Shown here one piece after another: positions 1 to 64,000 of a DNA stretch of 64,000 nt; positions within the stretch are counted from its first letter, which is position 1; every line of letters starts with the position of its first letter. The stretch is from Escarpia spicata (Eukaryota > Annelida > Polychaeta > Sabellida > Siboglinidae). The position numbers and the translations under genes are program-made. A model generated the notes under the pieces. That model was not told the origin of the DNA and did not search any database. It saw nothing but the letters and a program-made list of their open reading frames with translations. Where the stretch lies: NCBI GenBank assembly GCA_963995525.1, contig OZ023207.1:33490681-33554680 (forward strand). Direction: 5' to 3'.

Positions 1-204
1 AAATGTACTAATATATAATGCAATCGGATTAGGCAGAAAAACATGGTCGTTGAGTAGAGAAGGGCATCATATAGGCAAATACTCATATCGCTAATACACG
101 TTTTCCAGTTTCGTACTTCAACGCGTGTTTTTAATCTTTACTATATATTTACAATCAACAATGAAAATATCCTATAGCATGTTGACAAGAAAAAGAAACC
201 GCAC

Positions 205-318
205 CTGAAGAACACTGCGGATCTGTGTAGCCAAGCGCACACAAACAGGTGTACGAGTCGACTGCATCCTCGCATGTCCCACCGTTCAGGCAAGGCTTGC
301 TTTGGCATTCATCAACAT
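205..318 (-). CDS. Exon A, calcium-binding-type EGF module (unit 1)
   Basis: 114 bp, 38 codons, phase 1 at both ends. Read on the minus strand, the acceptor is gatgtgtag before AT-GTT-GAT-GAA-TGC and the donor is TCTTCAG followed by gtgcgg. The module begins VDEC; with the codon shared across the junction this can give the D-x-D-E-C calcium-binding pattern. It has the six EGF cysteines, spaced C-x4-C-x5-C-x8-C-x-C-x8-[13 protein letters not shown] matches the Asp/Asn beta-hydroxylation pattern C-x-[DN]-x4-[FY]-x-C-x-C. CQSKPC fits the O-glucose consensus C1-x-S-x-P-C2, and CLNGGTC fits the O-fucose consensus C2-x4-[ST]-C3. It is the last exon of each D-C-B-A cassette and is followed by exon D of the next unit at lower coordinates, after an intron of about 240 nt. 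It is present 18 times with an identical protein sequence. Confidence 0.85.
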
Positions 319-3300
319 CTACACATCGACGAAAGGAGCAATGCATCAAAGAATCTATTATCATCAATGAATTGGCAAGTATTTTATTGCTATAGCTTAA
401 ATTAATCTTATACATTTCATTCAATCAATCAATCTGTCGACCAGACCGTAAATAGGAAGTTTATTTCCACAACCAAATAGTATAATATTTCTAAATACAG
501 CACAATTTATTGGAAGTACAAAAATACATAATTAATCAATAGTGTGATGGAAAGAGGAAGAGCAACATAATCACATTAATGAATTGTTCATATCCATTGA
601 TGCAGGGCTTAAGATATACACTTACCAAAATTGCAATCATTTCCTTTGTAACCCGCAGGGCACAGACACCTGTAGATAGAGCCGTCATTATCGCCTAAAC
701 ATGTTCCGCCGTTTTCGCAACGTTTCGTTTTGCACAAACCTACATCTGAAACAAAAAAGACAGTACACAATAATTATATGAAGACGATCTAGCGCAGGTA
801 TGTATCGTGTACAGCAAATATACTATTCCTGTTTTGAGTTAGGTTTATCAGACGTGTGTCTAATTAAACATACACATAGTATTACACGAGCTATATTACT
901 TCTGCTGCAATTTAGCGAATCCAAGTGTGTGAAGAACAAATACATCAAGTCAAATCTCGATTTACGGTCGGCTGCATCTATCTAACAATATGCCGCACTA
1001 GGACAGTCGAAGTAATGTCCGAAAGAGTAACATTTATCAAATTCATTCCTCTGATTCGAATAATAATTACTATACAGTTTATTTGCATAGCGCCCGAATC
1101 AACAACCAGATTGCTCTCAGATGCTTCACATACAAGTGCACGTAACTATGTAGATTTGTATGATAGATAGGAACAAAAATAATTCTAAAATATATATCAT
1201 ACAATAATAACAAAAACATTCATTACATAATTATTAGACCTTCATGTACAAACAATTATAATTGATATGATAAATATTAAACAATATAAAATAAATAAGT
1301 AAATTAAAATGTAATAAATTATTTTAAAATAATAATAATAATTACATAACATTTAGGTAAGTGCATTTGATAAAGTCCACGTGATCATATCACAGAAACG
1401 CTTCTCTAAAAAGGTGTGTTTTAAGAACTGTTTTGAACTCTGGCTGTGTTTTTGCCATCCTGACACAGTCCGGCAGTCTGTTTCATAGACTTGCTGCAGA
1501 CAGCAAAACGAGTGACCGTCTGCGAAGGCGGCACTGACAGTAGCGGCAAAGACACCGATCTCAGTTGCCGATTCGGTTGACGTCGGTTCAGTAACTGCGC
1601 GACATGACTCGGTGCCAGGTCATGCATCACAGAGTACGCAAATACAAGCACTATATATGTCTGGCGCACACAGACAGGTAACCAATGCAAGTGCGGCAGC
1701 ACTGGAGTGACGTGGTCGTACTTCCTCGTACAGCACACGAGGTGGGCTGCGCAGTTTTCACACTTTGTTTTACAAGCATCGTCTGCGGTAGGCCATAGAG
1801 TAATAAATTTGCATAATCGAGGCGTGAAGTCACGAGCGCTTGCACCAGGGTTTTGCATGCATCATCAGTGATGCTTCGTCGAATGTGTTCAATGTTGCGA
1901 ATCTGATTGTAGCACGACTTTGCTATCTGTGCATCCTGTGCTTCCATAGTTAGAACTCTGTCAAGTATGACTCCAAGGTTGCATACGGATGACTTCGGCG
2001 CAACCCGATGTTCGCCAATTGTCACGGAAATATCGGAGGGCAAATCGTTTCGCTGTTTTGAGGTGAGGAAGACGACTGCCTCTGACTTCTGGGTGTGTAT
2101 CTTAACTAATTTTGTTCAAGCCAATCGATCACCTCCGCTACACATTGTTCAATGTTCGTTTTTGCTGCAGTGAGTGGTTTCTCGTGCTCAACTGTCATAT
2201 AAATTTCCGTGTCATCCGCATAACAATGATACTGCATGCCGTGTCGTGCAACGATGTCGCTCTTAGGTCTTGTGTATAAGCAGCATAATATTGGACCAAG
2301 CACAGACACGTGTGGGGCGCTACATTTAAAAACACAACCAGTCGACGTTGTGCTTTCCACGGCGACTTTCTGATAACGTTCAGTGATATACGAATGCAAA
2401 TGCCGAGACTGTGATGCCGAACGAATATTCCCTTGAATCATAAAGAAATCAATTGTGATTAATTGCTTCAATGCGCTGAACAAATCTAACATCACGAGAA
2501 CAGTCTTGCACTTTCTATCCAGCGCCGCGGCGATGTCATTCTTGACTCACAGGAGCGCCGTCTCCGTCGAGTGGCCATGGCGGTAAGCTCATTGAAAAGG
2601 ATCACGCAATATGTGTTCATATCAAGGTGATTGTTCAGATCTCAGTACGGTGTTGATTTAATTAACATTACAGCATCAACCTTTTATTAGCTCATATCAT
2701 GTGTACAGCGGTGGACTCAACATATTACCTAGAATATTCAACATTGGCCCGAATGCTGAATGTAGGGTTGCCTGAACATATAATTTGCCAACTGTGACAC
2801 CTTGCCATTTATACTGACATATAAATTACACGTACCCGGAAACAAGCCATGCACAGACGGTTCAGTTGACGATGAAAATAATTCTGTCGATGGTGGCTTT
2901 TCTTCAGACGTTGTCTCTCCTCCGGTCGATGCTGTTGTAGTTATTGATGAATCAGTTGTAACTGTTGCAGTAGTTGTTGCCGTACTTGTTGTGGTTGCCG
3001 TCGTTTTTGGTGATGTTGTCGTTCGTTTTGTGGTGGTTGTTATTGCCGGTGTACTTGTTGATGCTGCTTTGATGGCAAGTTTAAACGGTTGTTTTATTAG
3101 CACATACATTTATAGTCAATGAATAGAAAGTGTTTCTCATTTAGATGTTATTTTCACATTCGAACCATGTCATACACGCTATGCGACACACATCTTCTTT
3201 CATTCTAGTTTGCATAGCAACCCTATGTAAAACTTTGCAAAGTCGTCTGTAAGAATTTCATTTGGCGACAATACGTTTTAATGATAAGTCAACAAAGCAA

Positions 3301-6300
3301 GTGCAACTGTTCCCACACAGCAGTATAAACTGCTATATTTAAAAAGCAATGCTCTATTTAAAAATATTACCAAAGACATATAATAAATCAATTGAAAATA
3401 TATTTCAGAGACATACACTTTATGCCAATCGCCATAATTACGGAATTTGTTCAAACCTTGTTCACAGTGAAAACCACCAAATCCAGAACTGCCGCAATCA
3501 CATGTGTAACCGTTAAGTTTATCTACACATGTACCACCATTTTCGCATGGATTGCTTCTGCATTCTTTGATTTCTGCAATAGGAAACACAAATTTGATTC
3601 ATGAAAGAAAGAAATGTACTAATATATAATGCAATCGGATTAGGCAGAAAAACATGGTCGTTGAGTAGAGAAGGGCATCATATAGGCAAATACTCATATC
3701 GCTAATACACGTTTTCCAGTTTCGTACTTCAACGCGTGTTTTTAATCTTTAATATATATTTACAATCAACAATGAAAATATCCTATAGCATGTTGACAAG
3801 AAAAAGAAACCGCACCTGAAGAACACTGCGGATCTGTGTAGCCAAGCGCACACAAACAGGTGTACGAGTCGACTGCATCCTCGCATGTCCCACCGTTCAG
3901 GCAAGGCTTGCTTTGGCATTCATCAACATCTACACATCGACGAAAGGAGCAATGCATCAAAGAATCTATTATCATCAATGAATTGGCAAGTATTTTATTG
4001 CTATAGCTTAAATTAATCTTATACATTTCATTCAATCAATCAATCTGTCGACCAGACCGTAAATAGGAAGTTTATTTCCACAACCAAATAGTATAATATT
4101 TCTAAATACAGCACAATTTATTGGAAGTACAAAAATACATAATTAATCAATCGTGTGATGGAAAGAGGAAGAGCAACATAATCACATTAATTAATTGTTC
4201 ATATCCATTGATGCAGGGCTTAAGATATACACTTACCAAAATTGCAATCATTTCCTTTGTAACCCACAGGGCACAGACACCTGTAGATAGAGCCGTCATT
4301 ATCGCCTAAACATGTTCCGCCGTTTTCGCAACGTTTCGTTTTGCACAAACCTACATCTGAAACAAAAAAGACAGTACACAATAATTATATGAAGACGATC
4401 TAGCGCAGGTATGTATCGTGTACAGCAAATATACTATTCCTGTTTTGAGTTAGGTTTATCAGACGTGTGTCTAATTAAACATACACATAGTATTACACGA
4501 GCTATATTACTTCTGCTGCAATTTAGCGAATCCAAGTGTGTGAAGAACAAATACATCAAGTCAAATCTCGATTTACGGTCGGCTGCATCTATCTAACAAT
4601 ATGCCGCACTAGGACAGTCGAAGTAATGTCCGAAAGAGTAACATTGATCAAATTCATTCCTCTGATTCGAATAATAATTACTATACAGTTTATTTGCATA
4701 GCGCCCGAATCAACAACCAGATTGCTCTCAGATGCTTCACATACAAGTGCACGTAACTATGTAGATTTGTATGATAGATAGGAACAAAAATAATTCTAAA
4801 ATATCTATCATACAATAATAACAAAAACATTCATTACATAATTATTAGACCTTCATGTACAAACAATTATAATTGATATGATAAATATTAAACAATATAA
4901 AATAAATAAGTAAATTAAAATGTAATAAATAATTTTAAAATAATAATAATAATTACATAACATTTAGGTAAGTGCATTTGATAAAGTCCACGTGATCATA
5001 TCACAGAAACGCTTCTCTAAAAAGGTGTGTTTTAAGAACTGTTTTGAACTCTGGCTGTGTTTTTGCCATCCTGACACAGTCCGGCAGTCTGTTTCATAGA
5101 CTTGCTGCAGACAGCAAAACGAGTGACCGTCTGCGAAGGCGGCACTGACAGTAGCGGCAAAGACACCGATCTCAGTTGCCGATTCGGTTGACGTCGGTTC
5201 AGTAACTGCGCGAGATGACTCGGTGCCAGGTCATGCATCACAGAGTACGCAAATACAAGCACTAATGTCTGGCGCACACAGACAGGTAACCAATGCAAGT
5301 GCGGCAGCACTGGAGTGACGTGGTCGTACTTCCTCGTACAGCACACGAGGTGGGCTGCGCAGTTTTCACACTTTGTTTTACAAGCATCGTCTGCGGTAGG
5401 CCATAGAGTAATAAATTTGCATAATCGAGGCGTGAAGTCACGAGCGCTTGCACCAGGGTTTTGCATGCATCATCAGTGATGCTTCGTCGAATGTGTTCAA
5501 TGTTGCGAATCTGATTGTAGCACGACTTTGCTATCTGTGCATCCTGTGCTTCCATAGTTAGAACTCTGTCAAGTATGACTCCAAGGTTGCGTACGGATGA
5601 CTTCGGCGCAACCCGATGTTCGCCAATTGTCACGGAAATATCGGAGGGCAAATCGTTTCGCTGTTTTGAGGTGAGGAAGACGACTGCCTCTGACTTCTGG
5701 GTGTGTATCTTAACTAATTTTGTTCAAGCCAATCGATCACCTCCGCTACACATTGTTCAATGTTCGTTTTTGCTGCAGTGAGTGGTTTCTCGTGCTCAAC
5801 TGTCATATAAATTTCCGTGTCATCCGCATAACAATGATACTGCATGCCGTGTCGTGCAACGATGTCGCTCTTAGGTCTTGTGTATAAGCAGCATAATATT
5901 GGACCAAGCACAGACACGTGTGGGGCGCTACATTTAAAAACACAACCAGTCGACGTTGTGCTTTCCACGGCGACTTTCTGATAACGTTCAGTGATATACG
6001 AATGCAAATGCCGAGACTGTGATGCCGAACGAATGTTCCCTTGAATAATAAAGAAATCAATTGTGATTAATTGCTTCAATGCGCTGAACAAATCTAACAT
6101 CACGAGAACAGTCTTGCACTTTCTATCCAGCGCCGCGGCGATGTCATTCTTGACTCACAGGAGCGCCGTCTCCGTCGAGTGGCCATGGCGGTAAGCTCAT
6201 TGAAAAGGATCACGCAATATGTGTTCATATCAAGGTGATTGTTCAGATCTCAGTACGGTGTTGATTTAATTAACATTACAGCATCAACCTTTTATTAGCT

Positions 6301-9300
6301 CATATCATGTGTACAGCGGTGGACTCAACATATTACCTAGAATATTCAACATTGGCCCGAATGCTGAATGTAGGGTTGCCTGAACATATAATTTGCCAAC
6401 TGTGACACCTTGCCATTTATACTGACATATAAATTACACGTACCCGGAAACAAGCCATGCACAGACGGTTCAGTTGACGATGAAAATAATTCTGTCGATG
6501 GTGGCTTTTCTTCAGACGTTGTCTCTCCTACGGTCGATGCTGTTGTAGTTATTGATGAATCAGTTGTAACTGTTGCAGTAGTTGTTGCCGTACTTGTTGT
6601 GGTTGCCGTCGTTTTTGGTGATGTTGTCGTTCGTTTTGTGGTGGTTGTTATTGCCGGTGTACTTGTTGATGCTGCTTTGATGGCAAGTTTAAACGGTTGT
6701 TTTATTAGCACATACATTTATAGTCAATGAATAGAAAGTGTTTCTCATTTAGATGTTATTTTCACATTCGAACCATGTCATACACGCTATGCGACACACA
6801 TCTTCTTTCATTCTAGTTTGCATAGCAACCCTATGTAAAACTTTGCAAAGTCGTCTGTAAGAATTTCATTTGGCGACAATACGTTTTAATGATAAGTCAA
6901 CAAAGCAAGTGCAACTGTTCCCACACAGCAGTATAAACTGCTATATTTAAAAAGCAATGCTCTATTTAAAAATATTACCAAAGACATATAATAAATCAAT
7001 TGAAAATATATTTCAGAGACATACACTTTATGCCAATCGCCATAATTACGGAATTTGTTCAAACCTTGTTCACAGTGAAAACCACCAAATCCAGAACTGC
7101 CGCAATCACATGTGTAACCGTTAAGTTTATCTACACATGTACCACCATTTTCGCATGGATTGCTTCTGCATTCTTTGATTTCTGCAATAGGAAACACAAA
7201 TTTGATTCATGAAAGAAAGAAATGTACTAATATATAATGCAATCGGATTAGGCAGAAAAACATGGTCGTTGAGTAGAGAAGGGCATCATATAGGCAAATA
7301 CTCATATCGCTAATACACGTTTTCCAGTTTCGTACTTCAACGCGTGTTTTTAATCTTTAATATATATTTACAATCAACAATGAAAATATCCTATAGCATG
7401 TTGACAAGAAAAAGAAACCGCACCTGAAGAACACTGCGGATCTGTGTAGCCAAGCGCACACAAACAGGTGTACGAGTCGACTGCATCCTCGCATGTCCCA
7501 CCGTTCAGGCAAGGCTTGCTTTGGCATTCATCAACATCTACACATCGACGAAAGGAGCAATGCATCAAAGAATCTATTATCATCAATGAATTGGCAAGTA
7601 TTTTATTGCTATAGCTTAAATTAATCTTATACATTTCATTCAATCAATCAATCTGTCGACCAGACCGTAAATAGGAAGTTTATTTCCACAACCAAATAGT
7701 ATAATATTTCTAAATACAGCACAATTTATTGGAAGTACAAAAATACATAATTAATCAATCGTGTGATGGAAAGAGGAAGAGCAACATAATCACATTAATT
7801 AATTGTTCATATCCATTGATGCAGGGCTTAAGATATACACTTACCAAAATTGCAATCATTTCCTTTGTAACCCGCAGGGCACAGACACCTGTAGATAGAG
7901 CCGTCATTATCGCCTAAACATGTTCCGCCGTTTTCGCAACGTTTCGTTTTGCACAAACCTACATCTGAAACAAAAAAGACAGTACACAATAATTATATGA
8001 AGACGATCTAGCGCAGGTATGTATCGTGTACAGCAAATATACTATTCCTGTTTTGAGTTAGGTTTATCAGACGTGTGTCTAATTAAACATACACATAGTA
8101 TTACACGAGCTATATTACTTCTGCTGCAATTTAGCGAATCCAAGTGTGTGAAGAACAAATACATCAAGTCAAATCTCGATTTACGGTCGGCTGCATCTAT
8201 CTAACAATATGCCGCACTAGGACAGTCGAAGTAATGTCCGAAAGAGTAACATTTATCAAATTCATTCCTCTGATTCGAATAATAATTACTATACAGTTTA
8301 TTTGCATAGCGCCCGAATCAACAACCAGATTGCTCTCAGATGCTTCACATACAAGTGCACGTAACTATGTAGATTTGTATGATAGATAGGAACAAAAATA
8401 ATTCTAAAATATATATCATACAATAATAACAAAAACATTCATTACATAATTATTAGACCTTCATGTACAAACAATTATAATTGATATGATAAATATTAAA
8501 CAATATAAAATAAATAAGTAAATTAAAATGTAATAAATAATTTTAAAATAATAATAATAATTACATAACATTTAGGTAAGTGCATTTGATAAAGTCCACG
8601 TGATCATATCACAGAAACGCTTCTCTAAAAAGGTGTGTTTTAAGAACTGTTTTGAACTCTGGCTGTGTTTTTGCCATCCTGACACAGTCCGGCAGTCTGT
8701 TTCATAGACTTGCTGCAGACAGCAAAACGAGTGACCGTCTGCGAAGGCGGCACTGACAGTAGCGGCAAAGACACCGATCTCAGTTGCCGATTCGGTTGAC
8801 GTCGGTTCAGTAACTGCGCGAGATGACTCGGTGCCAGGTCATGCATCACAGAGTACGCAAATACAAGCACTAATGTCTGGCGCACACAGACAGGTAACCA
8901 ATGCAAGTGCGGCAGCACTGGAGTGACGTGGTCGTACTTCCTCGTACAGCACACGAGGTGGGCTGCGCAGTTTTCACACTTTGTTTTACAAGCATCGTCT
9001 GCGGTAGGCCATAGAGTAATAAATTTGCATAATCGAGGCGTGAAGTCACGAGCGCTTGCACCAGGGTTTTGCATGCATCATCAGTGATGCTTCGTCGAAT
9101 GTGTTCAATGTTGCGAATCTGATTGTAGCACGACTTTGCTATCTGTGCATCCTGTGCTTCCATAGTTAGAACTCTGTCAAGTATGACTCCAAGGTTGCAT
9201 ACGGATGACTTCGGCGCAACCCGATGTTCGCCAATTGTCACGGAAATATCGGAGGGCAAATCGTTTCGCTGTTTTGAGGTGAGGAAGACGACTGCCTCTG

Positions 9301-12300
9301 ACTTCTGGGTGTGTATCTTAACTAATTTTGTTCAAGCCAATCGATCACCTCCGCTACACATTGTTCAATGTTCGTTTTTGCTGCAGTGAGTGGTTTCTCG
9401 TGCTCAACTGTCATATAAATTTCCGTGTCATCCGCATAACAATGATACTGCATGCCGTGTCGTGCAACGATGTCGCTCTTAGGTCTTGTGTATAAGCAGC
9501 ATAATATTGGACCAAGCACAGACACGTGTGGGGCGCTACATTTAAAAACACAACCAGTCGACGTTGTGCTTTCCACGGCGACTTTCTGATAACGTTCAGT
9601 GATATACGAATGCAAATGCCGAGACTGTGATGCCGAACGAATGTTCCCTTGAATCATAAAGAAATCAATTGTGATTAATTGCTTCAATGCGCTGAACAAA
9701 TCTAACATCACGAGAACAGTCTTGCACTTTCTATCCAGCGCCGCGGCGATGTCATTCTTGACTCACAGGAGCGCCGTCTCCGTCGAGTGGCCATGGCGGT
9801 AAGCTCATTGAAAAGGATCACGCAATGTGTTCATATCAAGGTGATTGTTCAGATCTCAGTACGGTGTTGATTTAATTAACATTACAGCATCAACCTTTTA
9901 TTAGCTCATATCATGTGTACAGCGGTGGACTCAACATATTACCTAGAATATTCAACATTGGCCCGAATGCTGAATGTAGGGTTGCCTGAACATATAATTT
10001 GCCAACTGTGACACCTTGCCATTTATACTGACATATAAATTACACGTACCCGGAAACAAGCCATGCACAGACGGTTCAGTTGACGATGAAAATAATTCTG
10101 TCGATGGTGGCTTTTCTTCAGACGTTGTCTCTCCTCCGGTCGATGCTGTTGTAGTTATTGATGAATCAGTTGTAACTGTTGCAGTAGTTGTTGCCGTACT
10201 TGTTGTGGTTGCCGTCGTTTTTGGTGATGTTGTCGTTCGTTTTGTGGTGGTTGTTATTGCCGGTGTACTTGTTGATGCTGCTTTGATGGCAAGTTTAAAC
10301 GGTTGTTTTATTAGCACATACATTTATAGTCAATGAATAGAAAGTGTTTCTCATTTAGATGTTATTTTCACATTCGAACCATGTCATACACGCTATGCGA
10401 CACACATCTTCTTTCATTCTAGTTTGCATAGCAACCCTATGTAAAACTTTGCAAAGTCGTCTGTAAGAATTTCATTTGGCGACAATACGTTTTAATGATA
10501 AGTCAACAAAGCAAGTGCAACTGTTCCCACACAGCAGTATAAACTGCTATATTTAAAAAGCAATGCTCTATTAAAAAATATTACCAAAGACATATAATGA
10601 ATCAATTGAAAATATATTTCAGAGACATACACTTTATGCCAATCGCCATAATTACGGAATTTGTTCAAACCTTGTTCACAGTGAAAACCACCAAATCCAG
10701 AACTGCCGCAATCACATGTGTAACCGTTAAGTTTATCTACACATGTACCACCATTTTCGCATGGATTGCTTCTGCATTCTTTGATTTCTGCAATAGGAAA
10801 CACAAATTTGATTCATGAAAGAAAGAAATGTACTAATATATAATGCAATCGGATTAGGCAGAAAAACATGGTCGTTGAGTAGAGAAGGGCATCATATAGG
10901 CAAATACTCATATCGCTAATACACGTTTTCCAGTTTCGTACTTCAACGCGTGTTTTTAATCTTTACTATATATTTACAATCAACAATGAAAATATCCTAT
11001 AGCGTGTTGACAAGAAAAAGAAACCGCACCTGAAGAACACTGCGGATCTGTGTAGCCAAGCGCACACAAACAGGTGTACGAGTCGACTGCATCCTCGCAT
11101 GTCCCACCGTTCAGGCAAGGCTTGCTTTGGCATTCATCAACATCTACACATCGACGAAAGGAGCAATGCATCAAAGAATCTATTATCATCAATGAATTGG
11201 CAAGTATTTTATTGCTATAGCTTAAATTAATCTTATACATTTCATTCAATCAATCAATCTGTCGACCAGACCGTAAATAGGAAGTTTATTTCCACAACCA
11301 AATAGTATAATATTTCTAAATACAGCACAATTTATTGGAAGTACAAAAATACATAATTAATCAATAGTGTGATGGAAAGAGGAAGAGCAACATAATCACA
11401 TTAATGAATTGTTCATATCCATTGATGCAGGGCTTAAGATATACACTTACCAAAATTGCAATCATTTCCTTTGTAACCCGCAGGGCACAGACACCTGTAG
11501 ATAGAGCCGTCATTATCGCCTAAACATGTTCCGCCGTTTTCGCAACGTTTCGTTTTGCACAAACCTACATCTGAAACAAAAAAGACAGTACACAATAATT
11601 ATATGAAGACGATCTAGCGCAGGTATGTATCGTGTACAGCAAATATACTATTCCTGTTTTGAGTTAGGTTTATCAGACGTGTGTCTAATTAAACATACAC
11701 ATAGTATTACACGAGCTATATTACTTCTGCTGCAATTTAGCGAATCCAGGTGTGTGAAGAACAAATACATCAAGTCAAATCTCGATTTACGGTCGGCTGC
11801 ATCTATCTAACAATATGCCGCACTAGGACAGTCGAAGTAATGTCCGAAAGAGTAACATTTATCAAATTCATTCCTCTGATTCGAATAATAATTACTATAC
11901 AGTTTATTTGCATAGCGCCCGAATCAACAACCAGATTGCTCTCAGATGCTTCACATACAAGTGCACGTAACTATGTAGATTTGTATGATATATAGGAACA
12001 AAAATAATTCTAAAATATATATCATACAATAATAACAAAAACATTCATTACATAATTATTAGACCTTCATGTACAAACAATTATAATTGATATGATAAAT
12101 ATTAAACAATATAAAATAAATAAGTAAATTAAAATGTAATAAATTATTTTAAAATAATAATAATAATTACATAACATTTAGGTAAGTGCATTTGATAAAG
12201 TCCACGTGATCATATCACAGAAACGCTTCTCTAAAAAGGTGTGTTTTAAGAACTGTTTTGAAATCTGGCTGTGTTTTTGCCATCCTGACACAGTCCGGCA

Positions 12301-15300
12301 GTCTGTTTCATAGACTTGCTGCAGACAGCAAAACGAGTGACCGTCTGCGAAGGCGGCACTGACAGTAGCGGCAAAGACACCGATCTCAGTTGCCGATTCG
12401 GTTGACGTCGGTTCAGTAACTGCGCGAGATGACTCGGTGCCAGGCCATGCATCACAGAGTACGCAAATACAAGCACTAATGTCTGGCGCACACAGACAGG
12501 TAACCAATGCAAGTGCGGCAGCACTGGAGTGACGTGGTCGTACTTCCTCGTACAGCACACGAGGTGGGCTGCGCAGTTTTCACACTTTGTTTTACAAGCA
12601 TCGTCTGCGGTAGGCCATAGAGTAATAAATTTGCATAATCGAGGCGTGAAGTCACGAGCGCTTGCACCAGGGTTTTGCATGCATCATCAGTGATGCTTCG
12701 TCGAATGTGTTCAATGTTGCGAATCTGATGGTAGCACGACTTTGCTATCTGTGCATCCTGTGCTTCCATATTTAGAACTCTGTCAAGTATGACTCCAAGG
12801 TTGCGTACGGATGACTTCGGCGCAACCCGATGTTCGCCAATTGTCACGGAAATATCGGAGGGCAAATCGTTTCGCTGTTTTGAGGTGAGGAAGACGACTG
12901 CCTCTGACTTCTGGGTGTGTATCTTAACTAATTTTGTTCAAGCCAATCGATCACCTCCGCTACACATTGTTCAATGTTCGTTTTTGCTGCAGTGAGTGGT
13001 TTCTCGTGCTCAACTGTCATATAAATTTCCGTGTCATCCGCATAACAATGATACTGCATGCCGTGTCGTGCAACGATGTCGCTCTTAGGTCTTGTGTATA
13101 AGCAGCATAATATTGGACCAAGCACAGACACGTGTGGGGCGCTACATTTAAAAACACAACCAGTCGACGTTGTGCTTTCCACGGCGACTTTCTGATAACG
13201 TTCAGTGATATACGAATGCAAATGCCGAGACTGTGATGCCGAACGAATGTTCCCTTGAATCATAAAGAAATCAATTGTGATTAATTGCTTCAATGCGCTG
13301 AACAAATCTAACATCACGAGAACAGTCTTGCACTTTCTATCCAGCGCCGCGGCGATGTCATTCTTGACTCACAGGAGCGCCGTCTCCGTCGAGTGGCCAT
13401 GGCGGTAAGCTCATTGAAAAGGATCACGCAATATGTGTTCATATCAAGGTGATTGTTCAGATCTCAGTACGGTGTTGATTTAATTAACATTACAGCATCA
13501 ACCTTTTATTAGCTCATATCATGTGTACAGCGGTGGACTCAACATATTACCTAGAATATTCAACATTGGCCCGAATGCTGAATGTAGGGTTGCCTGAACA
13601 TATAATTTGCCAACTGTGACACCTTGCCATTTATACTGACATATAAATTACACGTACCCGGAAACAAGCCATGCACAGACGGTTCAGTTGACGATGAAAA
13701 TAATTCTGTCGATGGTGGCTTTTCTTCAGACGTTGTCTCTCCTACGGTCGATGCTGTTGTAGTTATTGATGAATCAGTTGTAACTGTTGCAGTAGTTGTT
13801 GCCGTACTTGTTGTGGTTGCCGTCGTTTTTGGTGATGTTGTCGTTCGTTTTGTGGTGGTTGTTATTGCCGGTGTACTTGTTGATGCTGCTTTGATGGCAA
13901 GTTTAAACGGTTGTTTTATTAGCACATACATTTATAGTCAATGAATAGAAAGTGTTTCTCATTTATATGTTATTTTCACATTCGAACCATGTCATACACG
14001 CTATGCGACACACATCTTCTTTCATTCTAGTTTGCATAGCAACCCTATGTAAAACTTTGCAAAGTCGTCTGTAAGAATTTCATTTGGCGACAATACGTTT
14101 TAATGATAAGTCAACAAAGCAAGTGCAACTGTTCCCACACAGCAGTATAAACTGCTATATTTAAAAAGCAATGCTCTATTTAAAAATATTACCAAAGACA
14201 TATAATAAATCAATTGAAAATATATTTCAGAGACATACACTTTATGCCAATCGCCATAATTACGGAATTTGTTCAAACCTTGTTCACAGTGAAAACCACC
14301 AAATCCAGAACTGCCGCAATCACATGTGTAACCGTTAAGTTTATCTACACATGTACCACCATTTTCGCATGGATTGCTTCTGCATTCTTTGATTTCTGCA
14401 ATAGGAAACACAAATTTGATTCATGAAAGAAAGAAATGTACTAATATATAATGCAATCGGATTAGGCAGAAAAACATGGTCGTTGAGTAGAGAAGGGCAT
14501 CATATAGGCAAATACTCATATCGCTAATACACGTTTTCCAGTTTCGTACTTCAACGCGTGTTTTTAATCTTTACTATATATTTACAATCAACAATGAAAA
14601 TATCCTATAGCATGTTGACAAGAAAAAGAAACCGCACCTGAAGAACACTGCGGATCTGTGTAGCCAAGCGCACACAAACAGGTGTACGAGTCGACTGCAT
14701 CCTCGCATGTCCCACCGTTCAGGCAAGGCTTGCTTTGGCATTCATCAACATCTACACATCGACGAAAGGAGCAATGCATCAAAGAATCTATTATCATCAA
14801 TGAATTGTCAAGTATTTTATTGCTATAACTTAAATTAATCTTATACATTTCATTCAATCAATCAATCTGTCGACCAGACCGTAAATAGGAAGTTTATTTC
14901 CACAACCAAATAGTATAATATTTCTAAATACAGCACAATTTATTGGAAGTACAAAAATACATAATTAATCAATAGTGTGATGGAAAGAGGAAGAGCAACA
15001 TAATCACATTAATGAATTGTTCATATCCATTGATGCAGGGCTTGAGATATACACTTACCAAAATTGCAATCATTTCCTTTGTAACCCGCAGGGCACAGAC
15101 ACCTGTAGATAGAGCCGTCATTATCGCCTAAACATGTTCCGCCGTTTTCGCAACGTTTCGTTTTGCACAAACCTACATCTGAAACAAAAAAGACAGTACA
15201 CAATAATTATATGAAGACGATCTAGCGCAGGTATGTATCGTGTACAGCAAATATACTATTCCTGTTTTGAGTTAGGTTTATCAGACGTGTGTCTAATTAA

Positions 15301-18300
15301 ACATACACATAGTATTACACGAGCTATATTACTTCTGCTGCAATTTAGCGAATCCAGGTGTGTGAAGAACAAATACATCAAGTCAAATCTCGATTTACGG
15401 TCGGCTGCATCTATCTAACAATATGCCGCACTAGGACAGTCGAAGTAATGTCCGAAAGAGTAACATTTATCAAATTCATTCCTCTGATTCGAATAATAAT
15501 TACTATACAGTGTATTTGCATAGCGCCCGAATCAACAACCAGATTGCTCTCAGATGCTTCACATACAAGTGCACGTAACTATGTAGATTTGTATGATAGA
15601 TAGGAACAAAAATAATTCTAAAATATATATCATACAATAATAACAAAAACATTCATTACATAATTATTAGACCTTCATGTACAAACAATTATAATTGATA
15701 TGATAAATATTAAACAATATAAAATAAATAAGTAAATTAAAATGTAATAAATTATTTTAAAATAATAATAATAATTACATAACATTTAGGTAAGTGCATT
15801 TGATAAAGTCCACGTGATCATATCACAGAAACGCTTCTCTAAAAAGGTGTGTTTTAAGAACTGTTTTGAACTCTGGCTGTGTTTTTGCCATCCTGACACA
15901 GTCCGGCAGTCTGTTTCATAGACTTGCTGCAGACAGCAAAACGAGTGACCGTCTGCGAAGGCGGCACTGACAGTAGCGGCAAAGACACCGATCTCAGTTG
16001 CCGATTCGGTTGACGTCGGTTCAGTAACTGCGCGAGATGACTCGGTGCCAGGTCATGCATCACAGAGTACGCAAATACAAGCACTATATATGTCTGGCGC
16101 ACACAGACAGGTAACCAATGCAAGTGCGGCAGCACTGGAGTGACGTGGTCGTACTTCCTCGTACAGCACACGAGGTGGGCTGCGCAGTTTTCACACTTTG
16201 TTTTACAAGCATCGTCTGCGGTAGGCCATAGAGTAATAAATTTGCATAATCGAGGCGTGAAGTCACGAGCGCTTGCACCAGGGTTTTGCATGCATCATCA
16301 GTGATGCTTCGTCGAATGTGTTCAATGTTGCGAATCTGATTGTAGCACGACTTTGCTATCTGTGCATCCTGTGCTTCCATAGTTAGAACTCTGTCAAGTA
16401 TGACTCCAAGGTTGCGTACGGATGACTTCGGCGCAACCCGATGTTCGCCAATTGTCACGGAAATATCGGAGGGCAAATCGTTTCGCTGTTTTGAGGTGAG
16501 GAAGACGACTGCCTCTGACTTCTGGGTGTGTATCTTAACTAATTTTGTTCAAGCCAATCGATCACCTCCGCTACACATTGTTCAATGTTCGTTTTTGCTA
16601 CAGTGAGTGGTTTCTCGTGCTCAACTGTCATATAAATTTCCGTGTCATCCGCATAACAATGATACTGCATGCCGTGTCGTGCAACGATGTCGCTCTTAGG
16701 TCTTGTGTATAAGCAGCATAATATTGGACCAAGCACAGACACGTGTGGGGCGCTACATTTAAAAACACAACCAGTCGACGTTGTGCTTTCCACGGCGACT
16801 TTCTGATAACGTTCAGTGATATACGAATGCAAATGCCGAGACTGTGATGCCGAACGAATGTTCCCTTGAATCATAAAGAAATCAATTGTGATTAATTGCT
16901 TCAATGCGCTGAACAAATCTAACATCACGAGAACAGTCTTGCACTTTCTATCCAGCGCCGCGGCGATGTCATTCTTGACTCACAGGAGCGCCGTCTCCGT
17001 CGAGTGGCCATGGCGGTAAGCTCATTGAAAAGGATCACGCAATGTGTTCATATCAAGGTGATTGTTCAGATCTCAGTACGGTGTTGATTTAATTAACATT
17101 ACAGCATCAACCTTTTATTAGCTCATATCATGTATACAGCGGTGGACTCAACATATTACCTAGAATATTCAACATTGGCCCGAATGCTGAATATAGGGTT
17201 GCCTGAACATATAATTTGCCAACTGTGACACCTTGCCATTTATACTGACATATAAATTACACGTACCCGGAAACAAGCCATGCACAGACGGTTCAGTTGA
17301 CGATGAAAATAATTCTGTCGATGGTGGCTTTTCTTCAGACGTTGTCTCTCCTCCGGTCGATGCTGTTGTAGTTATTGATGAAGCAGTTGTAACTGTTGCA
17401 GTAGTTGTTGCCGTACTTGTTGTGGTTGCCGTCGTTTTTGGTGATGTTGTCGTTCGTTTTGTGGTGGTTGTTATTGCCGGTGTACTTGTTGATGCTGCTT
17501 TGATGGCAAGTTTAAACGGTTGTTTTATTAGCACATACATTTATAGTCAATGAATAGAAAGTGTTTCTCATTTAGATGTTATTTTCACATTCGAACCATG
17601 TTATACACGCTATGCGACACACATCTTCTTTCATTCTAGTTTGCATAGCAACCCTATGTAAAACTTTGCAAAGTCGTCTGTAAGAATTTCATTTGGCGAC
17701 AATACGTTTTAATGATAAGTCAACAAAGCAAGTGCAACTGTTCCCACACAGCAGTATAAACTGCTATATTTAAAAAGCAATGCTCTATTTAAAAATATTA
17801 CCAAAGACATATAATAAATCAATTGAAAATATATTTCAGAGACATACACTTTATGCCAATCGCCATAATTACGGAATTTGTTCAAACCTTGTTCACAGTG
17901 AAAACCACCAAATCCAGAACTGCCGCAATCACACGTGTAACCGTTAAGTTTATCTACACATGTACCACCATTTTCGCATGGATTGCTTCTGCATTCTTTG
18001 ATTTCTGCAATAGGAAACACAAATTTGATTCATGAAAGAAAGAAATGTACTAATATATAATGCAATCGGATTAGGCAGAAAAACATGGTCGTTGAGTAGA
18101 GAAGGGCATCATATAGGCAAATACTCATATCGCTAATACACGTTTTCCAGTTTCGTATTTCAACGCGTGTTTTTAATCTTTAATATATATTTACAATCAA
18201 CAATGAAAATATCCTATTGCATGTTGACAACAAAAAGAAACCGCACCTGAAGAACACTGCGGATCTGTGTAGCCAAGCGCACACAAACAGGTGTACGAGT

Positions 18301-21300
18301 CGACTGCATCCTCGCATGTCCCACCGTTCAGGCAAGGCTTGCTTTGGCATTCATCAACATCTACACATCGACGAAAGGAGCAATGCATCAAAGAATCTAT
18401 TATCATCAATGAATTGGCAAGTATTTTATTGCTATAGCTTAAATTAATCTTATACATTTCATTCAATCAATCAATCTGTCGACCAGACCGTAAATAGGAA
18501 GTTTATTTCCACAACCAAATAGTATAATATTTCTAAATACAGCACAATTTATTGGAAGTACAAAAATACATAATTAATCAATAGTGTGATGGAAAGAGGA
18601 AGAGCAACATAATCACATTAATGAATTGTTCATATCCATTGATGCAGGGCGTAAGATATACACTTACCAAAATTGCAATCATTTCCTTTGTAACCCGCAG
18701 GGCAGAGACACCTGTAGATAGAGCCGTCATTATCGCATAAACATGTTCCGCCGTTTTCGCAACGTTTCGTTTTGCACAAACCTACATCTGAAACAAAAAA
18801 GACAGTACACAATAATTATATGAAGACGATCTAGCGCAGGTATGTATCGTGTACAGCAAATATACTATTCCTGTTTTGAGTTAGGTTTATCAGACGTGTG
18901 TCTAATTAAACATACACATAGTATTACACGAGCTATATTACTTCTGCTGCAATTTAGCGAATCCAGGTGTGTGAAGAACAAATACATCAAGTCAAATCTC
19001 GATTTACGGTCGGCTGCATCTATCTAACAATATGCCGCACTAGGACAGTCGAAGTAATGTCCGAAAGAGTAACATTTATCAAATTCATTCCTCTGATTCG
19101 AATAATAATTACTATACAGTTTATTTGCATAGCGCCCGAATCAACAACCAGATTGCTCTCAGATGCTTCACATACAAGTGCACGTAACTATGTAGATTTG
19201 TATGATAGATAGGAACAAAAATAATTCTAAAATATATATCATACAATAATAACAAAAAACATTCATTACATAATTATTAGACCTTCATGTACAAACAATT
19301 ATAATTGATATGATAAATATTAAACAATATAAAATAAATAAGTAAATTAAAATGTAATAAATTATTTTAAAATAATAATAATAATTACATAACATTTAGG
19401 TAAGTGCATTTGATAAACTCCACGTGATCATATCACAGAAACGCTTCTCTAAAAAGGTGTGTTTTAAGAACTGTTTTGAACTCTGGCTGTGTTTTTGCCA
19501 TCCTGACACAGTCCGGCAGTCTGTTTCATAGACTTGCTGCAGACAGCAAAACGAGTGACCGTCTGCGAAGGCGGCACTGACAGTAGCGGCAAAGACACCG
19601 ATCTCAGTTGCCGATTCGGTTGACGTCGGTTCAGTAACTGCGCGAGATGACTCGGTGCCAGGTCATGCGTCACAGAGTACGCAAATACAAGCACTATATA
19701 TGTCTGGCGCACACAGACAGGTAACCAATGCAAGTGCGGCAGCACTGGAGTGACGTGGTCGTACTTCCTCGTACAGCACACGAGGTGGGCTGCGCAGTTT
19801 TCACACTTTGTTTTACAAGCATCGTCTGCGGTAGGCCATAGAGTAATAAATTTGCATAATCGAGGCGTGAATTCACGAGCGCTTGCACCAGGGTTTTGCA
19901 TGCATCATCAGTGATACTTCGTCGAATGTGTTCAATGTTGCGAATCTGATTGTAGCACGACTTTGCTATCTGTGCATCCTGTGCTTCCATAGTTAGAACT
20001 CTGTCAAGTATGACTCCAAGGTTGCGTACGGATGACTTCGGCGCAACCCGATGTTCGCCAATTGTCACGGAAATATCGGAGGGCAAATCGTTTCGCTGTT
20101 TTGAGGTGAGGAAGACGACTGCCTCTGACTTCTGGGTGTGTATCTTAACTAATTTTGTTCAAGCCAATCGATCACCTCCGCTACACATTGTTCAATGTTC
20201 GTTTTTGCTGCAGTGAGTGGTTTCTCGTGCTCAACTGTCATATAAATTTCCGTGTCATCCGCATAACAATGATACTGCATGCCGTGTCGTGCAACGATGT
20301 CGCTCTTAGGTCTTGTGTATAAGCAGCATAATATTGGACCAAGCACAGACACGTGTGGGGCGCTACATTTAAAAACACAACCAGTCGACGTTGTGCTTTC
20401 CACGGCGACTTTCTGATAACGTTCAGTGATATACGAATGCAAATGCCGAGACTGTGATGCCGAACGAATGTTCCCTTGAATCATAAAGAAATCAATTGTG
20501 ATTAATTGCTTCAATGCGCTGAACAAATCTAACATCACGAGAACAGTCTTGCACTTTCTATCCAGCGCCGCGGCGATGTCATTCTTGACTCACAGGAGCG
20601 CCGTCTCCGTCGAGTGGCCATGGCGGTAAGCTCATTGAAAAGGATCACGCAATGTGTTCATATCAAGGTGATTGTTCAGATCTCAGTACGGTGTTGATTT
20701 AATTAACATTACAGCATCAACCTTTTATTAGCTCATATCATGTATACAGCGGTGGACTCAACATATTACCTAGAATATTCAACATTGGCCCGAATGCTGA
20801 ATATAGGGTTGCCTGAACATATAATTTGCCAACTGTGACACCTTGCCATTTATACTGACATATAAATTACACGTACCCGGAAACAAGCCATGCACAGAAG
20901 GTTCAGTTGACGATGAAAATAATTCTGTCGATGGTGGCTTTTCTTCAGACGTTGTCTCTCCTCCGGTCGATGCTGTTGTAGTTATTGATGAAGCAGTTGT
21001 AACTGTTGCAGTAGTTGTTGCCGTACTTGTTGTGGTTGCCGTCGTTTTTGGTGATGTTGTCGTTCGTTTTGTGGTGGTTGTTATTGCCGGTGTACTTGTT
21101 GATGCTGCTTTGATGGCAAGTTTAAACGGTTGTTTTATTAGCACATACATTTATAGTCAATGAATAGAAAGTGTTTCTCATTTAGATGTTATTTTCACAT
21201 TCGAACCATGTTATACACGCTATGCGACACACATCTTCTTTCATTCTAGTTTGCATAGCAACCCTATGTAAAACTTTGCAAAGTCGTCTGTAAGAATTTC

Positions 21301-24300
21301 ATTTGGCGACAATACGTTTTAATGATAAGTCAACAAAGCAAGTGCAACTGTTCCCACACAGCAGTATAAACTGCTATATTTAAAAAGCAATGCTCTATTT
21401 AAAAATATTACCAAAGACATATAATAAATCAATTGAAAATATATTTCAGAGACATACACTTTATGCCAATCGCCATAATTACGGAATTTGTTCAAACCTT
21501 GTTCACAGTGAAAACCACCAAATCCAGAACTGCCGCAATCACATGTGTAACCGTTAAGTTTATCTACACATGTACCACCATTTTCGCATGGATTGCTTCT
21601 GCATTCTTTGATTTCTGCAATAGGAAACACAAATTTGATTCATGAAAGAAAGAAATGTACTAATATATAATGCAATCGGATTAAGCAGAAAAACATGGTC
21701 GTTGAGTAGAGAAGGGCATCATATAGGCAAATACTCATATCGCTAATACACGTTTTCCAGTTTCGTACTTCAACGCGTGTTTTTAATCTTTAATATATAT
21801 TTACAATCAACAATGAAAATATCCTATAGCATGTTGACAAGAAAAAGAAACCGCACCTGAAGAACACTGCGGATCTGTGTAGCCAAGCGCACACAAACAG
21901 GTGTACGAGTCGACTGCATCCTCGCATGTCCCACCGTTCAGGCAAGGCTTGCTTTGGCATTCATCAACATCTACACATCGACGAAAGGAGCAATGCATCA
22001 AAGAATCTATTATCATCAATGAATTGGCAAGTATTTTATTGCTATAGCTTAAATTAATCTTATACATTTCATTCAATCAATCAATCTGTCGACCAGACCG
22101 TAAATAGGAAGTTTATTTCCACAACCAAATAGTACAATATTTCTAAATACAGCACAATTTATTGGAAGTACAAAAATACATAATTAATCAATAGTGTGAT
22201 GGAAAGAGGAAGAGCAACATAATCACATTAATGAATTGTTCATATCCATTGATGCAGGGCTTAAGATATACACTTACCAAAATTGCAATCATTTCCTTTG
22301 TAACCCGCAGGGCACAGACACCTGTAGATAGAGCCGTCATTATCGCCTAAACATGTTCCGCCGTTTTCGCAACGTTTCGTTTTGCACAAACCTACATCTG
22401 AAACAAAAAAGACAGTACACAATAATTATATGAAGACGATCTAGCGCAGGTATGTATCGTGTACAGCAAATATACTATTCCTGTTTTGAGTTAGGTTTAT
22501 CAGACGTGTGTCTAATTAAACATACACATAGTATTACACGAGCTATATTACTTCTGCTGCAATTTAGCGAATCCAGGTGTGTGAAGAACAAATACATCAA
22601 GTCAAATCTCGATTTACGGTCGGCTGCATCTATCTAACAATATGCCGCACTAGGACAGTCGAAGTAATGTCCGAAAGAGTAACATTTATCAAATTCATTC
22701 CTCTGATTCGAATAATAATTACTATACAGTTTATTTGCATAGCGCCCGAATCAACAACCAGATTGCTCTCAGATGCTTCACATACAAGTGCACGTAACTA
22801 TGTAGATTTGTATGATAGATAGGAACAAAAATAATTCTAAAATATATATCATACAATAATAACAAAAAACATTCATTACATAATTATTAGACCTTCATGT
22901 ACAAACAATTATAATTGATATGATAAATATTAAACAATATAAAATAAATAAGTAAATTAAAATGTAATAAATTATTTTAAAATAATAATAATAATTACAT
23001 AACATTTAGGTAAGTGCATTTGATAAACTCCACGTGATCATATCACAGAAACGCTTCTCTAAAAAGGTGTGTTTTAAGAACTGTTTTGAACTCTGGCTGT
23101 GTTTTTGCCATCCTGACACAGTCCGGCAGTCTGTTTCATAGACTTGCTGCAGACAGCAAAACGAGTGACCGTCTGCGAAGGCGGCACTGACAGTAGCGGC
23201 AAAGACACCGATCTCAGTTGCCGATTCGGTTGACGTCGGTTCAGTAACTGCGCGAGATGACTCGGTGCCAGGTCATGCGTCACAGAGTACGCAAATACAA
23301 GCACTATATATGTCTGGCGCACACAGACAGGTAACCAATGCAAGTGCGGCAGCACTGGAGTGACGTGGTCGTACTTCCTCGTACAGCACACGAGGTGGGC
23401 TGCGCAGTTTTCACACTTTGTTTTACAAGCATCGTCTGCGGTAGGCCATAGAGTAATAAATTTGCATAATCGAGGCGTGAATTCACGAGCGCTTGCACCA
23501 GGGTTTTGCATGCATCATCAGTGATACTTCGTCGAATGTGTTCAATGTTGCGAATCTGATTGTAGCACGACTTTGCTATCTGTGCATCCTGTGCTTCCAT
23601 AGTTAGAACTCTGTCAAGTATGACTCCAAGGTTGCGTACGGATGACTTCGGCGCAACCCGATGTTCGCCAATTGTCACGGAAATATCGGAGGGCAAATCG
23701 TTTCGCTGTTTTGAGGTGAGGAAGACGACTGCCTCTGACTTCTGGGTGTGTATCTTAACTAATTTTGTTCAAGCCAATCGATCACCTCCGCTACACATTG
23801 TTCAATGTTCGTTTTTGCTGCAGTGAGTGGTTTCTCGTGCTCAACTGTCATATAAATTTCCGTGTCATCCGCATAACAATGATACTGCATGCCGTGTCGT
23901 GCAACGATGTCGCTCTTAGGTCTTGTGTATAAGCAGCATAATATTGGACCAAGCACAGACACGTGTGGGGCGCTACATTTAAAAACACAACCAGTCGACG
24001 TTGTGCTTTCCACGGCGACTTTCTGATAACGTTCAGTGATATACGAATGCAAATGCCGAGACTGTGATGCCGAACGAATGTTCCCTTGAATCATAAAGAA
24101 ATCAATTGTGATTAATTGCTTCAATGCGCTGAACAAATCTAACATCACGAGAACAGTCTTGCACTTTCTATCCAGCGCCGCGGCGATGTCATTCTTGACT
24201 CACAGGAGCGCCGTCTCCGTCGAGTGGCCATGGCGGTAAGCTCATTGAAAAGGATCACGCAATGTGTTCATATCAAGGTGATTGTTCAGATCTCAGTACG

Positions 24301-27300
24301 GTGTTGATTTAATTAACATTACAGCATCAACCTTTTATTAGCTCATATCATGTATACAGCGGTGGACTCAACATATTACCTAGAATATTCAACATTGGCC
24401 CGAATGCTGAATATAGGGTTGCCTGAACATATAATTTGCCAACTGTGACACCTTGCCATTTATACTGACATATAAATTACACGTACCCGGAAACAAGCCA
24501 TGCACAGAAGGTTCAGTTGACGATGAAAATAATTCTGTCGATGGTGGCTTTTCTTCAGACGTTGTCTCTCCTCCGGTCGATGCTGTTGTAGTTATTGATG
24601 AAGCAGTTGTAACTGTTGCAGTAGTTGTTGCCGTACTTGTTGTGGTTGCCGTCGTTTTTGGTGATGTTGTCGTTCGTTTTGTGGTGGTTGTTATTGCCGG
24701 TGTACTTGTTGATGCTGCTTTGATGGCAAGTTTAAACGGTTGTTTTATTAGCACATACATTTATAGTCAATGAATAGAAAGTGTTTCTCATTTAGATGTT
24801 ATTTTCACATTCGAACCATGTTATACACGCTATGCGACACACATCTTCTTTCATTCTAGTTTGCATAGCAACCCTATGTAAAACTTTGCAAAGTCGTCTG
24901 TAAGAATTTCATTTGGCGACAATACGTTTTAATGATAAGTCAACAAAGCAAGTGCAACTGTTCCCACACAGCAGTATAAACTGCTATATTTAAAAAGCAA
25001 TGCTCTATTTAAAAATATTACCAAAGACATATAATAAATCAATTGAAAATATATTTCAGAGACATACACTTTATGCCAATCGCCATAATTACGGAATTTG
25101 TTCAAACCTTGTTCACAGTGAAAACCACCAAATCCAGAACTGCCGCAATCACATGTGTAACCGTTAAGTTTATCTACACATGTACCACCATTTTCGCATG
25201 GATTGCTTCTGCATTCTTTGATTTCTGCAATAGGAAACACAAATTTGATTCATGAAAGAAAGAAATGTACTAATATATAATGCAATCGGATTAGGCAGAA
25301 AAACATGGTCGTTGAGTAGAGAAGGGCATCATATAGGCAAATACTCATATCGCTAATACACGTTTTCCAGTTTCGTACTTCAACGCGTGTTTTTAATCTT
25401 TAATATATATTTACAATCAACAATGAAAATATCCTATAGCATGTTGACAAGAAAAAGAAACCGCACCTGAAGAACACTGCGGATCTGTGTAGCCAAGCGC
25501 ACACAAACAGGTGTACGAGTCGACTGCATCCTCGCATGTCCCACCGTTCAGGCAAGGCTTGCTTTGGCATTCATCAACATCTACACATCGACGAAAGGAG
25601 CAATGCATCAAAGAATCTATTATCATCAATGAATTGGCAAGTATTTTATTGCTATAGCTTAAATTAATCTTATACATTTCATTCAATCAATCAATCTGTC
25701 GACCAGACCGTAAATAGGAAGTTTATTTCCACAACCAAATAGTACAATATTTCTAAATACAGCACAATTTATTGGAAGTACAAAAATACATAATTAATCA
25801 ATAGTGTGATGGAAAGAGGAAGAGCAACATAATCACATTAATGAATTGTTCATATCCATTGATGCAGGGCTTAAGATATACACTTACCAAAATTGCAATC
25901 ATTTCCTTTGTAACCCGCAGGGCACAGACACCTGTAGATAGAGCCGTCATTATCGCCTAAACATGTTCCGCCGTTTTCGCAACGTTTCGTTTTGCACAAA
26001 CCTACATCTGAAACAAAAAAGACAGTACACAATAATTATATGAAGACGATCTAGCGCAGGTATGTATCGTGTACAGCAAATATACTATTCCTGTTTTGAG
26101 TTAGGTTTATCAGACGTGTGTCTAATTAAACATACACATAGTATTACACGAGCTATATTACTTCTGCTGCAATTTAGCGAATCCAGGTGTGTGAAGAACA
26201 AATACATCAAGTCAAATCTCGATTTACGGTCGGCTGCATCTATCTAACAATATGCCGCACTAGGACAGTCGAAGTAATGTCCGAAAGAGTAACATTTATC
26301 AAATTCATTCCTCTGATTCGAATAATAATTACTATACAGTTTATTTGCATAGCGCCCGAATCAACAACCAGATTGCTCTCAGATGCTTCACATACAAGTG
26401 CACGTAACTATGTAGATTTGTATGATAGATAGGAACAAAAATAATTCTAAAATATATATCATACAATAATAACAAAAAACATTCATTACATAATTATTAG
26501 ACCTTCATGTACAAACAATTATAATTGATATGATAAATATTAAACAATATAAAATAAATAAGTAAATTTAAATGTAATAAATTATTTTAAAATAATAATA
26601 ATAATTACATAACATTTAGGTAAGTGCATTTGATAAACTCCACGTGATCATATCACAGAAACGCTTCTCTAAAAAGGTGTGTTTTAAGAACTGTTTTGAA
26701 CTCTGGCTGTGTTTTTGCCATCCTGACACAGTCCGGCAGTCTGTTTCATAGACTTGCTGCAGACAGCAAAACGAGTGACCGTCTGCGAAGGCGGCACTGA
26801 CAGTAGCGGCAAAGACACCGATCTCAGTTGCCGATTCGGTTGACGTCGGTTCAGTAACTGCGCGAGATGACTCGGTGCCAGGTCATGCATCACAGAGTAC
26901 GCAAATACAAGCACTATATATGTCTGGCGCACACAGACAGGTAACCAATGCAAGTGCGGCAGCACTGGAGTGACGTGGTCGTACTTCCTCGTACAGCACA
27001 CGAGGTGGGCTGCGCAGTTTTCACACTTTGTTTTACAAGCATCGTCTGCGGTAGGCCATAGAGTAATAAATTTGCATAATCGAGGCGTGAAGTCACGAGC
27101 GCTTGCACCAGGGTTTTGCATGCATCATCAGTGATGCTTCGTCGAATGTGTTCAATGTTGCGAATCTGATTGTAGCACGACTTTGCTATCTGTGCATCCT
27201 GTGCTTCCATAGTTAGAACTCTGTCAAGTATGACTCCAAGGTTGCATACGGATGACTTCGGCGCAACCCGATGTTCGCCAATTGTCACGGAAATATCGGA

Positions 27301-30300
27301 GGGCAAATCGTTTCGCTGTTTTGAGGTGAGGAAGACGACTGCCTCTGACTTCTGGGTGTGTATCTTAACTAATTTTGTTCAAGCCAATCGATCACCTCCG
27401 CTACACATTGTTCAATGTTCGTTTTTGCTGCAGTGAGTGGTTTCTCGTGCTCAACTGTCATATAAATTTCCGTGTCATCCGCATAACAATGATACTGCAT
27501 GCCGTGTCGTGCAACGATGTCGCTCTTAGGTCTTGTGTATAAGCAGCATAATATTGGACCAAGCACAGACACGTGTGGGGCGCTACATTTAAAAACACAA
27601 CCAGTCGACGTTGTGCTTTCCACGGCGACTTTCTGATAACGTTCAGTGATATACGAATGCAAATGCCGAGACTGTGATGCCGAACGAATGTTCCCTTGAA
27701 TCATAAAGAAATCAATTGTGATTAATTGCTTCAATGCGCTGAACAAATCTAACATCACGAGAACAGTCTTGCACTTTCTATCCAGCGCCGCGGCGATGTC
27801 ATTCTTGACTCACAGGAGCGCCGTCTCCGTCGAGTGGCCATGGCGGTAAGCTCATTGAAAAGGATCACGCAATGTGTTCATATCAAGGTGATTGTTCAGA
27901 TCTCAGTACGGTGTTGATTTAATTAACATTACAGCATCAACCTTTTATTAGCTCATATCATGTATACAGCGGTGGACTCAACATATTACCTAGAATATTC
28001 AACATTGGCCCGAATGCTGAATATAGGGTTGCCTGAACATATAATTTGCCAACTGTGACACCTTGCCATTTATACTGACATATAAATTACACGTACCCGG
28101 AAACAAGCCATGCACAGACGGTTCAGTTGACGATGAAAATAATTCTGTCGATGGTGGCTTTTCTTCAGACGTTGTCTCACCTCCGGTCGATGCTGTTGTA
28201 GTTATTGATGAAGCAGTTGTAACTGTTGCAGTAGTTGTTGCCGTACTTGTTGTGGTTGCCGTCGTTTTTGGTGATGTTGTCGTTCGTTTTGTGGTGGTTG
28301 TTATTGCCGGTGTACTTGTTGATGCTGCTTTGATGGCAAGTTTAAACGGTTGTTTTATTAGCACATACATTTATAGTCAATGAATAGAAAGTGTTTCTCA
28401 TTTAGATGTTATTTTCACATTCGAACCATGTCATACACGCTATGCGACACACATCTTCTTTCATTCTAGTTTGCATAGCAACCCTATGTAAAACTTTGCA
28501 AAGTCGTCTGTAAGAATTTCATTTGGCGACAATACGTTTTAATGATAAGTCAACAAAGCAAGTGCAACTGTTCCCACACAGCAGTATAAACTGCTATATT
28601 TAAAAAGCAATGCTCTATTTAAAAATATTACCAAAGACATATAATAAATCAATTGAAAATATATTTCAGAGACATACACTTTATGCCAATCGCCATAATT
28701 ACGGAATTTGTTCAAACCTTGTTCACAGTGAAAACCACCAAATCCAGAACTGCCGCAATCACATGTGTAACCGTTAAGTTTATCTACACATGTACCACCA
28801 TTTTCGCATGGATTGCTTCTGCATTCTTTGATTTCTGCAATAGGAAACACAAATTTGATTCATGAAAGAAAGAAATGTACTAATATATAATGCAATCGGA
28901 TTAGGCAGAAAAACATGGTCGTTGAGTAGAGAAGGGCATCATATAGGCAAATACTCATATCGCTAATACACGTTTTCCAGTTTCGTACTTCAACGCGTGT
29001 TTTTAATCTTTAATATATATTTACAATCAACAATGAAAATATCCTATAGCATGTTGACAAGAAAAAGAAACCGCACCTGAAGAACACTGCGGATCTGTGT
29101 AGCCAAGCGCACACAAACAGGTGTACGAGTCGACTGCATCCTCGCATGTCCCACCGTTCAGGCAAGGCTTGCTTTGGCATTCATCAACATCTACACATCG
29201 ACGAAAGGAGCAATGCATCAAAGAATCTATTATCATCAATGAATTGGCAAGTATTTTATTGCTATAGCTTAAATTAATCTTATACATTTCATTCAATCAA
29301 TCAATCTGTCGACCAGACCGTAAATAGGAAGTTTATTTCCATAACCAAATAGTACAATATTTCTAAATACAGCACAATTTATTGGAAGTACAAAAATACA
29401 TAATTAATCAATAGTGTGATGGAAAGAGGAAGAGCAACATAATCACATTAATGAATTGTTCATATCCATTGATGCAGGGCTTAAGATATACACTTACCAA
29501 AATTGCAATCATTTCCTTTGTAACCCGCAGGGCACAGACACCTGTAGATAGAGCCGTCATTATCGCCTAAACATGTTCCGCCGTTTTCGCAACGTTTCGT
29601 TTTGCACAAACCTACATCTGAAACAAAAAAGACAGTACACAATAATTATATGAAGACGATCTAGCGCAGGTATGTATCGTGTACAGCAAATATACTATTC
29701 CTGTTTTGAGTTAGGTTTATCAGACGTGTGTCTAATTAAACATACACATAGTATTACACGAGCTATATTACTTCTGCTGCAATTTAGCGAATCCAGGTGT
29801 GTGAAGAACAAATACATCAAGTCAAATCTCGATTTACGGTCGGCTGCATCTATCTAACAATATGCCGCACTAGGACAGTCGAAGTAATGTCCGAAAGAGT
29901 AACATTTATCAAATTCATTCCTCTGATTCGAATAATAATTACTATACAGTTTATTTGCATAGCGCCCGAATCAACAACCAGATTGCTCTCAGATGCTTCA
30001 CATACAAGTGCACGTAACTATGTAGATTTGTATGATAGATAGGAACAAAAATAATTCTAAAATATATATCATACAATAATAACAAAAAACATTCATTACA
30101 TAATTATTAGACCTTCATGTACAAACAATTATAATTGATATGATAAATATTAAACAATATAAAATAAATAAGTAAATTAAAATGTAATAAATTATTTTAA
30201 AATAATAATAATAATTACATAACATTTAGGTAAGTGCATTTGATAAACTCCACGTGATCATATCACAGAAACGCTTCTCTAAAAAGGTGTGTTTTAAGAA

Positions 30301-33300
30301 CTGTTTTGAACTCTGGCTGTGTTTTTGCCATCCTGACACAGTCCGGCAGTCTGTTTCATAGACTTGCTGCAGACAGCAAAACGAGTGACCGTCTGCGAAG
30401 GCGGCACTGACAGTAGCGGCAAAGACACCGATCTCAGTTGCCGATTCGGTTGACGTCGGTTCAGTAACTGCGCGAGATGACTCGGTGCCAGGTCATGCAT
30501 CACAGAGTACGCAAATACAAGCACTATATATGTCTGGCGCACACAGACAGGTAACCAATGCAAGTGCGGCAGCACTTGAGTGACGTGGTCGTACTTCCTC
30601 GTACAGCACACGAGGTGGGCTGCGCAGTTTTCACACTTTGTTTTACAAGCATCGTCTGCGGTAGGCCATAGAGTAATAAATTTGCATAATCGAGGCGTGA
30701 AGTCACGAGCGCTTGCACCAGGGTTTTGCATGCATCATCAGTGATACTTCGTCGAATGTGTTCAATGTTGCGAATCTGATTGTAGCACGACTTTGCTATC
30801 TGTGCATCCTGTGCTTCCATAGTTAGAACTCTGTCAAGTATGACTCCAAGGTTGCGTACGGATGACTTCGGCGCAACCCGATGTTCGCCAATTGTCACGG
30901 AAATATCGGAGGGCAAATCGTTTCGCTGTTTTGAGGTGAGGAAGACGACTGCCTCTGACTTCTGGGTGTGTATCTTAACTAATTTTGTTCAAGCCAATCG
31001 ATCACCTCCGCTACACATTGTTCAATGTTCGTTTTTGCTGCAGTGAGTGGTTTCTCGTGCTCAACTGTCATATAAATTTCCGTGTCATCCGCATAACAAT
31101 GATACTGCATGCCGTGTCGTGCAACGATGTCGCTCTTAGGTCTTGTGTATAAGCAGCATAATATTGGACCAAGCACAGACACGTGTGGGGCGCTACATTT
31201 AAAAACACAACCAGTCGACGTTGTGCTTTCCACGGCGACTTTCTGATAACGTTCAGTGATATACGAATGCAAATGCCGAGACTGTGATGCCGAACGAATG
31301 TTCCCTTGAATCATAAAGAAATCAATTGTGATTAATTGCTTCAATGCGCTGAACAAATCTAACATCACGAGAACAGTCTTGCACTTTCTATCCAGCGCCG
31401 CGGCGATGTCATTCTTGACTCACAGGAGCGCCGTCTCCGTCGAGTGGCCATGGCGGTAAGCTCATTGAAAAGGATCACGCAATGTGTTCATATCAAGGTG
31501 ATTGTTCAGATCTCAGTACGGTGTTGATTTAATTAACATTACAGCATCAACCTTTTATTAGCTCATATCATGTATACAGCGGTGGACTCAACATATTACC
31601 TAGAATATTCAACATTGGCCCGAATGCTGAATATAGGGTTGCCTGAACATATAATTTGCCAACTGTGACACCTTGCCATTTATACTGACATATAAATTAC
31701 ACGTACCCGGAAACAAGCCATGCACAGAAGGTTCAGTTGACGATGAAAATAATTCTGTCGATGGTGGCTTTTCTTCAGACGTTGTCTCTCCTCCGGTCGA
31801 TGCTGTTGTAGTTATTGATGAAGCAGTTGTAACTGTTGCAGTAGTTGTTGCCGTACTTGTTGTGGTTGCCGTCGTTTTTGGTGATGTTGTCGTTCGTTTT
31901 GTGGTGGTTGTTATTGCCGGTGTACTTGTTGATGCTGCTTTGATGGCAAGTTTAAACGGTTGTTTTATTAGCACATACATTTATAGTCAATGAATAGAAA
32001 GTGTTTCTCATTTAGATGTTATTTTCACATTCGAACCATGTTATACACGCTATGCGACACACATCTTCTTTCATTCTAGTTTGCATAGCAACCCTATGTA
32101 AAACTTTGCAAAGTCGTCTGTAAGAATTTCATTTGGCGACAATACGTTTTAATGATAAGTCAACAAAGCAAGTGCAACTGTTACCACACAGCAGTATAAA
32201 CTGCTATATTTAAAAAGCAATGCTCTATTTAAAAATATTACCAAAGACATATAATAAATCAATTGAAAATATATTTCAGAGACATACACTTTATGCCAAT
32301 CGCCATAATTACGGAATTTGTTCAAACCTTGTTCACAGTGAAAACCACCAAATCCAGAACTGCCGCAATCACATGTGTAACCGTTAAGTTTATCTACACA
32401 TGTACCACCATTTTCGCATGGATTGCTTCTGCATTCTTTGATTTCTGCAATAGGAAACACAAATTTGATTCATGAAAGAAAGAAATGTACTAATATATAA
32501 TGCAATCGGATTAGGCAGAAAAACATGGTCGTTGAGTAGAGAAGGGCATCATATAGGCAAATACTCATATCGCTAATACACGTTTTCCAGTTTCGTACTT
32601 CAACGCGTGTTTTTAATCTTTAATATATATTTACAATCAACAATGAAAATATCCTATAGCATGTTGACAAGAAAAAGAAACCGCACCTGAAGAACACTGC
32701 GGATCTGTGTAGCCAAGCGCACACAAACAGGTGTACGAGTCGACTGCATCCTCGCATGTCCCACCGTTCAGGCAAGGCTTGCTTTGGCATTCATCAACAT
32801 CTACACATCGACGAAAGGAGCAATGCATCAAAGAATCTATTATCATCAATGAATTGGCAAGTATTTTATTGCTATAGCTTAAATTAATCTTATACATTTC
32901 ATTCAATCAATCAATCTGTCGACCAGACCGTAAATAGGAAGTTTATTTCCACAACCAAATAGTACAATATTTCTAAATACAGCACAATTTATTGGAAGTA
33001 CAAAAATACATAATTAATCAATAGTGTGATGGAAAGAGGAAGAGCAACATAATCACATTAATGAATTGTTCATATCCATTGATGCAGGGCTTAAGATATA
33101 CACTTACCAAAATTGCAATCATTTCCTTTGTAACCCGCAGGGCAGAGACACCTGTAGATAGAGCCGTCATTATCGCCTAAACATGTTCCGCCGTTTTCGC
33201 AACGTTTCGTTTTGCACAAACCTACATCTGAAACAAAAAAGACAGTACACAATAATTATATGAAGACGATCTAGCGCAGGTATGTATCGTGTACAGCAAA

Positions 33301-36300
33301 TATACTATTCCTGTTTTGAGTTAGGTTTATCAGACGTGTGTCTAATTAAACATACACATAGTATTACACGAGCTATATTACTTCTGCTGCAATTTAGCGA
33401 ATCCAGGTGTGTGAAGAACAAATACATCAAGTCAAATCTCGATTTACGGTCGGCTGCATCTATCTAACAATATGCCGCACTAGGACAGTCGAAGTAATGT
33501 CCGAAAGAGTAACATTTATCAAATTCATTCCTCTGATTCGAATAATAATTACTATACAGTTTATTTGCATAGCGCCCGAATCAACAACCAGATTGCTCTC
33601 AGATGCTTCACATACAAGTGCACGTAACTATGTAGATTTGTATGATAGATAGGAACAAAAATAATTCTAAAATATATATCATACAATAATAACAAAAAAC
33701 ATTCATTACATAATTATTAGACCTTCATGTACAAACAATTATAATTGATATGATAAATATTAAACAATATAAAATAAATAAGTAAATTAAAATGTAATAA
33801 ATTATTTTAAAATAATAATAATAATTACATAACATTTAGGTAAGTGCATTTGATAAACTCCACGTGATCATATCACAGAAACGCTTCTCTAAAAAGGTGT
33901 GTTTTAAGAACTGTTTTGAACTCTGGCTGTGTTTTTGCCATCCTGACACAGTCCGGCAGTCTGTTTCATAGACTTGCTGCAGACAGCAAAACGAGTGACC
34001 GTCTGCGAAGGCGGCACTGACAGTAGCGGCAAAGACACCGATCTCAGTTGCCGATTCGGTTGACGTCGGTTCAGTAACTGCGCGAGATGACTCGGTGCCA
34101 GGTCATGCATCACAGAGTACGCAAATACAAGCACTATATATGTCTGGCGCACACAGACAGGTAACCAATGCAAGTGCGGCAGCACTGGAGTGACGTGGTC
34201 GTACTTCCTCGTACAGCACACGAGGTGGGCTGCGCAGTTTTCACACTTTGTTTTACAAGCATCGTCTGCGGTAGGCCATAGAGTAATAAATTTGCATAAT
34301 CGAGGCGTGAAGTCACGAGCGCTTGCACCAGGGTTTTGCATGCATCATCAGTGATGCTTCGTCGAATGTGTTCAATGTTGCGAATCTGATTGTAGCACGA
34401 CTTTGCTATCTGTGCATCCTGTGCTTCCATAGTTAGAACTCTGTCAAGTATGACTCCAAGGTTGCGTACGGATGACTTCGGCGCAACCCGATGTTCGCCA
34501 ATTGTCACGGAAATATCGGAGGGCAAATCGTTTCGCTGTTTTGAGGTGAGGAAGACGACTGCCTCTGACTTCTGGGTGTGTATCTTAACTAATTTTGTTC
34601 AAGCCAATCGATCACCTCCGCTACACATTGTTCAATGTTCGTTTTTGCTGCAGTGAGTGGTTTCTCGTGCTCAACTGTCATATAAATTTCCGTGTCATCC
34701 GCATAACAATGATACTGCATGCCGTGTCGTGCAACGATGTCGCTCTTAGGTCTTGTGTATAAGCAGCATAATATTGGACCAAGCACAGACACGTGTGGGG
34801 CACTACATTTAAAAACACAACCAGTCGACGTTGTGCTTTCCACGGCGACTTTCTGATAACGTTCAGTGATATACGAATGCAAATGCCGAGACTGTGATGC
34901 CGAACGAATGTTCCCTTGAATCATAAAGAAATCAATTGTGATTAATTGCTTCAATGCGCTGAACAAATCTAACATCACGAGAACAGTCTTGCACTTTCTA
35001 TCCAGCGCCGCGGCGATGTCATTCTTGACTCACAGGAGCGCCGTCTCCGTCGAGTGGCCATGGCGGTAAGCTCATTGAAAAGGATCACGCAATGTGTTCA
35101 TATCAAGGTGATTGTTCAGATCTCAGTACGGTGTTGATTTAATTAACATTACAGCATCAACCTTTTATTAGCTCATATCATGTATACAGCGGTGGACTCA
35201 ACATATTACCTAGAATATTCAACATTGGCCCGAATGCTGAATATAGGGTTGCCTGAACATATAATTTGCCAACTGTGACACCTTGCCATTTATACTGACA
35301 TATAAATTACACGTACCCGGAAACAAGCCATGCACAGACGGTTCAGTTGACGATGAAAATAATTCTGTCGATGGTGGCTTTTCTTCAGACGTTGTCTCAC
35401 CTCCGGTCGATGCTGTTGTAGTTATTGATGAAGCAGTTGTAACTGTTGCAGTAGTTGTTGCCGTACTTTTTGTGGTTGCCGTCGTTTTTGGTGATGTTGT
35501 CGTTCGTTTTGTGGTGGTTGTTATTGCCGGTGTACTTGTTGATGCTGCTTTGATGGCAAGTTTAAACGGTTGTTTTATTAGCACATACATTTATAGTCAA
35601 TGAATAGAAAGTGTTTCTCATTTAGATGTTATTTTCACATTCGAACCATGTCATACACGCTATGCGACACACATCTTCTTTCATTCTAGTTTGCATAGCA
35701 ACCCTATGTAAAACTTTGCAAAGTCGTCTGTAAGAATTTCATTTGGCGACAATACGTTTTAATGATAAGTCAACAAAGCAAGTGCAACTGTTCCCACACA
35801 GCAGTATAAACTGCTATATTTAAAAAGCAATGCTCTATTTAAAAATATTACCAAAGACATATAATAAATCAATTGAAAATATATTTCAGAGACATACACT
35901 TTATGCCAATCGCCATAATTACGGAATTTGTTCAAACCTTGTTCACAGTGAAAACCACCAAATCCAGAACTGCCGCAATCACATGTGTAACCGTTAAGTT
36001 TATCTACACATGTACCACCATTTTCGCATGGATTGCTTCTGCATTCTTTGATTTCTGCAATAGGAAACACAAATTTGATTCATGAAAGAAAGAAATGTAC
36101 TAATATATAATGCAATCGGATTAGGCAGAAAAACATGGTCGTTGAGTAGAGAAGGGCATCATATAGGCAAATACTCATATCGCTAATACACGTTTTCCAG
36201 TTTCGTACTTCAACGCGTGTTTTTAATCTTTAATATATATTTACAATCAACAATGAAAATATCCTATAGCATGTTGACAAGAAAAAGAAACCGCACCTGA

Positions 36301-39300
36301 AGAACACTGCGGATCTGTGTAGCCAAGCGCACACAAACAGGTGTACGAGTCGACTGCATCCTCGCATGTCCCACCGTTCAGGCAAGGCTTGCTTTGGCAT
36401 TCATCAACATCTACACATCGACGAAAGGAGCAATGCATCAAAGAATCTATTATCATCAATGAATTGGCAAGTATTTTATTGCTATAGCTTAAATTAATCT
36501 TATACATTTCATTCAATCAATCAATCTGTCGACCAGACCATAAATAGGAAGTTTATTTCCACAACCAAATAGTACAATATTTCTAAATACAGCACAATTT
36601 ATTGGAAGTACAAAAATACATAATTAATCAATAGTGTGATGGAAAGAGGAAGAGCAACATAATCACATTAATGAATTGTTCATATCCATTGATGCAGGGC
36701 TTAAGATATACACTTACCAAAATTGCAATCATTTCCTTTGTAACCCGCAGGGCACAGACACCTGTAGATAGAGCCGTCATTATCGCCTAAACATGTTCCG
36801 CCGTTTTCGCAACGTTTCGTTTTGCACAAACCTACATCTGAAACAAAAAAGACAGTACACAATAATTATATGAAGACGATCTAGCGCAGGTATGTATCGT
36901 GTACAGCAAATATACTATTCCTGTTTTGAGTTAGGTTTATCAGACGTGTGTCTAATTAAACATACACATAGTATTAAACGAGCTATATTACTTCTGCTGC
37001 AATTTAGCGAATCCAGGTGTGTGAAGAACAAATACATCAAGTCAAATCTCGATTTACGGTCGGCTGCATCTATCTAACAATATGCCGCACTAGGACAGTC
37101 GAAGTAATGTCCGAAAGAGTAACATTTATCAAATTCATTCCTCTGATTCGAATAATAATTACTATACAGTTTATTTGCATAGCGCCCGAATCAACAACCA
37201 GATTGCTCTCAGATGCTTCACATACAAGTGCACGTAACTATGTAGATTTGTATGATAGATAGGAACAAAAATAATTCTAAAATATATATCATACAATAAT
37301 AACAAAAAACATTCATTACATAATTATTAGACCTTCATGTACAAACAATTATAATTGATATGATAAATATTAAACAATATAAAATAAATAAGTAAATTAA
37401 AATGTAATAAATTATTTTAAAATAATAATAATAATTACATAACATTTAGGTAAGTGCATTTGATAAACTCCACGTGATCATATCACAGAAACGCTTCTCT
37501 AAAAAGGTGTGTTTTAAGAACTGTTTTGAACTCTGGCTGTGTTTTTGCCATCCTGACACAGTCCGGCAGTCTGTTTCATAGACTTGCTGCAGACAGCAAA
37601 ACGAGTGACCGTCTGCGAAGGCGGCACTGACAGTAGCGGCAAAGACACCGATCTCAGTTGCCGATTCGGTTGACGTCGGTTCAGTAACTGCGCGAGATGA
37701 CTCGGTGCCAGGTCATGCATCACAGAGTACGCAAATACAAGCACTATATATGTCTGGCGCACACAGACAGGTAACCAATGCAAGTGCGGCAGCACTGGAG
37801 TGACGTGGTCGTACTTCCTCGTACAGCACACGAGGTGGGCTGCGCAGTTTTCACACTTTGTTTTACAAGCATCGTCTGCGGTAGGCCATAGAGTAATAAA
37901 TTTGCATAATCGAGGCGTGAAGTCACGAGCGCTTGCACCAGGGTTTTGCATGCATCATCAGTGATGCTTCGTCGAATGTGTTCAATGTTGCGAATCTGAT
38001 TGTAGCACGACTTTGCTATCTGTGCATCCTGTGCTTCCATAGTTAGAACTCTGTCAAGTATGACTCCAAGGTTGCATACGGATGACTTCGGCGCAACCCG
38101 ATGTTCGCCAATTGTCACGGAAATATCGGAGGGCAAATCGTTTCGCTGTTTTGAGGTGAGGAAGACGACTGCCTCTGACTTCTGGGTGTGTATCTTAACT
38201 AATTTTGTTCAAGCCAATCGATCACCTCCGCTACACATTGTTCAATGTTCGTTTTTGCTGCAGTGAGTGGTTTCTCGTGCTCAACTGTCATATAAATTTC
38301 CGTGTCATCCGCATAACAATGATACTGCATGCCGTGTCGTGCAACGATGTCGCTCTTAGGTCTTGTGTATAAGCAGCATAATATTGGACCAAGCACAGAC
38401 ACGTGTGGGGCGCTACATTTAAAAACACAACCAGTCGACGTTGTGCTTTCCACGGCGACTTTCTGATAACGTTCAGTGATATACGAATGCAAATGCCGAG
38501 ACTGTGATGCCGAACGAATGTTCCCTTGAATCATAAAAAAATCAATTGTGATTAATTGCTTCAATGCGCTGAACAAATCTAACATCACGAGAACAGTCTT
38601 GCACTTTCTATCCAGCGCCGCGGCGATGTCATTCTTGACTCACAGGAGCGCCGTCTCCGTCGAGTGGCCATGGCGGTAAGCTCATTGAAAAGGATCACGC
38701 AATGTGTTCATATCAAGGTGATTGTTCAGATCTCAGTACGGTGTTGATTTAATTAACATTACAGCATCAACCTTTTATTAGCTCATATCATGTGTACAGC
38801 GGTGGACTCAACATATTACCTAGAATATTCAACATTGGCCCGAATGCTGAATATAGGGTTGCCTGAACATATAATTTGCCAACTGTGACACCTTGCCATT
38901 TATACTGACATATAAATTACACGTACCCGGAAACAAGCCATGCACAGACGGTTCAGTTGACGATGAAAATAATTCTGTCGATGGTGGCTTTTCTTCAGAC
39001 GTTGTCTCTCCTCCGGTCGATGCTGTTGTAGTTATTGATGAAGCAGTTGTAACTGTTGCAGTAGTTGTTGCCGTACTTGTTGTGGTTGCCGTCGTTTTTG
39101 GTGATGTTGTCGTTCGTTTTGTGGTGGTTGTTATTGCCGGTGTACTTGTTGATGCTGCTTTGATGGCAAGTTTAAACGGTTGTTTTATTAGCACATACAT
39201 TTATAGTCAATGAATAGAAAGTGTTTCTCATTTAGATGTTATTTTCACATTCGAACCATGTTATACACGCTATGCGACACACATCTTCTTTCATTCTAGT

Positions 39301-42300
39301 TTGCATAGCAACCCTATGTAAAACTTTGCAAAGTCGTCTGTAAGAATTTCATTTGGCGACAATACGTTTTAATGATAAGTCAACAAAGCAAGTGCAACTG
39401 TTCCCACACAGCAGTATAAACTGCTATATTTAAAAAGCAATGCTCTATTTAAAAATATTACCAAAGACATATAATAAATCAATTGAAAATATATTTCAGA
39501 GACATACACTTTATGCCAATCGCCATAATTACGGAATTTGTTCAAACCTTGTTCACAGTGAAAACCACCAAATCCAGAACTGCCGCAATCACATGTGTAA
39601 CCGTTAAGTTTATCTACACATGTACCACCATTTTCGCATGGATTGCTTCTGCATTCTTTGATTTCTGCAATAGGAAACACAAATTTGATTCATGAAAGAA
39701 AGAAATGTACTAATATATAATGCAATCGGATTAGGCAGAAAAACATGGTCGTTGAGTAGAGAAGGGCATCATATAGGCAAATACTCATATCGCTAATACA
39801 CGTTTTCCAGTTTCGTACTTCAACGCGTGTTTTTAATCTTTAATATATATTTACAATCAACAATGAAAATATCCTATAGCATGTTGACAAGAAAAAGAAA
39901 CCGCACCTGAAGAACACTGCGGATCTGTGTAGCCAAGCGCACACAAACAGGTGTACGAGTCGACTGCATCCTCGCATGTCCCACCGTTCAGGCAAGGCTT
40001 GCTTTGGCATTCATCAACATCTACACATCGACGAAAGGAGCAATGCATCAAATAATCTATTATCATCAATGAATTGGCAAGTATTTTATTGCTATAGCTT
40101 AAATTAATCTTATACATTTCATTCAATCAATCAATCTGTCGACCAGACCATAAATAGGAAGTTTATTTCCACAACCAAATAGTACAATATTTCTAAATAC
40201 AGCACAATTTATTGGAAGTACAAAAATACATAATTAATCAATAGTGTGATGGAAAGAGGAAGAGCAACATAATCACATTAATGAATTGTTCATATCCATT
40301 GATGCAGGGCTTAAGATATACACTTACCAAAATTGCAATCATTTCCTTTGTAACCCGCAGGGCACAGACACCTGTAGATAGAGCCGTCATTATCGCCTAA
40401 ACATGTTCCGCCGTTTTCGCAACGTTTCGTTTTGCACAAACCTACATCTGAAACAAAAAAGACAGTACACAATAATTATATGAAGACGATCTAGCGCAGG
40501 TATGTATCGTGTACAGCAAATATACTATTCCTGTTTTGAGTTAGGTTTATCAGACGTGTGTCTAATTAAACATACACATAGTATTACACGAGCTATATTA
40601 CTTCTGCTGCAATTTAGCGAATCCAGGTGTGTGAAGAACAAATACATCAAGTCAAATCTCGATTTACGGTCGGCTGCATCTATCTAACAATATGCCGCAC
40701 TAGGACAGTCGAAGTAATGTCCGAAAGAGTAACATTTATTAAATTCATTCCTCTGATTCGAATAATAATTACTATACAGTTTATTTGCATAGCGCCCGAA
40801 TCAACAACCAGATTGCTCTCAGATGCTTCACATACAAGTGCACGTAACTATGTAGATTTGTATGATAGATAGGAACAAAAATAATTCTAAAATATATATC
40901 ATACAATAATAACAAAAAACATTCATTACATAATTATTAGACCTTCATGTACAAACAATTATAATTGATATGATAAATATTAAACAATATAAAATAAATA
41001 AGTAAATTAAAATGTAATAAATTATTTTAAAATAATAATAATAATTACATAACATTTAGGTAAGTGCATTTGATAAACTCCACGTGATCATATCACAGAA
41101 ACGCTTCTCTAAAAAGGTGTGTTTTAAGAACTGTTTTGAACTCTGGCTGTGTTTTTGCCATCCTGACACAGTCCGGCAGTCTGTTTCATAGACTTGCTGC
41201 AGACAGCAAAACGAGTGACCGTCTGCGAAGGCGGCACTGACAGTAGCGGCAAAGACACCGATCTCAGTTGCCGATTCGGTTGACGTCGGTTCAGTAACTG
41301 CGCGAGATGACTCGGTGCCAGGTCATGCATCACAGAGTACGCAAATACAAGCACTATATATGTCTGGCGCACACAGACAGGTAACCAATGCAAGTGCGGC
41401 AGCACTGGAGTGACGTGGTCGTACTTCCTCGTACAGCACACGAGGTGGGCTGCGCAGTTTTCACACTTTGTTTTACAAGCATCGTCTGCGGTAGGCCATA
41501 GAGTAATAAATTTGCATAATCGAGGCGTGAAGTCACGAGCGCTTGCACCAGGGTTTTGCATGCATCATCAGTGATGCTTCGTCGAATGTGTTCAATGTTG
41601 CGAATCTGATTGTAGCACGACTTTGCTATCTGTGCATCCTGTGCTTCCATAGTTAGAACTCTGTCAAGTATGACTCCAAGGTTGCATACGGATGACTTCG
41701 GCGCAACCCGATGTTCGCCAATTGTCACGGAAATATCGGAGGGCAAATCGTTTCGCTGTTTTGAGGTGAGGAAGACGACTGCCTCTGACTTCTGGGTGTG
41801 TATCTTAACTAATTTTGTTCAAGCCAATCGATCACCTCCGCTACACATTGTTCAATGTTCGTTTTTGCTGCAGTGAGTGGTTTCTCGTGCTCAACTGTCA
41901 TATAAATTTCCGTGTCATCCGCATAACAATGATACTGCATGCCGTGTCGTGCAACGATGTCGCTCTTAGGTCTTGTGTATAAGCAGCATAATATTGGACC
42001 AAGCACAGACACGTGTGGGGCGCTACATTTAAAAACACAACCAGTCGACGTTGTGCTTTCCACGGCGACTTTCTGATAACGTTCAGTGATATACGAATGC
42101 AAATGCCGAGACTGTGATGCCGAACGAATGTTCCCTTGAATCATAAAGAAATCAATTGTGATTAATTGCTTCAATGCGCTGAACAAATCTAACATCACGA
42201 GAACAGTCTTGCACTTTCTATCCAGCGCCGCGGCGATGTCATTCTTGACTCACAGGAGCGCCGTCTCCGTCGAGTGGCCATGGCGGTAAGCTCATTGAAA

Positions 42301-45300
42301 AGGATCACGCAATGTGTTCATATCAAGGTGATTGTTCAGATCTCAGTACGGTGTTGATTTAATTAACATTACAGCATCAACCTTTTATTAGCTCATATCA
42401 TGTATACAGCGGTGGACTCAACATATTACCTAGAATATTCAACATTGGCCCGAATGCTGAATATAGGGTTGCCTGAACATATAATTTGCCAACTGTGACA
42501 CCTTGCCATTTATACTGACATATAAATTACACGTACCCGGAAACAAGCCATGCACAGACGGTTCAGTTGACGATGAAAATAATTCTGTCGATGGTGGCTT
42601 TTCTTCAGACGTTGTCTCACCTCCGGTCGATGCTGTTGTAGTTATTGATGAAGCAGTTGTAACTGTTGCAGTAGTTGTTGCCGTACTTGTTGTGGTTGCC
42701 GTCGTTTTTGGTGATGTTGTCGTTCGTTTTGTGGTGGTTGTTATTGCCGGTGTACTTGTTGATGCTGCTTTGATGGCAAGTTTAAACGGTTGTTTTATTA
42801 GCACATACATTTATAGTCAATGAATAGAAAGTGTTTCTCATTTAGATGTTATTTTCACATTCGAACCATGTCATACACGCTATGCGACACACATCTTCTT
42901 TCATTCTAGTTTGCATAGCAACCCTATGTAAAACTTTGCAAAGTCGTCTGTAAGAATTTCATTTGGCGACAATACGTTTTAATGATAAGTCAACAAAGCA
43001 AGTGCAACTGTTCCCACACAGCAGTATAAACTGCTATATTTAAAAAGCAATGCTCTATTTAAAAATATTACCAAAGACATATAATAAATCAATTGAAAAT
43101 ATATTTCAGAGACATACACTTTATGCCAATCGCCATAATTACGGAATTTGTTCAAACCTTGTTCACAGTGAAAACCACCAAATCCAGAACTGCCGCAATC
43201 ACATGTGTAACCGTTAAGTTTATCTACACATGTACCACCATTTTCGCATGGATTGCTTCTGCATTCTTTGATTTCTGCAATAGGAAACACAAATTTGATT
43301 CATGAAAGAAAGAAATGTACTAATATATAATGCAATCGGATTAGGCAGAAAAACATGGTCGTTGAGTAGAGAAGGGCATCATATAGGCAAATACTCATAT
43401 CGCTAATACACGTTTTCCAGTTTCGTACTTCAACGCGTGTTTTTAATCTTTAATATATATTTACAATCAACAATGAAAATATCCTATAGCATGTTGACAA
43501 GAAAAAGAAACCGCACCTGAAGAACACTGCGGATCTGTGTAGCCAAGCGCACACAAACAGGTGTACGAGTCGACTGCATCCTCGCATGTCCCACCGTTCA
43601 GGCAAGGCTTGCTTTGGCATTCATCAACATCTACACATCGACGAAAGGAGCAATGCATCAAATAATCTATTATCATCAATGAATTGGCAAGTATTTTATT
43701 GCTATAGCTTAAATTAATCTTATACATTTCATTCAATCAATCAATCTGTCGACCAGACCATAAATAGGAAGTTTATTTCCACAACCAAATAGTACAATAT
43801 TTCTAAATACAGCACAATTTATTGGAAGTACAAAAATACATAATTAATCAATAGTGTGATGGAAAGAGGAAGAGCAACATAATCACATTAATGAATTGTT
43901 CATATCCATTGATGCAGGGCTTAAGATATACACTTACCAAAATTGCAATCATTTCCTTTGTAATCCGCAGGGCACAGACACCTGTAGATAGAGCCGTCAT
44001 TATCGCCTAAACATGTTCCGCCGTTTTCGCAACGTTTCGTTTTGCACAAACCTACATCTGAAACAAAAAAGACAGTACACAATAATTATATGAAGACGAT
44101 CTAGCGCAGGTATGTATCGTGTACAGCAAATATACTATTCCTGTTTTGAGTTAGGTTTATCAGACGTGTGTCTAATTAAACATACACATAGTATTACACG
44201 AGCTATATTACTTCTGCTGCAATTTAGCGAATCCAGGTGTGTGAAGAACAAATACATCAAGTCAAATCTCGATTTACGGTCGGCTGCATCTATCTAACAA
44301 TATGCCGCACTAGGACAGTCGAAGTAATGTCCGAAAGAGTAACATTTATCAAATTCATTCCTCTGATTCGAATAATAATTACTATACAGTTTATTTGCAT
44401 AGCGCCCGAATCAACAACCAGATTGCTCTCAGATGCTTCACATACAAGTGCACGTAACTATGTAGATTTGTATGATAGATAGGAACAAAAATAATTCTAA
44501 AATATATATCATACAATAATAACAAAAAACATTCATTACATAATTATTAGACCTTCATGTACAAACAATTATAATTGATATGATAAATATTAAACAATAT
44601 TAAATAAATAAGTAAATTAAAATGTAATAAATTATTTTAAAATAATAATAATAATTACATAACATTTAGGTAAGTGCATTTGATAAACTCCAAGTGATCA
44701 TATCACAGAAACGCTTCTCTAAAAAGGTGTGTTTTAAGAACTGTTTTGAACTCTGGCTGTGTTTTTGCCATCCTGACACAGTCCGGCAGTCTGTTTCATA
44801 GACTTGCTGCAGACAGCAAAACGAGTGACCGTCTGCGAAGGCGGCACTGACAGTAGCGGCAAAGACACCGATCTCAGTTGCCGATTCGGTTGACGTCGGT
44901 TCAGTAACTGCGCGAGATGACTCGGTGCCAGGTCATGCATCACAGAGTACGCAAATACAAGCACTATATATGTCTGGCGCACACAGACAGGTAACCAATG
45001 CAAGTGCGGCAGCACTTGAGTGACGTGGTCGTACTTCCTCGTACAGCACACGAGGTGGGCTGCGCAGTTTTCACACTTTGTTTTACAAGCATCGTCTGCG
45101 GTAGGCCATAGAGTAATAAATTTGCATAATCGAGGCGTGAAGTCACGAGCGCTTGCACCAGGGTTTTGCATGCATCATCAGTGATACTTCGTCGAATGTG
45201 TTCAATGTTGCGAATCTGATTGTAGCACGACTTTGCTATCTGTGCATCCTGTGCTTCCATAGTTAGAACTCTGTCAAGTATGACTCCAAGGTTGCGTACG

Positions 45301-48300
45301 GATGACTTCGGCGCAACCCGATGTTCGCCAATTGTCACGGAAATATCGGAGGGCAAATCGTTTCGCTGTTTTGAGGTGAGGAAGACGACTGCCTCTGACT
45401 TCTGGGTGTGTATCTTAACTAATTTTGTTCAAGCCAATCGATCACCTCCGCTACACATTGTTCAATGTTCGTTTTTGCTGCAGTGAGTGGTTTCTCGTGC
45501 TCAACTGTCATATAAATTTCCGTGTCATCCGCATAACAATGATACTGCATGCCGTGTCGTGCAACGATGTCGCTCTTAGGTCTTGTGTATAAGCAGCATA
45601 ATATTGGACCAAGCACAGACACGTGTGGGGCGCTACATTTAAAAACACAACCAGTCGACGTTGTGCTTTCCACGGCGACTTTCTGATAACGTTCAGTGAT
45701 ATACGAATGCAAATGCCGAGACTGTGATGCCGAACGAATGTTCCCTTGAATCATAAAGAAATCAATTGTGATTAATTGCTTCAATGCGCTGAACAAATCT
45801 AACATCACGAGAACAGTCTTGCACTTTCTATCCAGCGCCGCGGCGATGTCATTCTTGACTCACAGGAGCGCCGTCTCCGTCGAGTGGCCATGGCGGTAAG
45901 CTCATTGAAAAGGATCACGCAATGTGTTCATATCAAGGTGATTGTTCAGATCTCAGTACGGTGTTGATTTAATTAACATTACAGCATCAACCTTTTATTA
46001 GCTCATATCATGTATACAGCGGTGGACTCAACATATTACCTAGAATATTCAACATTGGCCCGAATGCTGAATATAGGGTTGCCTGAACATATAATTTGCC
46101 AACTGTGACACCTTGCCATTTATACTGACATATAAATTACACGTACCCGGAAACAAGCCATGCACAGAAGGTTCAGTTGACGATGAAAATAATTCTGTCG
46201 ATGGTGGCTTTTCTTCAGACGTTGTCTCTCCTCCGGTCGATGCTGTTGTAGTTATTGATGAAGCAGTTGTAACTGTTGCAGTAGTTGTTGCCGTACTTGT
46301 TGTGGTTGCCGTCGTTTTTGGTGATGTTGTCGTTCGTTTTGTGGTGGTTGTTATTGCCGGTGTACTTGTTGATGCTGCTTTGATGGCAAGTTTAAACGGT
46401 TGTTTTATTAGCACATACATTTATAGTCAATGAATAGAAAGTGTTTCTCATTTAGATGTTATTTTCACATTCGAACCATGTTATACACGCTATGCGACAC
46501 ACATCTTCTTTCATTCTAGTTTGCATAGCAACCCTATGTAAAACTTTGCAAAGTCGTCTGTAAGAATTTCATTTGGCGACAATACGTTTTAATGATAAGT
46601 CAACAAAGCAAGTGCAACTGTTACCACACAGCAGTATAAACTGCTATATTTAAAAAGCAATGCTCTATTTAAAAATATTACCAAAGACATATAATAAATC
46701 AATTGAAAATATATTTCAGAGACATACACTTTATGCCAATCGCCATAATTACGGAATTTGTTCAAACCTTGTTCACAGTGAAAACCACCAAATCCAGAAC
46801 TGCCGCAATCACATGTGTAACCGTTAAGTTTATCTACACATGTACCACCATTTTCGCATGGATTGCTTCTGCATTCTTTGATTTCTGCAATAGGAAACAC
46901 AAATTTGATTCATGAAAGAAAGAAATGTACTAATATATAATGCAATCGGATTAGGCAGAAAAACATGGTCGTTGAGTAGAGAAGGGCATCATATAGGCAA
47001 ATACTCATATCGCTAATACACGTTTTCCAGTTTCGTACTTCAACGCGTGTTTTTAATCTTTAATATATATTTACAATCAACAATGAAAATATCCTATAGC
47101 ATGTTGACAAGAAAAAGAAACCGCACCTGAAGAACACTGCGGATCTGTGTAGCCAAGCGCACACAAACAGGTGTACGAGTCGACTGCATCCTCGCATGTC
47201 CCACCGTTCAGGCAAGGCTTGCTTTGGCATTCATCAACATCTACACATCGACGAAAGGAGCAATGCATCAAAGAATCTATTATCATCAATGAATTGGCAA
47301 GTATTTTATTGCTATAGCTTAAATTAATCTTATACATTTCATTCAATCAATCAATCTGTCGACCAGACCGTAAATAGGAAGTTTATTTCCACAACCAAAT
47401 AGTACAATATTTCTAAATACAGCACAATTTATTGGAAGTACAAAAATACATAATTAATCAATAGTGTGATGGAAAGAGGAAGAGCAACATAATCACATTA
47501 ATGAATTGTTCATATCCATTGATGCAGGGCTTAAGATATACACTTACCAAAATTGCAATCATTTCCTTTGTAACCCGCAGGGCAGAGACACCTGTAGATA
47601 GAGCCGTCATTATCGCCTAAACATGTTCCGCCGTTTTCGCAACGTTTCGTTTTGCACAAACCTACATCTGAAACAAAAAAGACAGTACACAATAATTATA
47701 TGAAGACGATCTAGCGCAGGTATGTATCGTGTACAGCAAATATACTATTCCTGTTTTGAGTTAGGTTTATCAGACGTGTGTCTAATTAAACATACACATA
47801 GTATTACACGAGCTATATTACTTCTGCTGCAATTTAGCGAATCCAGGTGTGTGAAGAACAAATACATCAAGTCAAATCTCGATTTACGGTCGGCTGCATC
47901 TATCTAACAATATGCCGCACTAGGACAGTCGAAGTAATGTCCGAAAGAGTAACATTTATCAAATTCATTCCTCTGATTCGAATAATAATTACTATACAGT
48001 TTATTTGCATAGCGCCCGAATCAACAACCAGATTGCTCTCAGATGCTTCACATACAAGTGCACGTAACTATGTAGATTTGTATGATAGATAGGAACAAAA
48101 ATAATTCTAAAATATATATCATACAATAATAACAAAAAACATTCATTACATAATTATTAGACCTTCATGTACAAACAATTATAATTGATATGATAAATAT
48201 TAAACAATATAAAATAAATAAGTAAATTAAAATGTAATAAATTATTTTAAAATAATAATAATAATTACATAACATTTAGGTAAGTGCATTTGATAAACTC

Positions 48301-51300
48301 CACGTGATCATATCACAGAAACGCTTCTCTAAAAAGGTGTGTTTTAAGAACTGTTTTGAACTCTGGCTGTGTTTTTGCCATCCTGACACAGTCCGGCAGT
48401 CTGTTTCATAGACTTGCTGCAGACAGCAAAACGAGTGACCGTCTGCGAAGGCGGCACTGACAGTAGCGGCAAAGACACCGATCTCAGTTGCCGATTCGGT
48501 TGACGTCGGTTCAGTAACTGCGCGAGATGACTCGGTGCCAGGTCATGCATCACAGAGTACGCAAATACAAGCACTATATATGTCTGGCGCAAACAGACAG
48601 GTAACCAATGCAAGTGCGGCAGCACTGGAGTGACGTGGTCGTACTTCCTCGTACAGCACACGAGGTGGGCTGCGCAGTTTTCACACTTTGTTTTACAAGC
48701 ATCGTCTGCGGTAGGCCATAGAGTAATAAATTTGCATAATCGAGGCGTGAAGTCACGAGCGCTTGCACCAGGGTTTTGCATGCATCATCAGTGATGCTTC
48801 GTCGAATGTGTTCAATGTTGCGAATCTGATTGTAGCACGACTTTGCTATCTGTGCATCCTGTGCTTCCATAGTTAGAACTCTGTCAAGTATGACTCCAAG
48901 GTTGCGTACGGATGACTTCGGCGCAACCCGATGTTCGCCAATTGTCACGGAAATATCGGAGGGCAAATCGTTTCGCTGTTTTGAGGTGAGGAAGACGACT
49001 GCCTCTGACTTCTGGGTGTGTATCTTAACTAATTTTGTTCAAGCCAATCGATCACCTCCGCTACACATTGTTCAATGTTCGTTTTTGCTGCAGTGAGTGG
49101 TTTCTCGTGCTCAACTGTCATATAAATTTCCGTGTCATCCGCATAACAATGATACTGCATGCCGTGTCGTGCAACGATGTCGCTCTTAGGTCTTGTGTAT
49201 AAGCAGCATAATATTGGACCAAGCACAGACACGTGTGGGGCACTACATTTAAAAACACAACCAGTCGACGTTGTGCTTTCCACGGCGACTTTCTGATAAC
49301 GTTCAGTGATATACGAATGCAAATGCCGAGACTGTGATGCCGAACGAATGTTCCCTTGAATCATAAAGAAATCAATTGTGATTAATTGCTTCAATGCGCT
49401 GAACAAATCTAACATCACGAGAACAGTCTTGCACTTTCTATCCAGCGCCGCGGCGATGTCATTCTTGACTCACAGGAGCGCCGTCTCCGTCGAGTGGCCA
49501 TGGCGGTAAGCTCATTGAAAAGGATCACGCAATGTGTTCATATCAAGGTGATTGTTCAGATCTCAGTACGGTGTTGATTTAATTAACATTACAGCATCAA
49601 CCTTTTATTAGCTCATATCATGTATACAGCGGTGGACTCAACATATTACCTAGAATATTCAACATTGGCCCGAATGCTGAATATAGGGTTGCCTGAACAT
49701 ATAATTTGCCAACTGTGACACCTTGCCATTTATACTGACATATAAATTACACGTACCCGGAAACAAGCCATGCACAGACGGTTCAGTTGACGATGAAAAT
49801 AATTCTGTCGATGGTGGCTTTTCTTCAGACGTTGTCTCACCTCCGGTCGATGCTGTTGTAGTTATTGATGAAGCAGTTGTAACTGTTGCAGTAGTTGTTG
49901 CCGTACTTTTTGTGGTTGCCGTCGTTTTTGGTGATGTTGTCGTTCGTTTTGTGGTGGTTGTTATTGCCGGTGTACTTGTTGATGCTGCTTTGATGGCAAG
50001 TTTAAACGGTTGTTTTATTAGCACATACATTTATAGTCAATGAATAGAAAGTGTTTCTCATTTAGATGTTATTTTCACATTCGAACCATGTCATACACGC
50101 TATGCGACACACATCTTCTTTCATTCTAGTTTGCATAGCAACCCTATGTAAAACTTTGCAAAGTCGTCTGTAAGAATTTCATTTGGCGACAATACGTTTT
50201 AATGATAAGTCAACAAAGCAAGTGCAACTGTTCCCACACAGCAGTATAAACTGCTATATTTAAAAAGCAATGCTCTATTTAAAAATATTACCAAAGACAT
50301 ATAATAAATCAATTGAAAATATATTTCAGAGACATACACTTTATGCCAATCGCCATAATTACGGAATTTGTTCAAACCTTGTTCACAGTGAAAACCACCA
50401 AATCCAGAACTGCCGCAATCACATGTGTAACCGTTAAGTTTATCTACACATGTACCACCATTTTCGCATGGATTGCTTCTGCATTCTTTGATTTCTGCAA
50501 TAGGAAACACAAATTTGATTCATGAAAGAAAGAAATGTACTAATATATAATGCAATCGGATTAGGCAGAAAAACATGGTCGTTGAGTAGAGAAGGGCATC
50601 ATATAGGCAAATACTCATATCGCTAATACACGTTTTCCAGTTTCGTACTTCAACGCGTGTTTTTAATCTTTAATATATATTTACAATCAACAATGAAAAT
50701 ATCCTATAGCATGTTGACAAGAAAAAGAAACCGCACCTGAAGAACACTGCGGATCTGTGTAGCCAAGCGCACACAAACAGGTGTACGAGTCGACTGCATC
50801 CTCGCATGTCCCACCGTTCAGGCAAGGCTTGCTTTGGCATTCATCAACATCTACACATCGACGAAAGGAGCAATGCATCAAAGAATCTATTATCATCAAT
50901 GAATTGGCAAGTATTTTATTGCTATAGCTTAAATTAATCTTATACATTTCATTCAATCAATCAATCTGTCGACCAGACCATAAATAGGAAGTTTATTTCC
51001 ACAACCAAATAGTACAATATTTCTAAATACAGCACAATTTATTGGAAGTACAAAAATACATAATTAATCAATAGTGTGATGGAAAGAGGAAGAGCAACAT
51101 AATCACATTAATGAATTGTTCATATCCATTGATGCAGGGCTTAAGATATACACTTACCAAAATTGCAATCATTTCCTTTGTAACCCGCAGGGCACAGACA
51201 CCTGTAGATAGAGCCGTCATTATCGCCTAAACATGTTCCGCCGTTTTCGCAACGTTTCGTTTTGCACAAACCTACATCTGAAACAAAAAAGACAGTACAC

Positions 51301-54300
51301 AATAATTATATGAAGACGATCTAGCGCAGGTATGTATCGTGTACAGCAAATATACTATTCCTGTTTTGAGTTAGGTTTATCAGACGTGTGTCTAATTAAA
51401 CATACACATAGTATTAAACGAGCTATATTACTTCTGCTGCAATTTAGCGAATCCAGGTGTGTGAAGAACAAATACATCAAGTCAAATCTCGATTTACGGT
51501 CGGCTGCATCTATCTAACAATATGCCGCACTAGGACAGTCGAAGTAATGTCCGAAAGAGTAACATTTATCAAATTCATTCCTCTGATTCGAATAATAATT
51601 ACTATACAGTTTATTTGCATAGCGCCCGAATCAACAACCAGATTGCTCTCAGATGCTTCACATACAAGTGCACGTAACTATGTAGATTTGTATGATAGAT
51701 AGGAACAAAAATAATTCTAAAATATATATCATACAATAATAACAAAAAACATTCATTACATAATTATTAGACCTTCATGTACAAACAATTATAATTGATA
51801 TGATAAATATTAAACAATATAAAATAAATAAGTAAATTAAAATGTAATAAATTATTTTAAAATAATAATAATAATTACATAACATTTAGGTAAGTGCATT
51901 TGATAAACTCCACGTGATCATATCACAGAAACGCTTCTCTAAAAAGGTGTGTTTTAAGAACTGTTTTGAACTCTGGCTGTGTTTTTGCCATCCTGACACA
52001 GTCCGGCAGTCTGTTTCATAGACTTGCTGCAGACAGCAAAACGAGTGACCGTCTGCGAAGGCGGCACTGACAGTAGCGGCAAAGACACCGATCTCAGTTG
52101 CCGATTCGGTTGACGTCGGTTCAGTAACTGCGCGAGATGACTCGGTGCCAGGCCATGCATCACAGAGTACGCAAATACAAGCACTATATATGTCTGGCGC
52201 ACACAGACAGGTAACCAATGCAAGTGCGGCAGCACTGGAGTGACGTGGTCGTACTTCCTCGTACAGCACACGAGGTGGGCTGCGCAGTTTTCACACTTTG
52301 TTTTACAAGCATCGTCTGCGGTAGGCCATAGAGTAATAAATTTGCATAATCGAGGCGTGAAGTCACGAGCGCTTGCACCAGGGTTTTGCATGCATCATCA
52401 GTGATGCTTCGTCGAATGTGTTCAATGTTGCGAATCTGATTGTAGCACGACTTTGCTATCTGTGCATCCTGTGCTTCCATAGTTAGAACTCTGTCAAGTA
52501 TGACTCCAAGGTTGCATACGGATGACTTCGGCGCAACCCGATGTTCGCCAATTGTCACGGAAATATCGGAGGGCAAATCGTTTCGCTGTTTTGAGGTGAG
52601 GAAGACGACTGCCTCTGACTTCTGGGTGTGTATCTTAACTAATTTTGTTCAAGCCAATCGATCACCTCCGCTACACATTGTTCAATGTTCGTTTTTGCTG
52701 CAGTGAGTGGTTTCTCGTGCTCAACTGTCATATAAATTTCCGTGTCATCCGCATAACAATGATACTGCATGCCGTGTCGTGCAACGATGTCGCTCTTAGG
52801 TCTTGTGTATAAGCAGCATAATATTGGACCAAGCACAGACACGTGTGGGGCGCTACATTTAAAAACACAACCAGTCGACGTTGTGCTTTCCACGGCGACT
52901 TTCTGATAACGTTCAGTGATATACGAATGCAAATGCCGAGACTGTGATGCCGAACGAATGTTCCCTTGAATCATAAAAAAATCAATTGTGATTAATTGCT
53001 TCAATGCGCTGAACAAATCTAACATCACGAGAACAGTCTTGCACTTTCTATCCAGCGCCGCGGCGATGTCATTCTTGACTCACAGGAGCGCCGTCTCCGT
53101 CGAGTGGCCATGGCGGTAAGCTCATTGAAAAGGATCACGCAATGTGTTCATATCAAGGTGATTGTTCAGATCTCAGTACGGTGTTGATTTAATTAACATT
53201 ACAGCATCAACCTTTTATTAGCTCATATCATGTGTACAGCGGTGGACTCAACATATTACCTAGAATATTCAACATTGGCCCGAATGCTGAATATAGGGTT
53301 GCCTGAACATATAATTTGCCAACTGTGACACCTTGCCATTTATACTGACATATAAATTACACGTACCCGGAAACAAGCCATGCACAGACGGTTCAGTTGA
53401 CGATGAAAATAATTCTGTCGAAGGTGGCTTTTCTTCAGACGTTGTCTCTCCTCCGGTCGATGCTGTTGTAGTTATTGATGAAGCAGTTGTAACTGTTGCA
53501 GTAGTTGTTGCCGTACTTTTTGTGGTTGCCGTCGTTTTTGGTGATGTTGTCGTTCGTTTTGTGGTGGTTGTTATTGCCGGTGTACTTGTTGATGCTGCTT
53601 TGATGGCAAGTTTAAACGGTTGTTTTATTAGCACATACATTTATAGTCAATGAATAGAAAGTGTTTCTCATTTAGATGTTATTTTCACATTCGAACCATG
53701 TCATACACGCTATGCGATACACATCTTCTTTCATTCTAGTTTGCATAGCAACCCTATGTAAAACTTTGCAAAGTCGTCTGTAAGAATTTCATTTGGCGAC
53801 AATACGTTTTAATGATAAGTCAACAAAGCAAGTGCAACTGTTCCCACACAGCAGTATAAACTGCTATATTTAAAAAGCAATGCTCTATTAAAAAATATTA
53901 CCAAAGACATATAATAAATCAATTGAAAATATATTTCAGAGACATACACTTTATGCCAATCGCCATAATTACGGAATTTGTTCAAACCTTGTTCACAGTG
54001 AAAACCACCAAATCCAGAACTGCCGCAATCACACGTGTAACCGTTAAGTTTATCTACACATGTACCACCATTTTCGCATGGATTGCTTCTGCATTCTTTG
54101 ATTTCTGCAATAGGAAACACAAATTTGATTCATGAAAGAAAGAAATGTACTAATATATAATGCAATCGGATTAGGCAGAAAAACATGGTCGTTGAGTAGA
54201 GAAGGGCATCATATAGGCAAATACTCATATCGCTAATACACGTTTTCCAATTTCGTACTTCAACGCGTGTTTTTAATCTTTAATATATATTTACAATCAA

Positions 54301-57300
54301 CAATGAAAATATCCTATAGCATGTTGACAAGAAAAAGAAACCGCACCTGAAGAACACTGCGGATCTGTGTAGCCAAGCGCACACAAACAGGTGTACGAGT
54401 CGACTGCATCCTCGCATGTCCCACCGTTCAGGCAAGGCTTGCTTTGGCATTCATCGACATCTACACATCGACGAAAGGAGCAATGCATCAAAGAATCTAT
54501 TATCATCAATGAATTGGCAAGTATTTTATTGCTATAGCTTAAATTAATCTTATACATTTCATTCAATCAATCAATCTGTCGACCAGACCGTAAATAGGAA
54601 GTTTATTTCCACAACCAAATAGTATAATATTTCTAAATACAGCACAATTTTTTGGAAGTACAAAAATACATAATTAATCAATAGTGTGATGGAAAGAGGA
54701 AGAGCAACATAATCACATTAATGAATTGTTCATATCCATTGATGCAGGGCTTAAGATATACACTTACCAAAATTGCAATCATTTCCTTTGTAACCCGCAG
54801 GGCAGAGACACCTGTAGATAGAGCCGTCATTATCGCCTAAACATGTTCCGCCGTTTTCGCAACGTTTCGTTTTGCACAAACCTACATCTGAAACAAAAAA
54901 GACAGTACACAATAATTATATGAAGACGATCTAGCGCAGGTATGTATCGTGTACAGCAAATATACTATTCCTGTTTTGAGTTAGGTTTATCAGACGTGTG
55001 TCTAATTAAACATACACATAGTATTACACGAGCTATATTACTTCTGCTGCAATTTAGCGAATCCAGGTGTGTGAAGAACAAATACATCAAGTCAAATCTC
55101 GATTTACGGTCGGCTGCATCTATCTAACAATATGCCGCACTAGGACAGTCGAAGTAATGTCCGAAAGAGTAACATTTATTAAATTCATTCCTCTGATTCG
55201 AATAATAATTACTATACAGTTTATTTGCATAGCGCCCGAATCAACAACCAGATTGCTCTCAGATGCTTCACATACAAGTGCACGTAACTATGTAGATTTG
55301 TATGATAGATAGGAACAAAAATAATTCTAAAATATATATCATACAATAATAACAAAAAACATTCATTACATAATTATTAGACCTTCATGTACAAACAATT
55401 ATAATTGATATGATAAATATTAAACAATATAAAATAAATAAGTAAATTAAAATGTAATAAATTATTTTAAAATAATAATAATAATTACATAACATTTAGG
55501 TAAGTGCATTTGATAAACTCCACGTGATCATATCACAGAAACGCTTCTCTAAAAAGGTGTGTTTTAAGAACTGTTTTGAACTCTGGCTGTGTTTTTGCCA
55601 TCCTGACACAGTCCGGCAGTCTGTTTCATAGACTTGCTGCAGACAGCAAAACGAGTGACCGTCTGCGAAGGCGGCACTGACAGTAGCGGCAAAGACACCG
55701 ATCTCAGTTGCCGATTCGGTTGACGTCGGTTCAGTAACTGCGCGAGATGACGCGGTGCCAGGTCATGCATCACAGAGTACGCAAATACAAGCACTATATA
55801 TGTCTGGCGCACACAGACAGGTAACCAATGCAAGTGCGGCAGCACTGGAGTGACGTGGTCGTACTTCCTCGTACAGCACACGAGGTGGGCTGCGCAGTTT
55901 TCACACTTTGTTTTACAAGCATCGTCTGCGGTAGGCCATAGAGTAATAAATTTGCATAATCGAGGCGTGAAGTCACGAGCGCTTGCACCAGGGTTTTGCA
56001 TGCATCATCAGTGATGCTTCGTCGAATGTGTTCAATGTTGCGAATCTGATTGTAGCACGACTTTGCTATCTGTGCATCCTGTGCTTCCATAGTTAGAACT
56101 CTGTCAAGTATGACTCCAAGGTTGCGTACGGATGACTTCGGCGCAACCCGATGTTCGCCAATTGTCACGGAAATATCGGAGGGCAAATCGTTTCGCTGTT
56201 TTGAGGTGAGGAAGACGACTGCCTCTGACTTCTGGGTGTGTATCTTAACTAATTTTGTTCAAGCCAATCGATCACCTCCGCTACACATTGTTCAATGTTC
56301 GTTTTTGCTGCAGTGAGTGGTTTCTCGTGCTCAACTGTCATATAAATTTCCGTGTCATCCGCATAACAATGATACTGCATGCCGTGTCGTGCAACGATGT
56401 CGCTCTTAGGTCTTGTGTATAAGCAGCATAATATTGGACCAAGCACAGACACGTGTGGGGCGCTACATTTAAAAACACAACCAGTCGACGTTGTGCTTTC
56501 CACGGCGACTTTCTGATAACGTTCAGTGATATACGAATGCAAATGCCGAGACTGTGATGCCGAACGAATGTTCCCTTGAATCATCAAGAAATCAATTGTG
56601 ATTAATTGCTTCAATGCGCTGAACAAATCTAACATCACGAGAACAGTCTTGCACTTTCTATCCAGCGCCGCGGCGATGTCATTCTTGACTCACAGGAGCG
56701 CCGTCTCCGTCGAGTGGCCATGGCGGTAAGCTCATTGAAAAGGATCACGCAATGTGTTCATATCAAGGTGATTGTTCAGATCTCAGTACGGTGTTGATTT
56801 AATTAACATTACAGCATCAACCTTTTATTAGCTCATATCATGTATACAGCGGTGGACTCAACATATTACCTAGAATATTCAACATTGGCCCGAATGCTGA
56901 ATATAGGGTTGCCTGAACATAAAATTTGCCAACTGTGACACCTTGCCATTTATACTTACATATAAATTACACGTACCCGGAAACAAGCCATGCACAGACG
57001 GTTCAGTTGACGATGAAAATAATTCTGTCGATGGTGGCTTTTCTTCAGACGTTGTCTCTCCTCCGGTCGATGCTGTTGTAGTTATTGATGAAGCAGTTGT
57101 AACTGTTGCAGTAGTTGTTGCCGTACTTGTTGTGGTTGCCGTCGTTTTTGGTGATGTTGTCGTTCGTTTTGTGGTGGTTGTTATTGCCGGTGTACTTGTT
57201 GATGCTGCTTTGATGGCAAGTTTAAACGGTTGTTTTATTAGCACATACATTTATAGTCAATGAATAGAAAGTGTTTCTCATTTAGATGTTATTTTCACAT

Positions 57301-60300
57301 TCGAACCATGTTATACACGCTATGCGACACACATCTTCTTTCATTCTAGTTTGCATAGCAACCCTATGTAAAACTTTGCAAAGTCGTCTGTAAGAATTTC
57401 ATTTGGCGACAATACGTTTTAATGATAAGTCAACAAAGCAAGTGCAACTGTTCCCACACAGCAGTATAAACTGCTATATTTAAAAAGCAATGCTCTATTT
57501 AAAAATATTACCAAAGACATATAATAAATCAATTGAAAATATATTTCAGAGACATACACTTTATGCCAATCGCCATAATTACGGAATTTGTTCAAACCTT
57601 GTTCACAGTGAAAACCACCAAATCCAGAACTGCCGCAATCACATGTGTAACCGTTAAGTTTATCTACACATGTACCACCATTTTCGCATGGATTGCTTCT
57701 GCATTCTTTGATTTCTGCAATAGGAAACACAAATTTGATTCATGAAAGAAAGAAATGTACTAATATATAATGCAATCGGATTAGGCAGAAAAACATGGTT
57801 CGTGAGTAGAGAAGGGCATCATATAGGCAAATACTCATATCGCTAATACACGTTTTCCAGTTTCGTACTTCAACGCGTGTTTTTAATCTTTAATATATAT
57901 TTACAATCAACAATGAAAATATCCTATAGCATGTTGACAAGAAAAAGAAACCGCACCTGAAGAACACTGCGGATCTGTGTAGCCAAGCGCACACAAACAG
58001 GTGTACGAGTCGACTGCATCCTCGCATGTCCCACCGTTCAGGCAAGGCTTGCTTTGGCATTCATCAACATCTACACATCGACGAAAGGAGCAATGCATCA
58101 AATAATCTATTATCATCAATGAATTGGCAAGTATTTTATTGCTATAGCTTAAATTAATCTTATACATTTCATTCAATCAATCAATCTGTCGACCAGACCA
58201 TAAATAGGAAGTTTATTTCCACAACCAAATAGTACAATATTTCTAAATACAGCACAATTTATTGGAAGTACAAAAATACATAATTAATCAATAGTGTGAT
58301 GGAAAGAGGAAGAGCAACATAATCACATTAATGAATTGTTCATATCCATTGATGCAGGGCTTAAGATATACACTTACCAAAATTGCAATCATTTCCTTTG
58401 TAACCCGCAGGGCACAGACACCTGTAGATAGAGCCGTCATTATCGCCTAAACATGTTCCGCCGTTTTCGCAACGTTTCGTTTTGCACAAACCTACATCTG
58501 AAACAAAAAAGACAGTACACAATAATTATATGAAGACGATCTAGCGCAGGTATGTATCGTGTACAGCAAATATACTATTCCTGTTTTGAGTTAGGTTTAT
58601 CAGACGTGTGTCTAATTAAACATACACATAGTATTACACGAGCTATATTACTTTTGCTGCAATTTAGCGAATCCAGGTGTGTGAAGAACAAATACATCAA
58701 GTCAAATCTCGATTTACGGTCGGCTGCATCTATCTAACAATATGCCGCACTAGGACAGTCGAAGTAATGTCCGAAAGAGTAACATTTATCAAATTCATTC
58801 CTCTGATTCGAATAATAATTACTATACAGTTTATTTGCATAGCGCCCGAATCAACAACCAGATTGCTCTCAGATGCTTCACATACAAGTGCACGTAACTA
58901 TGTAGATTTGTATGATAGATAGGAACAAAAATAATTCTAAAATATATATCATACAATAATAACAAAAAACATTCATTACATAATTATTAGACCTTCATGT
59001 ACAAACAATTATAATTGATATGATAAATATTAAACAATATAAAATAAATAAGTAAATTAAAATGTAATAAATTATTTTAAAATAATAATAATAATTACAT
59101 AACATTTAGGTAAGTGCATTTGATAAACTCCACGTGATCATATCACAGAAACGCTTCTCTAAAAAGGTGTGTTTTAAGAACTGTTTTGAACTCTGGCTGT
59201 GTTTTTGCCATCCTGACACAGTCCGGCAGTCTGTTTCATAGACTTGCTGCAGACAGCAAAACGAGTGACCGTCTGCGAAGGCGGCACTGACAGTAGCGGC
59301 AAAGACACCGATCTCAGTTGCCGATTCGGTTGACGTCGGTTCAGTAACTGCGCGAGATGACTCGGTGCCAGGTCATGCATCACAGAGTACGCAAATACAA
59401 GCACTATATATGTCTGGCGCACACAGACAGGTAACCAATGCAAGTGCGGCAGCACTGGAGTGACGTGGTCGTACTTCCTCGTACAGCACACGAGGTGGGC
59501 TGCGCAGTTTTCACACTTTGTTTTACAAGCATCGTCTGCGGTAGGCCATAGAGTAATAAATTTGCATAATCGAGGCGTGAAGTCACGAGCGCTTGCACCA
59601 GGGTTTTGCATGCATCATCAGTGATGCTTCGTCGAATGTGTTCAATGTTGCGAATCTGATTGTAGCACGACTTTGCTATCTGTGCATCCTGTGCTTCCAT
59701 AGTTAGAACTCTGTCAAGTATGACTCCAAGGTTGCGTACGGATGACTTCGGCGCAACCCGATGTTCGCCAATTGTCACGGAAATATCGGAGGGCAAATCG
59801 TTTCGCTGTTTTGAGGTGAGGAAGACGACTGCCTCTGACTTCTGGGTGTGTATCTTAACTAATTTTGTTCAAGCCAATCGATCACCTCCGCTACACATTG
59901 TTCAATGTTCGTTTTTGCTGCAGTGAGTGGTTTCTCGTGCTCAACTGTCATATAAATTTCCGTGTCATCCGCATAACAATGATACTGCATGCCGTGTCGT
60001 GCAACGATGTCGCTCTTAGGTCTTGTGTATAAGCAGCATAATATTGGACCAAGCACAGACACGTGTGGGGCGCTACATTTAAAAACACAACCAGTCGACG
60101 TTGTGCTTTCCACGGCGACTTTCTGATAACGTTCAGTGATATACGAATGCAAATGCCGAGACTGTGATGCCGAACGAATGTTCCCTTGAATCATAAAGAA
60201 ATCAATTGTGATTAATTGCTTCAATGCGCTGAACAAATCTAACATCACGAGAACAGTCTTGCACTTTCTATCCAGCGCCGCGGCGATGTCATTCTTGACT

Positions 60301-62107
60301 CACAGGAGCGCCGTCTCCGTCGAGTGGCCATGGCGGTAAGCTCATTGAAAAGGATCACGCAATGTGTTCATATCAAGGTGATTGTTCAGATCTCAGTACG
60401 GTGTTGATTTAATTAACATTACAGCATCAACCTTTTATTAGCTCATATCATGTATACAGCGGTGGACTCAACATATTACCTAGAATATTCAACATTGGCC
60501 CGAATGCTGAATATAGGGTTGCCTGAACATAAAATTTGCCAACTGTGACACCTTGCCATTTATACTGACATATAAATTACACGTACCCGGAAACAAGCCA
60601 TGCACAGACGGTTCAGTTGACGATGAAAATAATTCTGTCGATGGTGGCTTTTCTTCAGACGTTGTCTCTCCTCCGGTCGATGCTGTTGTAGTTATTGATG
60701 AAGCAGTTGTAACTGTTGCAGTAGTTGTTGCCGTACTTGTTGTGGTTGCCGTCGTTTTTGGTGATGTTGTCGTTCGTTTTGTGGTGGTTGTTATTGCCGG
60801 TGTACTTGTTGATGCTGCTTTGATGGCAAGTTTAAACGGTTGTTTTATTAGCACATACATTTATAGTCAATGAATAGAAAGTGTTTCTCATTTAGATGTT
60901 ATTTTCACATTCGAACCATGTTATACACGCTATGCGACACACATCTTCTTTCATTCTAGTTTGCATAGCAACCCTATGTAAAACTTTGCAAAGTCGTCTG
61001 TAAGAATTTCATTTGGCGACAATACGTTTTAATGATAAGTCAACAAAGCAAGTGCAACTGTTCCCACACAGCAGTATAAACTGCTATATTTAAAAAGCAA
61101 TGCTCTATTTAAAAATATTACCAAAGACATATAATAAATCAATTGAAAATATATTTCAGAGACATACACTTTATGCCAATCGCCATAATTACGGAATTTG
61201 TTCAAACCTTGTTCACAGTGAAAACCACCAAATCCAGAACTGCCGCAATCACATGTGTAACCGTTAAGTTTATCTACACATGTACCACCATTTTCGCATG
61301 GATTGCTTCTGCATTCTTTGATTTCTGCAATAGGAAACACAAATTTGATTCATGAAAGAAAGAAATGTACTAATATATAATGCAATCGGATTAGGCAGAA
61401 AAACATGGTCGTTGAGTAGAGAAGGGCATCATATAGGCAAATACTCATATCGCTAATACACGTTTTCCAGTTTCGTACTTCAACGCGTGTTTTTAATCTT
61501 TAATATATATTTACAATCAACAATGAAAATATCCTATAGCATGTTGACAAGAAAAAGAAACCGCACCTGAAGAACACTGCGGATCTGTGTAGCCAAGCGC
61601 ACACAAACAGGTGTACGAGTCGACTGCATCCTCGCATGTCCCACCGTTCAGGCAAGGCTTGCTTTGGCATTCATCAACATCTACACATCGACGAAAGGAG
61701 CAATGCATCAAATAATCTATTATCATCAATGAATTGGCAAGTATTTTATTGCTATAGCTTAAATTAATCTTATACATTTCATTCAATCAATCAATCTGTC
61801 GACCAGACCATAAATAGGAAGTTTATTTCCACAACCAAATAGTACAATATTTCTAAATACAGCACAATTTATTGGAAGTACAAAAATACATAATTAATCA
61901 ATAGTGTGATGGAAAGAGGAAGAGCAACATAATCACATTAATGAATTGTTCATATCCATTGATGCAGGGCTTAAGATATACACTTACCAAAATTGCAATC
62001 ATTTCCTTTGTAACCCGCAGGGCACAGACACCTGTAGATAGAGCCGTCATTATCGCCTAAACATGTTCCGCCGTTTTCGCAACGTTTCGTTTTGCACAAA
62101 CCTACAT
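205..62107 (-). CDS. Giant EGF-repeat / mucin-like gene, partial, about 71 exons in window
   Basis: This is inferred to be a single gene read from high to low coordinates. Every unit contributes exons D (39 codons), C (77), B (40) and A (38). Each is bounded by AG/GT, opens after the first base of a codon and closes after the first base of a codon, so exons of any copies can be joined in frame. The product would be repeats of EGF (D), Thr/Ser-rich linker (C), EGF (B), EGF (A). No initiator, signal peptide, membrane segment, stop-bearing terminal exon or promoter is visible inside any unit, which argues against each unit being a separate gene. EGF and mucin-like modules of this kind occur in secreted and cell-surface animal proteins; the specific function is not recognisable. 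Transcription of all units as one mRNA is inference. A partly silent array or alternative exon use remains possible. Confidence 0.65.
319..625 (-). other. Intron between exons B and A (307 nt)
   Basis: AT-rich intron of unit 1, repeated in every unit. It contains a short AATC run (about 419-433) next to the end of an incidental reading frame. I see no further exon, RNA gene or repeat in it. Confidence 0.75.
626..745 (-). CDS. Exon B, EGF module (unit 1)
   Basis: 120 bp, 40 codons, phase 1-1. The acceptor is strong (ttttttgtttcag before AT-GTA-GGT-TTG-TGC) and so is the donor (AATTTTG followed by gtaagt). The six cysteines are in EGF order: CKTKRC, CENGGTC, then a longer loop with GDNDGS, then CLC and [10 protein letters not shown]. 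The longer C3-C4 loop breaks the beta-hydroxylation pattern, and CKTKRC lacks the serine of the O-glucose consensus, so B is the least Notch-like of the three modules. CENGGTC keeps the O-fucose consensus. It precedes exon A by a 307-nt intron and follows exon C after the long retroelement-bearing intron. It is the most variable EGF exon of the array, with amino-acid changes in units 2, 6 and 13. Confidence 0.85.
746..1327 (-). other. Intron C-B, part downstream of the retroelement
   Basis: 582 nt of unique intronic sequence, strongly AT-rich from about 1171 to 1327. Two small plus-strand reading frames here (about 800-985 and 925-1170) show no domain and change freely between units. I see no exon, RNA gene or recognisable mobile element in it. 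Confidence 0.7.
1328..2660 (-). mobile_element. L2/CR1-like non-LTR retrotransposon, 5'-truncated, decayed (unit 1)
   Basis: Reads on the minus strand and carries the C-terminal half of a reverse transcriptase spread over three frames. Visible family signatures in order: HSTETALL (about 2560), [13 protein letters not shown], the catalytic YADD (2211-2222), [20 protein letters not shown], then [14 protein letters not shown] and KTHLF near 1405-1460, then a 3' tail ending in (ATT)n at 1328-1342. This order and tail are typical of the L2/CR1 group. The copy is dead: frameshifts lie near 2105 and in 1740-1850, a stop replaces Trp before NRLPDCV, and stops occur around HSTETALL. The endonuclease and the N-terminal part of the RT are absent. 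The 5' break is placed only approximately, near 2660, where similarity fades. It lies in the intron between exons C and B, in the same orientation as the host gene. Confidence 0.85.
2211..2222 (-). other. Reverse-transcriptase YADD catalytic motif
   Basis: The complement of these 12 bases reads Tyr-Ala-Asp-Asp, followed by TEIYM. This is the metal-binding active-site box of the retroelement RT and it is kept in every unit. The preceding box, usually a Gly-Val-Pro-Gln-Gly type, is corrupted to [10 protein letters not shown]. Confidence 0.85.
2836..3066 (-). CDS. Exon C, Thr/Ser-rich mucin-like linker (unit 1)
   Basis: 231 bp, 77 codons, phase 1-1. The acceptor is ccatcaaag (or three bases on, caaagcag). 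The donor is TTTCCGG followed by gtacgt. Of 76 complete codons 29 are Thr and 13 Ser, with Pro, Ala and a few Lys/Arg in the first half and Glu in the second. It has no cysteine, membrane segment or recognisable fold. Such stretches in animal surface proteins are usually extended and heavily O-glycosylated (known for mucin-type domains; inferred here). It separates EGF exon D from EGF exons B and A. This copy has Asp at codon position 38 and Gly-Gly at 48-49. It is the most variable exon of the array. Confidence 0.8.
3067..3456 (-). other. Intron between exons D and C (390 nt)
   Basis: AT-rich intron repeated in every unit. A short open stretch with four cysteine codons lies at about 3142-3255, but it would need a phase unlike the other exons and has no convincing donor. 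Otherwise nothing is recognised. Confidence 0.7.
3457..3573 (-). CDS. Exon D, EGF module (unit 1)
   Basis: 117 bp, 39 codons, phase 1-1. The acceptor is strong (tttcctattgcag before AA-ATC-AAA-GAA-TGC) and the donor is GAACAAG followed by gtttga. The six cysteines are in EGF order: [25 protein letters not shown] and [11 protein letters not shown]. It fits the O-glucose consensus (CRSNPC), the O-fucose consensus (CENGGTC) and the beta-hydroxylation pattern (C-V-D-x4-Y-T-C-D-C). The start, IKEC, lacks the acidic residues of the best calcium-binding EGFs. It opens the cassette and is spliced to the Thr/Ser linker C. The protein is identical in all 17 copies. Confidence 0.85.
3816..3929 (-). CDS. 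Exon A EGF, unit 2
   Basis: Protein and splice sites as in unit 1. The intron to exon D of unit 1 is 242 nt. Confidence 0.83.
4237..4356 (-). CDS. Exon B EGF, unit 2, Ala to Val variant
   Basis: Differs from unit 1 by A for G at 4266, giving [10 protein letters not shown] in place of [10 protein letters not shown]. The change is conservative, between cysteine 5 and the conserved glycine. Confidence 0.82.
4939..6268 (-). mobile_element. L2-like retroelement, unit 2
   Basis: Same insertion. The TAT deletion removes one residue between VRQT and VLVFAY. It carries a Met to Ile change near 6047 (FFMIQ to FFIIQ). Confidence 0.84.
6444..6674 (-). CDS. Exon C Thr/Ser linker, unit 2, Asp/Val type
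   Basis: Asp at codon 38 as in unit 1, but Val-Gly instead of Gly-Gly at 48-49 (A for C near 6530). This type is shared only with unit 4. Confidence 0.78.
7065..7181 (-). CDS. Exon D EGF, unit 2
   Basis: Protein and splice sites as in unit 1. Confidence 0.83.
7424..7537 (-). CDS. Exon A EGF, unit 3
   Basis: Protein as in unit 1; the boundaries are intact. Confidence 0.83.
7845..7964 (-). CDS. Exon B EGF, unit 3
   Basis: No amino-acid change from unit 1. Confidence 0.83.
8547..9874 (-). mobile_element. L2-like retroelement, unit 3
   Basis: Without the 2-bp AT (near 9825) the frame runs on from LNNHLDMNT into RDPFQ, so this site is in the ancestral state. The TAT is deleted. Confidence 0.84.
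10050..10280 (-). CDS. Exon C Thr/Ser linker, unit 3
   Basis: Asp at 38 and Gly-Gly at 48-49: same protein as unit 1. Confidence 0.78.
10671..10787 (-). CDS. Exon D EGF, unit 3
   Basis: Protein as in unit 1. Confidence 0.83.
11030..11143 (-). CDS. Exon A EGF, unit 4
   Basis: Protein as in unit 1. Confidence 0.83.
11451..11570 (-). CDS. Exon B EGF, unit 4
   Basis: No amino-acid change from unit 1. Confidence 0.83.
12153..13482 (-). mobile_element. L2-like retroelement, unit 4
   Basis: Most diverged retroelement of the early group. It has HGLAPS where most units have HDLAPS (the family usually has HGLAP), plus private Thr to Asn, Asn to His and Val to Phe changes in the decayed frames. Confidence 0.84.
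13658..13888 (-). CDS. Exon C Thr/Ser linker, unit 4, Asp/Val type
   Basis: Same protein as unit 2: Asp 38, Val-Gly at 48-49. Confidence 0.78.
14279..14395 (-). CDS. Exon D EGF, unit 4
   Basis: Protein as in unit 1. Confidence 0.83.
14638..14751 (-). CDS. Exon A EGF, unit 5
   Basis: Protein unchanged. Two private changes lie just upstream in the intron (near 14808 and 14827). Confidence 0.83.
15059..15178 (-). CDS. Exon B EGF, unit 5
   Basis: Protein as in unit 1. Confidence 0.83.
15761..17091 (-). mobile_element. L2-like retroelement, unit 5
   Basis: Carries an Ala to Val change (LTAAK to LTVAK, near 16600), private to this unit. Confidence 0.84.
17267..17497 (-). CDS. Exon C Thr/Ser linker, unit 5, Ala/Gly type
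   Basis: First unit with Ala instead of Asp at codon 38 (TTASS), which removes an acidic residue from the Thr-rich half. All later units have it. Confidence 0.78.
17888..18004 (-). CDS. Exon D EGF, unit 5
   Basis: Same protein. A silent ACA to ACG change in the Thr codon before the fourth cysteine is shared only with unit 15. Confidence 0.83.
18247..18360 (-). CDS. Exon A EGF, unit 6
   Basis: Protein unchanged, although the adjoining intron just beyond the donor is altered at two positions. Confidence 0.83.
18668..18787 (-). CDS. Exon B EGF, unit 6, extra cysteine
   Basis: A for C at 18737 turns Gly into Cys in the C3-C4 loop (TCLGDNDGS to TCLCDNDGS), giving seven cysteines instead of six. 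A silent CTG to CTC change is also present, shared with units 10, 14 and 16. The odd cysteine could mispair or form an intermolecular disulfide. Confidence 0.82.
19371..20701 (-). mobile_element. L2-like retroelement, unit 6
   Basis: Has gtgaattcacg (near 19867) and catgcgtcac (near 19666), both shared only with unit 7. Confidence 0.84.
20877..21107 (-). CDS. Exon C Thr/Ser linker, unit 6
   Basis: Ala/Gly protein type. A silent Pro change (CCG to CCT, near 20899) is shared with units 7, 9 and 13. Confidence 0.78.
21498..21614 (-). CDS. Exon D EGF, unit 6
   Basis: Protein as in unit 1. Confidence 0.83.
21857..21970 (-). CDS. Exon A EGF, unit 7
   Basis: Protein as in unit 1. Confidence 0.83.
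22278..22397 (-). CDS. Exon B EGF, unit 7
   Basis: Standard six-cysteine form; unit 6's extra cysteine is not shared. Confidence 0.83.
22981..24311 (-). mobile_element. L2-like retroelement, unit 7
   Basis: Shares unit 6's AREFTP, SVTHDL and VNSRLDY readings exactly 3610 bp away. Confidence 0.84.
24487..24717 (-). CDS. Exon C Thr/Ser linker, unit 7
   Basis: Same as unit 6, including the silent Pro change. Confidence 0.78.
25108..25224 (-). CDS. Exon D EGF, unit 7
   Basis: Protein as in unit 1. Confidence 0.83.
25467..25580 (-). CDS. Exon A EGF, unit 8
   Basis: Protein as in unit 1. Confidence 0.83.
25888..26007 (-). CDS. Exon B EGF, unit 8
   Basis: Standard protein. Confidence 0.83.
26591..27921 (-). 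mobile_element. L2-like retroelement, unit 8
   Basis: Has gttgcatac (Cys reading in SVCNLG) near 27245, like units 1, 3, 11, 12 and 15. Confidence 0.84.
28097..28327 (-). CDS. Exon C Thr/Ser linker, unit 8
   Basis: Ala/Gly protein. A silent Gly change (GGA to GGT, near 28179) is shared with units 10, 12 and 14. Confidence 0.78.
28718..28834 (-). CDS. Exon D EGF, unit 8
   Basis: Protein as in unit 1. Confidence 0.83.
29077..29190 (-). CDS. Exon A EGF, unit 9
   Basis: Protein as in unit 1. Confidence 0.83.
29498..29617 (-). CDS. Exon B EGF, unit 9
   Basis: Standard protein. Confidence 0.83.
30201..31531 (-). mobile_element. L2-like retroelement, unit 9
   Basis: HVTPVL reads HVTQVL, as in unit 13 only. 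gtgatacttc near 30741 is shared with units 6, 7 and 13. Confidence 0.84.
31707..31937 (-). CDS. Exon C Thr/Ser linker, unit 9
   Basis: Ala/Gly protein with the silent Pro change of units 6, 7 and 13. Confidence 0.78.
32328..32444 (-). CDS. Exon D EGF, unit 9
   Basis: Protein as in unit 1. Confidence 0.83.
32687..32800 (-). CDS. Exon A EGF, unit 10
   Basis: Protein as in unit 1. Confidence 0.83.
33108..33227 (-). CDS. Exon B EGF, unit 10
   Basis: Silent CTG to CTC Leu change only. Confidence 0.83.
33811..35141 (-). mobile_element. L2-like retroelement, unit 10
   Basis: A for G at about 34802 (silent in the RT frame) is shared only with unit 14. Confidence 0.84.
35317..35547 (-). CDS. Exon C Thr/Ser linker, unit 10, Lys variant
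   Basis: Thr to Lys at codon 26 (TTTSTA to TTKSTA; T for G near 35469), adding a positive charge and removing a possible O-glycan site. Shared with units 14 and 15. Confidence 0.78.
35938..36054 (-). CDS. Exon D EGF, unit 10
   Basis: Protein as in unit 1. Confidence 0.83.
36297..36410 (-). CDS. Exon A EGF, unit 11
   Basis: Protein as in unit 1. Confidence 0.83.
36718..36837 (-). CDS. Exon B EGF, unit 11
   Basis: Standard protein. Confidence 0.83.
37421..38751 (-). mobile_element. L2-like retroelement, unit 11
   Basis: A-run extended to seven near 38535, shared only with unit 15. Confidence 0.84.
38927..39157 (-). CDS. Exon C Thr/Ser linker, unit 11
   Basis: Ala/Gly protein, Thr at 26; here it differs from partner unit 15, which has Lys. 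Confidence 0.78.
39548..39664 (-). CDS. Exon D EGF, unit 11
   Basis: Protein as in unit 1. Confidence 0.83.
39907..40020 (-). CDS. Exon A EGF, unit 12
   Basis: Protein as in unit 1. Confidence 0.83.
40328..40447 (-). CDS. Exon B EGF, unit 12
   Basis: Standard protein. Confidence 0.83.
41031..42361 (-). mobile_element. L2-like retroelement, unit 12
   Basis: SVCNLG form (gttgcatac), matching unit 8 four units away. Confidence 0.84.
42537..42767 (-). CDS. Exon C Thr/Ser linker, unit 12
   Basis: Ala/Gly protein with the silent Gly change of units 8, 10 and 14. Confidence 0.78.
43158..43274 (-). CDS. Exon D EGF, unit 12
   Basis: Protein as in unit 1. Confidence 0.83.
43517..43630 (-). CDS. 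Exon A EGF, unit 13
   Basis: Protein as in unit 1. Confidence 0.83.
43938..44057 (-). CDS. Exon B EGF, unit 13, conserved Gly to Asp
   Basis: T for C at 43964 changes [10 protein letters not shown] to [10 protein letters not shown]. The lost glycine is the one normally found before the aromatic residue in the C5-C6 hairpin of EGF modules, so folding may be weakened. Confidence 0.82.
44641..45971 (-). mobile_element. L2-like retroelement, unit 13
   Basis: HVTQVL reading as in unit 9. Confidence 0.84.
46147..46377 (-). CDS. Exon C Thr/Ser linker, unit 13
   Basis: Ala/Gly protein with the silent Pro change, as in unit 9. Confidence 0.78.
46768..46884 (-). CDS. Exon D EGF, unit 13
   Basis: Protein as in unit 1. 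Confidence 0.83.
47127..47240 (-). CDS. Exon A EGF, unit 14
   Basis: Protein as in unit 1. Confidence 0.83.
47548..47667 (-). CDS. Exon B EGF, unit 14
   Basis: Silent Leu change as in unit 10. Confidence 0.83.
48251..49581 (-). mobile_element. L2-like retroelement, unit 14
   Basis: gcactacatt at about 49241, as in unit 10. Confidence 0.84.
49757..49987 (-). CDS. Exon C Thr/Ser linker, unit 14, Lys variant
   Basis: Thr to Lys at codon 26 and the silent Gly change: the same as unit 10. Confidence 0.78.
50378..50494 (-). CDS. Exon D EGF, unit 14
   Basis: Protein as in unit 1. Confidence 0.83.
50737..50850 (-). CDS. Exon A EGF, unit 15
   Basis: Protein as in unit 1. Confidence 0.83.
51158..51277 (-). 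CDS. Exon B EGF, unit 15
   Basis: Standard protein. Confidence 0.83.
51861..53191 (-). mobile_element. L2-like retroelement, unit 15
   Basis: HGLAPS instead of HDLAPS, otherwise seen only in unit 4. The seven-A run matches unit 11. Confidence 0.84.
53367..53597 (-). CDS. Exon C Thr/Ser linker, unit 15, Lys variant
   Basis: Lys at codon 26 as in units 10 and 14, but without their silent Gly change. It has a private silent Pro change (near 53421). Confidence 0.78.
53988..54104 (-). CDS. Exon D EGF, unit 15
   Basis: Same protein; silent ACA to ACG shared only with unit 5. Confidence 0.83.
54347..54460 (-). CDS. Exon A EGF, unit 16
   Basis: Same protein. A silent GTT to GTC in the first Val codon is the one exon A base change I noticed. 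Confidence 0.83.
54768..54887 (-). CDS. Exon B EGF, unit 16
   Basis: Silent Leu change as in units 6, 10 and 14. Confidence 0.83.
55471..56801 (-). mobile_element. L2-like retroelement, unit 16
   Basis: Private Ser to Arg (APSH to APRH) and Phe to Leu changes. Confidence 0.84.
56977..57207 (-). CDS. Exon C Thr/Ser linker, unit 16
   Basis: Ala/Gly protein. A new gtaagt arises 17 nt into the following intron (56954-56959); its use would shift the frame. Confidence 0.77.
57598..57714 (-). CDS. Exon D EGF, unit 16
   Basis: Protein as in unit 1. Confidence 0.83.
57957..58070 (-). CDS. Exon A EGF, unit 17
   Basis: Protein as in unit 1. Confidence 0.83.
58378..58497 (-). CDS. Exon B EGF, unit 17
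   Basis: Standard protein. Confidence 0.83.
59081..60411 (-). mobile_element. L2-like retroelement, unit 17
   Basis: No private amino-acid change noticed in the decayed frames. Confidence 0.84.
60587..60817 (-). CDS. Exon C Thr/Ser linker, unit 17
   Basis: Ala/Gly protein. The flanking cataaaattt (60528) is shared only with unit 16. Confidence 0.78.
61208..61324 (-). CDS. Exon D EGF, unit 17
   Basis: Protein as in unit 1. This is the highest-coordinate exon D in the window. Confidence 0.83.
61567..61680 (-). CDS. Exon A EGF, unit 18
   Basis: Protein as in unit 1. Confidence 0.83.
61988..62107 (-). CDS. Exon B EGF, unit 18
   Basis: Standard protein. First exon of the gene encountered in the reading direction. 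Confidence 0.83.
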
Positions 62108-62690
62108 CTGAAACAAAAAAGACAGTACACAATAATTATATGAAGACGATCTAGCGCAGGTATGTATCGTGTACAGCAAATATACTATTCCTGTTTTGAG
62201 TTAGGTTTATCAGACGTGTGTCTAATTAAACATACACATAGTATTACACGAGCTATATTACTTCTGCTGCAATTTAGCGAATCCAGGTGTGTGAAGAACA
62301 AATACATCAAGTCAAATCTCGATTTACGGTCGGCTGCATCTATCTAACAATATGCCGCACTAGGACAGTCGAAGTAATGTCCGAAAGAGTAACATTTATC
62401 AAATTCATTCCTCTGATTCGAATAATAATTACTATACAGTTTATTTGCATAGCGCCCGAATCAACAACCAGATTGCTCTCAGATGCTTCACATACAAGTG
62501 CACGTAACTATGTAGATTTGTATGATAGATAGGAACAAAAATAATTCTAAAATATATATCATACAATAATAACAAAAAACATTCATTACATAATTATTAG
62601 ACCTTCATGTACAAACAATTATAATTGATATGATAAATATTAAACAATATAAAATAAATAAGTAAATTAAAATGTAATAAATTATTTTAA

Positions 62691-64000
62691 AATAATAATA
62701 ATAATTACATAACATTTAGGTAAGTGCATTTGATAAACTCCACGTGATCATATCACAGAAACGCTTCTCTAAAAAGGTGTGTTTTAAGAACTGTTTTGAA
62801 CTCTGGCTGTGTTTTTGCCATCCTGACACAGTCCGGCAGTCTGTTTCATAGACTTGCTGCAGACAGCAAAACGAGTGACCGTCTGCGAAGGCGGCACTGA
62901 CAGTAGCGGCAAAGACACCGATCTCAGTTGCCGATTCGGTTGACGTCGGTTCAGTAACTGCGCGAGATGACTCGGTGCCAGGTCATGCATCACAGAGTAC
63001 GCAAATACAAGCACTATATATGTCTGGCGCACACAGACAGGTAACCAATGCAAGTGCGGCAGCACTGGAGTGACGTGGTCGTACTTCCTCGTACAGCACA
63101 CGAGGTGGGCTGCGCAGTTTTCACACTTTGTTTTACAAGCATCGTCTGCGGTAGGCCATAGAGTAATAAATTTGCATAATCGAGGCGTGAAGTCACGAGC
63201 GCTTGCACCAGGGTTTTGCATGCATCATCAGTGATGCTTCGTCGAATGTGTTCAATGTTGCGAATCTGATTGTAGCACGACTTTGCTATCTGTGCATCCT
63301 GTGCTTCCATAGTTAGAACTCTGTCAAGTATGACTCCAAGGTTGCGTACGGATGACTTCGGCGCAACCCGATGTTCGCCAATTGTCACGGAAATATCGGA
63401 GGGCAAATCGTTTCGCTGTTTTGAGGTGAGGAAGACGACTGCCTCTGACTTCTGGGTGTGTATCTTAACTAATTTTGTTCAAGCCAATCGATCACCTCCG
63501 CTACACATTGTTCAATGTTCGTTTTTGCTGCAGTGAGTGGTTTCTCGTGCTCAACTGTCATATAAATTTCCGTGTCATCCGCATAACAATGATACTGCAT
63601 GCCGTGTCGTGCAACGATGTCGCTCTTAGGTCTTGTGTATAAGCAGCATAATATTGGACCAAGCACAGACACGTGTGGGGCGCTACATTTAAAAACACAA
63701 CCAGTCGACGTTGTGCTTTCCACGGCGACTTTCTGATAACGTTCAGTGATATACGAATGCAAATGCCGAGACTGTGATGCCGAACGAATGTTCCATTGAA
63801 TCATAAAGAAATCAATTGTGATTAATTGCTTCAATGCGCTGAACAAATCTAACATCACGAGAACAGTCTTGCACTTTCTATCCAGCGCCGCGGCGATGTC
63901 ATTCTTGACTCACAGGAGCGCCGTCTCCGTCGAGTGGCCATGGCGGTAAGCTCATTGAAAAGGATCACGCAATGTGTTCATATCAAGGTGATTGTTCAGA
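62691..64000 (-). mobile_element. L2-like retroelement, unit 18, cut by window edge
   Basis: Carries a private Gly to Trp change (MIQGN to MIQWN, near 63795). Confidence 0.82.

Follow-up and report, generated by a model that had tools for sequence, protein, structure and literature searches.

The stretch of DNA analysed here, 64 kb long and referred to as the window, is filled from end to end by a head-to-tail array with a period of about 3,610 bp, as judged from the spacing of repeated words (3606-3611). Anchor words occur in 18 copies, starting from position 1, and divide the window into 17 complete units of 3,606-3,611 bp and one partial unit (Table 1). The initial annotation had described a near-identical repeating unit of 3.61 kb and an array with neither end visible. 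Both descriptions hold: the window lies wholly inside the array, and pairs of full units differ by 1-27 changes, with a mean of 15.96 (0.44%) when an indel run is counted as one change. Its count of at least 18 four-exon cassettes stands for the 17 full units, whereas the eighteenth is represented only by a partial unit of 2,638 bp.

Table 1. Coordinates of the array, its units, the predicted exons and the retroelement fragment (positions in the window).
Feature	Position	Strand	Basis
Tandem array of 3.61-kb units	1..64000	-	Word spacing and anchor words
Unit 1, 3611 bp	1..3611	-	Unit alignment
Unit 2, 3608 bp	3612..7219	-	Unit alignment
Unit 3, 3606 bp	7220..10825	-	Unit alignment
Unit 4, 3608 bp	10826..14433	-	Unit alignment
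Unit 5, 3609 bp	14434..18042	-	Unit alignment
Unit 6, 3610 bp	18043..21652	-	Unit alignment
Unit 7, 3610 bp, reference unit for exon coordinates	21653..25262	-	Unit alignment
Units 8-11, 3610 bp each, four-unit (14.44-kb) block, first copy	25263..39702	-	Pairwise distances
Units 12-15, 3610 bp each, four-unit block, second copy	39703..54142	-	Pairwise distances
Units 16 and 17, 3610 bp each	54143..61362	-	Unit alignment
Partial unit 18, 2638 bp; has E4 and E3, cut before E2	61363..64000	-	Exon word search
E4, predicted EGF exon, calcium-type DVDEC start, 114 nt, phase 1/1, 18 copies	Unit 7: 21857..21970	-	Donor rank 2/232
E3, predicted EGF exon, 120 nt, phase 1/1, 18 copies	Unit 7: 22278..22397	-	Donor rank 1/232
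E2, predicted Thr/Ser-rich linker exon, 228 nt, phase 1/1, 17 copies	Unit 7: 24487..24714	-	Donor rank 3/232
E1, predicted EGF exon, 117 nt, phase 1/1, 17 copies	Unit 7: 25108..25224	-	Weak donor, rank 19/232
Frame-broken reverse-transcriptase fragment in the E2-E3 intron	Unit 7: 23009..24310, limits approximate by eye	- (same as exons)	Frames and RVT_1

The coding strand is the minus strand, on which each full unit carries four predicted exons, three encoding EGF modules and one a Thr/Ser-rich linker. Together they amount to 193 codons, which corrects the 194 residues first given for the cassette. Both boundaries of all four exons are in phase 1, so the frame stays open however many units are joined. 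In gene order, E4 of unit 8 is followed by E1 of unit 7 and then by E2 of unit 7, and each of the three EGF exons ends, in the same phase, two residues past the sixth cysteine. Copies were located across the window by exact splice-flank words, which gave 70 exons in total, 53 of them EGF exons. Every exon length is a multiple of three, and the joined exons yield 3,358 codons without a stop, in agreement with the more than 3,300 residues noted earlier, this stop-free join being largely one observation copied 17 times.

The EGF assignment is supported by a PF00008 match of 96.4 bits (cut-off 21.5; 1.1e-27) over four stretches of the 232-aa joined cassette. The calcium-binding EGF profile PF07645 reached 24.7 bits against a cut-off of 27, with the DVDEC start found in E4 alone. 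Both E4 and E1 match C.[DN]....[FY].C.C, and the EGFs fit Notch-type patterns, that for O-fucose in all three and those for O-glucose and Asx-hydroxylation in two. The E2 linker recurs once per 193 residues with 55% Thr+Ser across 76 residues and is likely to be an O-glycosylated spacer; no mucin profile was among the matches when the joined cassette was scanned along with three frames from the retroelement. Relatives in the PDB include Delta, Notch and factor IX, and identity over the three EGFs was 47-57% for the best 8 of 240 relatives listed. Two protein searches with the EGFs gave generic EGF proteins among the matches listed, with no near-identical protein among the best 120 listed in either. 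A 50-base stretch of E4, sought as an exact match, had 0 hits in viral_contigs and 0 in genome_contigs. EGF modules and the presumed Notch-type glycosylation patterns are common to the cassette and to Notch, Delta, eyes shut, crumbs and fibropellins. In contrast, none of the 240 listed relatives carries two or more Thr/Ser-rich stretches between its EGFs (criterion of 45% Thr+Ser in 40 Cys-free residues), and 11 carry a single one. LNR, NOD and ankyrin domains were absent from the matches of the joined cassette and the three retroelement frames, and signature domains of Notch, crumbs and eyes shut from the four proteins scanned, the ends of the gene lying outside the window in both cases.

Splice-flank words are kept in all copies. 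The initial annotation had given EGF, Thr/Ser, EGF and EGF exons with intact splice sites, of which one, the predicted donor of E1, is weak. The predicted donors of E3, E4 and E2 are the three best among the 232 GTs of one unit. The random expectation for this, about 5e-7, overstates the case, because the limits of the EGF modules fixed the ends of E3 and E4, and that of E2 was chosen by eye, in part because it offered a good donor. The word TGCTAAT, which we take to be branch-point-like, begins 39 nt before E2. A search of 21600-25700 against Rfam at gathering scores gave no match.

The E1 donor scores 0.22, and the frame that reads through it runs for 59 codons without a stop and includes hydrophobic stretches. 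Each unit might accordingly be a separate short gene or an alternative transcript, starting near the ATG that shortly precedes E2, or else in an exon not visible here, running through E2-E3-E4-E1 and ending by read-through of E1 into a hydrophobic tail and a stop. An ATG-led frame does run into E2, and an AATAAA lies about 180 nt past the stop of the read-through. However, 13% of randomly chosen positions within the unit have an open frame at least as long, and all three variable columns in the tail (L>F, G>V and Y>H across the 17 copies) are non-synonymous. Three of the first 15 residues of the ATG-led peptide are lysines, which in our own reading is unlike a signal peptide, a TATAAA overlaps the ATG, too close to serve as a TATA box for it, and E2 itself has an acceptor with the branch-point-like word. 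In unit 7, the one unit tested, no ATG frame of the minus strand combined a hydrophobic start with a phase-1 donor scoring at least 2, and there was no convincing signal-peptide start exon above chance. Examination of the read-through and of possible start exons placed the single-unit gene below one long gene, and we regard it as very unlikely. The initial annotation had held that the unit contains nothing to start or end a transcript; as to a signal-peptide start exon this stands for the unit tested, whereas the broader statement is unproved, given six AATAAA hexamers on its minus strand and the one weak EGF donor.

Across the 17 full units, 80 of 3,612 alignment columns are variable, 42 of them as singletons and 38 shared by at least two units in different combinations. 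No two units are identical; u10 and u14 are one base apart over 3.6 kb. Differences are similarly few between u8 and u12 (4), u9 and u13 (6), and u11 and u15 (7), so that the two runs of four units differ at 18 positions in sum. The distance at a lag of four units is 4.5 in u8-u15 (permutation p 0.010, the units having been chosen after the matrix was seen), and a permutation across all 17 units gave p 0.0026. In the best reading, a block of four units (14.4 kb) was itself duplicated and is present as u8-u11 and u12-u15. The near-identity of u10 and u14, and the singletons, which may in part reflect sequencing errors, would fit a shorter real array lengthened by the assembler, for instance by this very block; the 18 differences between the block copies, the shared variable columns and the lack of any identical pair make this highly improbable. 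The four-gamete test failed for 151 of the 703 informative column pairs, a number in which the pairs are not all independent because a few columns represent one indel, and these failures fit exchange between units.

Only 12 variable columns are exonic, of which 6 are synonymous, 6 non-synonymous and none nonsense (0.46 expected). The level of variation is alike in exons and introns, and a selection test on these 12 columns was not significant (synonymous excess p 0.07). This likeness, the lack of a significant sign of selection and the very young age of the copies would also fit a satellite-like array of unexpressed fragments that derive from an EGF gene at another locus. A random fragment, however, need not keep frame, phase and splice-flank words in all four exons along with an in-frame unit junction, and none of the 18 cysteines of the cassette is lost in any copy, one unit gaining one. 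We therefore consider an array of fragments very unlikely.

The unit also contains a dead retroelement, as had been proposed. Its reverse-transcriptase fragment is frame-broken, with pieces spread over three frames in unit 7, and scored 27.9 bits with the RVT_1 profile (2.4e-06; cut-off 29.6). A search with the retroelement gave 563 matches, and identity reached up to 65% among the 120 listed, the sole organism named there being Pinctada imbricata (39%). The fragment was read in unit 7, and its region is near-identical in the other units.

Taken together, our data suggest, with a probability of roughly 80%, that the window belongs to the inner part of a single long gene, probably of an animal, whose product is an extracellular protein of the form (EGF - cbEGF-like - EGF - Thr/Ser linker)n, with n at least 17. 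We retain, as the best reading, the proposed single enormous EGF/mucin gene, enlarged by duplication of a genomic block together with its introns and dead retroelement; a single transcript crossing the units is the inferred part. Transcription would cross the array, and the spliced message would specify a glycoprotein, filament- or mucin-like, that exceeds 3,350 residues. The intron-bounded cassette may first have been duplicated after insertion of the retroelement. Unequal exchange and conversion would then have raised the number of units, by one or several at a time, and kept them alike, and one four-unit step would still be discernible. Because unit junctions can lie in introns in phase 1, copy number could change without harm to the frame, and protein length should therefore vary between alleles. 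A more specific and doubtful possibility is that the four-exon block, not the domain exon, is the growth unit of a single gene for an EGF/mucin filament of variable length, in which each repeat bears three Notch-type O-fucose sites and allele lengths jump by several units at once.

No named gene with this layout had been recognised in the initial annotation, but precedents exist in LPA KIV-2, MUC16 and spider Flag silk. As described in the relevant part of the LPA source, human KIV-2 consists of 5.5-kb two-exon units in 1 to >40 copies, with exons 98-100% alike (PMC4378929). The two loci share near-identical, kilobase-sized, multi-exon units arranged head to tail, by which whole extracellular domains are added within one gene in LPA (PMC4378929) and would be added here, the exons here being predicted. 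They differ in that a 3.61-kb unit here holds four predicted exons for three EGFs and a Thr/Ser linker. In the sections on its repeats, MUC16 is described with five exons per 156-aa repeat (PMC3431878), and the CA125 repeats as hard to assemble, about 60 having been revised to 19 (PMC3431878, PMC10829539). Its multi-exon repeat, like the unit here, combines a folded domain with a linker rich in Ser/Thr, within what is in MUC16 a giant glycoprotein, and has a SEA domain where the present array has EGFs. The same sections report that repeats 1-17 are highly similar and that the five exons vary, and they make no mention of near-identical whole genomic units (PMC3431878, PMC10829539). In the passage on Nephila Flag (flagelliform silk), exons and introns are iterated and successive introns are nearly identical, which was read as a sign of intragenic recombination (PMC1885213); a silk repeat takes the place of the cysteine-rich EGF domains and mucin-like linker found here. 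Our literature search for an EGF/mucin multi-exon array found nothing on target among the matches listed. The array is a striking further example of a growth mode known from human lipoprotein(a) and MUC16, not a new kind.

The array is also a caution for gene annotation, in which arrays of such near-identical units are easily collapsed or masked. If one transcript spans it, the array would be a very uniform natural case of growth by whole multi-exon cassettes, beside LPA and MUC16. Phase-1 symmetry and intronic breakpoints would allow the protein to lengthen by 193 residues, or by 772 at once, with no risk to the frame, and if the product is indeed a length-variable filament, its size polymorphism could serve as a recognition or adhesion trait.

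The whole window is a single head-to-tail array with its exons on the minus strand. Successive copies of 20-base words were spaced by 3610 in 42,009 instances, followed in frequency by 3608, 3606, 3611, and 3609, and cutting the window at a common word yielded 17 complete units, numbered here from low coordinates, and a 2,638-bp remainder. Alignment of the 17 units contained 80 variable columns out of 3,612, 42 of them singletons, and pairwise differences averaged 15.96 changes (0.44%; range 1–27, each indel run counted once). This regularity is far beyond chance and confirms the near-identical tandem array described in the initial annotation. No array end was visible within the 64-kb window. 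The EGF modules, the arrangement of the introns, and the kind of retroelement suggest that the host is probably an animal. The CpG observed/expected ratio was 1.08 over the window; such absence of CpG depletion would be unusual for the gene body of a CpG-methylating animal.

Exon copies were located by exact splice-flank words across the window, and each unit carries four predicted exons in the gene order E3, E4, E1, and E2. All 70 exons have lengths that are multiples of 3, and together they join into 3,358 codons with no stop. A cassette of joined exons matched EGF in Pfam at 1.1e-27, and its closest solved structures by sequence were the EGFs of Delta-like 1 and Notch, with factor IX among the more distant ones. 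The EGF encoded by the unit 6 copy of E3 gains a seventh cysteine through a Gly-to-Cys replacement absent from every other unit.

Features of the array (positions within the window)
Feature	Position	Strand	Content	Length	Phase	Copies
Array	1-64000	minus	head-to-tail units			17 complete
E3		minus	EGF	120 nt	1, both ends	18
E4		minus	EGF, calcium-type start DVDEC	114 nt	1, both ends	18
E1		minus	EGF	117 nt	1, both ends	17
E2		minus	Thr/Ser-rich linker, 55% Thr+Ser	228 nt	1, both ends	17
Units 1-4	1-14433
E3 of unit 6	18668-18787	minus	Gly to Cys	120 nt	1, both ends
Unit 7 (reference unit)	21653-25262	minus
Reverse-transcriptase fragment	23009-24310	minus (coding strand)	E2-E3 intron; split over three frames
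E1 read-through tail, unit 7	24929-25107	minus	equivalent sites in other units
Units 8-15	25263-54142

We predict, with a probability of about 80%, that these are internal exons of a single long gene; this reading is favored because the main candidates for a start and for an end within the unit both fare poorly. When the 232 GT sites present in one unit were ranked with a donor matrix, the top three were the donors of E3, E4, and E2, and that of E1 was 19th; splicing of E1 to E2 may be inefficient. Since EGF end and phase determined where E3 and E4 end, their ranks provide nearly independent support. The rank of E2 does not, because its end was chosen by eye and partly for a good-looking donor, so the chance figure of ~5e-7 for three top ranks overstates the case. 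A search for start exons on the minus strand of unit 7 yielded no ATG frame that combined a hydrophobic beginning with a phase-1 donor scoring at least 2. At a donor score of at least 0, two overlapping weak candidates appeared, which is the chance level, since the plus strand also gave two and 60 shuffles gave a mean of 0.8 and a maximum of 5. The main alternative start is an ATG directly upstream of E2, but the same stretch carries the E2 acceptor and, 39 nt ahead of E2, a word resembling a branch point, the resulting peptide would have three lysines within its first 15 residues, and the nearby TATAAA word overlaps the ATG itself. As for an end, read-through past the weak E1 donor is a possible alternative 3′ end, opening a frame of 59 codons with hydrophobic stretches before a stop; however, equally long open frames occur at 13% of random positions, and all three variable columns in this tail alter the amino acid. 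Six AATAAA hexamers lie on the coding strand of unit 7, one of them ~180 nt past the read-through stop. The earlier proposal that nothing in a unit starts or ends a transcript thus agrees with the lack of a convincing start exon in unit 7, but the hexamers leave its second half unproven.

Because the copies are so young, the absence of stops from the 70 exons amounts mostly to a single fact seen 17 times over. The 12 exonic variable columns comprised 6 synonymous, 6 non-synonymous, and no nonsense changes (0.46 nonsense expected), and with two insertion columns excluded, exons held 12 of 78 variable columns, just their length share. Given this share, a synonymous excess at p 0.07, and the cysteine gain in unit 6, these 12 columns do not demonstrate present selection on the array. 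The argument for a coding role comes from EGFs that remain intact, the splice sites, and a layout in phase 1 throughout.

Two protein searches with the cassette, a step suggested in the initial annotation, gave 365 and 1,516 matches, 120 of each being listed; candidates were restricted to those with the most words in common and to a length range, and the second query was a 1,776-aa sequence, less than full length, of which residues 1–386 were scored. The relatives among the matches listed were generic EGF proteins, including Notch, Delta, eyes shut, crumbs, fibropellins, and uncharacterised mollusc and other proteins, with 47–57% identity over the three EGFs in the best eight local matches among the 240. 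One Thr/Ser-rich stretch between EGFs was present in 11 of the 240 listed relatives and more than one in none. No near-identical protein was among the matches listed (lengths ~212–674 or 977–3,108 residues, as set by the two query lengths), and hence no annotated protein from this gene in this species was seen in those ranges.

Units 1–4 have variants in common that are missing from units 5–17, and may lie close to one array end. Units 8–11 and 12–15 differed pairwise by 4, 6, 1, and 7 changes, the third pair (units 10 and 14) by a single base, and the lag-4 distance was below that of permuted orders over all 17 units (p 0.0026) and within units 8–15 (p 0.010, for a stretch picked after viewing the matrix). 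Thus, a four-unit, 14.44-kb block was most likely duplicated. The four-gamete test was failed by 151 of 703 informative column pairs, some columns being part of a single indel; such failures are consistent with exchange or conversion among units. Mean distances were largest in units 2–4 (24.1, 20.2, and 24.3, vs 12.2–18.7 in the other 14), and variation in unit length was confined to units 1–5. Since array edges are often less homogenised, we guess from this divergence at low coordinates that the gene's 3′ end may be close to the window's left side.

The reverse-transcriptase fragment matched RVT_1 at 2.4e-06 (27.9 bits, slightly under the curated cut-off of 29.6), with identity of up to 65% to 'ena' proteins among the best 120 of 563 matches and 64% in the top full-length match listed. 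The units are near-identical across this stretch, indicating that the fragment predates array expansion, and its split frames fit the view that a dead retroelement was copied with the unit.

No EGF/mucin case of such an array was found on target among the open-licence papers listed, in line with the initial annotation, which recognised no named gene with this layout; precedents for the layout itself do exist. LPA KIV-2 units of 5.5 kb occur in 1 to more than 40 copies with exons 98–100% alike (PMC4378929), each MUC16 repeat is encoded by five exons (PMC3431878), with 19 repeats counted by long-read work (PMC10829539), and the iterated near-identical introns of spider Flag are taken to reflect homogenising recombination (PMC1885213). 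A KIV-2 unit has two exons, whereas each ~3.61-kb unit here has four. By analogy with these genes, the genetic layout is of a known kind; it is unusual in the modules it contains, in having four exons per unit, and in being so uniform across at least 17 units.
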